NCBI RefSeq assembly: GCF_024721265.1
Contig: NZ_JAMXOC010000001.1
Coordinates: 432,954 to 496,953, forward strand
Direction: 5' to 3'
Origin: Ohessyouella blattaphilus
GTDB lineage: Bacteria > Bacillota > Clostridia > Lachnospirales > Lachnospiraceae
DNA length: 64,000 bases
Part shown: positions 1 through 64,000 of the stretch, one piece after another
How the letters are laid out: the number at the start of each line of letters is the position of its first letter
Numbering within the stretch: the stretch's first letter is position 1
Position numbers and translations under genes: made by a program
The notes under the pieces: generated by a model
The model's database searches: none
What the model was told of the DNA's origin: nothing
Seen by the model: only the letters and a program-made list of their open reading frames with translations

Positions 1-380
1 ACGTAGGTAAATACATCCACCGGATTCGTTGCCGAAATTAAGATAGCATCCTTCTTACAAACCGCTTTTAACTTTTCACAAATTGGGGTAACCACCCCTA
101 GGTTACCTGTCAAGTATTCGTTCCGATTCGCCACTTGGCGCTCAGGTAAGCTAGCCGTCACCAGAATAATGTCACAATCTCCTAAATCCTCATAGTCAGC
201 CTTCGTCACCTTCGTTTTACTGACGGGTAACAACGCCTGACTCATATCCATTACATGTGCTTCTAGGACATTTTCCTTTAAATCCAGGAGCTTTATCTCC
301 TCTAGTACATCGCGCATCCCTACGCAAAACGCCGTTGTCGACCCTAAAAGACCTGCACCTCCAATAACTCCTAATTTCAT
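1..380 (-). CDS. L-lactate/malate dehydrogenase family protein (partial, N-terminal part)
   Basis: Only the first about 126 codons are present; the gene runs off the left edge. The protein begins MKLGVIGGAGLLGSTTAF, a Rossmann dinucleotide-binding loop, and later has LVTASLPERQ and ATNPVDVFTY, the NPVD segment that marks NAD-dependent lactate and malate dehydrogenases. Members interconvert a 2-hydroxy acid and a 2-keto acid in the cytoplasm. An AAGGAG ribosome site precedes the ATG at 380. The substrate-specificity loop is only partly covered and the catalytic histidine is beyond the edge, so lactate versus malate cannot be decided. Confidence 0.85.
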   Translation of the reverse strand, partial: MKLGVIGGAGLLGSTTAFCVGMRDVLEEIKLLDLKENVLEAHVMDMSQALLPVSKTKVTKADYEDLGDCDIILVTASLPERQVANRNEYLTGNLGVVTPICEKLKAVCKKDAILISATNPVDVFTY

Positions 381-594
381 TCTTTTACTCCTTCCTTTTT
401 GTTTCTCTAAGCGAAACCTTGTTACCTAGAGAGAACTTATTTGTTTTGATGTTAGCATTCCCGTTTCTTCATGTCAATGTAGGGATTTACTGAAATCACA
501 TTATTTTTTTGTGCTTTTTCTATAATGTTACGGTTTTATCAATCCCTTTTTTGTGTATTATGTACTTATTTTACCTGCTTTTGCCGATAGAAAA

Positions 595-645
595 ACTCCC
601 CTTTTGGTTGATTTCTTTGCGTTAAAAATCAACCAAAAGAGGAGT
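595..645 (-). terminator. Rho-independent terminator of the IclR gene
   Basis: A near-perfect inverted repeat of about 19 bp per arm (left arm from 595, right arm ending at 645) is followed on the minus strand by a run of five T. It lies just downstream of the IclR-type gene. The rest of the gap between that gene and the dehydrogenase (381-594) is AT-rich and shows no gene. Confidence 0.8.
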
Positions 646-669
646 ACTCTTTATTGTATTCAGTTTTAA

Positions 670-1437
670 TTACTTAAGGGCAGACATAATTTCTCCCGCT
701 GCTTCCTCTAATTTCTTTAGGTAGGACTCTTTGTTGGCAATTAACCGAGTCGTTGGACCGGAGATACTGATGGCCGCTACCGGCATCCCCTCGGCATTAA
801 GAAGGGGGACCGCGTAGCAACTAAGACCAACCTCGGCCTCTTCGTTGTCACATCCGTAGCCAATCTCCTTAATCTCTTCTAACTCTTCTAGCAACTGTTT
901 CGCATCTTTAATCGAGTTTTCCGTTTGCTGGATGAAACTTATATTTTTAAGATATTTCGTAATCTGCTGAGCGGCTCCGTAAGCAAGCATTACCTTTCCC
1001 GAAGCAGTCGTATGAGCAACCCGCCTGGTTCCCAGCATCATGTTCATATGTAGATGCTTGGTGCCCAGGACGTGGTCTAGAAAGGCCACATAGCTGTCCC
1101 CGTCCATACAGGTAAAGTGTGAAGTCTCACCGGTAAATTCTGTCAATCTCTCTAAATACGGATGTACCAGCGAAATTAGCTCCATTCGCCGATTCGCTAC
1201 CTGTCCCAAGGCAAAAAGTTTGATTCCTAACCGATATTTAGAATTCTCTGTCTTCTTTAAATAACTTTTACTTTCTAGGGTTACCAAAAAGCGAAAGGCT
1301 GTGCTCCTGCTTATCTTTAAATATTTTGCCACCTCAGCGGCACTCAGCTCTTCATGGTCAAAATACAGCTCCAGCACCGATAGAGCTGTTTCTACCGAGC
1401 TGAGAATGTACTGTTTATTCTTATCCCCATTTTCCAT
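670..1437 (-). CDS. IclR family transcriptional regulator
   Basis: About 255 residues. The N-terminal winged helix-turn-helix (roughly residues 10-65, with LSAAEVAKYLKISRSTAFRFL) is followed by an IclR effector-binding domain (roughly 75-250, including HTTASGKVMLA and GYGCDNEEAEVGLSCYAVPL). Such proteins control catabolic genes in response to a small carboxylate or sugar-derived ligand; the ligand here is unknown. I place the start at the ATG at 1437, which has an AAGGTG site about 6 nt upstream; an upstream GTG at 1446 lacks a good site. It follows the DUF2207 gene by about 23 nt, so it may be co-transcribed with it. Confidence 0.9.
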   Translation of the reverse strand: MENGDKNKQYILSSVETALSVLELYFDHEELSAAEVAKYLKISRSTAFRFLVTLESKSYLKKTENSKYRLGIKLFALGQVANRRMELISLVHPYLERLTEFTGETSHFTCMDGDSYVAFLDHVLGTKHLHMNMMLGTRRVAHTTASGKVMLAYGAAQQITKYLKNISFIQQTENSIKDAKQLLEELEEIKEIGYGCDNEEAEVGLSCYAVPLLNAEGMPVAAISISGPTTRLIANKESYLKKLEEAAGEIMSALK

Positions 1438-1460
1438 CTTTATCACCTTGATTCTTCTTT

Positions 1461-3206
1461 CTAACGGAAGCCACCGCCACCGCCACCGCCACCAAAGGAG
1501 GAGCCACCGCCACTAAAGGAAGTGGAACCACCACTACCTTCGAATCTGGCAGCTGATTCTGCGGAGTGCACATTGCTAATACTATGGAGAACGAACGCTC
1601 TCGTCGCCATTGAAGTATAGAAGATATCGATATCCGACTGCTCGTTAAACTCGGGATATAAGCGGCCGATTTCCTTCTCTACCTTATCGGCCATGCCAAG
1701 GATAGAGGCAAATAGTAAGTACTCTTCCCAAAGGACAACTTCTTTTACTTGCTTTTCTCCAAGACTGCCAAACTCCTCTAAGAAGCGCTTGAAGCCGATA
1801 CAGTGCAAAAGCTCTTCCCGGAATTTGGGCGTATAAATGGTTTTAATAATATTCGTATCAAAGAACATTACCTTTTGCTTAACCGTCTGGGTTTCGCCGT
1901 AGCCATTCTTCCCGAGCATGCCCGCAACCGCTGTGTCCACCGAAGCAAACCAGCCCGTCATGGATTCGTAGTTCTTCGTACACCAGTGCTCAAACTCTTT
2001 GTCTTCTAACACCAGGTTAGCCCCAGCCGCTTCCCTAAAGTACCCATAGAGCACCTTTTCCATCGGCGTGCTTAAACCATTCCCGTCATCTAAAAAGTGA
2101 ATTGTAAAGGTATCTTTTGAAGAGAATATCCCTTTCTTCTCCGTCTTATCAAACTCCACCTTTTTCGTACGAATCCAGTTAAGTAAAATCGCACTAACAA
2201 GACCTGACTGAGCCGTCTGCTCATCGACTAAATCCGCTTGTCTAGCAATATAGTAGAAGAGAAACATATCTTTATTGGCGGGAATATCACGAAAATAATT
2301 AACGTCCTTATAGGCCGGTAGTTCATTACGACCATCGGTAAACTCTAGCGTCTTTAGGCGTTTATTTTTCTTTGATGATGCAGTTACCGCCGTCAGAATT
2401 CCGCCTAAAAAGATTACCGATACGATTACGTGAAACCACGGGAACCCGCCGCCAGAGCTGTCGGTATAGTCACTACCTTCTCTGGCTTCATCAATCATAT
2501 CCTCTAAGCTTCTAGAAGCATACGTCTGGTTAGCATCTGTAAACGAGCCTTCTTCAAAGCCGGCAAAGACATTGGCATAATCAACTTCACCATCGCTAAC
2601 GGCAAGAATGTAATAGTCTCCCTCTTCACCTTCTACGTGAATGTCCCCTTCAAAACCAAAGCCGTAGACTCTCGTATCAGGATTCACATTAACTCCACTT
2701 ATTTTAATCGTCATTTCATTTGGCTTGACATTCATTTCTGGGCTAACAAACTGAAAGTTAACCGCAAAAGCATCTTCTAGCTGATAGACAAAGCCGGTAA
2801 TTTTATAACTCAGTTCGTATTTATGGCGACCGTACTCACCAACGCCGAAGCAGAGTTCATATCCTTCGTCGGTGCCTACTACTCCTGATTTGAACGCTTT
2901 TTCCTCTTGGCTAGCGTCCACGTCCCACCACTCTAACTGTTCATACTTCTTACCGTCTTCTTCCACCTGGAAATCATGAACTTCCATACCATCCATATTA
3001 AATAGTTGCTTGTAAATCTCCGTCCCCTGATTTGCGTTAATATCCCATATTTCCTTAATCGTCGCACTGCCATCTTCGGCGAGCACAACTTCGATATCTA
3101 AGCCAAAGTCGTCACCGCTTGCTGCCGCTAAAGGCACGGCAAAGGCGAAACACAAAAGGAGAACCAAGACTACCGCCAGTCCCTTTTTGCGTTTTTTAGA
3201 ATTCAA
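1461..3206 (-). CDS. DUF2207 domain membrane protein
   Basis: A predicted exported membrane protein of unknown function. A signal peptide (KKRKKGLAVVLVLLLCFAFA) is followed by a long extracytoplasmic beta-rich region, one transmembrane segment (about FPWFHVIVSVIFLGGILTAV), a cytoplasmic region, and a C-terminus made almost only of glycine, serine and phenylalanine ending GGGGGGGGFR. This is the usual DUF2207 layout. The open frame extends to an ATG at 3242, but a TTG at 3206 has a GAGGTG site 7 nt upstream and starts the signal peptide cleanly; it overlaps the lemA stop by 11 nt, suggesting translational coupling. LemA and DUF2207 proteins are often paired, and both are envelope proteins of unclear role. 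Confidence 0.85.
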   Translation of the reverse strand: MNSKKRKKGLAVVLVLLLCFAFAVPLAAASGDDFGLDIEVVLAEDGSATIKEIWDINANQGTEIYKQLFNMDGMEVHDFQVEEDGKKYEQLEWWDVDASQEEKAFKSGVVGTDEGYELCFGVGEYGRHKYELSYKITGFVYQLEDAFAVNFQFVSPEMNVKPNEMTIKISGVNVNPDTRVYGFGFEGDIHVEGEEGDYYILAVSDGEVDYANVFAGFEEGSFTDANQTYASRSLEDMIDEAREGSDYTDSSGGGFPWFHVIVSVIFLGGILTAVTASSKKNKRLKTLEFTDGRNELPAYKDVNYFRDIPANKDMFLFYYIARQADLVDEQTAQSGLVSAILLNWIRTKKVEFDKTEKKGIFSSKDTFTIHFLDDGNGLSTPMEKVLYGYFREAAGANLVLEDKEFEHWCTKNYESMTGWFASVDTAVAGMLGKNGYGETQTVKQKVMFFDTNIIKTIYTPKFREELLHCIGFKRFLEEFGSLGEKQVKEVVLWEEYLLFASILGMADKVEKEIGRLYPEFNEQSDIDIFYTSMATRAFVLHSISNVHSAESAARFEGSGGSTSFSGGGSSFGGGGGGGGFR

Positions 3207-3744
3207 CTTTTGGCACCTCTTTATCCGCAGCTTCGGCAGCAAACATTTCGTAAGGCTTGAAGTTAAACATACCGGCTACAATTGAAGATGGGAAAGTTTC
3301 CCGTTTGTTGTTGTAAGCGTAAACAGAGTCATTGTAAAACTGTCTTGCGTACTGAATCTTATCTTCTGTCTCTTTTAGATTTTGCTGCAAGTCATTAAAC
3401 GAAGTATTGGCCTTTAAATCTGGATACGCCTCACCTAACATCATAATCCGATTAAGGGCCTGAGTTAACTCACCCGATGCTTGCATCTGTTCTTCTGGGC
3501 TTCCTGCGCTTAAGTACTTGTTACGAGCGGCGATTGTCGCTTCTAATGTCCCTTTCTCGTGAGCCGCATAACCCTTTACCGTCTCCACCAAGTTAGGAAT
3601 CAAATCCGCTCTTCGCTTTAAAACCACATCGATTTGTGACCAATTTGCCTTCACCTTATTACGGGCTTGTACTAAGCCATTGTAGGCCCCAATAGCCCAA
3701 GCAATTAACACTACAACAACTACTAAAATAATAATTAATGCCAT
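3196..3744 (-). CDS. lemA: LemA family protein
   Basis: 182 residues, the usual LemA length. One N-terminal transmembrane helix (residues 2-20, very rich in V and I) is followed by a helical domain with the family signature NGLVQARNKVKANWSQIDVVLKRRADLIPNLVETVKGYAAHE. LemA proteins are membrane anchored with the helical bundle facing out; the molecular role is not settled. A strong AGGAGGAGAT site precedes the ATG. It is the first gene of a lemA-DUF2207 pair, possibly extending to the IclR gene. Confidence 0.92.
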   Translation of the reverse strand: MALIIILVVVVVLIAWAIGAYNGLVQARNKVKANWSQIDVVLKRRADLIPNLVETVKGYAAHEKGTLEATIAARNKYLSAGSPEEQMQASGELTQALNRIMMLGEAYPDLKANTSFNDLQQNLKETEDKIQYARQFYNDSVYAYNNKRETFPSSIVAGMFNFKPYEMFAAEAADKEVPKVEF

Positions 3745-3902
3745 CTTATCTCCTCCTATTTTCTAAAAACTATTTTCATTTTACCATACTTACCAGTTAA
3801 TTTATATACTATCCTCTTGGATAATTTTCCCGTTATATATTTGTCAAAAGGGTACTTGTTAGTTTTTCACTTAGACTACAATAGCCTTAGGAGGGCTATG
3901 AT

Positions 3903-4097
3903 ATGTTTATAATTAGAGACGATTTAGGGAACTACATCAATGCAGCCGAGTCTAGACATGAAGCATTAGAACTGGTCGAAAAATATTATATCAGAGATTT
4001 AGAAGATGGCTTCTTCAAACAAAACAAATATCATTTGCTTGATATTAATAACAGTGAAGTGGAAAGAGTAAGCGCAAATTTTTTGCGAACTCTTTGA
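3903..4097 (+). CDS. Small protein of unknown function (64 aa)
   Basis: A free-standing plus-strand gene with an AGGAGGG site 7 nt before the ATG and a stop at 4097, divergent from lemA. The product is acidic, with no signal peptide or membrane segment (MFIIRDDLGNYINAAESRHEALELVEKYY...). I do not recognise the family. The good ribosome site and the absence of any overlapping gene make it likely to be real. Confidence 0.65.
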   Translation: MFIIRDDLGNYINAAESRHEALELVEKYYIRDLEDGFFKQNKYHLLDINNSEVERVSANFLRTL

Positions 4098-4168
4098 TTA
4101 TCCAAAAATAATTGTTCACGTTTTTCCCACATATTCATGATATAATACGACCAGTCGGAAACGAAAAA

Positions 4169-4213
4169 GAGGCCGAGATAGCTGTACCTAATTAGGTGCT
4201 TTATCTCGGCCTC
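4169..4213 (-). terminator. Terminator of the first chvE-mmsA-mmsB operon
   Basis: The inverted repeat GAGGCCGAGATA / TATCTCGGCCTC encloses a second palindrome (ACCTAATTAGGT). On the minus strand it is followed by CTTTTTCGTTT. It lies about 30 nt downstream of the permease stop. Confidence 0.75.
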
Positions 4214-4244
4214 GTCTATTGTTACAAGGTGTGAATAGTTTCGC

Positions 4245-5405
4245 TTATCTTGAATTCTTCTTAGATTCTACATCGAAGATTACCGCTGCCAAAAGAACCA
4301 AGCCTTTAACCACCTTCTGCCAGTTGGCATCAATTCCCATAATGGACATACCTAAGTTAATAACACCCATTAATGTAGCACCGATAATAACTCCCGGAAT
4401 CGTACCGCTACCGCCATAGGCAGAAGCACCACCGATGAAACAGGAACCAATGGCATCCATTTCGTAGCTATCACCTGCCGTCGGGTTAGCAGAATTTAAT
4501 CTAGCGATCGTTACCATCGCCGCTACTGCGGCTAATAGTCCCATATTCGCATAAGCTAAGAAATACACTCGGTTCGTATTAATACCGGAAAGCTTCGCTG
4601 CCTTCTCGTTACCACCGACGGCATAGAAATGACGACCAACGGTAGTTTTAGAGGTGATATACGCATAAATCAGGACAATAATACCTATCCATAACAAAAT
4701 GTTAGGAATCCCTTTGTACATTGCTAAGCGCCACATCAGCGCAATCATCACTGCACTCATGACTACGCAGCGCAAGATATCGGTTCCGATATTATCCACG
4801 TCGTAGCCTTTTTTTAGACGCTGAAATCTTTGACGAAAACGACTGATCGTATAGATTGCTGCTGCCAATATCCCCACTACCAAACTAGTAATATTAAAGC
4901 CATCTCCTTGGAAGAAGTCCACAATATAGCTATTGAAAAGATTTAGATATCCTTGTGGCATCGGCGCAATCGTATAACCTTGGAGTACGATATTAGACAT
5001 CCCTCTAAACATCAGCATTCCCGCTAAGGTTACGATAAATGGGGGAATTCGTCTGTAGGCAATCCAGAACCCTTGCCAGATACCGATTAGTAGACCGACA
5101 GCTAGCATAATCACAATACTAAGGAACACGTTGACATTGTTCTTTACCATTAGGGTGGCGCCAACGGCACCGACAAAACAAACTACCGAACCAACGCTTA
5201 GGTCGATGTTACCACCAGTTAAAATACATAGCAGCATACCAGTTGCTAAGACAAATACGTAAGCGTTTTGTAAAATCAGGTTGTTAATATTTTGTGGTAG
5301 TAAAAGCTTACCTCCTGTCTGCCAAGTAAATAGTAACATGACAATGACCAGGACGATAACCATTGTATATTTTTTGAAAAAAGTTGAAACCTTTGCTTTA
5401 TCCAT
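4245..5405 (-). CDS. mmsB: Multiple-monosaccharide ABC transporter permease (MmsB/GguB type)
   Basis: 386 residues with about ten hydrophobic segments and the CUT2 permease motifs NIDLSVGSVVCFVGAVGA, IPPFIVTLAGMLMFRGM and GRHFYAVGGNEKAAKLSGI. The length and the charged insert near residues 190-210 fit the MmsB/GguB subfamily rather than the shorter RbsC type. It should form the membrane channel for pentose/hexose uptake with the upstream ATPase and ChvE-like binding protein. It starts 3 nt after the ATPase stop and is the last gene of the operon. Confidence 0.92.
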   Translation of the reverse strand: MDKAKVSTFFKKYTMVIVLVIVMLLFTWQTGGKLLLPQNINNLILQNAYVFVLATGMLLCILTGGNIDLSVGSVVCFVGAVGATLMVKNNVNVFLSIVIMLAVGLLIGIWQGFWIAYRRIPPFIVTLAGMLMFRGMSNIVLQGYTIAPMPQGYLNLFNSYIVDFFQGDGFNITSLVVGILAAAIYTISRFRQRFQRLKKGYDVDNIGTDILRCVVMSAVMIALMWRLAMYKGIPNILLWIGIIVLIYAYITSKTTVGRHFYAVGGNEKAAKLSGINTNRVYFLAYANMGLLAAVAAMVTIARLNSANPTAGDSYEMDAIGSCFIGGASAYGGSGTIPGVIIGATLMGVINLGMSIMGIDANWQKVVKGLVLLAAVIFDVESKKNSR

Positions 5406-5408
5406 ATC

Positions 5409-6950
5409 CTATTCTCCTCCTTTACCAGACTTAACGACACAGGCCATAATTTTTTCCTGGCTCGCTTCCTCACAAGTCAATTCACCGGCAATCCTGCCCT
5501 CATTCATAATATAGATGCGATCTGACATACCTAGAACCTCTGGAAGTTCTGAGGAAATCATAATAACGGACTTCCCGGCTTTAACTAGGTCGTTAATTAT
5601 GCTGTAAATTTCGTACTTAGCACCAACGTCAATCCCTCTAGTAGGCTCGTCCAAAATCAGGACATCCGGCTCGGCAAACATCCATTTGGCTAGGAGTACC
5701 TTTTGCTGATTTCCGCCGCTTAGGTTGCCCACGTTTTGCTCTACGGTAGGACACTTGGTATTCAGCTTTTCCTTATATTCTTTTGCCACCGCAATCTCTT
5801 TATCCGCATCGATAACCCCGCGTTTACTAACCCCCTGTAAGTTTGCTAAAGTCGTATTCACCCGTACCGGATTGCTAAGGATCAAACCGTTATCCTTCCG
5901 GTCCTCCGTCACGTACGCTAGCTTGTGTTCGATAGCGTCTTTCACCGAATTAAGGGTAACTTCTTTACCGTTAATATATAACTCACCAGAGTGCTTTTTG
6001 CCGTAGCTCTTGCCAAAGATACTCATGGCCAGCTCTGTACGTCCAGCCCCCATTAGTCCCGATATACCTAGCACCTCACCTTTATGGACTTTGAAGGAGA
6101 CATTGTTGACCACCTTGCGCTCGGTGTAAAGGGGATGGTAAACGGTCCAGTTCTTAACTTCTAAGGAGACATCACCAATATAGTTTTCCGTCCGCTTCGG
6201 AAAGCGATCGGTTAGCTCTCGCCCAACCATACCCTGAATAATCCGGTCTTCAGTAATATCATCTGTGGCTTTATCTAAAGTTTCGATGGTTGAACCATCA
6301 CGGATAACCGTAATCTCATCGGAAACATATGCTATCTCGTTTAATTTGTGGGAAATGATAATTGAAGTCATTCCCTGCTTTTTGAATTCCAGCAACAAAT
6401 CTAAGAGCGCTTTAGAGTCCTCTTCATTAAGGGATGAAGTAGGTTCATCCAAGATTAGAAGCTTAGCCTTTTTCGCCAAGGCTTTCGCAATCTCTACTAG
6501 CTGCTGTTTACCGGTTCCTATATCTTTAATAAGTACCCGAGAGGACTCTTCTAAGCCTACTTGTTTTAAGTACTTATCCGCCTCTCCGTACGTTCTGTTC
6601 CAATCAATATCAAATGCTTTTCCCTGCTCATTTCCTAGATACATATTTTCACCAATGGTCATCTCGGGAACTAGAGCCAGTTCTTGGTGAATAATAACGA
6701 TTCCCTTTTCTTCACTATCTTTAATCTTGCTAAATTGACACGTCTCACCGTTATAGATGATATCGCCTTCATAGCTTCCGTAAGGATAGACGCCGCTAAG
6801 CACGTTCATCAATGTAGATTTACCGGCCCCATTTTCACCCACAAGCGCGTGAATAGAGCCTTCTTTCACTTTCAGATTCACATTATCTAAAGCCTTAACA
6901 CCGGGGAAAGTCTTGGTTATGTTTTTCATCTCTAAGATTATTTTAGCCAT
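5409..6950 (-). CDS. mmsA: Multiple-monosaccharide ABC transporter ATP-binding protein (MmsA/GguA type)
   Basis: 513 residues with two ABC domains, as in sugar importers of the CUT2 class. The first has Walker [10 protein letters not shown] (residues 38-46), a degenerate signature IGTGKQQ and Walker [12 protein letters not shown]. The second has a normal signature LSGGNQQKV and Walker [13 protein letters not shown]. It energises sugar import on the inner face of the membrane. A strong AGGAGGAATAT ribosome site precedes the ATG. It sits between the binding protein, separated by a hairpin, and the permease. Confidence 0.95.
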
Positions 6951-6976
6951 TATATTCCTCCTGCCTTCTAGAAAAT

Positions 6977-7000
6977 ACAGGCGGGAAGTAACCCGCCTGT
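6977..7000 (-). promoter_or_regulatory. Intercistronic hairpin between chvE and mmsA
   Basis: A perfect 9-bp stem (ACAGGCGGG / CCCGCCTGT) with a 6-nt loop lies between the binding protein stop and the ATPase ribosome site, followed on the minus strand by ATTTTC. Such hairpins usually protect the upstream message or partly terminate, giving more binding protein than ATPase. The same arrangement occurs in the two other sugar ABC operons of this window. Confidence 0.7.
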
Positions 7001-7016
7001 AAATAAATTTCTTTAC

Positions 7017-8126
7017 CTATTTAAGCTCGTCCTCTGCATAGTAACCAGAATCGATTAACATCTCTTTGTAGTTATCAATGGTTACTACTGTTGGATCGCA
7101 AAGATAAGTAGGAATAATGCCGGTTCCATTGTCGTAAGACTCATTATCGTTTGTTTCTGCAGTGTCACCGCTCATAATAGCGTCAACCATTTTTACAGTT
7201 TGTTCTGCCAATTTACGAGTATCTTTAAATACTGACATGGATTGCTTTTCGGCGATCATGTTTTTAACGTTTGGAAGATCACAGTCTTGTCCAGTGATAA
7301 GTGGCCATTCGCCTGTGTAGTTAGCTTCTAAAGAGTTCTCTACACCGAGAGCCGTTGAGTCATTTGAACAAAGAACAACATCTAATTTCTTATCTGCATA
7401 GTTAGAGCTTAGGATAGCATCCATTCTTGATTGTGCTTTTTCTGTTGACCAGTCAGCAGTTGCGCACTCTTCCTTTTTAACTTGGCCTGATTGAACCACT
7501 AGTTTGCCGTCATCGATGTATGGCTGAAGAACGTCCATAGCACCACCAAAGAAGAAGTTTACGTTGTTATCTCCCGGGTCACCAGTGAAGATTTCCATGT
7601 TGAAAGGTCCATCAGCATTGTCAAGATCTAAAGCTTCAACGATGTATTCGCCTTGTTTTTGACCTACTAAGTAGTTGTCAAAAGTCGCATAGTAAGCGAT
7701 TGCTGAAGAGTTCATAATCAGACGGTCATAAGAGATAACCGGAATATTTTGCTCTTCTGCTGTGGCTAGTGGTGTTCCAAGAGAGTCACCATCGATAGAG
7801 GCGATAACGAGGAGCTCACAGCCACCAGAAATCATGTTTTCAATTTGAGATACTTGAGTTGCCACGTCGTTACTTGCGTATTGAAGGTCTACTTCATAGC
7901 CAGCAGCTTCTAGTTGTTTCTTCATGTTTTCGCCGTCTTGATTCCAGCGTTGAAGATCCTTTGTCGGCATCGCTACACCAACTTTACCCGTTCCTGCTTC
8001 GGTCTTCTTGTCCTCTGTCTTGTCCTTGTCAGCGCCACCGCTACCGGTGCTACTACATGCTGCTAGGGAAAACATCATTACTGCTGCCATTCCCACTACC
8101 AATAACTTTTTCAATCTGTTCTTCAT
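7017..8126 (-). CDS. chvE: Sugar ABC transporter substrate-binding lipoprotein (ChvE type)
   Basis: A signal peptide with lipobox (MFSLAAC) leads to a periplasmic-binding-protein fold: VGVAMPTKDLQRWNQDGENMKKQLEAAGYEVDLQYA, AIDGDSLGTPL and VISYDRLIMNS fit the ChvE/multiple-monosaccharide group. As a lipoprotein it should sit outside the membrane and deliver sugar to the MmsAB pair. The frame is open to 8201, but the ATG at 8126 has a GGAGG site 7 nt upstream and directly starts the signal peptide. It is the first gene of the operon, separated by a terminator from the sensor genes. Confidence 0.93.
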   Translation of the reverse strand: MKNRLKKLLVVGMAAVMMFSLAACSSTGSGGADKDKTEDKKTEAGTGKVGVAMPTKDLQRWNQDGENMKKQLEAAGYEVDLQYASNDVATQVSQIENMISGGCELLVIASIDGDSLGTPLATAEEQNIPVISYDRLIMNSSAIAYYATFDNYLVGQKQGEYIVEALDLDNADGPFNMEIFTGDPGDNNVNFFFGGAMDVLQPYIDDGKLVVQSGQVKKEECATADWSTEKAQSRMDAILSSNYADKKLDVVLCSNDSTALGVENSLEANYTGEWPLITGQDCDLPNVKNMIAEKQSMSVFKDTRKLAEQTVKMVDAIMSGDTAETNDNESYDNGTGIIPTYLCDPTVVTIDNYKEMLIDSGYYAEDELK

Positions 8127-8239
8127 TTTTTTCCTCCGTTCGTTAATGTAGTTTTTGTTTGAGTAAAATATAACAACTTTTGAATAGGACATGTTTGCCA
8201 TCGTCTGAAAATATTCATGGTGTTTTTTTCCATAAAAAA

Positions 8240-8267
8240 AGATCTAGCACTTTTTTGTACTAGACCT
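8240..8267 (-). terminator. Terminator after the sensor operon
   Basis: An imperfect 11-bp stem (AGGTCTAGTAC / GTGCTAGATCT on the minus strand) is followed by seven T, between the stop of the XylF-like binding protein and chvE. It implies that the transporter operon has its own promoter. Confidence 0.8.
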
Positions 8268-8281
8268 TTTTTAAAAATATG

Positions 8282-9349
8282 CTACTGGTTCGCTGTCATA
8301 TTCAGATAAACCTCTTCTTTAACATGAAAGCCGGAATCGATAATAACGCTATCCATATTTTCTTTCGTCACGCTTATCGGCAACAAACCGCGGTACATAA
8401 CTGTACTGCCGTTTTCAATCGTCTTATTATTGGCAATCTCGCCAATCATGCCAATATCCTCGCCCTTTACTAGCTTGACCGCACACTCGGCTGCCATCTT
8501 GGCTAACTCGTCAATCGGCTTAAAGACCGTCATCGACTGAGTCCCCTCGACGATTCGCTGGCACGCCTCAAGGTCAGCATCTTGACCAACGACGATGACC
8601 TTCCCCGCCATTTGCCGTTCGCTAAGAGCCCGAAAAGCATAGCCGGCTAGCCCGTCGTTGCCGCACATCACCGCATCGATATTAGCATCGCTATCAGAAA
8701 CCGTATCAAAGGCTTCATTTACCGCCTTAAAGCCGTTCTCAGGAGTCCACGACTGGACGTTGCTCTTATAGATAATCTGCCATTTGTCATCCTTTAATTC
8801 CCGCTCAAAGCCATTGGCCACATCCAGGCTATTACTATCTTCTTTCGGACCGCAGATCATCACCACGTTGCCCCCATCTGGCAAGCATTCTCTTATATTC
8901 GCCGCCATCTTTTGACCAACAATCTCGTTATCGACGGTTACGTAAAGATCGGTCTTGGCATTTTGAATCAACCGGTCATAAGAGATCACCTTAATATCCG
9001 CGTTTCGCGCTTCTCTCACCACATCGGAGAGCTGGTAACAGTTTACCGCCACAATCACAATGGCATCCATCTTCTCCTCGATAAAGCGCTTAATCTGTTC
9101 TCGCTGTTTATCCACGTCGCCGTTGGCGTTTTGCACATCTACGCTAGCCCCTAGCTTCTCGGCGGTGGAGACGAAGACGTCTCGGTCTCTAATCCAACGC
9201 TCTAAAACAAAGGTGTCGAAGGTGATGCCGATACGCACCTCTGCTTCTTTCTCGTCTTTTGTAAGCTGACTCTCCTTTTCGCTACTGGCACAGCCACTCA
9301 AGGTGCCCAGCATACAGATTACTAAAAGTGCTGCCACTTTTCTCTTCAT
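8282..9349 (-). CDS. Sugar-binding lipoprotein next to a two-component system (XylF-like)
   Basis: 355 residues with a lipobox signal peptide (MLGTLSGC) and a type I periplasmic-binding fold (RIGITFDTFVLERWIRDRDVF, VISYDRLIQNAKTDLYVTVDNEIVGQ, VVGQDADLEACQRIVEG). It resembles xylose/multiple-sugar binding proteins and ends with the same IIDSGFHVKEE-type tail as ChvE (there IDSGYYAEDE). It starts 3 nt after the response regulator stop and is the last gene before a terminator. It may be a second importer binding protein or a ligand sensor partner; I cannot tell which. Confidence 0.88.
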   Translation of the reverse strand: MKRKVAALLVICMLGTLSGCASSEKESQLTKDEKEAEVRIGITFDTFVLERWIRDRDVFVSTAEKLGASVDVQNANGDVDKQREQIKRFIEEKMDAIVIVAVNCYQLSDVVREARNADIKVISYDRLIQNAKTDLYVTVDNEIVGQKMAANIRECLPDGGNVVMICGPKEDSNSLDVANGFERELKDDKWQIIYKSNVQSWTPENGFKAVNEAFDTVSDSDANIDAVMCGNDGLAGYAFRALSERQMAGKVIVVGQDADLEACQRIVEGTQSMTVFKPIDELAKMAAECAVKLVKGEDIGMIGEIANNKTIENGSTVMYRGLLPISVTKENMDSVIIDSGFHVKEEVYLNMTANQ

Positions 9350-9352
9350 ACA

Positions 9353-10948
9353 CTAAATTCCCTCCCGGTATTCTGTGGGCGTCTTTCCCGTCCAGCGTTT
9401 AAAAATCCGGCTAAAGTAATTAGGGTCACTGTAGCCTGATTCGGCGCATATTTCCTTGATACTCTTCTCGCTTCCCGATAAAGCGGCTTTTGCATAGTCC
9501 ATTCGCAGTCCCGTTACGTAATCGATATAATTTACTTTTTCGATTTCCTTAAACAGCTTACTTAAATAGTAAGGACTGATACCGATTTCCCCCGCTAAGG
9601 TCTCTAGAGATAAATCGCCAGTAAAATGATCGTTGATATAAGTCTTCGCCCTTTCGACCACATTCCCCGTCCGTTCTTGTCGGCTCATGGCGATATGCTC
9701 AGCCGCTTCTGTCATCTTCCTAACAAACCACACTTCCACCTCTTCAAAAGAAACTAGCCCTAGCAAAGTATCCATATAGTCCTCCCGGGCATTAAAGCGG
9801 TAGACAATACCGCCTTGCATATAGACTAAGCGCTCAGCCCAGAGAATAAATTCGATAACCTTAAGACGGACCGAGTTATCGAGCCCTGTAGAGCGGGACT
9901 GCATCCAGTAGATAAATTCTTCGCTGTACTTCTTTGTCTCCTCGGCGTTGCCGCGTTCAATTCCATCGAAGAGCTTTTTCTCCAAATCAATGGGATAATC
10001 CTCTTCATAGACACAGCTTACCGGCATATCCTTGGCGTGGGTCACCTTACCGATGCCCCCGGAAACTGTACTGCTGGCTTCTCGGTAGGATTCTAGCATC
10101 TGCGACCAAGGCACCACCGAACCGATCCCCGCCTTAAATTTTAGGTTGGTTTGCTGCTCTAGCTTTCTCAGGAGGGCCCGCACCCCTTCAATCTTCTGAA
10201 TCCGCGTCTGGTAATCCTCCCGCTCCTCAAGACAGGGAATAATCATTACGATCTTATTGGACATGACCTCGCCGACAATCCCTGGTAGCGCCTCTTTAAG
10301 CGTCTCCCTGACCTTTTGAAACTGATTGCCAAGAGCAATCCCCGCACCGACGAGATTCGTTAACTTGCCCTTACGAAGCTCATCACCAGCGGTCAAAAGG
10401 AGGACATAGCCGTAATCCTCTTTAATATCTAAGAGCTCCCGGTAACCGATGCCGTCCCCTGAGTCATTGGTGTTATCTAAAAGAATGCTATATACTAACC
10501 CACTTTCTACTAGGGGGATTACTGCTTCCATCTTTTCTTTGATTAATAGGTCTGATTTGACCTTCTGCTTCTTGGTCTTCACCTTCTGAGCCGCTTTTCG
10601 CAACACCTCACAGAGCACATCTTTGTTAATCGGCTTCGTTAAATAGGAAAATACCCCCACATCGATAGAGGCTTGGCTATATTCAAATTTATCATAAGCG
10701 GTAAGCACGATAAACAAGACATTTTTGTTCTCCAGGCGAATCTCTGCCATCGCTTCAATGCCATTAATCCCTGGCATCTGAATATCCATCATAATGATAT
10801 CCGGGCGAAAAGACTCGGCCAGTTCAATAGCGATTCGCCCGTTTTTCGCAACTTCCGTAACAAACTCGTCTTTAAAGTTCTTTTGGATAATAAATTGTAG
10901 GGATTCTCTAACAATACCCTCATCATCACAGATCAATATTTTCGTCAT
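9353..10948 (-). CDS. YesN-type response regulator with AraC DNA-binding domain
   Basis: 531 residues. An N-terminal receiver domain (ICDDEGIVRES; phosphoacceptor Asp55 in IIMMDIQMPGINGIEA; Lys in YLTKPI) is followed by a long middle region of the YesN kind and a C-terminal pair of AraC helix-turn-helices (ISPYYLSKLFKEI ... GYSDPNYFSRIFKRWTG). It is the expected output protein for the adjacent LytS/YesM kinase, and would activate sugar uptake genes such as the downstream chvE-mmsAB operon (inference). Its ATG overlaps the kinase gene by 23 nt. Confidence 0.93.
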   Translation of the reverse strand: MTKILICDDEGIVRESLQFIIQKNFKDEFVTEVAKNGRIAIELAESFRPDIIMMDIQMPGINGIEAMAEIRLENKNVLFIVLTAYDKFEYSQASIDVGVFSYLTKPINKDVLCEVLRKAAQKVKTKKQKVKSDLLIKEKMEAVIPLVESGLVYSILLDNTNDSGDGIGYRELLDIKEDYGYVLLLTAGDELRKGKLTNLVGAGIALGNQFQKVRETLKEALPGIVGEVMSNKIVMIIPCLEEREDYQTRIQKIEGVRALLRKLEQQTNLKFKAGIGSVVPWSQMLESYREASSTVSGGIGKVTHAKDMPVSCVYEEDYPIDLEKKLFDGIERGNAEETKKYSEEFIYWMQSRSTGLDNSVRLKVIEFILWAERLVYMQGGIVYRFNAREDYMDTLLGLVSFEEVEVWFVRKMTEAAEHIAMSRQERTGNVVERAKTYINDHFTGDLSLETLAGEIGISPYYLSKLFKEIEKVNYIDYVTGLRMDYAKAALSGSEKSIKEICAESGYSDPNYFSRIFKRWTGKTPTEYREGI

Positions 10949-12422
10949 TTATCTTTGCCCTCTTCTCTGTCGGAATGATAATCGTTACTTCCGTCCCTTG
11001 TTCAAGGGGTGTTATGACAAACACCTCTTCTTTATTGTAATAGCTGCGCAACCGGCTGATGACATTATCAAGACCGACGCCTGCCGAATCCTTTTGCTCG
11101 CCGCTGTTCTCGTAAGCACCAGCCATAATCTGAGCAGCTATGTCTTTATCTACCCCGCAGCCATTATCTCTAACACTAATACGAAGTTCCTCTCGGTCAC
11201 TGTAAACAGATAGTAATAAGTCGCCTCCCTCACCGCCTCGCAGACCGTGATTCACGGCATTCTCCACAATGGGTTGCAAAATCATCCCTGGCATCACCGT
11301 GTCTAGGTAACGCTCATCTACCTGCTTTTGATATTTGATTTCCCCTGAAAAACGCACATTTAAAATATAGATATAGCTATCGATTAGCTGCAGTTCTTCT
11401 CTTAAAGTGGAATCGTGTCCCAGCTTACGTACGTTGTAACGGAAAAAATCAGCCATGTTTTCAATAAACATACAAGCCTTTTCTGCCCCCTCCATCATCG
11501 CCAGCTGGGCGCCTGCGTTTAGACTATTAAACAGAAAATGAGGGTTGATCTGAGCCTGCAAGTATTTAAGCTGAGCTTCCTTTAAGTCTGACTTCATCGT
11601 CAACTCATTTTCTTTTAGCCGACTCTCCCGCTCCATATTGGCCCTAGTCTCCTCAATATGAGAGCGGATACTCTCGATCATCTTATTACAGGCTTTGGCT
11701 ACAGCCGTAATCTCATCCCCTGTCTCGACGATAGGAAAATCCACCTCAATATTACCGGCAGCGATCTCCCGGGCGGCATCCGCTAGCTTAACCAGAGGCT
11801 TCGTAATGCTTCTAGTCATCGAGATAACCCAAACGGTGGAAAGCGCCATCACGACACAAAGGGCCACGATACTAGAAATCATAATCACCTTAAGACTTTC
11901 TCTTAACACCGAATAATTATGAGCGTTCTCTAAGAAACTTGTGGTGTTCATACTATCAATTCCCGCCTGCAGATAGTCGTATAGCTTATCACTCTTTTCA
12001 TAGGCGTCTTTATATTTACTAACGTCTCGCCCCCGCTTAGCGTTAATCGCCTCGTTCGCATACTCTAGATACGTCTGGGACAGGAAGTAGATATTCTTTT
12101 CCATCAGCAAGTAGTTGTCGCTTACCACCTTCTGGTTTAAATCTCTCATCTTAATCCGGTAATCCTGCTCGTATGTATAGTAGCTCTCTAGCACATCGGA
12201 GCTCTGAGTACTTAAATATTCGTAGAGCTGATCCTGAATCGACTGGAGGTTCTCCGATAAATCGTTCAACTGAATATTGCTGCTATAGACGTTATCCACC
12301 TGAGAAATCGTATTATTTAGGTTGTAGTAGATGAAAGCGTTAATCAGAAAAACCACGATTAGAACCACCAAGAACACCTGAGTTAATTTTTTCCAAATGG
12401 AATTTGCTTTGTTATTTTTCAC
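10926..12422 (-). CDS. LytS/YesM-family sensor histidine kinase
   Basis: About 498 residues. There are two transmembrane helices (near residues 13-33 and 180-202) with a helical extracytoplasmic region between them, a HAMP segment (ITKPLVKLADAAREIAAGNIEV), a coiled coil, the histidine box LQAQINPHFLFNSLNAG and an ATPase domain (VENAVNHGL, DNGCGVD, GVGLDNV). This is the YesM/LytS class that pairs with YesN regulators. I choose the GTG at 12422, with an AGAGG site 6 nt upstream and an 11-nt overlap with the anchored binding protein, over the ATG at 12458. Confidence 0.93.
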   Translation of the reverse strand: MKNNKANSIWKKLTQVFLVVLIVVFLINAFIYYNLNNTISQVDNVYSSNIQLNDLSENLQSIQDQLYEYLSTQSSDVLESYYTYEQDYRIKMRDLNQKVVSDNYLLMEKNIYFLSQTYLEYANEAINAKRGRDVSKYKDAYEKSDKLYDYLQAGIDSMNTTSFLENAHNYSVLRESLKVIMISSIVALCVVMALSTVWVISMTRSITKPLVKLADAAREIAAGNIEVDFPIVETGDEITAVAKACNKMIESIRSHIEETRANMERESRLKENELTMKSDLKEAQLKYLQAQINPHFLFNSLNAGAQLAMMEGAEKACMFIENMADFFRYNVRKLGHDSTLREELQLIDSYIYILNVRFSGEIKYQKQVDERYLDTVMPGMILQPIVENAVNHGLRGGEGGDLLLSVYSDREELRISVRDNGCGVDKDIAAQIMAGAYENSGEQKDSAGVGLDNVISRLRSYYNKEEVFVITPLEQGTEVTIIIPTEKRAKINDENIDL

Positions 12423-13425
12423 CTTGTTCCTCTTGCTCCTTAAGATAGTCAGTGACATTTTCTCTCGTAATCAGCTTACTCTCTACACTCATGTACTCAC
12501 TGGTATATTCTTTCGTCAAATAGTCGGACATCCCTTGAATCGCTTTATTCCCCATCTCCTGGGCACTGACCACAATCGTCGACTGGATAATCCCTTTCTC
12601 GACACCCTCGAGAATCCTAGGAGTATCATAACTGCCGACAATCTTTACCTTGCCTACTAGGTTATAGTCCACCACGCACTGATATGCACTAATGGTATCC
12701 ACTGCGCTTAAACACACCAGCACGTCGGGTCTCGTATCGCCATCTCGTAACAGCTGACGAATCTTTTCTTCTGATTCAAACTCTCCCGTTTCCCCGGCCA
12801 TCAAGGAATTTAACTGGAACTTTTCCCCGCTTGCTTCAATCGCTTTATTAATCCCCGAAAAGATAACATCCGGTCCCGTATTGCCACCATCTGCGGCTAG
12901 TAGTACCGTCACTTTTCCGGTAGCGCTACCTTTGAGAGCGGCCACTTGATTTCCGTACATCTCACCAAGCGCATAATCATTTACACTAACAAAGCTCTGT
13001 CGCTTACTCCCCGTTGCATCGCTACTTACAGTAATAACGGTGATATCCTTAGCCGTTGCCTCATCGATAAGCGCCACCATCTCGGGACTGTTGTTTGCTT
13101 CGATAATAATCCCGTCCACTTCTGCGGCAATCGCCATCTCTAGCAGTTCTTCCCGAGAATATTTCTCACCCATTCTCGCGCCAAAATCTTCGACGTAAAT
13201 ATCCTGATTACGCCCTGCTTCTTTAGCATACTGATAGACGGATTGCCAAAAGACATCCCGCCGATCATTCACTAGCATCGCCACGTGATAAGTATACGTT
13301 TCTTCTTTGCTCCCGCTTGTATCCGTTTTCTTCACCAGTCTATCTTGAGCGATATAGGACCCGACCAAAACTCCCACAATGAGAATGACGGCTGCTACCA
13401 AAATATAGAATCTTTTCATCTGCAT
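12412..13425 (-). CDS. Membrane-anchored sugar-binding sensor protein (XylFII-like)
   Basis: 337 residues. An N-terminal membrane anchor (ILVAAVILIVGVLVGSYIA) has no lipobox cysteine, and is followed by a periplasmic-binding fold (VAMLVNDRRDVFWQSVYQYAKEAG, ADGGNTGPDVIFSGI, VKIVGSYDTPRILEGVEKG). An anchored binding protein immediately upstream of, and overlapping, a LytS kinase matches the XylFII-LytS-YesN three-component xylose sensing systems of clostridia (established family knowledge). I infer that this protein presents bound sugar to the kinase; the actual ligand is unknown. Confidence 0.88.
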   Translation of the reverse strand: MQMKRFYILVAAVILIVGVLVGSYIAQDRLVKKTDTSGSKEETYTYHVAMLVNDRRDVFWQSVYQYAKEAGRNQDIYVEDFGARMGEKYSREELLEMAIAAEVDGIIIEANNSPEMVALIDEATAKDITVITVSSDATGSKRQSFVSVNDYALGEMYGNQVAALKGSATGKVTVLLAADGGNTGPDVIFSGINKAIEASGEKFQLNSLMAGETGEFESEEKIRQLLRDGDTRPDVLVCLSAVDTISAYQCVVDYNLVGKVKIVGSYDTPRILEGVEKGIIQSTIVVSAQEMGNKAIQGMSDYLTKEYTSEYMSVESKLITRENVTDYLKEQEEQGEK

Positions 13426-13427
13426 GA

Positions 13428-14300
13428 TTAGCGTTCCTTCTTACTTTCTTCTTCGTCCATCTCGTTTATCGCCTGCATTAAGAAATCTTCTTCCTCTTTC
13501 TTATGGACAGGAATAAATTTTTTAGCCAAACTCTTCTTGTTTCTATATTTCACATAAAAATACCCTAAGATACTAAAGATAACGGCGCCAACAAAATTAA
13601 CCAGTAAATCCATCATCGTGTCCCGAAGGCCAACATCTAGATAACCACCGATTCCTAGGTCTTGCCCATTAACCGCCGTAGAAGTGATATCCTTAATAGT
13701 TACCACCACATTTTGCCTAGTCGGGTCTAAATAAACCGTACGCAGCTCGTGGATTAATGTATCCTTTTGCATATCTAGACCAAAGAAGCTATCCATGCCC
13801 CACTCGAAGAACTCCCAGAGCACCCCGATCGTCATGGAAAAGCAAAACGCCACTATCGCCAAAAAAGAAGGTGCCAGATGAAAACTCACCTTTTTCTGTC
13901 GATTCAAGAGATCCGCCAAGGCAAAACCAATAGCCGCCATTAAGAACCCGTTAATCGTATGAAGAATTGTGTCCCAAAAGGGAAACTGAATATAAAAAGC
14001 ACTTATCTCCCCGAGAATCTCCGCCGCAAAGATAAAAAGTAAAATCGTGATTTCAAACGCCGTGGGAATTTCGATTTTAAGATTCACCTGGATAAAGCTA
14101 GGGACAATTAACAGCAATAGCGTTAGCAAACACAGGAACACATTCTCATAGTTACGGTTAAAAATCTGTAAAATCATGGTCAGCAAGACCAGTGCCCGCA
14201 ATACAATATAGACGATAAAAGACGAGCGATGCTGTCGTCTTTCTCTGCGCATCGCCGTAATCATCACCTGAATCTTTTGTTTCAAACTTCTATTCTTCAA
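13428..14300 (-). CDS. Polytopic membrane protein, DUF2238/YjdF-like
   Basis: 290 residues with about seven hydrophobic helices. Conserved-looking polar motifs lie in the membrane part: FWDTILHTINGFLMAAIGFALADLLN, GVLWEFFEWGMDSFFGLD and LRDTMMDLLVNFVGAVIFSILGY. These resemble the DUF2238/YjdF group of inner-membrane proteins of unknown function. It overlaps the tag stop by 4 nt and lies 2 nt before the sugar-sensor gene, so it is part of that transcription unit. No catalytic function can be assigned. Confidence 0.75.
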   Translation of the reverse strand: MKNRSLKQKIQVMITAMRRERRQHRSSFIVYIVLRALVLLTMILQIFNRNYENVFLCLLTLLLLIVPSFIQVNLKIEIPTAFEITILLFIFAAEILGEISAFYIQFPFWDTILHTINGFLMAAIGFALADLLNRQKKVSFHLAPSFLAIVAFCFSMTIGVLWEFFEWGMDSFFGLDMQKDTLIHELRTVYLDPTRQNVVVTIKDITSTAVNGQDLGIGGYLDVGLRDTMMDLLVNFVGAVIFSILGYFYVKYRNKKSLAKKFIPVHKKEEEDFLMQAINEMDEEESKKER

Positions 14301-14869
14301 CTTCTACTCCCTTTACAAAAGCAATTCGCCGTATGATCATCCACCATGCCGATAGACTGCATATAGGCATATATAATGGTCGAGCCGACAAATTTAAACC
14401 CGCGTTTCTTTAAGTCCTTGCTAATCTGATCGGATAGTTCCGTTTTTGCCGGTACTTCCTGGATATCCTTCCAGTGATTTTGAATTGGCGTCCCTTTTAC
14501 ATAGGACCAAATATAACTATCAAAGCTACCAAACTCCTCTTGTATCTCGCGAAAAGCCTTCGCATTGGTAATAACCGCTTGAATCTTCAGGCGGTTGCGG
14601 ACAATACCCGCATCCTGCAAGAGCTCGTTTATTTTTTTCTCATCGTATTTTAATATTTTATCTATCTCAAAGTTGTCGAAAGCTTTGCGGTAGTTCTCCC
14701 TTTTCCGAAGAATCGTAATCCAGCTAAGACCAGCCTGAGCCCCTTCTAGGCAAAGCATTTCGAATAAACGCCGCTCATCATGAAGGGGTACGCCCCACTC
14801 TTCATCGTGATAGCGACAATATAATTCGTCTTCGCCAGCCCACGCACATCGCTCTTTTTTCTCATTCAT
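14297..14869 (-). CDS. tag: DNA-3-methyladenine glycosylase I
   Basis: 190 residues, the normal length. The Tag signature is complete: RCAWAGEDELYCRYHDEEWGVPLHDERRLFEML, LEGAQAGLSWITILRKRENYRKAF and the C-terminal zinc residues in VDDHTANCFC. It excises 3-methyladenine from alkylated DNA. It has its own promoter upstream and heads a run of tightly packed minus-strand genes. Its first about 23 codons and promoter are duplicated at 16355-16523. Confidence 0.95.
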   Translation of the reverse strand: MNEKKERCAWAGEDELYCRYHDEEWGVPLHDERRLFEMLCLEGAQAGLSWITILRKRENYRKAFDNFEIDKILKYDEKKINELLQDAGIVRNRLKIQAVITNAKAFREIQEEFGSFDSYIWSYVKGTPIQNHWKDIQEVPAKTELSDQISKDLKKRGFKFVGSTIIYAYMQSIGMVDDHTANCFCKGSRS

Positions 14870-14967
14870 TATCTGATATCCTCCATCTCTACCTCTGCAA
14901 GTTAATCACCAGTATAAACCATCCCCTCATTCAAGGCAACTACTGCTCATATGGCACCAGCAACAAG
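14800..14967. repeat. Parent copy of a duplicated segment (tag 5' end and promoter)
   Basis: These 168 bp recur at 16355-16523 with about 8 substitutions and one inserted C (about 95% identity by eye). They cover the first codons of tag, its ribosome site and its promoter. See the duplication finding. Confidence 0.9.
14911..14939 (-). promoter_or_regulatory. Promoter of tag
   Basis: On the minus strand there is TTGCCT, a 17-bp spacer and TATACT, about 42 nt upstream of the tag ATG. The duplicated copy at 16466-16495 keeps both boxes with an 18-bp spacer. Confidence 0.6.
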
Positions 14968-15012
14968 AACATGATATACTTATACGTATCACAAATGCAA
15001 GGAGTACACCTT

Positions 15013-15396
15013 ATGACGACCAACAATATGCCTCGTGAACAACCGGTAATTTACATCTCTTATAACAAAGAAGAAACCGAATTACTGCTTCACACTTTAG
15101 AATATAACGGAATCACAGCCGTGTACCAGCCAATCGGCAAAGGGGTCATGCCCGAGATGTTTAAAGATAGCCTCTCCAAAGGTGAGCAAATCTCTGTCCC
15201 AGCAGATCAAGAGGAACAGGCCAAGGCCCTCATCGAAGCACTCGGACTCCATAAAGAAGATACCTCTCCCCCGATAACCTATAAGAAATCCACCATGTGG
15301 TTAGCTAGGATCGGAATTGGACTAATTGTTGTGATAATCCTATTTCGCTTTTACTGCCTTCATTTCAATATAGCCTCGCTCACCGCGCGGTTCTAA
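15013..15396 (+). CDS. DUF2007-like small protein with C-terminal membrane helix
   Basis: About 127 residues from the ATG at 15013, which has an AAGGAG site 9 nt upstream and an extended -10 (TGATATACT, 14972-14980) ahead of it. The soluble part (VIYISYNKEETELLLHTLEYNGITAVYQPIG ... ISVPADQEEQAKALIEAL) looks like the DUF2007 putative signal-transducing fold. It ends in one membrane helix (WLARIGIGLIVVIILF). The last 57 nt overlap the convergent AraC gene, so the final residues (RFYCLHFNIASLTARF) may be fortuitous extension. No function is known. Confidence 0.7.
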   Translation: MTTNNMPREQPVIYISYNKEETELLLHTLEYNGITAVYQPIGKGVMPEMFKDSLSKGEQISVPADQEEQAKALIEALGLHKEDTSPPITYKKSTMWLARIGIGLIVVIILFRFYCLHFNIASLTARF

Positions 15397-16218
15397 CTGA
15401 ATCTGCGGATTGTCTCCATCCCACTGGAATCCTAGGAGAGAAGGGTCGTATTTGTTAATTGCATTCTCGACGGCCACAATCGCTTCCCCATAATCTTCTT
15501 CTCTAAACGGCTCTCCCTGAAACATCAAGTAGTCCGCTGCTGGCAATGTAATAACATCAAAACCTTCCGGCACCGGTCCGTCATACGTAACCGGCTCTTC
15601 TACTCCCTGAACGTAAACAGAAGTATCAGCACTGCGATACGCCTCTGGTAACCACAAGCAGACTGGTTCGCCACTTATGGAATCCATACTCGTCAAGAGC
15701 CCCCACACATCACATCCAACCTCTTCACAATAACCAAAATACTCTGTCGCCTTGACTCCCCGTTTAATAATCACCTTACGTTCGGGTTTGTGAATCAACT
15801 GAATGAAAACATTTTGTACATTTGTCATATCGATTACTTCCTTTCTGAGTTCTTTGAATTTTACTCCGTAGGTGACGAAGAGTTGAATCGGAACTGGGTG
15901 ATTAGCATATTCAGCAGGGTTACACCCAAATTCCCGGTAAAATGCTCTTTGATAACCATCAACACTACCAAAGCCCATATCATACGCCACATCGATAATC
16001 TTACACTCCTCTTCCTTCAGCCGCCGTGCGGATTTTGACAGCCGAACCTTGCGGATGTACTCTGCAGGTGTTAAACCCGTGTACTGTTTGAAGAGCCGAT
16101 ACGAGTACCAGGGAGAAAACAACGACACCTTAGCTAAGTCCGTCAAAGAAATCTCCTGGGTACAATTATCTTCGATATAATCTTGCATGTGTTGAACAGC
16201 TAATATCTGCTCCTTCAT
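15340..16218 (-). CDS. AraC family regulator with GyrI-like effector domain
   Basis: 292 residues. Two N-terminal AraC helix-turn-helices (residues about 10-110, SLTDLAKVSLFSPWYSYRLFKQYTG and FGSVDGYQRAFYREFGCNPAEY) are joined to a GyrI/SOUL-like ligand-binding domain (ERKVIIKRGVKATEYFGYCEEVGCDVWGLL). Regulators of this build respond to drugs, oxidants or small aromatic ligands. An AAGGTGGTGATAAG site precedes the ATG. A duplicated tag promoter lies upstream on the same strand and might now transcribe this gene, through a terminator-like remnant. Confidence 0.9.
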   Translation of the reverse strand: MKEQILAVQHMQDYIEDNCTQEISLTDLAKVSLFSPWYSYRLFKQYTGLTPAEYIRKVRLSKSARRLKEEECKIIDVAYDMGFGSVDGYQRAFYREFGCNPAEYANHPVPIQLFVTYGVKFKELRKEVIDMTNVQNVFIQLIHKPERKVIIKRGVKATEYFGYCEEVGCDVWGLLTSMDSISGEPVCLWLPEAYRSADTSVYVQGVEEPVTYDGPVPEGFDVITLPAADYLMFQGEPFREEDYGEAIVAVENAINKYDPSLLGFQWDGDNPQIQLEPRGERGYIEMKAVKAK

Positions 16219-16280
16219 CTTATCACCACCTTACAATGTAAGTTTACTTCTTTCTCAAAAAGGACTCTCGACTTTTTTTG

Positions 16281-16424
16281 CTATATGCTCAGACGAATGT
16301 AAAACGGTATATATACGAAAAAAGTCCTAACCCTTGTTAAACAAGAAATTAAGACTTCATCGTGATACCGACAATATAATTCGTCTTCACCAGCCCACCC
16401 ACATCGCTCTTTTTTCTCACTCAT
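16281..16424 (-). pseudogene. Chimeric fragment: tag 5' end fused to bioB-terminator remnant
   Basis: The duplicated segment keeps the tag ribosome site (GGAGG) and start codon. The frame reads MSEKKERCGWAGEDELYCRY, then leaves Tag homology at the duplication junction (after HDE, near 16355) and continues through unrelated sequence to a TAG at 16281-16283, about 47 codons in all. It lacks most of the glycosylase and should be inactive as an enzyme. Whether the peptide is made is unknown. Confidence 0.7.
16317..16357. repeat. Remnant copy of the bioB 3' end/terminator
   Basis: This 41-bp stretch (from GAAAAAAGTCCTAACCC to AAGAAATTAAGACTT) repeats 17623-17664, the last codons and terminator of bioB, with two or three differences. 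In the bioB frame it even reads EKSPNPC-stop, against EKSPNPL-stop in bioB. It abuts the duplicated tag segment with a shared CTT at 16355-16357. Confidence 0.85.
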
Positions 16425-16523
16425 TATCTGATATCCTCCATCTCTACCTCTGCAAGTTAATCACCAGTATAAACCATCCCCCCCATTCAAGGCAACTACG
16501 GCTCATATAGCACCAGCATCAAG
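16355..16523. repeat. Second copy of the tag 5' segment
   Basis: 169 bp matching 14800-14967 in the same orientation. It includes the first 23 codons, ribosome site and promoter of tag. The surrounding gap (16219-16656) otherwise holds only the bioB remnant, the chimeric reading frame and the bioB promoter. Confidence 0.9.
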
Positions 16524-16560
16524 GCAGCCTTTTCGTCTCCTAACACGCTTTTAGTGCAGA

Positions 16561-16612
16561 TTGTTAACCTTTTATATTATAAGTTGACATTTTTGTCACG
16601 CAAGAATATAAT
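16561..16612 (+). promoter_or_regulatory. bioB promoter with candidate BirA operator
   Basis: A near-ideal vegetative promoter is visible: TTGACA (16584-16589), 17-bp spacer, TATAAT (16607-16612). The -35 box is embedded in an inverted repeat TGTTAAC (16562-16568), 14 nt, GTTGACA (16583-16589). This resembles the known BirA biotin-operator pattern of Firmicutes (TTGTTAACC and its complement at similar spacing). I infer biotin-responsive repression of bioB. Confidence 0.7.
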
Positions 16613-16656
16613 AGCTAAGCATCAACTTAAAAATAACGAAAGGTAGACTGCATATT

Positions 16657-17646
16657 ATGTCAATATTAGAAAATGTCCTAGCCGGACAAACACTCACCGT
16701 AGCAGAAGCAAATGTTCTAATGGATTCCCAAGCGACACCACTTTCTCCACTTATCCAAACAGCCAATACAATTACACGTCAACATTTTGGTACGCAAATA
16801 GATACCTGTGCCATCTATCCTGCAAAGGTTGGTCGCTGTTCTGGCAACTGCGCTTTTTGCGCCCAGTCTACATATCACGACAGCAATGTTAGGCCAGTCG
16901 CAGTAAATGACTTAAGCGTTGAGGAAATTATCGATAATGCTAAGAGTTTGCGGCATATGGGTGTCAATCGCTACAGCTTAGTGACTAGCGGCGAGCACTT
17001 GACGGATACCGAGTTTGCCAGGATTTTACACATCCTCCAAAGATTAAACGAAGAAACAAGCATGGCACTTTGCGCTTCTCTCGGCAGCCTAACACCTGAA
17101 AGAGCAAGTAGTTTAAAGAATGTCGGTGTCTCCCGTTACCATCACAACATTGAAACTAGTGCTTCATATTTCCCCAACATCTGCACTACCCACACGTATG
17201 ACGAAAAGCTAGAGACTATTCATATTGCCAGGGAAGCCGGTTTGGACGTCTGTTGCGGTGGCATTATCGCCATGGGCGAGTCCCCAGAACAGCTGGTAGA
17301 AATGGCTTTTGCGCTAAAAGAGCTGGATATTGATAGTATCCCAATTAACATCCTTAACCCGCTTCCCGGAACACGCTTAGAAAAGCAGGCACCTCTTTCT
17401 GTCGAAGAGATCCTTCGAACCATCGCCGTTTTCCGTCTTATTCTGCCAGACAGAAACTTGCGCTTTGCCGGCGGACGGGAACGAGCCTTAAAGGAAGACG
17501 AGTATTTGGGATATACCGCCGGGATAAATGCCATGATTGTAGGCAATTACCTAACCACTCCTGGGAAAACCTTTGAGCAAGAAAAAAATAATTTGGCAAG
17601 GATAGGATTATCATTTGAATATGAAAAAAGTCCTAACCCCTTGTAA
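16657..17646 (+). CDS. bioB: Biotin synthase
   Basis: 329 residues. Radical SAM cluster cysteines are at 61, 65 and 68 (GRCSGNCAFCAQST), followed by NRYSLVTSGEHLTD, SRYHHNIETS and CCGGIIAMGES, all BioB hallmarks. The enzyme inserts sulfur into dethiobiotin using [4Fe-4S] and auxiliary Fe-S clusters. An AACGAAAGGTAG site lies upstream of the ATG. No other biotin synthesis gene is nearby, so it may serve dethiobiotin salvage. Its last codons form part of a terminator hairpin shared with the convergent tRNA operon. Confidence 0.95.
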   Translation: MSILENVLAGQTLTVAEANVLMDSQATPLSPLIQTANTITRQHFGTQIDTCAIYPAKVGRCSGNCAFCAQSTYHDSNVRPVAVNDLSVEEIIDNAKSLRHMGVNRYSLVTSGEHLTDTEFARILHILQRLNEETSMALCASLGSLTPERASSLKNVGVSRYHHNIETSASYFPNICTTHTYDEKLETIHIAREAGLDVCCGGIIAMGESPEQLVEMAFALKELDIDSIPINILNPLPGTRLEKQAPLSVEEILRTIAVFRLILPDRNLRFAGGRERALKEDEYLGYTAGINAMIVGNYLTTPGKTFEQEKNNLARIGLSFEYEKSPNPL

Positions 17647-17665
17647 AACAAGAAATTAAGACTTT
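17623..17665. terminator. Bidirectional terminator of bioB and the tRNA operon
   Basis: An imperfect hairpin (AAAGTCCTAA...TTAAGACTTT, inner TTGT/ACAA) overlaps the bioB stop. It has TTTT after it on the plus strand and six T after it on the minus strand, just beyond tRNA-Leu. A second copy is at 16317-16357. Confidence 0.7.
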
Positions 17666-17667
17666 TA

Positions 17668-17749
17668 TGCGGATGACAGGAATCGAACCTGCACGTCGTG
17701 AAACACTAGATCCTAAGTCTAGCGCGTCTGCCAGTTCCGCCACATCCGC
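17668..17749 (-). tRNA. tRNA-Leu (anticodon TAG)
   Basis: 82 nt with acceptor stem GCGGATG/CATCCGC, a long variable arm typical of leucine tRNAs, and a T-loop GGTTCGATTCC. The anticodon loop CTTAGGA gives TAG. It is the last gene of a seven-tRNA minus-strand operon; CCA is not encoded. Confidence 0.95.
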
Positions 17750-17773
17750 GTATTAAATTAAGCCAAAAGGCTA

Positions 17774-17846
17774 TGAGCGTGCGGAGGTTCGAACTCCGGA
17801 CAACTTGATTAAAAGTCAAGTGCTCTACCAACTGAGCTACACGCCC
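17774..17846 (-). tRNA. tRNA-Lys (anticodon TTT)
   Basis: 73 nt cloverleaf. It starts GGGCGTGTAGCTCAG, the anticodon loop CTTTTAA gives TTT, and the T-arm is GGAGTTCGAACCTCC. Confidence 0.95.
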
Positions 17847-17890
17847 TTTTAACTATGTGTCAGTCGCTTGTATTAAGTCATCTGACTAAC

Positions 17891-17962
17891 CTGGGCTAGT
17901 TGGATTTGAACCAACGAATGCAGGAGTCAAAGTCCTGTGCCTTACCGCTTGGCGATAGCCCA
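17891..17962 (-). tRNA. tRNA-Gln (anticodon TTG)
   Basis: 72 nt cloverleaf with acceptor stem TGGGCTA/TAGCCCA. The anticodon loop CTTTGAC gives TTG and the T-arm is GTTGGTTCAAATCCAAC. Confidence 0.95.
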
Positions 17963-17996
17963 ATCTTTTAATTCCGCTATCAAATTGATAGCTGAG

Positions 17997-18071
17997 GGTG
18001 GGTAAAGGGATTCGAACCCTCGACATCCAGAACCACAATCTGGCGCGCTAACCAACTGCACCATACCCACC
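17997..18071 (-). tRNA. tRNA-His (anticodon GTG)
   Basis: Acceptor stem GTGGGTA/TACCCAC with an encoded extra 5' G opposite the discriminator C, as expected for histidine tRNA. The anticodon loop TTGTGGT gives GTG. Confidence 0.95.
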
Positions 18072-18105
18072 ATATTATTTTTAGAAGCACCTTAACTATC
18101 TCTGG

Positions 18106-18209
18106 CAACGAGCCTCAATACTAAGCTCGTAAAACACCTCGCTAAGTATTTCGCCATGTTACGCACGTAAGCAACTTGTAACACAGTTGCTAAGTGCTCC
18201 AACGAGCCT
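18106..18209. repeat. Direct repeat of the tRNA-Arg 3' end around a structured spacer
   Basis: The 10-bp sequence CAACGAGCCT occurs at 18200-18209, covering the 3' end of tRNA-Arg, and again at 18106-18115. The roughly 85 bp between them contain several small hairpins (for example AGCAACT/AGTTGCT) and no tRNA or reading frame. Confidence 0.5.
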
Positions 18210-18276
18210 AGCAGGATTCGAACCTGCGACCTACGGCTTAGAAGGCCGTTGCTCTATCCAGCTGAGCTATAGACTC
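18203..18276 (-). tRNA. tRNA-Arg (anticodon TCT)
   Basis: 74 nt cloverleaf. The anticodon loop CTTCTAA gives TCT, the T-arm is GCAGGTTCGAATCCTGC and the acceptor stem is GAGTCTA/TAGGCTC. Confidence 0.95.
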
Positions 18277-18319
18277 AAATGATAAAAACCAAGAAATATT
18301 TATTTCAGGGCTTTACAAA

Positions 18320-18390
18320 AGCGGGTGATGGGAATCGAACCCACGTATCTAGCTTGGAAGGCTAGTGTTCTACCATTGAACTACACCCGC
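18320..18390 (-). tRNA. tRNA-Gly (anticodon TCC)
   Basis: 71 nt cloverleaf with acceptor stem GCGGGTG/CACCCGC. The anticodon loop CTTCCAA gives TCC. Confidence 0.95.
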
Positions 18391-18397
18391 ATATAAA

Positions 18398-18472
18398 TCG
18401 GGGTGACAGGATTCGAACCTGCGACCTCCTGGTCCCAAACCAGGCGCTCTAGCCAAGCTGAGCCACACCCCG
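18398..18472 (-). tRNA. tRNA-Pro (anticodon TGG)
   Basis: 75 nt cloverleaf with acceptor stem CGGGGTG/CACCCCG. The anticodon loop TTTGGGA gives TGG. It is the first gene of the tRNA operon. Confidence 0.95.
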
Positions 18473-18562
18473 TAGCTATGAAATTATTATCGCTAGCTTT
18501 AGAAGTTCTCCGTAGCGACAAAAATTATTATATATTAAGGTGACGGAGATGTCAATGATTAT

Positions 18563-19042
18563 TTACAAGTATTTTATATCAAATTTTGGTTTTTCTTCTA
18601 AATCTGCATTCATAACGATATAACTAGGCTTTCTTCCCTCTTGTCTAGGGTAAGAGATACTGCCTGGATTAAGAATTGTGGTTGCTCCTTCTTCATGAAC
18701 GGAAGGCTTGTGAGTGTGTCCGTACATAATAATATCCGCGCCTCTCCCACGGCCTTCTGCCAGCAACCGTTCTTCATCAAGACTCACAAAATAAGCGTGA
18801 CCATGGGTAATAAACACATGCACACCGCAGATAAAAAACTCTTCTTCTCTAGCTAAATCGCAGAAAAAGTCATTGTTCCCACCGATGATGTGAACGGGGC
18901 AATTGGCCATTTCCTTAATCTCATCCTCGTAGCCTTCGCCGTCGCCAAGGTGAATGAGCATATCTAGAGGCGCTTCCCTCTTTATCGCTTCCTTTAGTCC
19001 ATTATGCGCTTTATGAGTGTCGCTTACAATTAATACCTTCAT
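18563..19042 (-). CDS. YfcE/MJ0936-type metallophosphoesterase
   Basis: 159 residues, a compact calcineurin-like phosphodiesterase. The dinuclear metal site is visible as SDTH (residues 7-10), LGDGE, GGNND and the paired histidines ITHGHAY and YGHTHKP, with NPGSIS near the end. Family members cleave phosphodiesters, but the natural substrate is uncertain. It overlaps the upstream XTP pyrophosphatase gene by 4 nt and is the last gene of a three-gene unit. Confidence 0.92.
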   Translation of the reverse strand: MKVLIVSDTHKAHNGLKEAIKREAPLDMLIHLGDGEGYEDEIKEMANCPVHIIGGNNDFFCDLAREEEFFICGVHVFITHGHAYFVSLDEERLLAEGRGRGADIIMYGHTHKPSVHEEGATTILNPGSISYPRQEGRKPSYIVMNADLEEKPKFDIKYL

Positions 19043-19656
19043 CTACGTTCAATTACTTCCTTCATCAGTCTCAGAGCCTGACCACGATGACTAAGTTCAT
19101 TTTTTAGCTCTGGTGAAATTTCGGCGCTTGTCGCCCCTTGTTCCGGTAAATAGAAAATCGGGTCGTAACCGAAGCCATTAGCCCCGGCAATCTCATAACC
19201 AATCCTGCCTTCCATCACGCCTCTGACTACCTCTTCACTCCCATCGGGAAAATAGGCTGCCACTGCGCAGACAAAGCGAGCCTGGCGCTTATTTTCAGGC
19301 ACATCTGCCAAGCGTCTTAGGATTTCATTATTCTTTACTGTATAACTGGTATCTTCTCCTAAATAGCGCGCCGAATAAATCCCTGGCTCTTTATTGAGAG
19401 CGTCAATCTCTAAACCCGAATCATCAGCAAGCACTACGGCGCCGCGAAGCTCTGGACTTTGGTACGCCAGCTTACCTATCTCTCTCGCCTTAATTAGGGC
19501 ATTCTCTTCAAAGGTTTTGCCATCTTCGACGACATCCCCACGAATACCCGCTTCTTTTTGTGATAGAATCTCTACTCCTAGTCCTTCGAGAATCATGCGA
19601 ATCTCTACCATTTTATGTTCGTTTCCTGTTGCAAATATGATTTTGTCCATTGTCAA
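19039..19656 (-). CDS. rdgB: XTP/dITP diphosphatase (RdgB/HAM1 family)
   Basis: About 205 residues. The nucleotide-binding motif IIFATGNEHKMVEI, the metal-binding ADDSGLEIDAL, GIYSARYLG, and the C-terminal ELKNELSHRGQALRLM are diagnostic. It removes non-canonical purine nucleotides (ITP, XTP) from the pool by releasing pyrophosphate. A TTG start at 19656 has an AAGGAG site 6 nt upstream and overlaps the RNA methylase stop; the in-frame ATG at 19650 is the alternative. Confidence 0.95.
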   Translation of the reverse strand: MTMDKIIFATGNEHKMVEIRMILEGLGVEILSQKEAGIRGDVVEDGKTFEENALIKAREIGKLAYQSPELRGAVVLADDSGLEIDALNKEPGIYSARYLGEDTSYTVKNNEILRRLADVPENKRQARFVCAVAAYFPDGSEEVVRGVMEGRIGYEIAGANGFGYDPIFYLPEQGATSAEISPELKNELSHRGQALRLMKEVIERR

Positions 19657-20801
19657 TCTCTTCTCCTTGGTGGCTTGGGTCCTAAATACTGATAGAAATA
19701 AGTCTTAAGCATGCCATTATATAACTTTCGGTTTTTATCCGCCTTCTTCCCAAAGTACTTCTCGGCATCCTCATATGAGGTAATCATATAAAGAGACCAA
19801 CTATCCAGTCGTTCGTAGCCTTTTCCTAGCTCTTTATAAAGGCCCTTGATACTTTCTTGGTCTTCAAGACGTTCGCCGTATGGCGGATTGGTAATTATAA
19901 AACCATACTTCTTTGGATGGTTTAGTTCTTTAACGTCCCGCTCTTGAAAGTGAATCAAGTGATCCACGCCGGCAATTTCGGCATTCTTACGAGCCATCTT
20001 AAGCACACTGCGATCGATGTCGTAACCTTGTATATCCGTTTCGATATCGTCTTTCACTTGGTCATTCGCTTCATTGATGGCATCGTACCATACTTTTTTC
20101 GGAAGGATATTCTCCCAAGCCTCCGCCGTAAATGAGCGATTCATTCCCGGGGCTATCTTAGCCGCCATCATTGCCGCTTCAATAAGAATAGTGCCGCTAC
20201 CGCAGAAAGGATCTACAAGAATCCGATCTCCATGCCAAGGAGTTAGCATAATCAAAGCCGCCGCTAGCGTTTCTCTTATGGGAGCAATTCCCGAATCCTC
20301 TCGGTACCCTCTTTTATGAAGGGCCGCTCCCGAGGTATCGAGACCGATTGTCACCATGTCTTTGATAATAAAGACTCGTAGGGGATAATTCGCACCATCT
20401 TCCGGAAACCACTCTATATTATATGCCATTTGCATTTTGCTGACAATTGCCTTTTTCACAATCGCTTGTATATCAGAAGGCGAGAAGAGCTTGCTCTTTA
20501 CTGAGGAAGCTTTTACCACCCCGAACTTACCGTTTTGAGGAACAAAATCTGCCCAAGGTAGAGCCTTCGTCTTTTCAAACAGCTCATCAAAGGTTGTGGC
20601 TTTAAACTCGCCAACCTTTAACAGAATGCGCTCTGCCGTCCTTAGGAACACATTGCCTCTGGCAATCGCTCCTTGATCCCCGCTAAACATCACGCGTCCA
20701 TCTTCAACTTTGGTAATCTGATAGCCAAGATCGGTAATCTCTCTTTTAAGCACCGCTTCTAGACCAAAATGGCAAGGTGCGATAAATTCATATGTACTCA
20801 T
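19653..20801 (-). CDS. THUMP-domain class I SAM RNA methyltransferase (RlmL/YpsC family)
   Basis: About 382 residues from the ATG at 20801 (AGGAAG site upstream; the frame is open to 20849). The N-terminal ferredoxin-like/THUMP region (YEFIAPCHFGLEAVLKREI) is followed by a methylase domain with LVDPFCGSGTILIEAAMMA and the catalytic IITNPPYGERL. The family methylates guanine N2 in 23S rRNA. It is the first gene of the unit with rdgB and the phosphoesterase. Confidence 0.92.
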   Translation of the reverse strand: MSTYEFIAPCHFGLEAVLKREITDLGYQITKVEDGRVMFSGDQGAIARGNVFLRTAERILLKVGEFKATTFDELFEKTKALPWADFVPQNGKFGVVKASSVKSKLFSPSDIQAIVKKAIVSKMQMAYNIEWFPEDGANYPLRVFIIKDMVTIGLDTSGAALHKRGYREDSGIAPIRETLAAALIMLTPWHGDRILVDPFCGSGTILIEAAMMAAKIAPGMNRSFTAEAWENILPKKVWYDAINEANDQVKDDIETDIQGYDIDRSVLKMARKNAEIAGVDHLIHFQERDVKELNHPKKYGFIITNPPYGERLEDQESIKGLYKELGKGYERLDSWSLYMITSYEDAEKYFGKKADKNRKLYNGMLKTYFYQYLGPKPPRRRD

Positions 20802-20942
20802 ATTCTTCCTCGTTCTTCCTAATCTTTCAATTAATATTACGGTTTGCACCCCACCCTTGTCAACCTTGTCAAGCAGAATACTTTTGACAATATGCCCAAA
20901 TTTTCAGCGGAAAATCTGTGCATATATCTCCGATTTGGCGTC

Positions 20943-20971
20943 TTGCAATTATCTTCGCTTTATACTATACT
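20943..20971 (+). promoter_or_regulatory. Promoter of the candidate small RNA
   Basis: TTGCAA (20943-20948), a 17-bp spacer and TATACT (20966-20971) on the plus strand, with no reading frame downstream. The expected start point, about 20978, is the first base of a hairpin. Confidence 0.6.
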
Positions 20972-20977
20972 AAATTG

Positions 20978-21070
20978 TGTAGAGACGACAAGTTTCTACA
21001 ACCCCTTATTAATTATTTATACTCCCCTCGAAAAGCTTCGGTAGCTCCCCTACCGAAGCTTTTCTCTTTG
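20978..21070 (+). ncRNA. Candidate small regulatory RNA with C-rich single-stranded motifs
   Basis: Between a good promoter and a strong terminator lies a roughly 93-nt transcript with no credible coding frame. It would begin with a 9-bp hairpin (TGTAGAGAC / GTTTCTACA, 20978-21000). It continues through an AT-rich single strand with ACCCCTT and CTCCCCT, and ends with a 15-bp terminator stem (21030-21044 with 21050-21064) whose loop is CTCCC, followed by TCTTTG. C-rich loops that can pair with ribosome sites are typical of many Firmicute regulatory RNAs. I do not recognise the family. Confidence 0.6.
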
Positions 21071-21081
21071 CTTTACTTTAT

Positions 21082-21221
21082 TTAAAATAGAATTTGCGTT
21101 CCGCAAATTCTTGCGCCTTCGGCGTGTGCTGTTGCACAAAATTCCTCTCGCCGAAGTGCGCATCCGTAGCGGAGCGTATTTATGTAATAGGAAAGTTCAA
21201 AGAACTTTCCTATTACATAAA
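21082..21221. repeat. Structured repeat element, copy 1
   Basis: About 140 bp related to 24056-24198. It has, in order, a GAATTTGC/GCAAATTC hairpin, a long TGCGC-CTTCGGCG stem containing TGTGC/GCACA, a short TCCG/CGGA hairpin, and a perfect 20-bp stem (21179-21198 with 21202-21221). Base changes between copies preserve pairing. It contains no gene and lies downstream of the DUF1700 gene, upstream of the RNA methylase gene. Confidence 0.75.
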
Positions 21222-21222
21222 T

Positions 21223-21258
21223 AAAGATAAGCGCAACCTAACGATTGCGCTTATCTTT
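21223..21258 (-). terminator. Terminator of the DUF1700 gene
   Basis: A perfect 14-bp stem (AAAGATAAGCGCAA / TTGCGCTTATCTTT) with an 8-nt loop begins 3 nt after the stop codon. Its T-tract is interrupted, and the repeat element follows directly. Confidence 0.7.
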
Positions 21259-21260
21259 TA

Positions 21261-21737
21261 TCACCTTCGATTACTGAAAAGTCTAACAATAAAGACAATT
21301 AGAAGAATCGGTACCAGGACTGGGGCCATTGCCGAAAAGGCACCTACTACCAAACTAAAGATACCCATAACAACAGCTACTACTACCAGAATTATTAGAA
21401 TCAGCTTAAGCTTTCCACTAAAGCCACTGCCACCACCGCTACTACTGCCACTAGCGCCTTGACTGCTGCTCTGATTTGTCTGGCTGCTACTATTTGAGTA
21501 CGTCCCTTGACTATACGTATTGCTTTGCTTCGTCTTAATCTCTACCGAGTCGATAATGGTCTTTGAAAGCACCCAGGGATCACCTAGTTCTTCGATTACC
21601 GCCGCCTCTTCGCGACCATTACGCACTTCATCATCGATATACTGACTGTAATAATTTATATTTTCTTGAACCACTGGTCCGTTTATATCGTTTTCTAAAG
21701 CTTCTTTAAGCCTCTCAAGAAATTCACTTTTTGTCAT
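21261..21737 (-). CDS. DUF1700/HAAS-domain membrane protein
   Basis: 158 residues. The N-terminal HAAS domain (MTKSEFLERLKEALENDINGPVV ... YYSQYIDDEVRNGREEAAVIEELGDPWVLSKTII) is followed by a serine/glutamine/glycine-rich linker, two membrane helices (LILIILVVVAVVMGIFSLV and PVLVPILLIVFIVRLF) and a short basic tail. HAAS domains often accompany PadR-type regulators in membrane-stress modules, but no PadR gene is adjacent. A TAGGAGG site precedes the ATG. Confidence 0.85.
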   Translation of the reverse strand: MTKSEFLERLKEALENDINGPVVQENINYYSQYIDDEVRNGREEAAVIEELGDPWVLSKTIIDSVEIKTKQSNTYSQGTYSNSSSQTNQSSSQGASGSSSGGGSGFSGKLKLILIILVVVAVVMGIFSLVVGAFSAMAPVLVPILLIVFIVRLFSNRR

Positions 21738-21786
21738 CTTCTGCCTCCTATGACACCTGATTACTGATTAATTAGGCAAGGAAAAA

Positions 21787-21833
21787 CCTTGTGCTTAGAA
21801 TACCATAGTTATTCTGGTATTAAAAGCACAAGG
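21787..21833 (-). terminator. Terminator of glnN
   Basis: The outer stem CCTTGTGCTT/AAGCACAAGG encloses an inner stem AATACCA/GGTATT. On the minus strand it is followed by TTTTTCC. It lies about 50 nt after the glutamine synthetase stop. Confidence 0.8.
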
Positions 21834-21881
21834 CCCTAAAAATCATAAAGATTTCATATTCTGATGCCAGGGTTCCCAGTT

Positions 21882-24002
21882 CTATACTTCAAAAAGTAAA
21901 TCTCCGTAAGAAGGCATTGGCCACGCTTCCTTATCCACCTTCATTTCTAAGGTATCAATTGGCTTACGTAGAGCCGCCATCGCTGGCATCACTTTATCGT
22001 AATAGAAATGAGCCTGCTTTTCGCCTTCTTCCATCGCTGCTGCTTTATTCGTCACTTTAACCAAAGCGTCTAGAGCTCTCTCAGCCTTCGCTAGAAGGGC
22101 ATTCACTTCATTCAAATGATTAACCTGGACGCTATTATCAGCTCCTGCTTCTTTAACTACCAAGGCTGTTTTCGCCAAGGTTCCCGTGTATTTGATAACG
22201 GCAGGAATCAGTTGCTTACTAGCCATATCGATCATCGTTCTAGCTTCGATATTAATCGCCTTCGAGTAATTTTCATACTTAATTTCCGCTCTTGATTCAA
22301 GCTCTGCCTTAGTGAAAACGTGAAATCTTTCAAATAGCTTGAATGATTTCTCGGTTACCAGTGCTGGAACTGCATCAATTGTTGAGCGTAAGTTTGGCAG
22401 ACCACGTCTCTTGGCTTCTTCCAACCATTCTTCTGAATAGCCGTTGCCGTTAAAGATAATCCGTTGATGCTTCGTCATGTATTCCTTCATTAAATCGTGA
22501 ACAGCTTTTTCAAAGTCGTCCGCTTTCTCAAGAATATCGCAGGCATCGCAGAAAGATTCTGCCACAATAGTATTAAGAACGATATTGGGTGAACCGATGG
22601 AATCACGTGAACCAACCATCCGAAACTCGAATTTGTTACCGGTAAAGGCAAATGGTGAGGTTCTGTTTCTATCGGTGGCATCCTTTGCTAAGTCTGGAAG
22701 TGTCTTTACACCTGTCATTAGCTTACCGCCCTTTTTACTGCTCTTTGCTTCACCAGTATCTACAAGCTGCTCTACCACGTCTTCTAATTGCTCCCCTAAA
22801 AAGACAGAAATAATAGCCGGTGGCGCTTCATCTGCTCCTAGACGGTGATCATTTCCCGGGTCCCCTGCTGAGTTGCGCAATAAATCGGCATGCATATCGA
22901 CAGCTCTTAAGATACACGCTAGCACAAGAAGAAATTGAATATTTTCATGAGGCGTCTTTCCTGGCTCTAATAAATTCTTTCCGGTATCCGTCGTTAATGA
23001 CCAGTTGTTGTGCTTGCCTGAACCGTTAACACCAGCAAAAGGCTTCTCGTGCAATAAGCACTTAAGACCGTGGTGAGTTGCTACTCGTTTGAGAGTCTGC
23101 ATAATGATTTGGTTATGATCTACAGCCACATTGGCCTTTGCGTAAATCGGAGCGATTTCGTGCTGAGCAGGGGCTACTTCGTTGTGCTGAGTCTTGGAAG
23201 ACACGCCCACCTTCCATAGCTCTTCGTTAAGCTCTTTCATGTAAGCACCGATACGCTGGCGAATCGTACCGAAATAGTGATCGTCAAGCTCTTGGCCTTT
23301 TGGCGGCATCGCCCCAAAGAGCGTCCGTCCTGAATAGATTAAGTCTTTTCGTTGCTTGAACTTCTCGGCATCTACTAAGAAGTACTCTTGCTCTGGTCCG
23401 ACAGAAGGAGTTACCTTCTTAGCCGTGGTATCGCCAAAAAGGCGAATCAGTCGTAGTGACTGCTTATTAATGGCCTCCATGGAACGAAGAAGCGGTGTCT
23501 TTTGGTCTAGTGCTTCGCCTGTATAAGAACAAAATGCTGTCGGAATACATAGCGTTGCCCCAGCGGCATCGTGTCTCACGAACGCCGGCGAGGTACAATC
23601 CCAGGCTGTATATCCACGAGCCTCAAAAGTCGCCCGCAAGCCTCCTGAAGGGAATGAAGACGCATCTGGCTCGCCTTTGATTAATTCTTTTCCGGAAAAA
23701 CTCATTAGCACCTTACCACTCTCAAGCGGTGCGGAAATAAAAGAATCATGCTTTTCTGCCGTTACTCCGGTAAGTGGTTGAAACCAATGCGTATAGTGGG
23801 TAGCACCCTTTTCAATCGCCCATTCCTTCATTTCGTGGGCAATGACATCGGCTGTTGCAAGGTCAAGTTCCTTGCCTTCCTCTATTGTTTGCTTTAGATC
23901 TTTGTAGATTTTTTTTGGCAGGCGTTGTTGCATAACGCTCTCATTAAATACATCTTCTCCAAAAATTTCAGCTACTTTAATCGCTTCGCTCATCTTTCCC
24001 AT
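21882..24002 (-). CDS. glnN: Type III glutamine synthetase
   Basis: 706 residues, the size of the GlnN class rather than the roughly 440-470 of GlnA. Motifs include the N-terminal GSIII region ([21 protein letters not shown]), [43 protein letters not shown] and [20 protein letters not shown], which carry the ATP, glutamate and metal ligands. It makes glutamine from glutamate, ammonia and ATP in the cytoplasm. The ATG at 24002 and the next at 23993 both lie near the AAGGAAAGG site. A structured repeat element lies just upstream. Confidence 0.96.
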
Positions 24003-24055
24003 CCTTTCCTTCTAGCCCTTTGTACAATTTAGTTCACAGAATTTTCTCTTGCATA

Positions 24056-24198
24056 TTAAAATGGAATTTGCCTCTGCAAATTCCTGCGCCTTCGGCGTGT
24101 GCGTATGCACAAAAAACGTTGCGCCGAAGTGCGCATCTCTAGCAGAGCTCTTTTTATGTAAGAGAAAAGTTCACAGAACTTTCTCTTACATAAAAAGA
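24056..24198. repeat. Structured repeat element, copy 2
   Basis: Same order of hairpins as copy 1 at 21082-21221. Arms have changed together: the short hairpin is CTCT/AGAG instead of TCCG/CGGA, and the long terminal stem has AAGAGA where copy 1 has AATAGG, with matching changes on the other arm. A partial extra copy of the terminal-stem arm (AGTTCACAGAATTTTCTCTT) lies at 24031-24050. It sits between araR and glnN. Confidence 0.75.
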
Positions 24199-24230
24199 GG
24201 GCGATCCAAACGATTATTGGAACGCCCTTG
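24198..24230 (-). terminator. Terminator of the second sugar ABC operon
   Basis: Stem AGGGCGATCCAA / TTGGAACGCCCT (one mismatch) about 30 nt downstream of the araR stop. It abuts the structured repeat. Confidence 0.6.
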
Positions 24231-24257
24231 TTCTAACTAATGCATAGTATATATTAA

Positions 24258-25370
24258 CTACATACGAAAATCAAGTATTTTTTTAACGGATTCTCTTTCA
24301 ACCACCTTGGGTTCAAGCTCTAGGTTCTCCTGTAAACCGTGTCCATTTATCAACTCCATGATTCCCAGGGCCGCCAGTTTCCCTAAATCTTCAATAGGAT
24401 TTTCCACTGTGGATAAGGGAATCTGAGCAAAATGAGCCAACTCCGAATTATCAATTCCCATAATGGATAGTTCTTCCGGTACACCAATCCCTTGATTAAG
24501 GCAAATATTTTGTAGCTTAATTGCCACTTCATCGTTATAGCACACACAGGCGGTACAATTTTTTAGCCGTTTAGTAATGAACGCGTAATCTGCATCCTCA
24601 GCCGCTAATAATTCCGTATCAATCCACACCACGCGCTCCCTCTTAACCTCCACACCAGCCGCCAAAAGGGCATCCTGATATCCGGAAAAACGCCGCCGTC
24701 CTTGCCCATCATCCGCTTTAAAGATACCACCGATTTCTTTGTGACCGCACTGAAGCAGGTACTCTGTGGCAATCTTTCCTGCGGCGTAGTCATTCATACT
24801 TACATGGGGTACTTTCACATCTTCATAGTAACTATTGAGAAAAAGCACTGGGATACCTCTTGCTAATAACTCCCGGTAAAAATGAGTGTTCGGATTAGGC
24901 AAACCGCTCGTAGTAGGCTCCACGATTACACCGTCGATATCCATATTTTCCAAAAGGCCCTCGAGAATCTGACGCTCCTTACCGATGGCATTATTAGTAA
25001 ACGATAGCTGAATGCTGTATTCGTTGTTATGTAGCACCTTTTCAATCGCTTGGATAATCGGCGAAAAAATATACTCATTTATATACGTGGTAATAACAGC
25101 GATGCGATTCGTTCGCTCTTTCGGCGAAAGAACGTTCACCTCTCCGTGCTCCGGCAAAATATTGATAAAGGTCCCGCTTCCTCGGCGCCGTCTCACAATC
25201 CCTCTGGTCTCGAGATCGGCAATGGCTCGGCGGACGGTTTGACGACTAACGCCAAACAGGGCCACCAGCTCATTCTCCGAGTTTAATCGGCTTCCATCCT
25301 TTAGCTCACCAGACTCTATTTTTTTATAAACCCAATCGAGAATAACTTCATACTTCGGTTTATCTTTCAT
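24258..25370 (-). CDS. araR: AraR-like repressor (GntR DNA-binding, LacI-type sugar-binding)
   Basis: 370 residues. An N-terminal GntR winged helix (YEVILDWVYKKIESGELKDGSRLNSENELVALFGVSRQTVRRAIADLETRGIVRRRRGSGTFI) is fused to a LacI/periplasmic-binding-type domain (IAVITTYINEYIFSPIIQAIEKVL, YLLQCGHKEIGGIFKADDGQGRRRFSGYQDAL). This domain order is that of the arabinose repressor AraR. It is the last gene of the second chvE-mmsAB operon, 25 nt after the permease. Candidate AraR operators lie at that operon's promoter, suggesting autoregulation with release by L-arabinose or a similar sugar (inference). Confidence 0.85.
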   Translation of the reverse strand: MKDKPKYEVILDWVYKKIESGELKDGSRLNSENELVALFGVSRQTVRRAIADLETRGIVRRRRGSGTFINILPEHGEVNVLSPKERTNRIAVITTYINEYIFSPIIQAIEKVLHNNEYSIQLSFTNNAIGKERQILEGLLENMDIDGVIVEPTTSGLPNPNTHFYRELLARGIPVLFLNSYYEDVKVPHVSMNDYAAGKIATEYLLQCGHKEIGGIFKADDGQGRRRFSGYQDALLAAGVEVKRERVVWIDTELLAAEDADYAFITKRLKNCTACVCYNDEVAIKLQNICLNQGIGVPEELSIMGIDNSELAHFAQIPLSTVENPIEDLGKLAALGIMELINGHGLQENLELEPKVVERESVKKILDFRM

Positions 25371-25395
25371 TCTTACCCCTTATATATCGATTACT

Positions 25396-26571
25396 TTATT
25401 TCTTCTTTTTCGAAAGTACGTCAAAGGTAACTGCACCTAAAAGAACAAGACCTTTAACAACCTTTTGAATGTCGGTAGAAAGACCCATCAGCGACATACC
25501 GTTGTTGAGTATTCCCATGATAAACGCTCCTACTACCGCGCCCACAATCGTTCCGATACCGCCAGCAGCCGCCGCGCCACCAATATAACAGGAGGCGATG
25601 GCATCCATCTCAAACCCTTCACCGGCTTTTGGAGTAGCCGCTGCATTACGGGCCGACAAGATGATACCAGCAACAGCCGATAACACGCCCATATTGGTGT
25701 ATACCCAGAAGAATACTTTCTTCGTGTTGATACCTGATAATCTAGCAGCTTTCGCATTGCCACCTAGCGCATAGATTTGGCGTCCAGCCACGGTTTTTTC
25801 CGTAACAAAATGATAAATAACCACAATGATAAACATAATAATTAATACCACGGGAATGCCGTTAAGCTGAGCGAGCTTAAAGAAAAAGAACCAAATAATT
25901 CCAGAAATAAGCACTACCTTAATGACAGATTTGAAAAAGGCAGGAACTGCAAATCCATACTTTTTCATCGTCCGCCGAGAATGCATCTCTGAGAAGATAA
26001 TCGCTAGCGTCGCCACCACAGCCACCCCAATACTAACTAAATCTAGGTGACCATCACCGAAAGGAATCTTTACCGAAGGCACGAAACCTGCTGCATAGTA
26101 CACGTAATTATCTGGAAGAGGTCCTACAGTTTGTGCTTTTAGTAAGGTATAAGTAAGACCACGCCCCATCAGCATCGTCGCTAGAGTAACGACAAACGGT
26201 GGTATTTCCAGTACAGAAATAAAGAAACCAACAAACATTCCCGATGCCAAACCAATCAAAATAGCTACTAAAAATGCTACTGGGTAAGCAATTTTCATCT
26301 GCACTACCATAATCGCGGCGACAGCCCCGGTTACAGCAACAATAGAACCTACACCAAGGTCGATATTACCAGTCAAAACACATAGTAACATACCTGTTGC
26401 CAGAATAACAACGTAACCGTTTTGCATAACTAGGTTGTTGATATTAAAGGGAGTTGCATTCTTCCCTCCAGTTAAAATATTAAAAACGATAAAGATGGCA
26501 ATCAGGGCAATAAACATCCCATACCCCTGAATACTAACTGACTTTGTTTTCTTTGCTTTTTGTTCTCCCAT
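25396..26571 (-). CDS. mmsB: Multiple-monosaccharide ABC transporter permease, second copy
   Basis: 391 residues, clearly paralogous to the permease at 4245-5405: GNIDLGVGSIVAVTGAVAAIMVVQ, IPPFVVTLATMLMGRGLTYTLL, GRQIYALGGNAKAARLSGINTKKVFFWVYTNMG and the C-terminal DIQKVVKGLVLLGAVTFDVLSKKKK. About ten membrane spans. Partner of the adjacent ATPase and binding protein. An AraR-like regulator in the same operon suggests arabinose or a related aldose as substrate. Confidence 0.92.
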   Translation of the reverse strand: MGEQKAKKTKSVSIQGYGMFIALIAIFIVFNILTGGKNATPFNINNLVMQNGYVVILATGMLLCVLTGNIDLGVGSIVAVTGAVAAIMVVQMKIAYPVAFLVAILIGLASGMFVGFFISVLEIPPFVVTLATMLMGRGLTYTLLKAQTVGPLPDNYVYYAAGFVPSVKIPFGDGHLDLVSIGVAVVATLAIIFSEMHSRRTMKKYGFAVPAFFKSVIKVVLISGIIWFFFFKLAQLNGIPVVLIIMFIIVVIYHFVTEKTVAGRQIYALGGNAKAARLSGINTKKVFFWVYTNMGVLSAVAGIILSARNAAATPKAGEGFEMDAIASCYIGGAAAAGGIGTIVGAVVGAFIMGILNNGMSLMGLSTDIQKVVKGLVLLGAVTFDVLSKKKK

Positions 26572-26573
26572 TT

Positions 26574-28133
26574 CTACGCGTCTCCTTTCCTATTATCAGC
26601 CATAACACAGCCCATAATTCTTTCCTGTGATAAATCTTCTTTATATAGTTCGCCGGCAATCCGACCTTCATTGATTACGTATGCTCGGTCGCACGTTCCA
26701 ATTATTTCCGGCAACTCAGAGGAAATAACGATAATAGCCTTTCCCGCCTTCGCCAGTTCGTTGATTGCCGTATAAATCTCGTATTTTGCCCCAACGTCAA
26801 TTCCTCTGGTAGGTTCGTCGAGAATCAAGACATCTGGCTGAGCGAGCATCCACTTCGCAAGAACAACTTTTTGTTGATTACCACCCGAAAGAGAGCCGAC
26901 CTCTTGGTTAATAGAATTGGCTTTTACATTAATTAGCTTTTTGTACTCTTCTGCTTTTAGAATCTCTTTATTTTTATCAACAATACCGTGGTTGGAAAAA
27001 TATCTACGCAGAGCTGCCATCGACATATTGTGCTTAATATCGTCAATCAGCACCAGACCGTAAGTCTTCCGATCTTCGGAGGTGTAGGCGATTTTGTGCT
27101 CAATGGCATCCTTTACATTATTAATCTTCACTTCTTTGCCATGCATCTTAATGGTTCCCGTTATCTTCTGACCGTATTCCTTGCCAAAAAGACTCATCGC
27201 TAGTTCTGTTCGTCCGGCGCCCATTAAACCAGCAAAGCCCACGACCTCGCCTGCTCGAACGTTAAAACTTACATTTTTAATAATTTGTCTATCGGCGTCC
27301 TCTGGATGATAGACGCTCCAGTCCTCAACCTCCATAATCTTTTCGCCGATTTTATAGTCATCACCTTCACGAAGAGGGTAGCGATTCGTCAGCTCGCGGC
27401 CAACCATCCCTTTTATGATTCGCTCTTCACTGAAGTCGTCCTTTTCTTTATCAAGTGTCTCAATCGTCTTACCGTCTCGGATAATCGTGATTGAGTCTGC
27501 TACATAACTAATTTCGTTCAGCTTATGAGAAATAATGATACTTGTAATACCTTGTTTCTTAAGTTCGAGCATCAACTCTAGAAGTTTTGCACTTTCTTCA
27601 TCATTAAGTGCTGCTGTCGGCTCGTCGAGAATTAAAAGCTCAACGTCCTTAGCCATCGCTTTGGCAATTTCGATTAATTGTTGCTTGCCAACACCCAGTT
27701 TGAACACAGGGATGTTAACGTCCTCATCCTCTAGACCTACACGGGCTAATACAGCCTTCGCATTGGTTCTCGTCTTCGTCCAGCTAATAACCCCTTTGGC
27801 CGCTTTTTGTTCATTTCCCATGAACACGTTCTCCGCCACCGAAAGATATGGACTTAGAGCCAACTCTTGGTGAATGATAACGATCCCTTTTTCCTCACTG
27901 TCCTTGATCTTGTGGAACTTACATACTTCACCTTTATAGATAACATCACCACTATACGTTCCGTATGGCCATACACCCGAGAGGACATTCATTAAGGTTG
28001 ACTTACCGGCCCCATTTTCACCACATAAAGCGTGAATCTCACCGCGTTTCACCTTAAAGGTAACATCATCTAACGCTTTAACGCCAGAGAACTCTTTCGT
28101 GATATGTTGCATTTCCAAAATAATATCAGACAT
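26574..28133 (-). CDS. mmsA: Multiple-monosaccharide ABC transporter ATP-binding protein, second copy
   Basis: 519 residues, two ABC domains. The first has GENGAGKST and [11 protein letters not shown] with a non-canonical signature ([18 protein letters not shown]). The second has [16 protein letters not shown] and [12 protein letters not shown]. It is closely similar along its length to the copy at 5409-6950. It ends 2 nt before the permease start and follows the binding protein after a GC-rich hairpin. Confidence 0.95.
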
Positions 28134-28181
28134 GTCACCCGCTCCTTTACATTTTTTGCTTCTATCCGCCTATTTTTAAAC

Positions 28182-28206
28182 GGGGCGGTGGAAAAACCAC
28201 TGCCCC
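28182..28206 (-). promoter_or_regulatory. Intercistronic hairpin between chvE and mmsA (second operon)
   Basis: A 10-bp GC-rich stem (GGGGCGGTGG / CCACTGCCCC, one wobble or mismatch) with an AAAAA loop in the gap between binding protein and ATPase. Equivalent in place to the hairpins at 6977-7000 and 48065-48091. Confidence 0.7.
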
Positions 28207-28222
28207 ATCGTTTTATACTTTC

Positions 28223-29335
28223 TTATTCTTCGTTAATTTCTGCTTCTGTGTAGTATTCTGTATCAACTAAGATCTCTTTATAGTTGTCTTTATCTACTGG
28301 TTGTGGTTCACAGAGATAAGAAGGAACAACTAATTTACCATTGTCGTATTGCTCCGTATCGTTAATCTCTGGCTCTGTACCCTTAAGTACAGCTTCAACC
28401 ATCTTTACACACTTTTCTGCAAGGATACGAGTATCTTTGGCAATTGACATTGTCTGAGAACCAGCAATGATATTCTTAACAGCCATCAATTCAGCATCTT
28501 GTCCGGTGATTACTGGCCAATCTTCCGCACCAACTTTGTAGCCAGCGCCTTCGCAAGCTGCTTTTACGCCGTAAGATAAGCCGTCGTAAGCTGAGAAAGC
28601 AATATCTAATTTCTCGTCTGCGTAGTATGAGCTTAAGATGTCCTCACAGCGTCTCATAGCTGTTTGTTGATCCCATCTCAAAGTGTTTGATTTTTCAAAA
28701 GAAGTTTGTCCTGATTTACATACTAAAGTACCTTTGTCGATATAAGGTTGGATAACTTCCATCAAACCATCGTATAACATATAAGCATTGTTATCATCAG
28801 GAGAACCCATGAACAACTCAAAAGTATAGGTCTCGGTTGCATTTGCTAAGTCTAATTTTTCTTCTACATAAGAGCCGATCGCGGTACCGATACCTTTGTT
28901 ATCAAATGTAGCGTAGTAGCTAACAGCGTCTGTATCCATTAACAAACGGTCATAAGCAACTACTGGAACGCCAGCGTCTTTCGCTTGTTTAAGAGGATTG
29001 ATCAGCGCCTGTGAGTCAATGGCTGCAACTACTAGACAGTCAACACCGGAAGCTAACATGTTCTCTAACTGAGAAACCTGTTGCTGAGGATCATCTTCTG
29101 CATATTGAAGATCAACTTTGTAGCCCAACTCTTCAAGCTGAGACTTCATGTTGTCACCGTCTTTAATCCATCTTTCAGAACTTTGGGTAGGCATTGCTAC
29201 ACCAACGGTCTTGCCTTCACCACTTCCACCACTGCTGTCGTCACCACCATCGCCACTATCTGATTTTGGCGTACAACCTACAAAGAGAGCCATTGCCAAT
29301 ACGGCAACTAACAATAAACTAAAAATCTTTTTCAT
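28223..29335 (-). CDS. chvE: Sugar ABC transporter substrate-binding lipoprotein (ChvE type), second copy
   Basis: About 370 residues from the ATG at 29335; the frame is open to 29419 without a better start. The signal peptide ends in a lipobox (MALFVGC). Then come a Ser/Gly linker and the binding fold (VGVAMPTQSSERWIKDGDNMKSQLEELGYKVDLQYAEDD, AAIDSQALINPLKQAKDAGVPVVAYDRLLMDTDAVSYYATFDN). It is the first gene of an operon with mmsA, mmsB and araR. It is a paralogue of the 7017-8126 protein, diverged in the sugar-contact regions. Confidence 0.93.
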   Translation of the reverse strand: MKKIFSLLLVAVLAMALFVGCTPKSDSGDGGDDSSGGSGEGKTVGVAMPTQSSERWIKDGDNMKSQLEELGYKVDLQYAEDDPQQQVSQLENMLASGVDCLVVAAIDSQALINPLKQAKDAGVPVVAYDRLLMDTDAVSYYATFDNKGIGTAIGSYVEEKLDLANATETYTFELFMGSPDDNNAYMLYDGLMEVIQPYIDKGTLVCKSGQTSFEKSNTLRWDQQTAMRRCEDILSSYYADEKLDIAFSAYDGLSYGVKAACEGAGYKVGAEDWPVITGQDAELMAVKNIIAGSQTMSIAKDTRILAEKCVKMVEAVLKGTEPEINDTEQYDNGKLVVPSYLCEPQPVDKDNYKEILVDTEYYTEAEINEE

Positions 29336-29390
29336 ATTTCTTGTTTCCTCCTTTTTGTCTACGTCACTTATGTGTCGTTTCTTAAATAAA

Positions 29391-29460
29391 ACTATATAGT
29401 ACAACTTGTGGCAAAACAAGTCGTATTATTCCACAAAAGTACGTACAACTTTTTGTACAC
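29391..29460 (-). promoter_or_regulatory. Promoter and candidate AraR operators of the second chvE operon
   Basis: On the minus strand there is TTGTTT (29419-29414), 17 bp and TATAGT (29396-29391). A palindromic site AGTTGTACGTACTTTT lies just upstream (29436-29451), and a partial second site CAAGTTGTACTATATAG overlaps the spacer and -10; TTTGTAC is a further half site near 29456. The core TTGTACGTAC matches the known AraR operator (ATTTGTACGTACAAAT-like), and araR is in this operon. The remaining gap to 29640 holds no gene. Confidence 0.65.
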
Positions 29461-29640
29461 ATTCATTAGTTGTATTGTTTTTCGTCTCAGTTGTATGTAA
29501 TCACTTCACAAAATTACTGGTATTAAGTTGTAAATATCAACCAATACATACTTTTTGCACAAATGTACTGTCTTTTCTTTTTCATTGTTTTGAACCAATT
29601 ATGAACATAATATGAACAACGCGAGTTTTTCATAACAAAA

Positions 29641-29667
29641 AAACAGCTCTTGGCTAAAGAGCTGTTT
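29641..29667 (-). terminator. Terminator of the NSS transporter gene
   Basis: A perfect 11-bp stem (AAACAGCTCTT / AAGAGCTGTTT), 5-nt loop, followed on the minus strand by a run of T. It lies 12 nt after the stop. Confidence 0.9.
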
Positions 29668-29678
29668 CTAAGTACTGC

Positions 29679-31052
29679 TTATTTTAAAAACATGCTGGCG
29701 TATCCTTGAACAAAGATCACCAAAATAATCAGCGGCAGGATAAAGGTTAGATAAAAGCGCACACCTTTGGCAACTGGAAACTTTGCCCCCTCGCCAGTGT
29801 TGGCTTCTTTAATAAAATTATCCCAGCCCCAACCCCGCTTGCTCACACAAAACAGAAGATAAATTAGCGATCCCAGGGGCAATAAATTATTGCTGACAAT
29901 AAAATCCTCGATATCCATAATCCCTTTACCGGCAATACTAAACCCTGACCAGTCGGTCATTCCTAGAATACAAGGCAAGCTAAGAAGCAGCAATAAGACG
30001 CCGTTAAAGATGACGGATTTCCGAAGAGACCAGCCCCATAAGTCCCGAGCAAACTGAATAATATTTTGAAAAACAGCAATAATCGTCGAGAGCGCCGCAA
30101 AGGTCATAAAGAGGAAGAATAGCGCTCCCCAGATTTGTCCACCGGACATTTCGCCAAATACATTCGGTAAGGTAACAAAGACAAGGCCTGGGCCTTCTCC
30201 TGGATTGATGCCAAAAGCAAAGCAGGCCGGGAAGATTATGAGGCCAGCCATTACCGCCACAAAGGTATCTAAGGCAGTGACACTAACTGCTTCACCTGGC
30301 AAGCTTCTCTCTTTCCCTAGATAGCTACCAAAGATGGCCAGCGACCCCATCCCCACACTTAAGGTAAAAAAGGCTTGACCCATCGCATCGAAAATCGCCT
30401 GACCAATGCCCGCCTCTTTCATCTTACTAAAATCTGGTAGCAAATAGAACTTTAAACCTTCTAAGGCATTATCAAGAGTCATGACCCGAATGACTAAGAC
30501 CACCATAATAAGAAGCAAACAAACCATCATGATAGTTGTCACTTTCTCAACACCATTTTTCAGACCACCTGAGCAAACAATCAAAGCGATAACCGAAATC
30601 AGCACCATCCATAAGATCATCTCATTACGATTCGTGGTCAAGTCGCCAAAGACAGCACCCACACCTTCCGGGTCTAAACCGACAAATTTGCCTTGTAGCA
30701 TCTTTACGAAATAAGCCAGCATCCAGCCGCCAATCGTCGTATAAAACATCATCAGTAAATAATTGCCCGCCATCGCAAAGTAGCGATACACATGCCACTT
30801 ACTGCCCTTTGGTTCTAGCTCGTCGAAGCTTTTGGCAACACTTTGTTGGCTTCCTCTCCCAACGGCAAATTCCATGATGACAATGGGTAACCCTAACATT
30901 ACTAAAAATAAAATATAAAACAACACAAAGGCTCCACCGCCATACTTTCCCGTAATATACGGAAAGCGCCAAACATTACCAAGGCCGATAGCACAACCAG
31001 CCGATATCAAGATAAATCCTAATCTTGATGAAAACTTTTCTCTCTTTTCCAT
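29679..31052 (-). CDS. Neurotransmitter:sodium symporter family transporter
   Basis: 457 residues, 11-12 hydrophobic helices. The Na+/substrate motif of the first helix is intact (ISAGCAIGLGNVWRFPYITGKYGGGAFVLFY), and there are family signatures GLPIVIMEFAVGRGSQQS and QAFFTLSVGMGSLAIFGSYL. Bacterial members import amino acids such as tryptophan, tyrosine or leucine with sodium. The substrate cannot be read from the sequence. Single-gene unit. Confidence 0.93.
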   Translation of the reverse strand: MEKREKFSSRLGFILISAGCAIGLGNVWRFPYITGKYGGGAFVLFYILFLVMLGLPIVIMEFAVGRGSQQSVAKSFDELEPKGSKWHVYRYFAMAGNYLLMMFYTTIGGWMLAYFVKMLQGKFVGLDPEGVGAVFGDLTTNRNEMILWMVLISVIALIVCSGGLKNGVEKVTTIMMVCLLLIMVVLVIRVMTLDNALEGLKFYLLPDFSKMKEAGIGQAIFDAMGQAFFTLSVGMGSLAIFGSYLGKERSLPGEAVSVTALDTFVAVMAGLIIFPACFAFGINPGEGPGLVFVTLPNVFGEMSGGQIWGALFFLFMTFAALSTIIAVFQNIIQFARDLWGWSLRKSVIFNGVLLLLLSLPCILGMTDWSGFSIAGKGIMDIEDFIVSNNLLPLGSLIYLLFCVSKRGWGWDNFIKEANTGEGAKFPVAKGVRFYLTFILPLIILVIFVQGYASMFLK

Positions 31053-31099
31053 TGATATTTTTCTCCACTCTCATTCTTGTTTACCTTTTATCTTAAAAA

Positions 31100-31135
31100 T
31101 AGCTACGTTCTCTTATAGGTAAGAGAGCGTAGCTA
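31100..31135 (-). terminator. Terminator after tRNA-Glu
   Basis: A long stem (TAGCTACGTTCTCTTA / TAAGAGAGCGTAGCTA, one wobble pair) with a TAGG loop, then TTTTTAAG on the minus strand. It lies about 12 nt downstream of the tRNA. Confidence 0.85.
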
Positions 31136-31146
31136 CTAGATAAAAG

Positions 31147-31218
31147 TGACCCCAAGGGGAATCGAACCCCTGATTCCAGCGTGAGAGGCTAGCGTCTTGA
31201 CCGCTTGACCATGGGGCC
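31147..31218 (-). tRNA. tRNA-Glu (anticodon CTC)
   Basis: 72 nt cloverleaf with acceptor stem GGCCCCA/TGGGGTC. The anticodon loop CTCTCAC gives CTC and the T-arm is CAGGGGTTCGATTCCCCTT. It lies 26 nt after the lipid kinase gene and may be processed from that transcript. Confidence 0.93.
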
Positions 31219-31244
31219 GGAAAGGATAAAGCACTACTTTATCC

Positions 31245-32180
31245 TTATATATTATGCTTCTTGGTAAGCAATTTGTCAATCTTTTCTTTTGGAACCATGA
31301 TAGTAAGTTGCTGTTTTAGGTTCTCAATCTCCACATCTTGGTGGTTTCCGCCGAACTCGCCGTCTAACGTCCAAGGAATTTCTTCTTCGGAGGTAATGGT
31401 AATCTTACTCGCTCGAAAAGTATACATATGCTTCGTATCAATCTGCTCAATCAAAAGCGCGGCTCCTATTTCTTGTAGCTCAATGGGATTGCGCGGACGC
31501 TTAATCAGAGTTACCTCAAAGAGCCCATCATCAAAAGCCACGTCCTTACCGATCATATTCTTAAAGCCGCCGACCGACTTGGAATTGGTAATCATACCGT
31601 AAGCAAATTCATCTTCCAGGACATTGCCATCATACTCTACCTTAAGCTTATAAGCGGGTACGTTAAATATCCGCTTAGCACCTTCAAAAATATACGCTAG
31701 ATGTCCTAGTATATTCTTCATCTCCTGAGTGGTCTCGTAAGAAACATCGGTAAAGAGACCAAAAGCCGCAATATAGACGAAGCTATCATCGTTAAAACGC
31801 CCTACATCACAGGGAAAGGCGGCGCCGTTTACCGCAACGTCGGCTGCCTGCAGAAGATTCTTCGGAATATGTAAGCTATTGGCGAAATCATTGGTCGAAC
31901 CAGTAGGGATATAGCCAATGGTATCCCGGGCCCCTATCTCCCTTTTCATCATCGCCGCCACCACTTCATCTAAAGTGCCGTCACCACCGCTACAGACTAC
32001 TAAATCGTAATCATCGGCTTCATATTCTTTTACCACACGAAATGCATCCCGAAAAGACTGGGTTGGATGAACGGTAACTTTATAACCTGCCTTAACAAAG
32101 ATGTCAACCACATCCGATAACTTCGTTCGCAGAAGTGCTCGTCCCGCGTGGGGATTGTATATAAAGAGCATTCTTTTCAT
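31245..32180 (-). CDS. Diacylglycerol kinase-family lipid kinase (DgkB/YegS type)
   Basis: About 311 residues. FIYNPHAGRALLRTKLSDVVDIF is the family N-terminus. VVCSGGDGTLDEVVAAMM is the nucleotide-binding GGDGT loop, and GYIPTGSTNDFANSLHIP and LDGEFGG are further conserved blocks. It phosphorylates a membrane lipid such as diacylglycerol at the inner leaflet. The ATG at 32180 has an AAAGGTG site 5-6 nt upstream and is preferred to upstream GTG codons. It follows the HPr-like gene by 12 nt, at the end of the murB-rapZ-whiA unit. Confidence 0.92.
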   Translation of the reverse strand: MKRMLFIYNPHAGRALLRTKLSDVVDIFVKAGYKVTVHPTQSFRDAFRVVKEYEADDYDLVVCSGGDGTLDEVVAAMMKREIGARDTIGYIPTGSTNDFANSLHIPKNLLQAADVAVNGAAFPCDVGRFNDDSFVYIAAFGLFTDVSYETTQEMKNILGHLAYIFEGAKRIFNVPAYKLKVEYDGNVLEDEFAYGMITNSKSVGGFKNMIGKDVAFDDGLFEVTLIKRPRNPIELQEIGAALLIEQIDTKHMYTFRASKITITSEEEIPWTLDGEFGGNHQDVEIENLKQQLTIMVPKEKIDKLLTKKHNI

Positions 32181-32192
32181 CACTATCACCTT

Positions 32193-32447
32193 TTATTCTT
32201 TAACCAGAAATCCCTCGATTCCCGCTACCGCTTCCCGTTCATCTGCGCCATCGGCTACTAGGGTTATTTCCTCGCCTTTTAGCAAACGCAGACTCATCAT
32301 TCCCATAATACTTTTTGCATTTACTTTCATCTCATTCATCTCAATATAGATCTGGCATCCATACTGACTTGCCTCTTGTACTAAATGAGCAATTGGTCGC
32401 TCTTCCAAATCCATACTGTTTCTGATAACTATCGGTTTTCTAACCAT
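32193..32447 (-). CDS. HPr-like protein lacking the active histidine (Crh-like)
   Basis: 84 residues, the HPr size and fold. At the usual GLHARPA active site it reads DLEERPI, so His15 is replaced by Glu15, while Arg17 and Pro18 remain. The regulatory serine is kept at exactly position 46 (NAKSIMGM). A protein that can be serine-phosphorylated by HPr kinase but not by PTS enzyme I is the definition of Crh in Bacillus, and Crh is likewise encoded just after whiA. I infer a role in carbon catabolite regulation, not sugar transport. Confidence 0.85.
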   Translation of the reverse strand: MVRKPIVIRNSMDLEERPIAHLVQEASQYGCQIYIEMNEMKVNAKSIMGMMSLRLLKGEEITLVADGADEREAVAGIEGFLVKE

Positions 32448-32462
32448 GTTTCTTCCTCCTAA

Positions 32463-33344
32463 CTAACTCTTGCGCATTTTATCAGCTAATTCGCTAATCT
32501 TACGCAAACGGTGATTCACACCAGACTTTCCCAGTGGTTCAGCTAACATTTCCCCTAGTTCCTTGAGAGAGGCTTCCGGATATTCAAGGCGTACTGCCGC
32601 GATTTCCCGTAACCCTTCCGGTAAGTTGTCGATACCAAGTCGTTCCTCTAAAAAACGAATATCTTCCATCTGTCGCACGGCTGCTGACACCGTCTTACTT
32701 AGATTGGCAGTCTCGCAGTTAACCTTGCGATTGACAGTATTGCGCATTTCTTTCAAAATCCGCACATTCTCTAAGGCCATTAAAGAAATATGACCTTCCA
32801 TCACTCCAAGCATGTCTACAATCTGAGCACCTTCCTTTAAATAGACCACATAAGAGCCTTTTCGCTCTACAATCTTGCCATCCATCTCAAAGGAATTAAT
32901 CGCCTTTTGTAGGCGAGTCGCTATTTCCGGCGTCTCGCATACGACTTCGAAGTGATAGGATTTATTCGGGTCACTAATGGACCCCGAGGCCAGGTACGCT
33001 CCGCGGATAAACGCTCTTTTGCAACAACCAGCTTGCAAAGAAGCCTTTCTAACCGCAATCAACTCAGGACTTTTTGCCAGTAAACCATAGCTAATCGCCC
33101 CAGTCTTTGAGCTCCTTCGTACCACAACATCAGCTCTTATATTAAAGGTTTTTCGGAGCAAAGTAAAGAACTTTATCGCCACATGGCGGTTCTCCGTATT
33201 CAGTCGCAAAACCTGGCTTCCATCATCTAGTGTTTTTCCTTCACCGGCAAACAAGACTAAGGCGTCTAGCTCTGCTAAAGCGCAGTGTCTAGCCTTTGGC
33301 AAAACCCCTGCTAACTCCTTCTTTACATCTTGCGAAAAAGACAT
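32463..33344 (-). CDS. whiA: WhiA sporulation/cell-division regulator
   Basis: 293 residues. A LAGLIDADG-type N-terminal domain (CCKRAFIRGAYLASGSISDPNKSYHFEVV) is followed by a C-terminal helix-turn-helix (EYPEASLKELGEMLAEPLGKSGVNHRLRKISELA). It is a DNA-binding protein tied to cell division and chromosome segregation in Gram-positives. It lies 16 nt after rapZ. The yvcK-like gene that usually separates rapZ and whiA is absent. Confidence 0.95.
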   Translation of the reverse strand: MSFSQDVKKELAGVLPKARHCALAELDALVLFAGEGKTLDDGSQVLRLNTENRHVAIKFFTLLRKTFNIRADVVVRRSSKTGAISYGLLAKSPELIAVRKASLQAGCCKRAFIRGAYLASGSISDPNKSYHFEVVCETPEIATRLQKAINSFEMDGKIVERKGSYVVYLKEGAQIVDMLGVMEGHISLMALENVRILKEMRNTVNRKVNCETANLSKTVSAAVRQMEDIRFLEERLGIDNLPEGLREIAAVRLEYPEASLKELGEMLAEPLGKSGVNHRLRKISELADKMRKS

Positions 33345-33360
33345 CCCTTATCTCCCTTTC

Positions 33361-34212
33361 CTATGCATCTCGGTGTTCAAGAAACACCGTGTATTCACCT
33401 AGCTCATTAATGGCTTCATATAAGACATTCGCCAGGGTTACCGAGCGGTGTTTGCCACCAGTACAGCCAATCCCGATCACCAAATTGGTCTTACCCTCAG
33501 CCGCGTAACGAGGAAGTAAAAAGGAAACCATGTCGATTAGCTTCTGGGCAAACAGCTGGCTATCGGCGCTCTTCATCACGTAATCCCTGACCGGCCGATC
33601 GTTCCCAGTTAGACCTCGCAACTCGTCTATATAGTACGGATTTGGCAAAAAACGTACATCAAATAAAAGATCCGCATCGGCCGGCGTACCATTCTTAAAA
33701 CCAAAGCTTAAGATGGTAATAAATAAACTAGAGTTACTTTTTTCATCTAAGATTCGGCGAATACTCTCCGTCAAATCGCGAAATGCCATATAAGATGTAT
33801 CAATCACATGATCCGCCCGGTCTTTTACCGGTTGTAACAACTGTCGCTCCAGCTTGATGTTTTCGATAATTCGGTGACCGCGACGACTTAAAGGGTGCTT
33901 ACGTCTCGTTTCCTGATAGCGCTTTAAGAGCACCTCATCAGAGGCGTCGAGAAAAATAATGTTAAAGTCAAAGCCCTTTTCCTCTAAATCGTTAATCGTC
34001 TTTAAACTGCCTTTAAAGTCCTCACCGCTGCGCACATCCAGGCCAATGGCTACTTTCGACGACTTCGTCTCTAAAGACGTTAATAGCTCCGCTAAATTCG
34101 GCGTAAGGGCAATCGGTATGTTGTCAATGCAGTAATACCCTAGATCTTCTAAGGTCTTTAAGGCTGAGCTTTTACCGGCTCCTGACATCCCTGTTACTAT
34201 TTCAAACTTCAT
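33361..34212 (-). CDS. rapZ: RapZ/YvcJ nucleotide-binding protein
   Basis: 283 residues. Walker A GMSGAGKSSALKTLEDLGYYCIDNIP, and the C-terminal block DVRFLPNPYYIDELRGLTGND and GIGCTGGKHRSVTLAN are diagnostic. Family members bind nucleotides. In E. coli RapZ is an RNA-binding adaptor controlling GlmS, and in Bacillus YvcJ has GTPase activity. It overlaps no gene but starts directly (0 nt) after the murB stop, so it is co-translated in the murB-rapZ-whiA-HPr unit. Confidence 0.95.
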   Translation of the reverse strand: MKFEIVTGMSGAGKSSALKTLEDLGYYCIDNIPIALTPNLAELLTSLETKSSKVAIGLDVRSGEDFKGSLKTINDLEEKGFDFNIIFLDASDEVLLKRYQETRRKHPLSRRGHRIIENIKLERQLLQPVKDRADHVIDTSYMAFRDLTESIRRILDEKSNSSLFITILSFGFKNGTPADADLLFDVRFLPNPYYIDELRGLTGNDRPVRDYVMKSADSQLFAQKLIDMVSFLLPRYAAEGKTNLVIGIGCTGGKHRSVTLANVLYEAINELGEYTVFLEHRDA

Positions 34213-35118
34213 CTAAAATTCTCCAATACGTTTGACCTCTGGCTCCAAAGTAACTCCAAACTTTTCTCGCACGGTGGCAATCACAAACTCCATTAAATCC
34301 GTTACGTCTTTTGCCGTGGCCTCGTTATAATTGATAACAAAACCGTTGTGCTTCGTGGAAACTTGAGCCCCGCCGATGGTTTTCCCCGATAACCCTGAGT
34401 CCTGAATTAGCTTTCCAGCGAAATATCCTTCCGGCCGCTTAAAGGTACTGCCAGCACTTGGATACTCTAAAGGCTGCTTGGTCGTTCTCTGGGTACGTAA
34501 ATCCGCCATCCGCTCTACAATCGCCTGACAATCGCCCTTTTTAAGCAAAATAGTAGCTCCGAGAACGATATACTTCTTTTTGGCAAAGACGCTGGTGCGA
34601 TAGCCTAGCTCCATCTTCTCCCGGGGGATATCTAAGAGCTCTCCTGCTTCTGTCAATACCTGTACGCTTTGGAGAACATCCTTCATCTCGCCCCCATAAG
34701 CGCCAGCATTCATCATACAGGCACCACCTACGGTTCCCGGAATACCGCTAGCAAATTCAAACCCGGTAAGGCAAGCCTCCATCCCCCGATTCGCTACCGC
34801 AGTCAAGGTCGCTCCTGCTGCCGCGCGAATTTCCTCACCAGTGATGGCAATCTCCGAGAATTCTTCACCGATTTTGATAATTACCCCCCGATAGCCTTTA
34901 TCGCCTACCAGAAGATTGCTGCCGTTTCCACAGACATAATAAGGCATTTGCGCCTCTTTACACAGCTTAATCACTTTCGCAATTTCCGCCGCCTCTCGGG
35001 GTAAGACAAGATAGTCAGCCGGACCACCCACCTTAAAAGTGGTGTGATTTTTCATCGGCTCATCTTTTAAAACGCTGCCAGCCGGCAGCACCTCTTGCAA
35101 TTTATCGTAAAATGTCAT
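34213..35118 (-). CDS. murB: UDP-N-acetylenolpyruvoylglucosamine reductase
   Basis: 301 residues. FAD-binding N-terminus (TTFKVGGPADYLVLP, YVCGNGSNLLVGDKGYRGVII), FASGIPGTVGGACMMNAGAYGGEM, and the C-terminal SAGSTFKRPEGYFAGKLIQDSGL with the catalytic serine. This is a type II-like MurB. It reduces the enolpyruvyl group to make UDP-MurNAc for peptidoglycan. It is the first gene of its operon, with a promoter at 35151-35179. Confidence 0.96.
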   Translation of the reverse strand: MTFYDKLQEVLPAGSVLKDEPMKNHTTFKVGGPADYLVLPREAAEIAKVIKLCKEAQMPYYVCGNGSNLLVGDKGYRGVIIKIGEEFSEIAITGEEIRAAAGATLTAVANRGMEACLTGFEFASGIPGTVGGACMMNAGAYGGEMKDVLQSVQVLTEAGELLDIPREKMELGYRTSVFAKKKYIVLGATILLKKGDCQAIVERMADLRTQRTTKQPLEYPSAGSTFKRPEGYFAGKLIQDSGLSGKTIGGAQVSTKHNGFVINYNEATAKDVTDLMEFVIATVREKFGVTLEPEVKRIGEF

Positions 35119-35150
35119 CCATCTAATCCTCCGTCTTCTGAATGTCTACA

Positions 35151-35228
35151 ATCATACACTAAAAACACCAAATATTCAACTTTTGCGCCCCTAGATACCT
35201 TGCGCCGTCAGCGTTTTTACTGTATAGT
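35151..35228. promoter_or_regulatory. Divergent promoters for murB and the CorC-family gene
   Basis: On the minus strand TTGAAT (35179-35174), 17 bp, TATGAT (35156-35151) faces murB. On the plus strand TTGCGC (35200-35205), 17 bp, TATAGT (35223-35228) faces the membrane protein gene. Confidence 0.6.
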
Positions 35229-35255
35229 GTTGGTAAATATTTTTTTGAATGGAGA

Positions 35256-36536
35256 GTGATGATATTCGTGGACTCGAGTAGTATTCCGGAGATAATTGCC
35301 TTAATTATACTACTGGCACTATCGGCCTTTTTTTCCTCAGCAGAAACTGCCTTAACCACTTCGAACAAGATTCGTCTTAGGGGACTGGCCGATGAAGGAA
35401 ACAAGAAAGCAAAAACCGTTTTAAAGATAACCGACAAGCCTAGCAAAATGCTAAGCGCAATTTTAATTGGTAACAACATCGTCAACGTAGGGGCAGCTTC
35501 CCTGACAACGACGATCACTTATGATTTTGGCGGCCGCTGGGTCGCGCTTGGTAGTGGGATAATCACCCTATTGATTCTTATCTTCGGCGAGATAACGCCA
35601 AAGACCTTAGCATCGTCAAACGCTGATAGCGTTTCCCTTGTCTATGCTCCCATTATCAATCTTATCATTAAAATTCTCCAACCTTTCGTCTTTCTGATTA
35701 ATGCTATTTCTCAAGCCATTCTTCGCCTTTTGGGGATTGATCCCAACAAGCGCAAGGATCAAATGACTGAGAATGAACTTCGTACCATGCTTCACGTTAG
35801 CGAGGAAGAAGGCGTAATTGAAAACGAAGAAAAGGAAATGATATACAATGTGTTTGATCTCGGCGACGCCAAGGCAAAGGATGTGATGGTGCCCCGAGTG
35901 CACGTGACTTTTGCTTCTATCGATGCTACTTACGATGAGTTAATTGGTATCTTTAAAGAAGATAAATTCACCAGGCTTCCCATTTACCGAGACACCACCG
36001 ACAACGTGGTTGGAACCATCAATATGAAGGATCTACTTCTCTACGAGAATAAAGAGCACTTTCATATCGAAGATATCCTTAGAGATGCTTACTTTACCTA
36101 TGAATATAAGAACATATCCGAGCTTCTAATCGAAATGCGAGACTCTTCTTTCAATATCGCCATCGTCTTAGACGAGTACGGCGAGACCTCTGGTCTGATT
36201 ACCTTAGAGGATATCTTAGAGGAAATCGTCGGGGAAATCCGGGATGAGTACGATGAGGAAGAGGTGGATATTATTCGCAAAATCGGCGACCGAGAGTTTA
36301 TTACGGAAGGCTCCATTAACTTAGACGACTTAAATGACGAGCTAAATACTCATCTAGAGTCTGACGATTACGATTCCCTCGGTGGGTATATCATTCAGCA
36401 TCTAGATCGTCTACCGGAAGCTGGCGATGCAATCACTACCCCTTCAGGCATACGCTTAGTGGTGGATTCCTTAGACAAAAACCGAATCGACAAAGTACAT
36501 ATTTATTTGCCCGAAGAAGAAGCTACTGAGGACTAA
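35256..36536 (+). CDS. Hemolysin C/CorC-family membrane protein with CBS domains
   Basis: 426 residues. An N-terminal CNNM domain with three to four membrane helices (IIALIILLALSAFFSSAETALTTSNKIRL, IFGEITPKTLAS) is followed by a CBS pair (MVPRVHVTFASIDATYDELIGIFKEDKFTRLPIY ... GLITLEDILEEIVGEI) and a CorC/HlyC C-terminal domain. Members are linked to Mg2+/Co2+ efflux rather than hemolysis. The start is a GTG at 35256 or the ATG at 35259, both close to a GGAGAG site; the exact codon is uncertain. Confidence 0.92.
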   Translation: MMIFVDSSSIPEIIALIILLALSAFFSSAETALTTSNKIRLRGLADEGNKKAKTVLKITDKPSKMLSAILIGNNIVNVGAASLTTTITYDFGGRWVALGSGIITLLILIFGEITPKTLASSNADSVSLVYAPIINLIIKILQPFVFLINAISQAILRLLGIDPNKRKDQMTENELRTMLHVSEEEGVIENEEKEMIYNVFDLGDAKAKDVMVPRVHVTFASIDATYDELIGIFKEDKFTRLPIYRDTTDNVVGTINMKDLLLYENKEHFHIEDILRDAYFTYEYKNISELLIEMRDSSFNIAIVLDEYGETSGLITLEDILEEIVGEIRDEYDEEEVDIIRKIGDREFITEGSINLDDLNDELNTHLESDDYDSLGGYIIQHLDRLPEAGDAITTPSGIRLVVDSLDKNRIDKVHIYLPEEEATED

Positions 36537-36556
36537 AATTAAATTTACCTATACAA

Positions 36557-36592
36557 AAGGGTAGAAACTACAAATTCTGTGGTTTCTACCCT
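36557..36592. terminator. Bidirectional terminator between the CorC-family gene and rpiB
   Basis: Stem AAAGGGTAGAAAC / GTTTCTACCCTT with extended pairing ACA/TGT, followed by CTTGTTTT on the plus strand and TTTTG on the minus strand. It separates convergent genes. Confidence 0.85.
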
Positions 36593-36615
36593 TCTTGTTT
36601 TGCAAAACGTAATCT

Positions 36616-37053
36616 TTATTCTTCTATCTTCATAATCATATCCACTCGTTCACCGTGGCGCCCGCCTTGGAACTCGGCATCTAGCCAAGCGCTAACGATG
36701 GCTTTCGCCATCTCCACGCCTACGATTCGCTCGCCGAAGCAGATAATATTCGCATTATTATGCTCTTTTACCAGTCTCGCGGTCACTGGTTCTGAGCAGA
36801 CTGCTGCGCGTATTCCCTTTACCTTATTGGCGGCCAGCGAGATACCTACACCAGTACCACAGATTGCTACACCGGCATCTACTTCTCCCGCTGCCACTGC
36901 CCGTCCTAAGATTTCTCCGTACTTTGGATAAGGAACGCTTTCCTTCGTATCTGTACCAAAGTTTACCACTTCGTGTCCTCGTTCTTCTAAGAGAGCGATA
37001 ATCTCCTTCTTCAGTTCTGTGCCTGCATGATCATTTGCCATCCCGATTTTCAT
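36616..37053 (-). CDS. rpiB: Ribose-5-phosphate isomerase B
   Basis: 145 residues, full length. MANDHAGTELK, the catalytic cysteine in ICGTGVGISLAANK, and NIICFGERIVG with the C-terminal FQGGRHGERVD are diagnostic. It interconverts ribose 5-phosphate and ribulose 5-phosphate in the pentose phosphate pathway. Some RpiB-like proteins use other sugar phosphates (allose, galactose), so the label is by family. Single-gene unit, divergent from the HAD gene. Confidence 0.93.
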   Translation of the reverse strand: MKIGMANDHAGTELKKEIIALLEERGHEVVNFGTDTKESVPYPKYGEILGRAVAAGEVDAGVAICGTGVGISLAANKVKGIRAAVCSEPVTARLVKEHNNANIICFGERIVGVEMAKAIVSAWLDAEFQGGRHGERVDMIMKIEE

Positions 37054-37067
37054 TTTCCGTACTCCTT

Positions 37068-37096
37068 TTGCTTTTCGTTTGAATTTATTATATTAT
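37068..37096 (+). promoter_or_regulatory. Promoter of the HAD phosphatase gene
   Basis: TTGCTT (37068-37073), 17 bp and TATTAT (37091-37096), about 36 nt before the start codon. Confidence 0.5.
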
Positions 37097-37132
37097 AAGT
37101 AAGGACATAAAAGCAACAAAAGGAGAATGACT

Positions 37133-37918
37133 ATGATAAAGGTAGTAGCAAGTGACGTTGACGGAACCCTGATTCATGAATTAGGCGAAAGCATTTCCCC
37201 TCGTTTATTCGCACAAATAGAACAGCTTAAAGAAAAAGATATTCACTTTGTGGTGGCGAGCGGTCGCCCTTACGCCAATTTAAAGCGATTATTTGTGCCT
37301 CTCGAGGAAGAGATCGCTTACATATCCGAAAATGGTTCCTACTGCGTTGATAAAGATACCGTCTTTGCCAAAGGACTTATCGAAGCCCCCTTGGCCACCG
37401 AAATCCTCGAAGCCATTGATGAAATCGACGAATTGGTTTGTATCGTTTCCACGGATCACGTGATGTATACTAGCACCAAGCACCGAGAGTACACTGCCTC
37501 CGTCCTTAAAAATTACGATTACGAGGTTACGTATGTGGACAATTTGGCCACCGATATTGCCGAACCCATTATCAAAATCGCCACCTTTACCCCAGGTGAT
37601 AACTTCGCCACCTTAGAGCACTTTAAAGCACTTTTTGGTGACCGGATTAAAGTGGTTACTGCCGGCAATGCCTGGGTAGACTTTATCTCCCCTATTGCCA
37701 ATAAAGGTAGCAGCTTAAAGGCTTATTGCGAGCTGAAAGGCGTTAAGCCTGAAGAATGTATGGCCTTTGGCGATCAGTATAACGATGCGGAGATGCTAGC
37801 GTTCGCCGGTGAAAGCTATGCGATGGAAACTTGCGCACCGGGAGTAGAGAAGTATGCCAAACACCGAACCGCACTGGTGGAAGATACCTTGGATGAACTG
37901 TTAAGCGCTTTAAAATAG
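37133..37918 (+). CDS. Cof-type HAD-IIB family phosphatase
   Basis: About 261 residues. HAD motif I is VVASDVDGTLI, motif II FVVASGRP, and motifs III/IV are the lysine in NKGSSLK and FGDQYNDAEMLAFAG. The large cap of the IIB class lies between motifs II and III. Such enzymes dephosphorylate sugar phosphates or flavin nucleotides. The ATG at 37133 has AAGGAG 7 nt upstream; the earlier ATG at 37127 is too close to it. Confidence 0.9.
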   Translation: MIKVVASDVDGTLIHELGESISPRLFAQIEQLKEKDIHFVVASGRPYANLKRLFVPLEEEIAYISENGSYCVDKDTVFAKGLIEAPLATEILEAIDEIDELVCIVSTDHVMYTSTKHREYTASVLKNYDYEVTYVDNLATDIAEPIIKIATFTPGDNFATLEHFKALFGDRIKVVTAGNAWVDFISPIANKGSSLKAYCELKGVKPEECMAFGDQYNDAEMLAFAGESYAMETCAPGVEKYAKHRTALVEDTLDELLSALK

Positions 37919-37937
37919 CCTTTTACGAATAAAAAAA

Positions 37938-37980
37938 CGGATGAAGAAGTGAGAGTGTTCACTACTTCATCCGCTTTTTT
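37938..37980. terminator. Bidirectional terminator between the HAD and kinase genes
   Basis: Stem CGGATGAAG-AGTGA / TCACT-CTTCATCCG with a GAGTGT loop, followed by CTTTTTT on the plus strand and preceded by AAAAAAA (T on the minus strand). It ends both convergent transcripts. Confidence 0.9.
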
Positions 37981-39286
37981 ACATCACCTCAAAAGCCACT
38001 CCACTAGCAGCTTCTTCTTTATTATCGGGAATAATGAGAGGCAATCCGAAGCGCTCGCTAATCATTTTCTGCATCACCGGGTTACAGCGGATACCGTTAC
38101 CAGACCCCACTAAAGCCTGCAGTTTCCCCGCCCCCGCAGTCTTCGTATCCTTATAGCGATCATACAGCTCATCAATTATTCCCATTATCATTCCCTGAAC
38201 CAAATCTTCCGGCATAAAGTTGGTAAGATCAAGCCCCGTTATCTCACCTCTAATTTCCGCATTCTCTCGCGTTCCAGAAAAGAAAGGTTTAACGATTAAT
38301 CCCCCTGCTTTCGGGCTTTTTGCCCTCGCCATTTGTTCCATCTGCTGATACACATCTTCCTTCGATGCCTCTACGCCAAAATAGGTTAGCAACTGTCTTA
38401 TAAACGCATCTAGTATCGCATACGCGCGACCGCCACACAAACCAGAGTGCACGGCTAGGTACTGGTCTTTGGCAAAGGGTCTGATCTCCATTCCCGGGAT
38501 TTCCTCACATGAATCCACCAAAAAAGAAATCTGGCTTCCGGTGCCAATATTCACTAAGACACTGTTTTCGCGGTCAGAGAGCGCCCCCATAAAGCTGGCC
38601 TGATTATCACCGATTGCCAGGCCGACAGGTATCCCGTCTTTCGTTCGCCCTAGAGCCTTTCTCTCCCTGGACACTCGCGGAAAGAACTCGTAATCAAGTC
38701 CCGCCACTTCAATGTCCTTTCGCCGAAAACCCTGCTTTTCATTATCATAGAACCCTAAGCTGGCAGCATTGGTGATGTCCATTAAAGGTGACTTACGCCT
38801 TGTCAACTGCATTCCTAGGTAATCACCGATGGTGCAAAAGGAAACCGCCTCCCGCGGTATCTCTCCGCGACGAGCATGAGCATAGAGGGTAACCCCGCCA
38901 AATCCAGTGGCAAACTTTGCCCCTAATAACTGGTTAAGATGCTCGGCGTAGCTTTTGCCCTCTCGGTACGGCTGGTCGCCGGTACCGTCCTGCCAGGTAT
39001 AAAGGGGGCTAATCGCCTCGCCCGCCTGATTCACATAAAGAATACCGTGCATTTGTCCGGTAATGCCGATATAGCCAATATCCGGCACTTCCCTTTGAAT
39101 CTCTTCGATAGCTTGACTAACGATTGTCATAATGCGACCAGGGTCTTGGATCTTCTCCCATATCTTTGGCGAAGTCAAAAATGTATCATTTCTAAGCGTC
39201 CATGCCTTTAAGACGCGGCGTTCTTCTAGTTCACATAACACCAGCGAAATACTGGTGGTACCAATATCAATTCCCAGAGTTTTCAT
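37979..39286 (-). CDS. FGGY-family sugar kinase (sedoheptulokinase-like)
   Basis: 435 residues. The ATPase-fold phosphate loops are present: MKTLGIDIGTTSISLVL, AIGDNQASFMGAL, VLVNIGTGSQISFLV and ALVGSGNGIRCNPVMQKM. The substrate-side segment YIGITGQMHGILYV resembles sedoheptulokinases and other ketose kinases of the FGGY family. It phosphorylates a sugar or polyol with ATP in the cytoplasm. It is the last gene of an operon with a glycyl radical enzyme, so it probably makes, or is fed by, that enzyme's phosphorylated substrate. The true substrate is unknown. Confidence 0.88.
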   Translation of the reverse strand: MKTLGIDIGTTSISLVLCELEERRVLKAWTLRNDTFLTSPKIWEKIQDPGRIMTIVSQAIEEIQREVPDIGYIGITGQMHGILYVNQAGEAISPLYTWQDGTGDQPYREGKSYAEHLNQLLGAKFATGFGGVTLYAHARRGEIPREAVSFCTIGDYLGMQLTRRKSPLMDITNAASLGFYDNEKQGFRRKDIEVAGLDYEFFPRVSRERKALGRTKDGIPVGLAIGDNQASFMGALSDRENSVLVNIGTGSQISFLVDSCEEIPGMEIRPFAKDQYLAVHSGLCGGRAYAILDAFIRQLLTYFGVEASKEDVYQQMEQMARAKSPKAGGLIVKPFFSGTRENAEIRGEITGLDLTNFMPEDLVQGMIMGIIDELYDRYKDTKTAGAGKLQALVGSGNGIRCNPVMQKMISERFGLPLIIPDNKEEAASGVAFEVM

Positions 39287-39295
39287 CTGTACCTC

Positions 39296-41641
39296 CTATA
39301 ATGCCGTGGACGCCATATCGAGACGTCTAATAATGTCCTGCTGAATAGCTGGCGACAAGTCTAAGAAATTAACAAACGTTCCGTGAATCCGCATAATATA
39401 CACGCCGCTAGGAGCATATTTCTTCGGCTCTGCTAGCACCTTACGCAAAGTCTCGGGCGTGGTAACATTTACATATAGATAAAATGGTGCAATTTCATCC
39501 GTATACCCAGAATTAAAAAATAACGGATTGATAATTTTCCGGACAAATTCTACCCCTTTTCCCTCGTTCGTTTGCTCTCTGAAAAACTTAGGATCAATGC
39601 CAAAATGCGAGGCATAACCGCCATTCATCTTCTCAAAAGGCAGAGCCATATTGGAAAGAATCCGAAAGCCCATCCCTTCTCCTGCTTCACCGGCAAAAGG
39701 ATCCACCCCGTAATTAAGCATTTCTCTAGCACCCCTGCCATCAGGCGTAGCCCCGACCCAGTAACCGTAAAGCAAATGGGTTGAAGGCGTTGCATAGTCT
39801 GGCCTAAAGGGATTGCCCAGATAATTCTTCTTACGGTAGAGAAGGTCGGAGACCCGGTTAACGATCTCTTCTGCCTCTCGGTCTACCTCTTCGATATGGT
39901 TCCCGAATTTTGGGTAACTACGGAGTCGCTCACGCAAATCCTCATAGCCCACAAAATTCGCCCTAAGAGCCGGTAGTAAGCGTTCGCTCATAGAGGGTTC
40001 CTCTGCTAATAAATGGCGAATGGCCACAAAAGAGTCCGCTAATACCGACAGACCGTGAATCAGACAGCCACTACCGTTGTACTTGGTCCCTTGCTCTTTT
40101 GGATCTCTAACGTCAACCCCCGTTTCCGCTCCGCCCATAAAGCAACTAAGGAAAGGCACTCGTAGATTTGACAAAGCCACGCTAGCACCATTTGCATGAG
40201 CGACCATCCGGTCCACAAAGGGTTCTAGATTCCTATAAAAACCTTCTTTAATCTCCGCCAGCGATGTTTCTGGTAAATCATAAAGTTTCTCTTCAGTTAC
40301 CAGAGAAGTCCCGCCAGTCAGGGTAAGCTCCAGGATTTTCGGAAGATTCAGCCAACTATTCGTGGTGTTTCCATTGTCTTTTCCCATAATCAGCGGCTCT
40401 TGGCAACCTGCCACCGAATAATCCGGAAGGTCTTCTTTCTCTACGCCGTTTCTCTCCAGTAACGGAAAGACGGCATCGTCGTTAAACAAAGAAGGCGTGA
40501 GTAACCCTGGCGTGAAAAAGAACCGTCCCAGTTCTTCATAAAGCTCTGCTGGCGTATTCTTATGAAGCTTTACCGAGAGAATCGGTTGCGGTAAATTCAT
40601 ATCAAAATACGCATCCAAAAGGGCGTAGGACGTAAGGTTCGTCAAATCCTTTCCCGCTAAGTCCCGGCCCCCGATAATTAAATTCTGAGAAATCGCCCAG
40701 CTGCGATCAGCCACATTAAAGAAGACTAGGAAGTGCTTAAAAAGAGCTGCCGCATCTTCTCTACTCATCTGAGTCTTCGCCCGATAGGGTTCAAAAATAC
40801 GGTCCGCATTGCCCACAGAAAAGGCAAACGGATTCGGCGTCTGCTCTAAGCACATGGTCTGCCATAAAAGCAGAAAACTTTGAATCGCCTCACGTAAGTT
40901 ACTAGCGCCGTACTCCGGTACCCGCTCAAGAACCTTGTTCATCTCCTGCAATTGCTCAAGCCGCTCCCCACTTGCTCCTTCTAAAGCTTCTACTACTAGA
41001 GCCTGATACCGCTCCTTTAAGATTAGAACGGCTGATAGGGCAATCTTAAAGGCCTCCAGATTGTCCTTATGGATAGCATCTTCGGTCTTTGCAATGCTCT
41101 CATCAAGCCTCTTAAGAAGCTCTTTTACGCCAATCTCTAAGACTTCTCGTAAGTCCGGAATCAGATGTCCTGTTACTTGTTCAAAGAAATAGGCAACCTC
41201 TTTCGTATCCCCGGCTGCATCTGCATAGACACCATTTAGTTCCTTCACATAAGCCGTCTGTTCATTAAACTTCTTAACCTTTTCAATCCGCTCCTTCGTG
41301 ATCTCCTCGCTTGGTTCAATGTCGCCAAAGACCGCCAAAGGATCACAGTAGCCTGAGAATTCCTCCACCTTAAAGGCGGGATTGATCAGGGCATAGCTTC
41401 TAGCAAAGGAATCGTCCTGGGTCCCTACGAAAATACTGTACTCACTAATTGTAAGGGGAATCGCCTTCACCATTTCCACTAAGGAATAGGCACACTGCTT
41501 CTCGGTACTTAGCTCCTGATATTTTTCAAAACTTTGGGCGGCCCTTTCTTTGGCCAAAAACCAACCATCTAGCCGCATCTTCCGCCGCTCTTCTTTAAAG
41601 AGCTCTTTGGCCATTTCTGTTATACGCTCTGCCTTTACCAT
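39296..41641 (-). CDS. Glycyl radical enzyme of the PFL/dehydratase superfamily, substrate unknown
   Basis: 781 residues, full length. The thiyl cysteine is Cys413 in SVAGCQEPLIMG. It is followed two residues later by Glu415, the Cys-X-Glu arrangement of C-O or C-N bond-breaking members (diol dehydratases, CutC, HypD), not the double cysteine of pyruvate formate-lyase. The C-terminal glycyl radical loop reads RIHGTFVNF with Gly754; a Thr after the Gly, where most members have an aromatic, is unusual. GATPDGRGAREMLN is the conserved turn before it. The activase is encoded just upstream. It is expected to act on a sugar or polyol (phosphate) under anoxic conditions (inference). Confidence 0.92.
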   Translation of the reverse strand: MVKAERITEMAKELFKEERRKMRLDGWFLAKERAAQSFEKYQELSTEKQCAYSLVEMVKAIPLTISEYSIFVGTQDDSFARSYALINPAFKVEEFSGYCDPLAVFGDIEPSEEITKERIEKVKKFNEQTAYVKELNGVYADAAGDTKEVAYFFEQVTGHLIPDLREVLEIGVKELLKRLDESIAKTEDAIHKDNLEAFKIALSAVLILKERYQALVVEALEGASGERLEQLQEMNKVLERVPEYGASNLREAIQSFLLLWQTMCLEQTPNPFAFSVGNADRIFEPYRAKTQMSREDAAALFKHFLVFFNVADRSWAISQNLIIGGRDLAGKDLTNLTSYALLDAYFDMNLPQPILSVKLHKNTPAELYEELGRFFFTPGLLTPSLFNDDAVFPLLERNGVEKEDLPDYSVAGCQEPLIMGKDNGNTTNSWLNLPKILELTLTGGTSLVTEEKLYDLPETSLAEIKEGFYRNLEPFVDRMVAHANGASVALSNLRVPFLSCFMGGAETGVDVRDPKEQGTKYNGSGCLIHGLSVLADSFVAIRHLLAEEPSMSERLLPALRANFVGYEDLRERLRSYPKFGNHIEEVDREAEEIVNRVSDLLYRKKNYLGNPFRPDYATPSTHLLYGYWVGATPDGRGAREMLNYGVDPFAGEAGEGMGFRILSNMALPFEKMNGGYASHFGIDPKFFREQTNEGKGVEFVRKIINPLFFNSGYTDEIAPFYLYVNVTTPETLRKVLAEPKKYAPSGVYIMRIHGTFVNFLDLSPAIQQDIIRRLDMASTAL

Positions 41642-41653
41642 CTCTTTTTCCTC

Positions 41654-42382
41654 CTATGTTCTGACAACCTGTAATCCGCTCTCCCGGTATTTCCTCTCAT
41701 ACTCCTGTTTAATCTCTGGTTTAATATAGCCATCTACCATCTGGTAAACAAGCCCTAACTTTGCCCACTTGTCTTTTCCGTATTCATGGAAGCTAAGAAG
41801 CTCGAACTGAAGCTTTTCTAGGGGTAGGGTTTGGTAAAAGGCCAAAAACCCTTCTATATCTTCTCTCTCATCATTAAATCCGTGGATAAGCGGCGTGCGA
41901 ATCAAGATTTCCTTACCCGAATCCGCCAAAGCCCCCAAATTCTCTTTAATCCGTTCGTTACCAATTCCCACCGCTTGACGATGTTTTTCCTCATCGTAAT
42001 GCTTCAAATCGATAATTAAGTGATCGATAAAAGGGGCTAGCTCTAATAAATTCGGTGACGCCCCGTTCGTCTCGATGCAAGTATCTATCCCTAGCTTCTT
42101 AAGCTCTTTTAAAATCGCTTGCAAGCTCGTAAACTGTAAAGTTGCTTCACCACCGGTAAACGTCACCCCACCGCCATCGAAAAACATCAGCTTACTACTG
42201 ACAATCTCCTGAATCAAGTCAGATACAGTCACAGAAATGGCTTCCCGGCTAGATAGCGCTAGCCCTTCCGGATTCGCGCACCAAGGGCAGCGCATATTGC
42301 ACCCCTGAAGGTGATATACGAGACGATTCCCTGGGCCATCCTGGGAATAATTAAAGCCCTTTTGAAAGTACAAAATATTCAT
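41654..42382 (-). CDS. Glycyl radical enzyme activase (radical SAM), short form
   Basis: 242 residues. The SAM cluster motif is CX3CX2C in LQGCNMRCPWCANPEG, followed by GGGVTFTGGEATLQ. Apart from one isolated Cys it has no others, so it lacks the ferredoxin-like double-cluster insert found in most dehydratase activases and is as compact as PFL activase. It abstracts a hydrogen from Gly754 of the adjacent enzyme. It lies 12 nt before the enzyme gene. Confidence 0.93.
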   Translation of the reverse strand: MNILYFQKGFNYSQDGPGNRLVYHLQGCNMRCPWCANPEGLALSSREAISVTVSDLIQEIVSSKLMFFDGGGVTFTGGEATLQFTSLQAILKELKKLGIDTCIETNGASPNLLELAPFIDHLIIDLKHYDEEKHRQAVGIGNERIKENLGALADSGKEILIRTPLIHGFNDEREDIEGFLAFYQTLPLEKLQFELLSFHEYGKDKWAKLGLVYQMVDGYIKPEIKQEYERKYRESGLQVVRT

Positions 42383-42397
42383 CCATCTATCCTCTAC

Positions 42398-43414
42398 CTA
42401 TCTACTAATCAACTGTCCCGGAACCTTTATGCTCTTCGCCTGCCACGTCCCCTCACCGCTACATTGAGCCGTCAAGGAAGCGAGTACGGCTGTTGCCGAC
42501 TGGCCATAATCCTGAGCCACGGTGGTAATGTTATACGCCTGGGACTGGGGAAATTCGTCGATAGAATAAATGCGTACATCCCGGCCCTTTTCCTCACCGA
42601 GAACTCGTCCAAGTGCCAGGCCGATTTCTCCAGAACCACAGAAAACGTCAGCGGTAGCCGGAAGCTTACTTACAATTCCGCGAAGCTCTTCATCAGGATT
42701 CATCCTCTGCTTCCAAGAAACCGTTCGCACTGCCACCTGCCCCTTTTGCTCCCGGCGATAAATATCCTCACGACACTTTACGCTATAAACCTGATAATTA
42801 TCCCAGCCCAGATACAGAGCCGGTCGCCTGGTCTTTCCAGCGGCTTTCAGTAAGTCTGTAATCGCTTTCTGATTATCCATTAGCACCCGGTCTGCGTACT
42901 TCTCCTGAATATCCGTATCAAAAAAAGTCATATTCATCCCTATCGCCCGTAGCCTTTTAAGCTTATCTTCATCTAAAGGCTCATCATCCGGCCAGATAAC
43001 CGTATTATAGAGCTCTCGCTTATAAAGCTTAAAGAGACAATCCTCCAGACTCTTATACTTCGACTTCTGCACGTAGATAAGCAGAATATCCTGCTTATCG
43101 AGAATCGTCTGCAAGGCCTCGATAAAGCTTGAGAAGAAAGGCGTCTTCGCCGGCGCCACCAAACAGATAGAGTCTAAGCTATCCTTATGCCCTAAGTTAT
43201 GAAAAGCAATCTGTGTGCCCCTTCCCACTTCTCTTTGTAAAAGCTGCTCCTGCCCAAGCTCTGCTAACGCCTTTCTAACGGTCACTCGGCTCACACCTAG
43301 CTCCTCGGACAACGCCCGCTCTGAGGGCAAGCGCTCCCCTTCATTATAGATACCGTTAAAAATCGCCTGAGCAATATGCCTTTTTACCTTGATATATAAA
43401 TCTGTCGCTTCCAT
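42398..43414 (-). CDS. GntR-type regulator with LacI-like ligand domain
   Basis: About 338 residues. N-terminal winged helix (LYIKVKRHIAQAIFNGIYNEGERLPSERALSEELGVSRVTVRKALAELGQEQLLQREVGRGTQI), then a periplasmic-binding-like domain (ICLVAPAKTPFFSSFIEALQTIL ... IYSIDEFPQSQAYNITTVAQDYGQSA). The ATG at 43414 has a GGAG site 8 nt upstream. It is the first gene of the glycyl radical operon, with a palindromic operator over its own -10 box, so it is probably autoregulated. The same palindrome precedes the reductase-aldolase operon at 61.8 kb. Confidence 0.88.
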   Translation of the reverse strand: MEATDLYIKVKRHIAQAIFNGIYNEGERLPSERALSEELGVSRVTVRKALAELGQEQLLQREVGRGTQIAFHNLGHKDSLDSICLVAPAKTPFFSSFIEALQTILDKQDILLIYVQKSKYKSLEDCLFKLYKRELYNTVIWPDDEPLDEDKLKRLRAIGMNMTFFDTDIQEKYADRVLMDNQKAITDLLKAAGKTRRPALYLGWDNYQVYSVKCREDIYRREQKGQVAVRTVSWKQRMNPDEELRGIVSKLPATADVFCGSGEIGLALGRVLGEEKGRDVRIYSIDEFPQSQAYNITTVAQDYGQSATAVLASLTAQCSGEGTWQAKSIKVPGQLISR

Positions 43415-43435
43415 AGTCTTCACTCCTCTTCTAAT

Positions 43436-43470
43436 ATTGGTATTATACTACAATACCAATCAATATACAA
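43436..43470 (-). promoter_or_regulatory. Promoter and palindromic operator of the glycyl radical operon
   Basis: The 25-bp operator at 43436-43460 has half sites ATTGGTATT and AATACCAAT separated by 7 bp. On the minus strand the promoter is TTGTAT (43470-43465), 17 bp, TATAAT (43447-43442), with the -10 inside the operator. A near-identical site is at 61816-61840. Confidence 0.8.
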
Positions 43471-43506
43471 GACACCCTTGAGGAAAATCTAGAAGTCCGA
43501 AAAAAT

Positions 43507-43532
43507 AGGCGAATGAACTCATTCATTCGCCT
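43507..43532 (-). terminator. Terminator after the epimerase gene
   Basis: An 11-bp stem (AGGCGAATGAA / TTCATTCGCCT) with a 4-nt loop, followed on the minus strand by ATTTTTTCGG. It ends the rbs-type operon. Confidence 0.9.
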
Positions 43533-43539
43533 GGTCTGT

Positions 43540-44427
43540 TTACATATCGTATTTTCTTAGCATGCTCTGAGTAAATTCTAGTAAGCCTTTGGCGGCAACA
43601 TCTAGCTTTTCTTCCGTGGGATCAGGAATCAAATTGCGCCACGTCTTAATATCCCGGCCAACTTCTCCGCCCATCTGCACGAAAGGCTCGGAGACAATAT
43701 TGCCTTTAAAGTCAATATCCTTAAGAGCTTTAAAGACTTTATCCCAGTCAAGGGTTCCCATTCCTGGTGGCTTACGATTATTCTCGCCTGTATGGAAGCT
43801 TTTTAATAAGCTGCCGGCATGGCGAATCGCCTCACCCATATCGTTCTCTTCAATATTCATGTGATACGTATCCAGTAAAACCCCCACATTATCGAGTCCC
43901 ACTTCTTTTACGTAATCCACTGCTTCCACTGCGGTATTTAAAACCACACCTTCAAAACGGTTAACCGCTTCCACACAGTACGTAACACCGTAACCGGCTG
44001 CCGAACCAGCAATCTCCTTCATGCAGTTAATGCTGCGTTCTCTACGTACTTGCTTATCGTCATAGTTAATGATTTCACTAGGACTGCCCCAGCCTTCATA
44101 GCTAACACCAGAGATGATATCGCCACCTAAATAGGCTACCTTCTCAACGATTCGTTTTAAATACTCTACACCGCCACTGCGGACACTGCTATCGGCACTG
44201 GTCAAATCGTACTTCTTATCTAACCCAACACTAAACGTTAGTAAAACCCCTGCATCCGCTGCCGCTTTTTTTATTTCATCCAAACGACTATTATCCATTT
44301 CTAGGAGTGGTTGAGCTTGAAATTCTAAAATATCAAAACCGATTTTCGCTGCCTTATTAATGTACTTAATATGGTCTGCTGCCCAGTTCTCTTCCCAGAA
44401 ATTCATGAATATACCAAGTTTATTCAT
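43540..44427 (-). CDS. D-psicose/D-tagatose 3-epimerase family protein
   Basis: 295 residues, a TIM-barrel isomerase. The four metal ligands of D-psicose 3-epimerase are conserved: Glu153 (YCVEAVNRFEG), Asp186 (VLLDTYHMNIEEN), His212 (SFHTGENNRKPPG) and Glu247 (VSEPFV). Family members epimerise free ketohexoses at C3. It follows the ROK gene by 12 nt and closes a cluster with a ribose-type ABC transporter, so it likely acts on the imported sugar. A second homologue is at 59194. Confidence 0.88.
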   Translation of the reverse strand: MNKLGIFMNFWEENWAADHIKYINKAAKIGFDILEFQAQPLLEMDNSRLDEIKKAAADAGVLLTFSVGLDKKYDLTSADSSVRSGGVEYLKRIVEKVAYLGGDIISGVSYEGWGSPSEIINYDDKQVRRERSINCMKEIAGSAAGYGVTYCVEAVNRFEGVVLNTAVEAVDYVKEVGLDNVGVLLDTYHMNIEENDMGEAIRHAGSLLKSFHTGENNRKPPGMGTLDWDKVFKALKDIDFKGNIVSEPFVQMGGEVGRDIKTWRNLIPDPTEEKLDVAAKGLLEFTQSMLRKYDM

Positions 44428-44439
44428 CTATCTCCTCCA

Positions 44440-45543
44440 CTAAATACTCTCAAAAAAATCATCGATATAATTAAGAGCCGCTCCAGCCGCCGCCGATTCC
44501 ACTTTATACTTACAAGGCAAGATGTAATCCATCGCCTTCTCTTTCGTAAAGGGACTGCGAGCGTCTACCCTTCTGGCTAGCTCTTCTAAGTGCTCCTCAA
44601 TGTAAGCACCGATATAACCACCAATAATCACTTTACTATCAAACAACATCCGAATATTGTGAATACCTATCGCCAATTCATTTAGATACGTATCCCACAT
44701 TTCTGCTGCTTTTTTATCACCTTGCCCTAAAAGCTCAAAAAATTCTTCCAAGTTGCCATCTGTGTATTCATCTAATTTGGTCGCCCGACAAACCGTATCA
44801 AAGCAACCATAACGACCACAATAGCACTGTTCGCCGCCTTCGCGAACCACCAAGGTGTGACCAATTTCACCGCTTTTTAAAGTATCGCCTACATACATCT
44901 TGTTGTCGATAATCACCGAACCGCCAACACTATTATTTAGACTTAAATAAAAGGCATTCTTAAGGGTGCCATCAATCCACGCCTCAGCGTGTCCTGACAT
45001 CTCCGAATCATGAAAGAGACGGTTGCGATAAGGAACGTATTTGGCAATCCGCTTCCTCGTCGCCCCGGTAAAATTAAGAGTCATACCATAGGTAACGTCC
45101 TCGCCGTCTTCCGAGACTAGGCTCTGGACAGCTATCCCTACTCCCAGGAGCTGCTCATCGCTCACATCTGTTTTGCGTTTCACACTCTCTACTAACTCAC
45201 CGATCTTCTTAAGATACTCTTCATCCTCAAGATTAAATCGCGTCCGCACTTTTTCCTTTACTATCACCTGACCGTTTAAATCCACCGATACAGCAGTCAT
45301 ATGATTCTTCGTCAAATAGATTCCGATAGCAATTCGCGCCTGAGAAGCACCAGCGTAAGCAACCGCATTACGCCCTCCGGTGTTCTCGATCTTTGTCGGT
45401 GTTTCTACCACACCTAATTCCATTAAATATTGTAAATTATTTGAAACTGTTGGAAGACTGAGCTTCAAGCCAAAAACAATATCCTGTTTGGAAACCGGTC
45501 CGTTCCTTCGCACATATTGATAAATTAATTGACTTTTTCTCAT
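44440..45543 (-). CDS. ROK-family transcriptional regulator
   Basis: About 367 residues. An N-terminal winged helix (RKSQLIYQYVRRNGPVSKQDIVFGLKLSLPTVSNNLQYLMELGVV) precedes a ROK sugar-kinase fold with the zinc motif EQCYCGRYGCFDTVC and GGSVIID. The helix-turn-helix marks it as an XylR/NagC-type regulator sensing a sugar, probably for the adjacent transporter operon. I start it at the ATG at 45543; a GTG 15 nt upstream is possible. Confidence 0.88.
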   Translation of the reverse strand: MRKSQLIYQYVRRNGPVSKQDIVFGLKLSLPTVSNNLQYLMELGVVETPTKIENTGGRNAVAYAGASQARIAIGIYLTKNHMTAVSVDLNGQVIVKEKVRTRFNLEDEEYLKKIGELVESVKRKTDVSDEQLLGVGIAVQSLVSEDGEDVTYGMTLNFTGATRKRIAKYVPYRNRLFHDSEMSGHAEAWIDGTLKNAFYLSLNNSVGGSVIIDNKMYVGDTLKSGEIGHTLVVREGGEQCYCGRYGCFDTVCRATKLDEYTDGNLEEFFELLGQGDKKAAEMWDTYLNELAIGIHNIRMLFDSKVIIGGYIGAYIEEHLEELARRVDARSPFTKEKAMDYILPCKYKVESAAAGAALNYIDDFFESI

Positions 45544-45566
45544 AGCTCCACCCTTCACAACACCTT

Positions 45567-46514
45567 TTAGTTAGCTTTTCTCTTTTTCTGGATACAATCG
45601 AAGCCTACTGCTAAGGCTAATACAACACCCATAACAATATCCTGAACGTAAGAATTAATATTCATTAGTACCATGCCGTTTTGAAGAGCGCCGATGATAA
45701 ATGTACCAGCCACAACGCCAGACATCTTACCGTAACCACCCGTTACGGAAACACCACCGAGAACCACACAAGTGATAACATCGAACTCATAACCAAGACC
45801 TGCTGTTGCCATTCCTGAATTAACCCGAGATAACATAACGATACCTGCTAATCCAGCAAAGAAACCAGAGATGGCAAACACTAAATATTTAATTCTTCCT
45901 ACGCGAATACCAGATAACTTCGCCGCTTCTATATTACCACCAACTGCATAGAAATATCTACCAAAATATGTTTTATTAAGGATAAATGACCCTAAAGCAA
46001 AACAAAGTGCCATAATAATAACCGGTACCGGAATAATACCTACGTACCCCTGGCCGAACACCTTAAACTTTTCGGTAAAGCCGTTAATCGGCAAACCACC
46101 GGAGATAATAAGAGCCAAACCTTGGAAAGCCGTCTGGACCGCGAAGGTAGCGATAATCGCTGGCATTCCAACAGTCGAAACCATGAAACCGTTTAATAAA
46201 CCGATTACGGTGGAGGCCAATAAGGTAAGGATAATTGCCAACCACATATTCATGCCCATATGCACCATAAAGTACGCACAGATAATATTAACAAATGAAA
46301 TAATCGTACCCGTCGATAAGTCGATGTCACCAAGTAAGATAACAAAGGTCATACCGATTGAAGCAATTCCGTACATCGATACCTGACGTAACAGAGTTAA
46401 AATATTGTTCGGGTTTACGAAACGAGGATTGGCAATGGTAAAAACAATTACTAGAAAAATCAGCACCAGCCAAATCGCTTTATCCTTTAATTGATATACT
46501 ACTTTACTCTTCAT
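45567..46514 (-). CDS. Ribose-type sugar ABC transporter permease (RbsC-like)
   Basis: 315 residues, about ten membrane helices. CUT2 motifs include GDIDLSTGTIISFVNIICAY, GMPAIIATFAVQTAFQGLALI, GRYFYAVGGNIEAAKLSGIRV and the final DIVMGVVLALAVGFDCIQKKRK. It is shorter than the MmsB permeases in this window and belongs to the ribose/allose/xylitol-type branch. It overlaps the ATPase stop by 4 nt. Confidence 0.93.
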   Translation of the reverse strand: MKSKVVYQLKDKAIWLVLIFLVIVFTIANPRFVNPNNILTLLRQVSMYGIASIGMTFVILLGDIDLSTGTIISFVNIICAYFMVHMGMNMWLAIILTLLASTVIGLLNGFMVSTVGMPAIIATFAVQTAFQGLALIISGGLPINGFTEKFKVFGQGYVGIIPVPVIIMALCFALGSFILNKTYFGRYFYAVGGNIEAAKLSGIRVGRIKYLVFAISGFFAGLAGIVMLSRVNSGMATAGLGYEFDVITCVVLGGVSVTGGYGKMSGVVAGTFIIGALQNGMVLMNINSYVQDIVMGVVLALAVGFDCIQKKRKAN

Positions 46515-48034
46515 ACAGTCTTCTCCTCCTCGATACTGGTACGGGCTTCAGATGCGAACTCCATAATTACTTCTTGATTAAATTCTTCTTTAGCAAGTTC
46601 GCCGGTCATTTTCCCTTCTGATAACACCACAATCCGATCTGACATTCCCATCAACTCTTCCATTTCCGAAGAGATCATCAAAATCGCTTTTCCTTCTTTT
46701 TCCACAAGATCATTCATTATTTTATAAATTTCGTATTTGGCACCAACGTCAATTCCTCTAGTCGGCTCATCAAAGATAATAAGCTCAGAGTTTGCCGCTA
46801 GCCACCGTCCCAGAATTACCTTCTGCTGGTTACCACCGCTTAAGTTCTTCATTAGCTGATGTAAACTCGGAGTCTTAATCGCCATATTCTCCCGATATTT
46901 TTCAGCCGTTGCTACCTCTTTCTTAGAATTGATAACACTGAGCGTCGAGTTCTTCTCGTAAATCGGCATATTGATATTGTCCTTAATGGAAATCCCCAGC
47001 ATCGCTCCGTGACGCTTCCGGTCTTCTGGCACAAGGGCAATCCCGGTATCGATAGCTTCCCGCGGCGTCTTCGGATTTACTTCCTTGCCATTAATAAACA
47101 TCTGGCCCGACTGCCTTTTCGCTGCCCCAAAAATCATTTCTGCTAGCTCTGTCCGGCCAGCACCAACGAGACCACCAAGTCCAAGAATCTCACCTTTATG
47201 GACCTTTAAGCTAATATTTTCATCGCCGTTTCCGGTTAGGTCTTTCACTTCTAAGACTACCTGACTCTTATCGATGCAATCCCCTCTCGGCGGATAAGTC
47301 TCTGTCAACTCACGACCTACCATTAGCTTAATCAGTTCTTGTACATGACTTTCGCTAGTCTGTAACGTCTTAACGTATTCGCCATCTCGGAGAACGAGAA
47401 TTCTATCCGATAGACGATATATCTCTTCCAATCTATGAGATATGTAGATAATGGAAATCCCTTCTTTGCGAAGCCTCTCAACCACTCTAAACATACTCTC
47501 AACTTCGGCACTGGTTAGGGGTGCTGAAGGTTCATCCATAATCAAAATTTTGGCATCCTGCTGGATAGCCTTAGCGATTTCCACCATTTGCTGGTAACCA
47601 ACCGTCAAATCCTTCATTAACGTCTTAGGATTGATCTTGATTCGCAGCTGCTCAAACGCCTTTGCCGCTTCTCTTTCCATCGCCTTCTTATCAACAACTA
47701 TACCTTTTTTTATCGGGCGCCCAAGAAATAAGTTCTCAGCTGCCGATAGCTCTTTTACATTATTAAATTCCTGATAAATAATTGCAATTCCATTTTCCGC
47801 TGCTAACTGCGGCGTCATACTGTCATATTCTTTGCCATTTACAATAATCTTGCCAGAAGTCGGGATTACCGCTCCCGAACAGCATTTGATAAGGGTTGAT
47901 TTCCCAGCACCATTTTCCCCGATTAACGCCAGAATTTCGCCTTTTCTAAGTTCCAGGGTCACGTCTTTTAAAGCTACAACACCGGGATATTCTTTTCTTA
48001 TATGTTCTAATTGTAATACATATTCTTCACTCAT
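46511..48034 (-). CDS. Ribose-type sugar ABC transporter ATP-binding protein (RbsA-like)
   Basis: 507 residues with two ABC domains. The first has [33 protein letters not shown] and ILIMDEPSAPL. The second has [35 protein letters not shown] and [13 protein letters not shown]. It drives import of a pentose, hexose or polyol with the adjacent permease. The gap to the binding protein upstream carries a strong hairpin. Confidence 0.94.
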   Translation of the reverse strand: MSEEYVLQLEHIRKEYPGVVALKDVTLELRKGEILALIGENGAGKSTLIKCCSGAVIPTSGKIIVNGKEYDSMTPQLAAENGIAIIYQEFNNVKELSAAENLFLGRPIKKGIVVDKKAMEREAAKAFEQLRIKINPKTLMKDLTVGYQQMVEIAKAIQQDAKILIMDEPSAPLTSAEVESMFRVVERLRKEGISIIYISHRLEEIYRLSDRILVLRDGEYVKTLQTSESHVQELIKLMVGRELTETYPPRGDCIDKSQVVLEVKDLTGNGDENISLKVHKGEILGLGGLVGAGRTELAEMIFGAAKRQSGQMFINGKEVNPKTPREAIDTGIALVPEDRKRHGAMLGISIKDNINMPIYEKNSTLSVINSKKEVATAEKYRENMAIKTPSLHQLMKNLSGGNQQKVILGRWLAANSELIIFDEPTRGIDVGAKYEIYKIMNDLVEKEGKAILMISSEMEELMGMSDRIVVLSEGKMTGELAKEEFNQEVIMEFASEARTSIEEEKTV

Positions 48035-48064
48035 ATTTTTCCCTCACGGCCGTATTTATTGTTT

Positions 48065-48091
48065 GGAGGCGGTTTAAAGTAAACCGCCTCC
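48065..48091 (-). promoter_or_regulatory. Intercistronic hairpin between binding protein and ATPase (third operon)
   Basis: A perfect 12-bp stem (GGAGGCGGTTTA / TAAACCGCCTCC) with a 3-nt loop in the gap after the binding protein stop. Third example of this arrangement in the window. Confidence 0.75.
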
Positions 48092-48125
48092 AATTTGTTA
48101 GTCATTTCCTACTTATTTGCCGTTA

Positions 48126-49148
48126 TTACATTCCAGCGATGATATCATCAACATCGTCTACTGTAATCGCTCTTGTTGGTCTAACAACATTCTTATCACC
48201 TGAGAAGTCTTCGCCGCTAAGGATTCTCTTGTACATTTCTAGACAAGCTTTAGCTGTATCAAGGCTTGATCCTTCAAAGCCTACGATTGCGCGAACTGCT
48301 TCGTCGCCAGCTTTAAGAGATTCTAATTGTTGCATAGTAACGTCAGTTGTGATAACGCCAACATTCTCAGGAATCTTGCCAGCGCCGCCAAATTTTTGTA
48401 ATAAAGCTTCGTTTGCACCGATCATCGCGCCTGCACCAACACCTGCAAAGATTGTACAGTCAGGGTGTGCCTGAAGAACGGTCTCTACGTTTGCAAGAGC
48501 TTTATCCGCTTCAATACCTTCTACAGAAGCTACGATTTCGAATACGCCATCATCACAGAACTCTTCCAGACCTTCTTTAATACCAGTTTCTCTTTCTAGA
48601 AGAACCTTCGTTGAAGGATAGCCGATTGTACATACTTTCGCTGGAGCATCTTTCGTGTAGTTAGCGTTGATGAATTCAGCTGTTGCTTCACCGATGTCTC
48701 TACCAAGAGCGGTGTTGTCAAGAATCCAGTTAGCGGTGGTGTTTTCCATTGGATCATCCCAGCACATTACTTTAATACCAGCATCGAGAGCTTCCCCACA
48801 AATACCCTCAACCGCTTCTGCATCAGAAGGGTGAACCATGATCAGATCACAGCCTGAAGTAATAAAGTTTTCAATCTGGCTTACTTGAGTCGGAGCGTTG
48901 TCGCTACAGTCTACTAATGTATACTCATAGCCTTCTTCTTTAAGCAATTCTTCTAACTTGCCCATAACGCCTGCCCAGTAATCATTCTTCAGTGATTGAA
49001 TCGTGATACCAATCTTCTCTTTGCCGCCGCTATCCTTGTCAGAATCGCCATCAGCTGAACCACCGTCATCCGACTTGCCGCCACAGCCCATCAATAACAT
49101 AGATACCATTACGACACACAGCAGTACACTCAAAATCCTCTTCTTCAT
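48126..49148 (-). CDS. Ribose-type sugar-binding lipoprotein (RbsB-like)
   Basis: About 340 residues from the ATG at 49148 (AGGAGG site 9 nt upstream; the open frame continues to 49217). A lipobox signal peptide (MLLMGC) and a Gly/Asp/Ser linker precede a type I binding fold (IGITIQSLKNDYWAGVMGKLEELLKEEGYEYTLVDCSDN, MVHPSDAEAVEGICGEALDAGIKVMCWDDPM). The sugar is unknown. The leader upstream (49149-49260) contains two small hairpins, AATTATC/GATAATT and GTCCGG/CCGGAC. Confidence 0.92.
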   Translation of the reverse strand: MKKRILSVLLCVVMVSMLLMGCGGKSDDGGSADGDSDKDSGGKEKIGITIQSLKNDYWAGVMGKLEELLKEEGYEYTLVDCSDNAPTQVSQIENFITSGCDLIMVHPSDAEAVEGICGEALDAGIKVMCWDDPMENTTANWILDNTALGRDIGEATAEFINANYTKDAPAKVCTIGYPSTKVLLERETGIKEGLEEFCDDGVFEIVASVEGIEADKALANVETVLQAHPDCTIFAGVGAGAMIGANEALLQKFGGAGKIPENVGVITTDVTMQQLESLKAGDEAVRAIVGFEGSSLDTAKACLEMYKRILSGEDFSGDKNVVRPTRAITVDDVDDIIAGM

Positions 49149-49260
49149 ACACTTTTTCCTCCTTATGTGTAAGTTGTTTTTTTGTCCGGTTACTTTTTTC
49201 CGGACTTTATTCGACAATTATCTTTACGATAATTAATCAAAACACAGACAGTATCGCTTT

Positions 49261-50037
49261 TTAGAAGCTTGTAAAGGCTCCATCAACGATAAAATCAGAA
49301 CCGGTAGTAAATGGACTACTATCCCCTGCTAAGTAGACACAAATACCTTGAAGCTCTTCCGGCTTACCGATACGACCCATGGGGCCGATTTTATTCCACT
49401 CTTCCACCAAAGGCTTAAGCTTTGGATCATTGCTGATTAATTCGGTGCCGATGTAACCTGGGCTAATGCAGTTCACCCGCACGTTCTTCTTCGCCCATTC
49501 TACCGCCATCGACTTCGTCAGCATAATAACGCCAGCCTTTGAAGCATTGTAAGCGCATTGTGGTTGGGGCACATTAACGATGTGACCAGACATGGAAGCG
49601 GTATTGATAATGGAACCGTAGCCCTGCTTTAACATCACTTGACCAGCTGCTTGAGCAGTTAAGAACACCCCGTTTAGATTGATGTTAATGACCTTCATCC
49701 AAGCTTCATAGGACATTTCTTCTGCAGGTTCGTTGATACAGATACCGGCATTATTAAAGGCTACGTCTAATTTACCAAACGTCTCAACTACTTTTGCTAC
49801 CATGGCCTTAACGTCGTCAGGATCTGTTACATCGCACTTAATAGCGATGGTCTTAACGCCGTTCTTCTCGGCAATTTCCTTGGCGGTCTTCTCGGCCTCA
49901 GCGATATCCACATCCACAATCGCTAAATCCGCTCCCGCTTCAGCAAAGCCCGTTGCTACGCTTTTACCAATTCCTCTGGCACCGCCAGTTACGTAAATCG
50001 CCTTTCCATCCAGTCTCATTTTTTCCATTATGCCCAT
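49261..50037 (-). CDS. Short-chain dehydrogenase/reductase (sugar alcohol type)
   Basis: About 258 residues. NAD(P)-binding TGGARGIGKSVA, AFNNAG, and the catalytic Ser in NTASMSG with Tyr and Lys in YNASKAG. The C-terminal GIGKPEELQGICVYLAGDSSPFTTGSDFIVDGAFTSF-like tail is typical of polyol or sorbose/arabinitol-type SDRs. It probably oxidises or reduces the sugar or polyol taken up by the adjacent transporter. The ATG at 50037 lies 8 nt from AGGAGG; the first ATG (50043) is too close. Confidence 0.88.
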   Translation of the reverse strand: MGIMEKMRLDGKAIYVTGGARGIGKSVATGFAEAGADLAIVDVDIAEAEKTAKEIAEKNGVKTIAIKCDVTDPDDVKAMVAKVVETFGKLDVAFNNAGICINEPAEEMSYEAWMKVININLNGVFLTAQAAGQVMLKQGYGSIINTASMSGHIVNVPQPQCAYNASKAGVIMLTKSMAVEWAKKNVRVNCISPGYIGTELISNDPKLKPLVEEWNKIGPMGRIGKPEELQGICVYLAGDSSPFTTGSDFIVDGAFTSF

Positions 50038-50126
50038 TACCATAACCTCCTACTTATTTGTCGAAACCATTTTTGCAAGCCGTTTTGATATTTGCTTTTT
50101 TAAAACGGTTTTATAAATCTGCTTTT

Positions 50127-50155
50127 ATTATATTGCCTAGGCTTGTATTGTGCAA
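50127..50155 (-). promoter_or_regulatory. Promoter of the SDR gene
   Basis: On the minus strand TTGCAC (50155-50150), 17 bp, TATAAT (50132-50127). Downstream, within the leader, lies an inverted repeat CCGTTTT-N15-AAAACGG, a possible operator. Confidence 0.65.
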
Positions 50156-50205
50156 TATGCAAAAAGAAACAAAATTTTCATTAACAATTTGTTCATATTT
50201 GCTAA

Positions 50206-51264
50206 TTAGGAGATTTTGATAACGGATTTTACGATTTCATTCTTCTCTTTCACACTGCGATCCATCGCGTTTTGCACATCGTCAAACTCGAAAATATTCG
50301 TCACAATCCCTTTTAAGTTCACCTTTCCTTTTCGCACCGCCTCAATCGCTACTGGATATAGGTTCCGGTAACGGAATACGGTTTTGAAGGTTAATTCTTT
50401 ATCTAGAGCTAGGCTCATCATTAGATTTGACATGCCAGTCTTGCCGTAGCCAACCATCACGATGTTAGAGCCTTTTCGTAAAATCTGAATCCCTTGATTG
50501 GCAGCAATTTCTTGACCTGAAGTCTCGATAGCTAGGTCAAAGCCTTCACCACCTGTCACTTCGCTAGCCCAAGCAAGGATATCCTGATCCCGGCTATTAA
50601 ACGTGCCATCGGCGCCTAGTTCCATCGCCTTCTCTAAACGCTTATCAATTACATCTACTACATATACTTCCGAGACGCCAAAAGCCTTTAAAGCCATCAT
50701 CGATACCAAACCGATACAGCCCGAACCGAAGACAACCGCCTTCTGTCCGATATGCGCCTCTCCTTGAGAAGCGGCGTGAAAACCAACGGCTAAAGGTTCA
50801 ATTAAAGCCCCTTCTAAAGTACTCATATTCTCCGGAAGCTTAAAACAAAGGTCCGCCGGGTGAGCTACGTACTCCTGGAAGACACCGTCAACCGGTGGGG
50901 TAGCAAAAAAGATGACATCGTTACACAAATTGTATTTACCCTCTTTACAGAAACGACACTTTCCACAGGTCTTTCCTGGCTCTAGAGCAACTTTATCGCC
51001 TATTTTTAGGCTTTTCACATTTTCGCCCACCGCTGTCACCACGCCGCCTGGCTCATGTCCTAAGACGAAGGGCGGTTCCACTACGTAATCGCCAATTCGT
51101 CCTTCTTCATAATAGTGCATATCACTACCACAAATCCCGACATATTCTAGCTTAACTAGCACTTCATCCGCCGTCGGTACTGGCACTGGACGGGTAACAT
51201 AATCAATCTTGCCGATGCCAGTCATCACTGCTACTTTCATTTCTGATTTTATTTCTTTGTTCAT
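50206..51264 (-). CDS. Zinc-dependent sorbitol/xylitol dehydrogenase-like protein
   Basis: 352 residues, a medium-chain dehydrogenase. Catalytic zinc residues lie in YVGICGSDMHYYEEG and GHEPGG with Glu in IEPLAVG. Structural zinc cysteines are in GKTCGKCRFCKEGKYNLC. The NAD site is GSGCIGLVSMMALKAFG. The SDMHYYEEGRIGDYVVEPPFVLGHEP segment is typical of sorbitol/xylitol dehydrogenases. It likely oxidises a polyol to a ketose for the epimerases nearby (inference). Confidence 0.9.
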   Translation of the reverse strand: MNKEIKSEMKVAVMTGIGKIDYVTRPVPVPTADEVLVKLEYVGICGSDMHYYEEGRIGDYVVEPPFVLGHEPGGVVTAVGENVKSLKIGDKVALEPGKTCGKCRFCKEGKYNLCNDVIFFATPPVDGVFQEYVAHPADLCFKLPENMSTLEGALIEPLAVGFHAASQGEAHIGQKAVVFGSGCIGLVSMMALKAFGVSEVYVVDVIDKRLEKAMELGADGTFNSRDQDILAWASEVTGGEGFDLAIETSGQEIAANQGIQILRKGSNIVMVGYGKTGMSNLMMSLALDKELTFKTVFRYRNLYPVAIEAVRKGKVNLKGIVTNIFEFDDVQNAMDRSVKEKNEIVKSVIKIS

Positions 51265-51335
51265 CTTCTATCTTCCTTTCATATTGTTAATTAATTACTT
51301 TATTAATTCGTTTATTAAAGTTGGTAAAAATTTAA

Positions 51336-52499
51336 CTAGATCTTTAAAATTGCTTCTTCTACAAGAAAGACGGCTGCCCCTAAGGCTGCTGCCTCCACTT
51401 TATACTTGCAGGTGCGCAAAAAGTCCCTTTTTTTCTTAAAGATAATCCGCTGCTCCACGTAAGCTTTAAAGTCTTCAAGGTAAGGCTCCATAAAGCTCCC
51501 CACGTAACCGCCGAGAACGATATCACAGTCCATACTCATCACCAACATATCGACGGCATAGGCTAAATTATCCAAATACTCTTGCCATACTTGCTGGTGC
51601 TTTTTACTTCCTGCCTCTAACTTAGGAAAGAACTCTTCTAGCTTACCGTCTTCCATAGAGGCCAGTACAAGCGCGGAACAATAAGGATCCAAACACCCCT
51701 CCTTGCCACAATAACACGTCCTACCTTCGGGGCGAATCACCACGTGACCAAACTCGCCACCTTCCCAGTTATCACCTACGTACATATTTCGGTAATACCC
51801 TAGTCCACCCTGATTATTCGCTCCCGTCTCCAAAAGAATGGCACCACCGACGGTATTGCTTAAAGAAAGATAGATTAAGCTCTCATTGCGATTGCTACCA
51901 GCACACTCGGCAATCGCGCCAGCATTGGCGTCATTAGCTAAGATGCAAGGAAAATCGATGTACTTACACAAATCATCTGCCGTCAATTCCTCTGTGATCT
52001 GAAGCGTGTGGGATTTCTTAATTACGTTACGATTGGCATCTACAATTCCCGGAATAGCTACACCAATCCCACGGATTTTACTTTCGTCGATTTGATAATC
52101 AGCAATAAAACTTTTCAGCTCTTCACCTAGTACTTGGCGATATGCTTCCGTATTGGCGAAACGTCGTCGCTGCCGGCGATAAGCCACCACATCTTCTGAA
52201 AAATCTGTGCTTACAATACCGATATGATTTCTCGTGATATCAATCCCTAAGAACAAAAAGGCATCCTTAATGACCCCATAAGCTTTCGCCTTACGGCCGC
52301 CCGTTGAAGCAAGCTCACCCACTTCTTCTACCACCCCAGCCGCACATAGCTCACCAACAATCGTTAAGACCGTCGGCCCGCTCATGCGAAGGGCCGCAGC
52401 AATTTCTGGCATACTGGCTTCCGCTACCGTATTAAGATAGCGGAAAACCCGATTGCGATTTATCTTCTTTACTTCCTTGCTGCTCGTCCCTTTTACCAT
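51336..52499 (-). CDS. ROK-family transcriptional regulator, second copy
   Basis: About 387 residues. Winged helix (KEVKKINRNRVFRYLNTVAEASMPEIAAALRMSGPTVLTIVGELCAAGVVEEVG) plus ROK domain with LGIDITRNHIGIVSTD, LANDANAGAIAECAG and the zinc motif TCYCGKEGCLDPYC. It is paralogous to the protein at 44440. A promoter TTCACT-N17-TATAAA lies upstream. The start is the ATG at 52499 after GGTGAAGG. It probably controls the polyol dehydrogenase genes. Confidence 0.88.
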   Translation of the reverse strand: MVKGTSSKEVKKINRNRVFRYLNTVAEASMPEIAAALRMSGPTVLTIVGELCAAGVVEEVGELASTGGRKAKAYGVIKDAFLFLGIDITRNHIGIVSTDFSEDVVAYRRQRRRFANTEAYRQVLGEELKSFIADYQIDESKIRGIGVAIPGIVDANRNVIKKSHTLQITEELTADDLCKYIDFPCILANDANAGAIAECAGSNRNESLIYLSLSNTVGGAILLETGANNQGGLGYYRNMYVGDNWEGGEFGHVVIRPEGRTCYCGKEGCLDPYCSALVLASMEDGKLEEFFPKLEAGSKKHQQVWQEYLDNLAYAVDMLVMSMDCDIVLGGYVGSFMEPYLEDFKAYVEQRIIFKKKRDFLRTCKYKVEAAALGAAVFLVEEAILKI

Positions 52500-52578
52500 G
52501 CCTTCACCAACTTTATTAAACATTTTAATTAAGTATTTATATAATGAATAATATCATTAGTGAACCCATTGTGCAAGA

Positions 52579-53655
52579 CTAATTTATCACTTTTATATCT
52601 GCTGCTCCAAATGTCCCATAAGGAGTCTTAACCGTAGTCCGCGGCCACTTGCCACTATCGGTAAAATTCTCTACGCCATTTTCATTCAAATACGTAGTAT
52701 CTTCGCATTTCGTTCCTGTAATCGTCGGGTTCCAAGCAAAGACATACCCTGTTTGCATGGCCCCTGGTGTGGTTTCGCTAACCACGATTTCTCGGCAAGC
52801 GTACCCGGTGGGTCCTCCTTGGTGGTGGAGACGCCACTCGCCGGCATAGCCTGCCTCTTCGTATAGATGTATAACCTCTGAAAAATAATCTTGGTATTTC
52901 TTCCCTGCCTCAAGAAGGCCTTGCATTCCAGCAAAGATATACTGAACACCCTTCATCTTCTCTGCTAACTCAGCAGGCACCTCGCCAAAGCAAACCATTC
53001 TTGTAAGACTTATGTATAGGCCGTACTTTTCCCCACCGAGAACAATCATTAGCGTCTTCTCGATAGCCTTATCCGTCGGCGCTGGGTGACGAAATTTATT
53101 GATACGCTCATCACTCCCCACCAGGACGCAGTCCGGTGCTACCCCGGCGGATAGACACATTTTCTCGAGCCTTGTAGCGACACTTTTTTCCGTCTCACCG
53201 GGGCGGCTATTTACAATCACTTCTTCTACTATTTCCGCCATCTGCTTACCGATTTCCCGGTAGTGCTCAATATCCTCCTCACGTAAATCTAGGCGCAACT
53301 CTACTAGCTGGGCCTCAATACTCGGAGTGTCAAGCACACCACAATCACTCATCATCCGCCGACCTTCACAGTACTCCGTAAGAAACGGCACCACGCCTAC
53401 TTCCCAAGGCACTTCCACCATCTTCGCCCCAAGACGATTCTGTTCTTCATTCATCCGCCTAGCATCGCTTACATCCGCTACTAGTAAAAGCTCATCCGCT
53501 GTCACCACCAGATAGGCCACACCCATCTCGGTGGCGGTTAGAATTTCATTGCGGTCCCCTTCTGTAAGCCAGAGATAATTGTCTTGACGTCCCAAGATTA
53601 CCCCAGTGTAATCATTTATCTGTAAAAACTCGCGTAAACGCTGTAAATTTGTCAT
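52579..53655 (-). CDS. M24 (creatinase/aminopeptidase-fold) protein with degenerate metal site
   Basis: 358 residues. The N-terminal creatinase-like domain (residues about 1-125) and C-terminal pita-bread fold (HYREIGKQMAEIVEEVIVNSRPGETEKSVATRLE) match the M24 family. In active metallopeptidases two aspartates, a histidine and two glutamates bind metal. Here the position of the aspartates reads GLYISLTRMVCFG, with neither Asp. Creatinases also work without metal, so it may be a hydrolase of a small amine compound or a non-enzyme. It is 12 nt behind an alcohol dehydrogenase gene in the same unit. Confidence 0.75.
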   Translation of the reverse strand: MTNLQRLREFLQINDYTGVILGRQDNYLWLTEGDRNEILTATEMGVAYLVVTADELLLVADVSDARRMNEEQNRLGAKMVEVPWEVGVVPFLTEYCEGRRMMSDCGVLDTPSIEAQLVELRLDLREEDIEHYREIGKQMAEIVEEVIVNSRPGETEKSVATRLEKMCLSAGVAPDCVLVGSDERINKFRHPAPTDKAIEKTLMIVLGGEKYGLYISLTRMVCFGEVPAELAEKMKGVQYIFAGMQGLLEAGKKYQDYFSEVIHLYEEAGYAGEWRLHHQGGPTGYACREIVVSETTPGAMQTGYVFAWNPTITGTKCEDTTYLNENGVENFTDSGKWPRTTVKTPYGTFGAADIKVIN

Positions 53656-53666
53656 AAGCGACCTCG

Positions 53667-54722
53667 CTATTCCATGTTAATACACACTTTACCCGTTTTT
53701 CCCGTAGCAAAGACCCGGAAGGCTTCATCGGCGTCTTCCAAATTAAAGCGATGGGTGATAATCTGCGACGGATGTATCTTCTTCCGATCTAATAAATCAA
53801 CTAAATTCTCCATATTGGCCATGGAAGTCACCCATGATCCCAATAGAGATAGGTTCTTATGAAGTAACAATGGACTCGGTTCAAAAGAAACCGTACCTTG
53901 CTCACCGAGGAACGTGACTCTGCCCCACATTCTCGCAGCTTCAAGACACTTATGGCGTCCCGCTGCACTACCAGAGCAATCAATCGCCACTTCTACCCCT
54001 TTACCACCAGTAAATTCCATAATCTCTGGCAAAGCATCGGCACCGGTAAACACCGCGTCCGCGCCCACTTTCTTCGCCATCTCGGCTCTTTCTTCCGATA
54101 AGTCAACGCCGATTACCCTTGCGCCTAAAGCTTTGGCTAAAATAACCGTTGCCTGACCAACTGGTCCAAGACCCATTACTAAGACATTGTCTCTACCGGA
54201 TACTTCTGCCCGCAGAAGTCCTTGGTAGGCGGTACCAAAACCACAAGCGATCATCGCCCCGTCTTCGTAAGTCAAAAATTCTGGCAAGTGAATACAAGTC
54301 GCTGCATCTGCTACCATATATTCGCCCATCGCGCCGTCTCGTTGCCAACCATACGCTCTTCGCTCAGGATTAGGACAGTTGATAAAGTAGCCCTTACGAC
54401 ATTCGTCGCAGTAGCCACAACCTTGAATGTGATATACCGTAACCCGGTCACCCTCTTTAAAATCGAGAACCCCTTCGCCAACAGCCACTACCTGACCGCT
54501 AGGTTCATGACCGCAAATCACGTTATCGTAGCGCGCGCCGCCTGTCTTATCGGTGTGCTCATGGTAAATGTACTTAAGATCACTACCACAGATGCTAGCT
54601 GCTTTCATCTTTAATAACACTTGTCCGTGACCCGGTGTGGGAACATCGTATTCGCCAGCCGCTACTGTAGAGTCTCCTGGCAGCTTCATTCCTAACATTC
54701 TTCTTGGAAGTTCATATTTCAT
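53667..54722 (-). CDS. Zinc-dependent alcohol (polyol) dehydrogenase
   Basis: About 351 residues. Medium-chain dehydrogenase with catalytic zinc site (AASICGSDLKYIYHEHTDK, CGHEPSG), structural cysteines (GCGYCDECRKGYFINC) and NAD loop (VMGLGPVGQATVILAKALGARVIGVD). It is only distantly similar to the enzyme at 50206, so a different substrate is likely. The ATG at 54722 has GGAGG 8 nt upstream. It heads a two-gene unit with the M24-like gene and is probably controlled by the AraC gene upstream. Confidence 0.88.
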   Translation of the reverse strand: MKYELPRRMLGMKLPGDSTVAAGEYDVPTPGHGQVLLKMKAASICGSDLKYIYHEHTDKTGGARYDNVICGHEPSGQVVAVGEGVLDFKEGDRVTVYHIQGCGYCDECRKGYFINCPNPERRAYGWQRDGAMGEYMVADAATCIHLPEFLTYEDGAMIACGFGTAYQGLLRAEVSGRDNVLVMGLGPVGQATVILAKALGARVIGVDLSEERAEMAKKVGADAVFTGADALPEIMEFTGGKGVEVAIDCSGSAAGRHKCLEAARMWGRVTFLGEQGTVSFEPSPLLLHKNLSLLGSWVTSMANMENLVDLLDRKKIHPSQIITHRFNLEDADEAFRVFATGKTGKVCINME

Positions 54723-54812
54723 TCTCGTATCCTCCATGGTTTATTTATGCCTCAATTTTAGCACCTTTAACACCTCATAGGAATTAACTATCATTGAAAA
54801 TGATGGACTATG

Positions 54813-55703
54813 TTACTGTCTTTGTAGGTAGTTCCCATTTCGGTACTCCTTCGGTGATACCCCGATTACTTTTTTAAAAATCCGTGAAAAATAATAGGGG
54901 TCTTCATACCCTAACTCCTGACTGATTTCTACTATATAACGGTCAGTAGCCTTTAGTAGCTTACACGCCTCTTGCATTTTTAAGTTAATAAAAAAATCAA
55001 TCGGCGCTTTATCCGTATACTTCTTAAAGGTAGCATTTAGATAACTCTTCGAAAGCCCTAGTTCATCGGCAAGAGCATCTAACGTCAAGACCTTATCTAG
55101 ATTGCGGTACATATACCGGATACTCATGGTTACGTGTTTGTTCTGTTTACTGGCTTCATCCACCTTCTCACGGAAATAGAACTCCGAAAGAATCAGCGAC
55201 AACACCTGAGACATATAGATGAAGTTACCCAGAGTATAATTGCGGCGCAGTACCCGGAAAAGGATATCAAATAAGGTAATGATACGACTTTCCCCTGCCT
55301 GAGAGTTCAGCTCAATGATCTGCTTTCTAGAAAGGGGATAGTATGCCGCGTTTTCTCCTTTAAAATGCACCCAGAAGATACTCCAAGGATTTTCCTCACT
55401 GGCATAGTACTCGTGCCGCTCGCCTGCAGGGATCGTAAAGGCCTCATGGTCTCGCAAATGATACTTTTCTCCTTCGACGACAATGGTCCCCTCACCTTCC
55501 ATACAGTAGATTAAGATATTCTCCTCGCCGCCCTCCTCTCGCTCGCGGTAATGATGTAAGGCCTTAGGGAAAAAACCGATATCCGTCAGAAACAAGCCCC
55601 TGATTAAAGGATGATCCTTATAATCGCTGAAGCTTTCCATCGGTATCACAATATATTGTTCATCTTTGAAACCATCTTTTTTCTTATCTTCTCTATTTAA
55701 CAT
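54813..55703 (-). CDS. AraC family transcriptional regulator
   Basis: 296 residues. An N-terminal cupin sugar-sensing domain (GEGTIVVEGEKYHLRDHEAFTIPAGERHEYYASEENPWSIFWVHF) is followed by two C-terminal helix-turn-helices (TLDALADELGLSKSYLNATFKKYTDKAPIDFF and ELGYEDPYYFSRIFKKVIGVSPKEYR). It is divergent from the DUF5107 gene and upstream of the dehydrogenase unit, so it may activate both sides. Confidence 0.9.
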   Translation of the reverse strand: MLNREDKKKDGFKDEQYIVIPMESFSDYKDHPLIRGLFLTDIGFFPKALHHYREREEGGEENILIYCMEGEGTIVVEGEKYHLRDHEAFTIPAGERHEYYASEENPWSIFWVHFKGENAAYYPLSRKQIIELNSQAGESRIITLFDILFRVLRRNYTLGNFIYMSQVLSLILSEFYFREKVDEASKQNKHVTMSIRYMYRNLDKVLTLDALADELGLSKSYLNATFKKYTDKAPIDFFINLKMQEACKLLKATDRYIVEISQELGYEDPYYFSRIFKKVIGVSPKEYRNGNYLQRQ

Positions 55704-55775
55704 ATTTTCATGTTAGCAATAATATGTAATATTGTCCATCTTTTTCATTTATATGATATTCTTTTTGCTCATTCT

Positions 55776-55810
55776 TTGTGGTAACTTTTACTTAAACTTA
55801 CATAAGTAAA
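55776..55810 (+). promoter_or_regulatory. Promoter and palindromic operator of the DUF5107 gene
   Basis: TTGTGG (55776-55781), 17 bp, TACATA (55799-55804). An inverted repeat TTTACTTA-N8-TAAGTAAA (55787-55810) covers the spacer and -10, a likely repressor or regulator site. Confidence 0.55.
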
Positions 55811-55833
55811 TTTGATAAAGGAGAGATTTTAAA

Positions 55834-58800
55834 ATGAAAAATAATGAATCTGTAAAGGTTTGGCAAGACGAAATAACCCTCCCTACGTATCCCGTAGCAC
55901 CACCGGAAAAAGCACCCCTTTTTATCGAAAGTCGCGCCTATCAAGGTAGCTCAGGTAAGGTCTATCCGCTACCGGTAACCGAAAAGATAGAAGACAAACC
56001 CGTAGACCAAACGTATCAGGCGATCTATCTGGAAAACCAGTATTTAAAAGTAATGATTCTTCCCGAGCTTGGCGGACGAATTCAACGAGCATACGACAAA
56101 ACCAACGACTACGATTTTGTCTATTATAACCATGTAATCAAGCCAGCCCTAGTCGGTCTTACCGGCCCTTGGATTTCTGGCGGAATCGAATTCAACTGGC
56201 CGCAACACCATCGTCCTACTACGTATTCACCAGTCGAATACGCTTATGAAGAAAATGCCGATGGTTCTGCTACCGTCTTTGTTAGTGAATTAGATCAAAT
56301 GTACGGAACCAAGGGTATGGGAAAATTCACCCTTTATCCAGATAAAGCTTATATTGAAATCAAGGGACAACTTTATAACAACACCGACTTGCCTCAGACA
56401 TTCCTCTGGTGGGCGAATCCGGCAGTACCTGTCAATGATCACACCTATTCTGTCTTCCCACCGGATGTTAACGCTGTTATGGACCATGGCAAACGAGCAG
56501 TCTCTACTTTCCCGATCGCCACCGGCGAGTACTATAAGTTCGACTACTCTGAGGGTGTAGACATCTCCATGTATAAAAACGTGGAAGTGCCGACCTCCTA
56601 CATGGCTGCCCATTCCGACTACGACTTTATCGGTAACTACGACGGCCAATTAGAAGCCGGTTTGCTTCACGTAGCCGATCACCACATCTCTCCTGGAAAG
56701 AAACAGTGGACTTGGGGAAATGCTGATTTTGGTCAAGCCTGGGATCGCAACCTAACCGACGAAGACGGCCCGTATATCGAGTTGATGACTGGTGTCTATA
56801 CCGATAACCAACCGGATTTTACTTGGTTAAAACCACATGAAGAAAAGACCTTCACCCAGTACTTTATGCCTTATAAAGGGGTGGGCCGAGTAAAGAACGC
56901 AACGAAAAACGCGGCGGCTAATCTAACCTTTGGAAATGGCATCGGCGAAGTCGCCATCTATACTACCGCTGCTTATGAAAATTTGCGCCTTACAATTAAT
57001 GACAGTGACGGGGGCGTTATCTATGAGAAGAGCCTAACCCTAGATCCTGGCTCCTCCTTTACCGATACCTTTACCAGTGAATTAACTGCTGATAGTAGCA
57101 CTGGCTGCACCTTAATGCTGACTACTTCTAAGGGTGAAACCCTTGTTAGCTATACCGTTCCTAAAACCGAGCTTGCGGCTACGCCGGAACCGGCAGAGAA
57201 ACTGCCAGCACCGCTAGAACTAAAGTCTACGGAAGAGCTATACTTAGCCGGTCAGCACTTAGAGCAGTATCGCCACGCTACCAGAGAACCTGCGGATTAT
57301 TACGAAGAAGGACTTCGCCGGGACCCTACGGACATTCGCCTCAATAACGCTTACGGTCTCCTCAAAATGCGCCGGGGACACTTAGAAGAAGCAAAAGCGC
57401 TTTTTGAAGCTGCTATCAACAAACAAACCTGGAAGAACCCCAATCCATATTACGGGGAAAGCTACTTTAACCTAGGACTGGTTCAGGTACTTTTAGGTGA
57501 GGATGCCCAGGCATATGACGCTTTCTACAAATCCACCTGGAGTTACGAAACCGAAAGCCCAGGCTATTACTGGCTAGCAACTCTTGCTTGTAAGCAAAAG
57601 AATTATGAAAGTGCTCTCGAGTTCCTGGGACAATCGCTTCTACGTAACTGGCATGATATTAAGGCTCGCACCCTAAAGATTGCCTGCCTTAGAGCTCTTG
57701 GACGAGATACCAAAGAAGAGCTTACACGCGCTTTGGAAATCGATCCTTTATACATCGGTCTCCTTTTCGAAGAAGGACACTGCACTGGTGACTTTACCAA
57801 GTTCCAAAAGGTAATGAGAGGTTGCATCAACAATTACCTAGAGCTTGCGCTCCTTTATATGGATGCCGGACTATACGCGGACGCGTTAGCAATTTTAGAA
57901 AACATAACCACCTTATCACCTATGGCCAACTACTACCAAGGCTATATTTATCAGCTCCTTGGAGATAGTAAGAAAGCACTTCTTGCCTATCAGGCCGGGG
58001 AAAAGGTGAATCCTGATGGTTGCTTCCCTAGCAAGATTATCGAGATGTTAATTCTGACAGACGCGACTAAGGTCCTACCAGAAGCGCCTTTTGCTAATTA
58101 CTATTTAGGAAACCTCCTCTACGATAAGAAGCAATATAAAGCCGCAACGAAGCGCTGGGAAACCTGCACGAATCTGCGCCCTGACTACGGCATGGCTTAC
58201 CGCAATCTCTCTATCGCTTATTACAATAAAGAAAAGAACCCAGAAAAAGCGCTAGCTGCAATTGAGAAAGCCTACACGTTAGACCCAGATTACCCTAGAC
58301 TACTGATGGAATACGATCAGATGCGTGCCATTAACCGAGTTGCACCAGAGGCACGTTTAGAGCTTCTAGAAGAGAAACTAGGAGTAGTCAAAGAACGAGA
58401 CGCTCTTTACGTTAATTACATCAACCTTCTAAACCTTACCGGTAAATACACCGAAGCCCTTGACCACATCAGCAATCATCTGTTCCATCCATGGGAAGGC
58501 GGCGAAGGCAAGGTAAGCGGCGCTTATCGCTACGCGTTAACCGGCAATGCCATTAAGGCGATGGGAGCTGGCAATTACCAAGAGGCGATTGCTCTCTTAG
58601 AAAAGACCTTAACTTATCCAGAGAACTTAGGAGAAGGAAAGCTACCTAACGTCCAGGACAATATCGCTCACTACTACTTAGGAAAATGCTACCAGGCACA
58701 AGGCATGGATGAGAAAGCGCACCACTATTTCATTCTCGCCTCTAAAGGTATCGATGAGCCTGCAAGCGTTCTTTACTATAACGATCAACCTTCTGACACC

Positions 58801-59127
58801 ATGCTCTATCAAGGACTCGCATGTGAAGAACTAGCCGATAACAAAAGTGCCAAGAGAAACTATCACCTACTTAAATCTTTCGGTGAGAAACATCTCTTCG
58901 ATGAGGTGGAATACGACTTCTTCGCAGTCTCTCTGCCAGAATTCAACATCTACCAGGAAGACATCGGCGATAACAACGTAACGTATTGCAACTACTTAAT
59001 CGCTCTTAGCGAAATCGGTCTAAAGAACTACTCCGAAGCCGAAAGACGGTTACACGAACTATTAGAAGTTCATCCAGACCACCAAGGAGCTTTGATGCAC
59101 CTTAAATATATTGAAAGAATGAAATAG
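55834..59127 (+). CDS. DUF5107 domain protein with TPR repeats
   Basis: 1097 residues, no signal peptide. The N-terminal about 330 residues form a DUF5107 domain resembling aldose mutarotase-like beta-sandwiches (YLENQYLKVMILPELGGRIQRAYDKTNDYDFVYYN, GGIEFNWPQHHRPTTYSPV). A linker leads to many tetratricopeptide repeats up to the C-terminus (for example SYFNLGLVQVLLGEDAQAYDAFYKS, GMAYRNLSIAYYNKEKNPEKALAAIEKAY). Such proteins are often found beside AraC regulators and sugar transporters, and the function is not established. An AAGGAGAG site lies 9 nt before the ATG. It is one of the few plus-strand genes in the region. Confidence 0.85.
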   Translation: MKNNESVKVWQDEITLPTYPVAPPEKAPLFIESRAYQGSSGKVYPLPVTEKIEDKPVDQTYQAIYLENQYLKVMILPELGGRIQRAYDKTNDYDFVYYNHVIKPALVGLTGPWISGGIEFNWPQHHRPTTYSPVEYAYEENADGSATVFVSELDQMYGTKGMGKFTLYPDKAYIEIKGQLYNNTDLPQTFLWWANPAVPVNDHTYSVFPPDVNAVMDHGKRAVSTFPIATGEYYKFDYSEGVDISMYKNVEVPTSYMAAHSDYDFIGNYDGQLEAGLLHVADHHISPGKKQWTWGNADFGQAWDRNLTDEDGPYIELMTGVYTDNQPDFTWLKPHEEKTFTQYFMPYKGVGRVKNATKNAAANLTFGNGIGEVAIYTTAAYENLRLTINDSDGGVIYEKSLTLDPGSSFTDTFTSELTADSSTGCTLMLTTSKGETLVSYTVPKTELAATPEPAEKLPAPLELKSTEELYLAGQHLEQYRHATREPADYYEEGLRRDPTDIRLNNAYGLLKMRRGHLEEAKALFEAAINKQTWKNPNPYYGESYFNLGLVQVLLGEDAQAYDAFYKSTWSYETESPGYYWLATLACKQKNYESALEFLGQSLLRNWHDIKARTLKIACLRALGRDTKEELTRALEIDPLYIGLLFEEGHCTGDFTKFQKVMRGCINNYLELALLYMDAGLYADALAILENITTLSPMANYYQGYIYQLLGDSKKALLAYQAGEKVNPDGCFPSKIIEMLILTDATKVLPEAPFANYYLGNLLYDKKQYKAATKRWETCTNLRPDYGMAYRNLSIAYYNKEKNPEKALAAIEKAYTLDPDYPRLLMEYDQMRAINRVAPEARLELLEEKLGVVKERDALYVNYINLLNLTGKYTEALDHISNHLFHPWEGGEGKVSGAYRYALTGNAIKAMGAGNYQEAIALLEKTLTYPENLGEGKLPNVQDNIAHYYLGKCYQAQGMDEKAHHYFILASKGIDEPASVLYYNDQPSDTMLYQGLACEELADNKSAKRNYHLLKSFGEKHLFDEVEYDFFAVSLPEFNIYQEDIGDNNVTYCNYLIALSEIGLKNYSEAERRLHELLEVHPDHQGALMHLKYIERMK

Positions 59128-59142
59128 GCAGTAAATAAAAAC

Positions 59143-59181
59143 AGGGAACTTTTGAAGTGATATTTTCTTCAAAAGTTCCCT
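59143..59181. terminator. Bidirectional terminator between the DUF5107 and epimerase genes
   Basis: A perfect 15-bp stem (AGGGAACTTTTGAAG / CTTCAAAAGTTCCCT) with a 9-nt loop, T-rich on both sides, between convergent genes. Confidence 0.9.
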
Positions 59182-59193
59182 TTCGTTCTTAAC

Positions 59194-60063
59194 TTAACCC
59201 ATAACTTTCTTCAAGTATGCCGCTGAATTTCCGGCTGCGCTATCTAGCGTCTCCATCCTATCATCACTTAAGAGATTACGCCAAACCTTAATATCGGCGC
59301 CAACCTTTCCGCCTTTGGTAACGAATGGCTCCATCACCACCGGTCCAGAAAAATCTATCTCGTTTAAGATTTCCCCAATCTTTTCCCAGGACATAAGCGT
59401 CCCCGCAAGAGGCGGACGTCTATTGGCTTCTCCTACGTGTAGCTCGCCTAAATAATCTCCTGTTTCTCTAATGGCTTCTAAGAGGTTATCCTCTTCAATA
59501 TTCATGTGAAAGGTATCTAGTAAAACCTTGACATTAGGCCGATCCACCTCTTTCACGTAAGCCAAGGCTTCTTTGGCGGTATTGATTACATAGCCTTCAA
59601 AGCGATTCAACGCTTCCATATAAAGAGTAATGTCATATTCTGCCGCCAAATCAGCAATTACTTTCATATTTTCAATACTAACTCGCGTATCCCCTTCCTT
59701 ATCGACACCACTTGCATAATCTACCGGCCAATAAGAATACAGCGCTCCCCCAAGACTCTTAATGCCCGCAATCTGCATTTTACGAAAAATATCGCGGTAA
59801 AAGCGAATGGCTCGCGCCACTGTCGCCTCCTCCTTAGAAGCCGTATTGTGAGCCGGAATCGGACCATAGCCACCAGTCAGCTCTATTCCGTACTTAAGTG
59901 ATTCAGCCCGCATTTCTTCAAAAAAGGAATCCGGGCGCTGGTCAAAATCAGCACATGCCACCTCTAAGACATCAAACCCTAAATCCTTCACCTTCTTGAT
60001 AAAGGGAATGGGATTTCCGCCCCACTCTTTTTCCCAATAAGAACAGTAAATACCTATCTTCAT
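59194..60063 (-). CDS. D-psicose 3-epimerase family protein, second copy
   Basis: About 289 residues. It follows clostridial D-psicose 3-epimerases closely. With the start at MKIGIY the metal ligands fall at Glu150 (YMEALNRFEGYVINTAKE), Asp183 (LLDTFHMNIEED), His209 (LHVGEANRRPP) and Glu245 (VMEPFV), essentially the numbering of characterised enzymes. The substrate-pocket segment GGALYSYWPVDY is also typical. It is the last gene of the reductase-aldolase operon and should interconvert ketohexose C3 epimers. Confidence 0.9.
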   Translation of the reverse strand: MKIGIYCSYWEKEWGGNPIPFIKKVKDLGFDVLEVACADFDQRPDSFFEEMRAESLKYGIELTGGYGPIPAHNTASKEEATVARAIRFYRDIFRKMQIAGIKSLGGALYSYWPVDYASGVDKEGDTRVSIENMKVIADLAAEYDITLYMEALNRFEGYVINTAKEALAYVKEVDRPNVKVLLDTFHMNIEEDNLLEAIRETGDYLGELHVGEANRRPPLAGTLMSWEKIGEILNEIDFSGPVVMEPFVTKGGKVGADIKVWRNLLSDDRMETLDSAAGNSAAYLKKVMG

Positions 60064-60083
60064 TCTCTCCACTTCCTTTCTTC

Positions 60084-60755
60084 TTACAGCTCGTAGATTC
60101 GTTTATTTCCATAAAGGGCTTCCCAGTCCTCTTTAAAACGGCCAACCGTCTCCGTAATCAAAGCGCTCTCTACCATCTCTCGGTAAAGCTCTGGCGTCGT
60201 GGTCACCGCATAAGCACCACCAGCAAATGATTGCAACACTTGATCGGCATTCTTAAGACTCGCCACAATAATTTTCGTTCCTAGATTGTGTTCTTTAAAG
60301 AGCGAAGCCATTTGTCTAATACTATCTGCCGCAGCAATCCCTTCGTTACACATCCGGTTATAATAAGGAGCCACGTAATCCGCTCCGGCAATCCCTGCCA
60401 TCACTCCTTGCGACACTTGATAAATAGCAGTAGCCGTTACCTTATACCCTTTTTCCTTTAAGGTCTTGATAGTCTTAAGTCCTTCCTCGTTTGTGGGCAC
60501 TTTGATAAAGGTCTCTTTACCTACACAAGCCGTAATCGCCCCCGCTTCTCTCACCATTTCTTCACAAGTGGAACCAGTCACCTGGATATGAAAATCCTTA
60601 TCACCAATCACCTCTCTAATCTCTGTTATGAGGGGAAAGAAGTCGCGTTTTTCCTTCGTCAAAATCGTCGGATTCGTGGTCACACCGAGAACCTGATATA
60701 TCTCCAAACCTGCTTTGATTTTCTCTACATTTGCACTATCTAATACTATCTTCAT
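60084..60755 (-). CDS. Fructose-6-phosphate aldolase-like (FSA/transaldolase family) enzyme
   Basis: About 223 residues, the FSA size. Counting from MKIVLDSAN, the Schiff-base lysine is Lys85 (FIKVP) and Tyr131 is conserved (VAPYYNR); both match E. coli FSA numbering, and Tyr131 separates FSA from true transaldolases. TTNPTIL and TATAIY are also conserved. FSA splits fructose 6-phosphate or 1-deoxyketose phosphates into glyceraldehyde 3-phosphate and a ketone such as hydroxyacetone. The ATG overlaps the reductase stop (TAATG), with AAGGAG upstream. The actual donor here is not known. Confidence 0.88.
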   Translation of the reverse strand: MKIVLDSANVEKIKAGLEIYQVLGVTTNPTILTKEKRDFFPLITEIREVIGDKDFHIQVTGSTCEEMVREAGAITACVGKETFIKVPTNEEGLKTIKTLKEKGYKVTATAIYQVSQGVMAGIAGADYVAPYYNRMCNEGIAAADSIRQMASLFKEHNLGTKIIVASLKNADQVLQSFAGGAYAVTTTPELYREMVESALITETVGRFKEDWEALYGNKRIYEL

Positions 60756-61783
60756 TAGTTCTCCTTCCATCCTGTCCGATCAATCACACCTTCCAAATCC
60801 CAAATATTTCGCCAATCCTTCGCGCCTGGCCATAAAAACACCTTCGCCTTTATCAGCCGGTCACCTTTATCCGCCTTTTCGATAATCCTCATCTCTTCTT
60901 CTGAAAGCGGGTCGCTGTAAACCGCCTTGTAATTATCGGTATACTCGCTTTCTTTTACTGAAAAAGGTACGGGAATATGCCCTCTCTGGGTTGCCCACTT
61001 TAGACATACCAAGGCGGGATGAACGCTGTGACGCTTCGCTATCTCCACTAGCTCTGACATCTTAAACACTTCTATATCTGTGACTTCTGTATCTCTCGCT
61101 GGCCGCTCCGCTGAGCCAAGTGGCGAATAGGCAAGGGGTATTACCCCCTGCTCCTGACAGTAACGAAAGAGTTCTGGCTGCTGAAAAGCTGGATGCATCT
61201 CCACTTCGTTAAAAACCGGCCGCCGCCGACAAAGAGGCAACACTTCTCTTAACTTCGGAATCGTCATATTAGAAACGCCAATATACCGTACCAAGCCTGC
61301 ATCCACTAGTGCTTCCATCTGAGTCCAGGTAGCCATAAACTCGTCTACAAAGAAAGGCCTGGCGTCCGGGTGGCGGTCATCGATCCCCGCTCCCGGCGCG
61401 TGATAATTAGGAAAAGGCCAGTGAACCAAATAGGCATCCAAATAATCTAACTGCAAATCCTTTAGCGTCTTCTTTAAAGCCGCTATTACCTTCCCAGGGC
61501 CGTGCATATCGTTCCATAATTTCGATAGGATAAAAAGCTCCTCTCTCTTTACCAAGCCCTGTGCAAATGCCTGCTGATAGACCCTGCCGATATCCTCTTC
61601 ATTTCCATAGGCTGCCGCTCCGTCAAAAAAACGATAACCTGCTTTAATCGCTCCGAGAACGGCGGCGGCAACCTCTGATGACTTGTACTTATCGTTGCCA
61701 AAAGTCCCCATGCCGATAATTGGCAAGCTTTTTCCATCCTTAGAGGTTACCTCTGGAAGATTAGCATTCCTTAAAATATCCAT
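60755..61783 (-). CDS. Aldo/keto reductase
   Basis: About 342 residues. An AKR barrel with the catalytic tetrad visible: Asp and Tyr in RFFDGAAAYGNEEDIGR, Lys in FILSKLWND, His in DAYLVHWPFP. Cofactor-binding VPFSVKESEYTDNYKAV lies near the end. It likely reduces a carbonyl with NAD(P)H. The ATG at 61783 has a very strong AAAGGAGGAGG site. It is the first gene of an operon with FSA and epimerase under the GGTATT/AATACC operator. In a radical sugar route it could reduce the ketone or aldehyde released by the aldolase (inference). Confidence 0.9.
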   Translation of the reverse strand: MDILRNANLPEVTSKDGKSLPIIGMGTFGNDKYKSSEVAAAVLGAIKAGYRFFDGAAAYGNEEDIGRVYQQAFAQGLVKREELFILSKLWNDMHGPGKVIAALKKTLKDLQLDYLDAYLVHWPFPNYHAPGAGIDDRHPDARPFFVDEFMATWTQMEALVDAGLVRYIGVSNMTIPKLREVLPLCRRRPVFNEVEMHPAFQQPELFRYCQEQGVIPLAYSPLGSAERPARDTEVTDIEVFKMSELVEIAKRHSVHPALVCLKWATQRGHIPVPFSVKESEYTDNYKAVYSDPLSEEEMRIIEKADKGDRLIKAKVFLWPGAKDWRNIWDLEGVIDRTGWKEN

Positions 61784-61815
61784 CTCCCCCTCCTCCTTTA
61801 TTTTCATTCTCTCCA

Positions 61816-61850
61816 TTTGGTATTATGGCATAATACCACTTTGTGTATAA
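61816..61850 (-). promoter_or_regulatory. Promoter and shared palindromic operator of the reductase-aldolase operon
   Basis: The 25-bp site at 61816-61840 has half sites TTTGGTATT and AATACCACT. On the minus strand the promoter reads TTATAC (61850-61845), 17 bp, CATAAT (61827-61822). The -10 lies at the same operator position as in the site at 43436-43460. Confidence 0.75.
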
Positions 61851-61880
61851 TATACCCAATCTACCGCCGAAAGTCAACGA

Positions 61881-61911
61881 AAAATCGCCACCATTTAAAG
61901 GTGGCGATTTT
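61881..61911 (-). terminator. Terminator of the toxin-antitoxin operon
   Basis: A perfect 12-bp stem (AAAATCGCCACC / GGTGGCGATTTT) with a 7-nt loop and T-runs on both sides, 8 nt from the toxin stop. Confidence 0.9.
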
Positions 61912-61918
61912 ATTATTT

Positions 61919-62236
61919 TTAGCGAACAAACCATTCATAATCCTTACGACAATCAAGAATATATTCCACATACACTACATCATCTTGAATTTGGTAAAGA
62001 ACAAGATACCATTTCTCGATAAACATTTTGTGATATTTGTTCGGAGTAATATGTGATTCCTCAAAAAAAGGAAAACGCTGAGGCATCCGACAAAGAGAAC
62101 GCATTGAAGCCATAATTTCTTTACTCTTTGCTGTCGCTGCCTCCTTATTAACTTCTGCCATAAAGCGGATATGCATTCCTAGTTGTTTCTTTGCCCGGTC
62201 AGAAACTATTACCTTATACTTCTTATCTATTGCCAT
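61919..62236 (-). CDS. RelE/ParE-family toxin
   Basis: 105 residues. YKVIVSDRAKKQLGMHIRFMAEVNKEAATAKSKEIMASMRSLCRMPQRFPFFEE and the closing VVYVEYILDCRKDYEWFV have the ParE/RelE pattern of two N-terminal helices and a beta-sheet ending in a basic strand. Toxins of this fold inhibit gyrase or cleave mRNA on ribosomes; which applies here is unclear. It starts 5 nt after the antitoxin stop. Confidence 0.85.
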   Translation of the reverse strand: MAIDKKYKVIVSDRAKKQLGMHIRFMAEVNKEAATAKSKEIMASMRSLCRMPQRFPFFEESHITPNKYHKMFIEKWYLVLYQIQDDVVYVEYILDCRKDYEWFVR

Positions 62237-62241
62237 ATATA

Positions 62242-62508
62242 CTAGACCTCTGCAATTACATCATCAAGATAAGCTTCTAACTCATCAAGGGTACTACCAT
62301 ATCTTCCTGACACTCTATCTTCTTCAACAGCAAGCAGTTCTTCCCTTAATTTTAGTAGCTTTTCTCGTCTATTGTAAGTTTCAATATCCATGACCACCAA
62401 ATCTCCCTCACCATTCTTAGTAAGAAATACAGGCTCTGAAGTTTTTCTACATATATCGGCAATTTCATTATAATTTTGACGAATTGCTGCAGATGGACGA
62501 ATATTCAT
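62242..62508 (-). CDS. Phd/YefM-family antitoxin
   Basis: About 88 residues from the ATG at 62508 with AGGAGG 7 nt upstream. The N-terminal Phd/YefM DNA-binding domain (NIRPSAAIRQNYNEIADICRKTSEPVFLTKNGEGDLVVMDIETYNRRE) is followed by an acidic C-terminus that would wrap the toxin. Antitoxin-first order with autoregulation is standard. Confidence 0.88.
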   Translation of the reverse strand: MNIRPSAAIRQNYNEIADICRKTSEPVFLTKNGEGDLVVMDIETYNRREKLLKLREELLAVEEDRVSGRYGSTLDELEAYLDDVIAEV

Positions 62509-62549
62509 ATTAATACCTCCTAACAATCTAATAGTAGTATTCTATCCAT

Positions 62550-62578
62550 ATTATACCTTTTTAGTACAATCTCGTCAA
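62550..62578 (-). promoter_or_regulatory. Promoter of the toxin-antitoxin operon
   Basis: On the minus strand TTGACG (62578-62573), 17 bp, TATAAT (62555-62550). The -35 overlaps the stop codon of the upstream broken amidohydrolase gene. Confidence 0.7.
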
Positions 62579-63639
62579 TATTTTCCCAGGTATTGCTTTA
62601 CTTTTGCTTTCGCCTCCCCAGTTACCCTCTCCTCATCAATGCCTTTTAGTCTTCCGTCCTGCACGACTACTTTACCATTCACAATGGTTAAGTCAACGCT
62701 CTTTTTAAGTCCCACGGTTCCTAACATGTTTGGCTCATCTAGATCAGCTCCGACTAATTCTAAGCATTCTCTATTAATAGCAAAAAAGCCAGCAGCCTTT
62801 CCGGCGGCCAGAGCACCTATATCATCCCGACCAAGGATTTTTGCACTGCCATTTGTCGCTAGCTTAAGAATCTCATAACCTGTAGGGGCGCTAGCGCTTT
62901 CGTTTAAGCGGTGCAAAAGATAGGCAACCCGAATCTCTTCTAGTAAATTAGAACCATCGTTACTGGCGCTGCCATCTACCGCCAAACCTACTGGCACCCC
63001 TGCTTTAATAAGCTCTGGAATACGGGCTATCCCCGAAGATAGCTTCATATTCGAGATTGGACAGTGGGCAATTCCCGTCTGGGTCTTCGCTAAGACATCA
63101 ATTTCCTCATCGTTAAAGTAAATACCGTGAGCATACCATACATCACTTCCTACCCAGTCTAGGGATTCCATGAGCGCCAAGGGGCGCATACCAAATCGCT
63201 CCTGGACAAAGTTGACCTCATCCTGAGTCTCCGCCAGATGAGTGTGTAACCTTACTCCGTAATCCCGGCCTAGCTTCGCTGTCTCCCGCATTAAATCTAA
63301 AGCAACGCTAAAAGGCGAACAAGGGGCCAACGCGATATTACGCATGGAAAAGCGTTCCTGATCATGAAAGCTCTCAATCATCTTCTGAGAATCTTTTAAA
63401 ATCGTCTCCACATCCTGCACTACACTATCAGGTGGCAAGCCGCCATCCTTTTTTCCTTAAGACATACTGCCTCTAGAGGCGAACATGCGAATTCCTAATT
63501 CCTCAGCTGCTTGAAACTGGGTCTGAATGAACTCCTCCGAACCTGTCTTCGGAAAGACGTAGTGGTGATCAAAACAGGTGGTGCAGCCATTTTTCAACAG
63601 CTCACCCATCCCTGTTAAGGAGCTATAATGAATAACCAA
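62575..63639 (-). pseudogene. 8-oxoguanine deaminase-like amidohydrolase, disrupted
   Basis: Two in-frame pieces, 63639-63460 and 63456-62575, are separated only by a TAA at 63457-63459. Together they read ...FASRGSMS-stop-GKKDGGLPPDSVVQ..., where the family has an uninterrupted SRGSMSL...GGLPPDS. The body keeps metal ligands HTHLAETQDE, WYAHGIYF and VDGSASNDGSNL. The N-terminus with the HxH metal motif is missing because a transposon end begins near 63640. The enzyme family deaminates oxidised or substituted purines or triazines. Suppression of the stop would not restore the lost N-terminus. Confidence 0.85.
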
Positions 63640-63781
63640 CTCCCAATGCCTATGCTTGGAAGTGGTATCTTGCGCACCGAAGTGCGAACAAGGATGTAAG
63701 TCTTCGACTTACTTTACTAGCCGTAACACTTTCGTCTTTCGAACCTGTATTGTACAGGCTGTTCGTGCCATGAAGGCGGTC
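63640..63781 (-). ncRNA. Right end of an IS200/IS605-type element; candidate omega RNA region
   Basis: Immediately 3' of the tnpB stop is about 140 bp without a gene but with three clear hairpins: CCTGTA/TACAGG (63744-63758), GTAAGTC/GACTTAC (63696-63712) and CGCAC/GTGCG (63673-63686). In TnpB elements this region yields the guide RNA (omega or reRNA), whose guide is the flanking DNA. The exact right end, about 63625-63650, cannot be fixed from this sequence alone. Confidence 0.6.
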
Positions 63782-64000
63782 TCATGCCGCCACTATCCGT
63801 TTGACCGGAATACTTTTACAGTTTAAATCTCGAAGATTAATAACCTTAGGCGATTCTAATGCTTCTCTTTTTATCTCTAGAGAAGATGTTGGAATCGCTT
63901 TTCTCATTATGTTAGCCGCTGCGTTTACATCTGCATTTAAAACGACACCTGACCCAGAAGCATATAAACCTCTTTTGATTCGATTGCCGCTAAAAATCGG
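63782..64000 (-). CDS. tnpB: TnpB RNA-guided nuclease of an IS200/IS605 element (partial, C-terminus)
   Basis: The last 72 codons are in the window, with TGA at 63784-63782. GNRIKRGLYASGSGVVLNADVNAAANIMRKAIP is the typical TnpB C-terminal end, with the last RuvC-like aspartate in NADVNAAANI. Upstream parts (zinc finger, other RuvC motifs, any TnpA) lie beyond the edge, so completeness cannot be judged. The element is inserted in the amidohydrolase gene. Confidence 0.85.
   Translation of the reverse strand, partial: PIFSGNRIKRGLYASGSGVVLNADVNAAANIMRKAIPTSSLEIKREALESPKVINLRDLNCKSIPVKRIVAA

Follow-up and report, generated by a model that had tools for sequence, protein, structure and literature searches.

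Two palindromes in a 64,000-nucleotide stretch of the Ohessyouella blattaphilus genome (the window) are very probably the operators of one and the same AraR-like repressor. Its gene lies at 42398-43414, and it is predicted to repress both its own operon and a reductase-aldolase-epimerase operon 18 kb away, with a sugar-type ligand releasing both. A sequence-only reading of the window had predicted that the GntR protein at 42398 controls the two operons, which would then form a seven-gene regulon split by 18 kb, and as a prediction this two-operon regulon is strongly supported by comparative genomics.

The genes of both operons, their operators and their promoters all lie on the minus strand. 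The first operon encodes, in order, the regulator (42398..43423), with a GntR-type winged helix (PF00392) and a LacI/periplasmic-binding-type body (AlphaFold/Foldseek), a radical SAM glycyl radical enzyme activase (41654..42382; TIGR02494 above cut-off), a glycyl radical enzyme (GRE) with no close characterised relative (39296..41641; PF02901) and an FGGY sugar kinase of the 435 aa type (37979..39286; PF00370/PF02782), with intergenic gaps of 9 to 15 bases. The second encodes an aldo/keto reductase (60755..61816; PF00248), a fructose-6-phosphate-aldolase-type aldolase (60084..60770; NF009299 above cut-off) and a ketose 3-epimerase of the D-psicose 3-epimerase family (59194..60072; NF051856 above cut-off). 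This is the gene content that the sequence-only reading had given, and each gene run would form one transcript. Homologues point to likely starts at ATG 43414 for the regulator (P0121) and ATG 61783 for the reductase (P0146, 342 aa), 22 and 33 bases, respectively, behind their operators. Most of the best 80 of 291 GRE loci include a gene labelled as an FGGY kinase of the same type. Two ROK regulators and an AraC-type protein are also encoded near the operons.

Operator 1 (43436..43460, centre 43448; ATTGGTATTATACTACAATACCAAT) precedes the GntR-activase-GRE-kinase operon and is conserved in relatives, and operator 2 (61816..61840, centre 61828; TTTGGTATTATGGCATAATACCACT) precedes the reductase-aldolase-epimerase operon. 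Both palindromes are present as claimed, with 19 of 25 bases identical, or 19 of 22 leaving out the central three, and with the arms TGGTATTAT and AATACCA the same in each. Across the 3.25-Mb assembly (3,247,578 bases in 88 contigs, 98.9% complete) the pattern TGGTATTRTNNNAYAATACCA occurs without mismatch only at these two places, eight others differ from it at three positions and none at one or two; the palindrome is not found at many unrelated promoters. The looser TTGGTATTN7AATACCA again has exactly these two places, and one mismatch adds a single, less symmetrical place (C12:40980). Scored with a weight matrix derived from 12 sites, all from other genomes, site 1 has 34.5 bits and site 2 19.0 bits, and the rest of the window holds none of at least 8 bits.

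We consider it extremely improbable that the palindromes arose by chance in AT-rich DNA or from the symmetry of a promoter (TATAAT and its mirror) and are not operators. The operator arms do overlap -10-like sequence, and a count confined to the window, allowing up to three mismatches, is weak taken alone (6 matches against 2.2 expected, a number that 6 of 100 shuffles reach). By a first-order simulation, 0.10 places scoring 19 bits or more would turn up per genome (2 in 64.4 million positions). On a genome-wide scale, then, site 2 is not overwhelming by itself and, given the window-only count as well, leans on its position and on relatives besides its score. However, two exact places with no near misses in 3.25 Mb speak against chance symmetry, the outer TTGG/CCAA arms, which a promoter does not need, recur across genera, and the operator tracks the presence of the GntR regulator (p = 8e-10). 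Chance symmetry was set aside after the genome-wide pattern counts and the simulation.

Across 397 family genomes, a search for TTGGTATTN7AATACCAA that allowed one mismatch gave 67 distinct places in 62 genomes. All 12 exact places precede operons of the activase/GRE/kinase/GntR set, the first gene behind them being the activase, regulator or FGGY kinase of the set; the GRE is in view at 11, and the other (G015) has the activase and GntR on a 4-kb contig. The 55 one-mismatch places comprise operator 2 of the window, one place at a GRE operon (G239) and 53 others, 52 of which were inspected (G083:C33 was left out), 45 lying inside open reading frames of at least 150 aa and 7 outside. No pathway gene was present in the stretch at 51 of the 52, and the remaining place (L097) is near a different GRE, 27% identical, so that this gene set is nearby at none of the 52. 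The idea that the motif is a general element was rejected. The exact motif TTGGTATTNTNNNANAATACCAA was absent from 390 other genomes of a class-wide draw, and the one other genome of the genus examined is without the GRE and GntR and so offers no close footprint of site 2. A contig scan with the GntR protein as query found no relative. The regulon can differ between species, since one genome (G259) has further sites before an aldose epimerase, a GDSL hydrolase and a 1117-aa protein.

A GRE-based search that was blind to the operator, scoring up to two candidates per genome, found at least 20 carriers among the 397 genomes, 17 of the 20 with the GntR regulator. Sixteen of these 17 were testable (the contig of G057 ends too early), and each of the 16 carries a site scoring 8 bits or more at the GRE operon; 11 of the 16 also belong to the matrix training set, the others being G000, G135, G259, G329 and G354. 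Among carriers without GntR, neither G051 nor G375 has a place that reaches 7 bits within the stretch examined (0 of 2 testable; the third, G204, was left out as its contig is cut). The best 80 of 291 GRE loci formed a second and more independent set, in which 71 were testable (activase and at least 150 bases upstream). In these, an operator scoring 23 bits or more is present at 8 of 8 loci with a linked GntR; a site of at least 10 bits is present at 1 of 63 loci without one (Fisher 8e-10), and a site of at least 8 bits at 3 of 63. Of these three, L258 (28.6 bits, GntR unlinked) is the G135 locus, with the regulator further along the same contig, L229 (Mordavella massiliensis, 8.5 bits) is the G329 locus, with the regulator on another contig, and L280 (8.3 bits, GntR unlinked) has a site that is not palindromic. 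As L258, L229 and L275 are the G135, G329 and G259 loci, respectively, the two sets overlap. In both the family genomes and the GRE loci the motif is kept together with the regulator. Two outcomes named beforehand as refuting the regulon, a motif at many unrelated promoters and a lack of conservation in relatives, thus did not occur.

The promoters differ between the two operons. The sequence-only reading had assigned both sites the same -10/-35 geometry, and this holds for site 1, as for 18 of 31 other operators, but not for site 2, where a better promoter lies just upstream. Promoter 1 (43442..43470; TTGTAT-17-TATAAT, 3+6 matches) has a weak -35 and places its -10 within operator 1, and the 18 other operators combine a -10 inside the operator with a -35 that keeps at least five of the six TTGACA bases and stands 16 or 17 bases upstream of it. 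The same place at site 2 offers a poor TTATAC-17-CATAAT (2+5 matches). The best-scoring promoter 2 (61849..61877; TTGACT-17-TATATT, 5+5 matches) ends 9 bp before operator 2, which would thus cover the start region, an arrangement also seen at three G259 sites. A repressor bound to both palindromes would block RNA polymerase in either arrangement, by covering the spacer and -10 at operator 1 and by sitting over the start region just behind the better promoter at operator 2.

Relatives also link the reductase operon to the regulator. In one genome (G329) the sole GntR sits in an operator-GntR-reductase-kinase operon (reductase-side site 13.2 bits), and the GRE operon lies on another contig and carries the operator but no GntR gene, which is the mirror image of the window arrangement. 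Similarly, G231 and G135 have operator-GntR-reductase-kinase operons alongside operator-bearing GRE operons; the reductase-operon site scores 25.6 bits in G231 and 7.0 bits in G135, where it is a clean palindrome that differs in its outer bases. A reductase match (E up to 1e-95) is present in 14 of 20 GRE carriers versus 53 of 377 genomes without a GRE match (p = 7e-8). Six of the 14 matches are only 52-54% identical and so may be another reductase. The operator precedes the reductase in 4 of the 14 carriers, and in the other 10 none was found directly before it in the DNA examined. Places of 9-11 bits occur at three reductase loci (L149, L157 and L167) of genomes without a GRE match. Closer homologues of the GRE, regulator and reductase are P0003, P0122 and P0149 (77, 56 and 73% identical, respectively), which share a longest listed contig of 27,593 bases and so are probably encoded together.

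It is unlikely that site 1 alone belongs to the GntR regulator and that site 2 is the similar palindrome of another regulator, or what remains of a duplicated promoter. In favour of this, site 2 has the lower score (19.0 bits) and another promoter geometry, G231 offers a precedent in its two GntR paralogues with two operator variants, and the ROK and AraC-type proteins nearby are candidates. The arms are nevertheless identical in the two sites, the reductase operons of three other genomes carry both operator and GntR, and the genome holds a single GntR of this kind (E up to 1e-20). The covariation of regulator residues with operator variants, including the pair in G231, is only suggestive.

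If one repressor does act on both operons, they would be switched on together, and the two halves are therefore predicted to form one sugar-breakdown pathway, which the seven proteins likely serve. In such a pathway the GRE would eliminate a C-O bond of a sugar or polyol, the FGGY kinase would phosphorylate, the aldolase would cut the product, the reductase would reduce the unphosphorylated piece and the epimerase would feed in a 3-epimer. An aldolase 49-52% identical to that of the window stands in line with the GRE and GntR at three loci, including one in Blautia schinkii (best 80 of 291), and aldolases 40-45% identical occur near the GRE at other loci. A possible, if somewhat doubtful, alternative is that the regulon is real without encoding a single linear pathway, the reductase, aldolase and epimerase handling some other rare sugar with the same inducer. 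That 53 of 377 genomes lacking a GRE match still have a reductase match would fit this, as would the neighbours within the best 80 of 291 GRE loci, where a mannose-6-phosphate-isomerase-like gene is present in 46 of 80 and the aldolase is in view in only 3 of 80; the placing of the aldolase beside the GRE and GntR at three loci and the co-occurrence of GRE and reductase speak against it. The operator ties the GRE subfamily to a set of partner enzymes and puts an assay at hand, namely which sugar would release the repressor.

The GRE itself has its best PDB match in B12-independent glycerol dehydratase (1r8w, E 3.2e-56), and matches PflD (E 1.1e-45) and YbiW (E 3.6e-27) more weakly; an NCBIfam search gave no model above cut-off, and its structure model, with a mean pLDDT of 66, was set aside. 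In alignments it keeps Gly754, Cys413, Glu415 and His159. It has the radical glycine loop and the Cys-x-Glu of eliminase-type glycyl radical enzymes, since Gly754 and GCQEP show no variation across 138 of 138 aligned sequences, a count in which that of the window appears twice. The 1r8w counterparts are the radical Gly, Cys433, Glu435 and His164, so that the catalytic Cys and Glu and the radical Gly of the glycerol dehydratase are matched. His281, Ser282 and Asp447 of 1r8w bind the substrate. These three and Tyr339 correspond to Phe272, Ala273, Thr427 and Ser318, respectively, in the GRE, and each of these replacements is conserved in 130 to 138 of the 138 aligned relatives. A glycerol/diol dehydratase was rejected on the basis of Phe272, Ala273 and Thr427 in place of substrate-binding residues and of sequence distance. 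An anhydroglucitol-6-phosphate or anhydromannitol-6-phosphate lyase of the YbiW/PflD kind was likewise rejected, as the E values do not indicate close kinship and the pocket positions differ from those of PflD. Many of the best 80 of 291 GRE loci come from gut metagenome Clostridia. Our literature search found no title on this enzyme set and no function for this GRE subfamily, and PMC11528403 makes no mention of kinase, aldolase, GntR or sugar.

The set of kinase, aldolase and reductase recalls the 1,5-anhydroglucitol route of E. coli, where a GRE also acts on a sugar derivative. FsaA/FsaB cleavage and then reduction to 1,2-propanediol reportedly follow in that route (Ma et al.). The E. coli YbiW/PflD pathway handles 1,5-anhydroglucitol and 1,5-anhydromannitol, the PTS phosphorylates the substrate and the GRE yields 1-deoxyfructose-6-phosphate (PMC12441222), whereas the operon here encodes an FGGY kinase. 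An anhydroglycolysis-like pathway is our guess. Spelled out in full, it is a speculative and rather unlikely proposal, in which the regulon would encode a radical sugar pathway not described before, controlled by an AraR-like repressor of a new type whose operator is long. The GRE would act on an anhydro sugar or polyol imported without phosphorylation and eliminate one of its C-O bonds to give a 1-deoxyketose, which would be tuned by the 3-epimerase, phosphorylated by the FGGY kinase and split by the aldolase into glyceraldehyde-3-phosphate and hydroxyacetone, with the reductase leading on to 1,2-propanediol.

The regulator belongs to the GntR superfamily by its N-terminal winged helix (PF00392, 68.5 bits, cut-off 27), and a Pfam search matched no model beyond the N terminus. 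In its AlphaFold model (pLDDT 89), which Foldseek matches best to LacI and PurR and also to RbsR (best E 2e-14), a GntR head sits on a LacI-like body, the architecture of AraR. Bacillus subtilis AraR likewise combines a GntR winged-helix head and a LacI-type sugar-sensing body with palindromic operators, and its regulon comprises thirteen genes in three chromosomal regions and its consensus operator has GT and AC four bases apart (PMC4218819). As in AraR-type regulators, a sugar would release the repressor; a sugar-type ligand would bind the LacI-like body and both operons would be freed. However, GT and AC are 13 bases apart in both window sites, the spacing with which the sites of relatives were sought, and the operator arms therefore stand 9 bp further apart than in AraR. 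The kinship between the DNA-binding domains is only distant (4egy, E 2.7e-5), and the two proteins regulate different genes. Because of the operator spacing we describe the regulator as AraR-like in architecture but do not file it as AraR. The YtrA subfamily of GntR regulators also has a long motif in which GT and AC lie well away from the centre of the palindrome, but its C-terminal domain has about 50 residues with two helices (PMC4494728), in contrast to the full LacI-like body modelled here. The window regulator would thus be an example of a LacI-bodied GntR regulator whose palindrome arms stand further apart than those of AraR.

Between the two operons, positions 43540-54737 hold a block encoding a ribose-type ABC transporter, a dehydrogenase and a ROK regulator, and the operator is absent from this block. 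A large part of it recurs immediately next to the glycyl radical enzyme (GRE) operon in four genomes of the family set (G231, G296, G323 and G384), with 43–88% identity per gene to the window's copies. A second aldo/keto reductase (51% identity) is encoded elsewhere in the O. blattaphilus genome (G000:C13:2395-3351), on a contig that gave no operator match in a whole-assembly pattern search admitting up to three mismatches.

The window activase (41654-42382) is 242 aa long, shorter than in most GntR-bearing relatives, where it is mostly 288–295 aa, with 258 aa in G329. Split GRE frames were found in G057 and G231 (loci L045 and L078), despite which both genomes retain the regulator and G231 also the operator. 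Two GRE loci carry tandem operators upstream of the activase, spaced by 53 bases in L276 (8205 and 8258) and by 44 in L259 (8958 and 9002).

Among the best 80 of 291 GRE loci (L217-L296), 46 have a mannose-6-phosphate-isomerase-like gene in the neighbourhood, often immediately after the FGGY kinase. In G329, whose regulator lies beside the reductase and whose GRE operon is on another contig, a deoxyribose-phosphate aldolase gene (L191:6473-7153; TIGR00126, over cut-off) is divergent from activase-GRE with the operator between them, and its product is a possible alternative aldolase partner.
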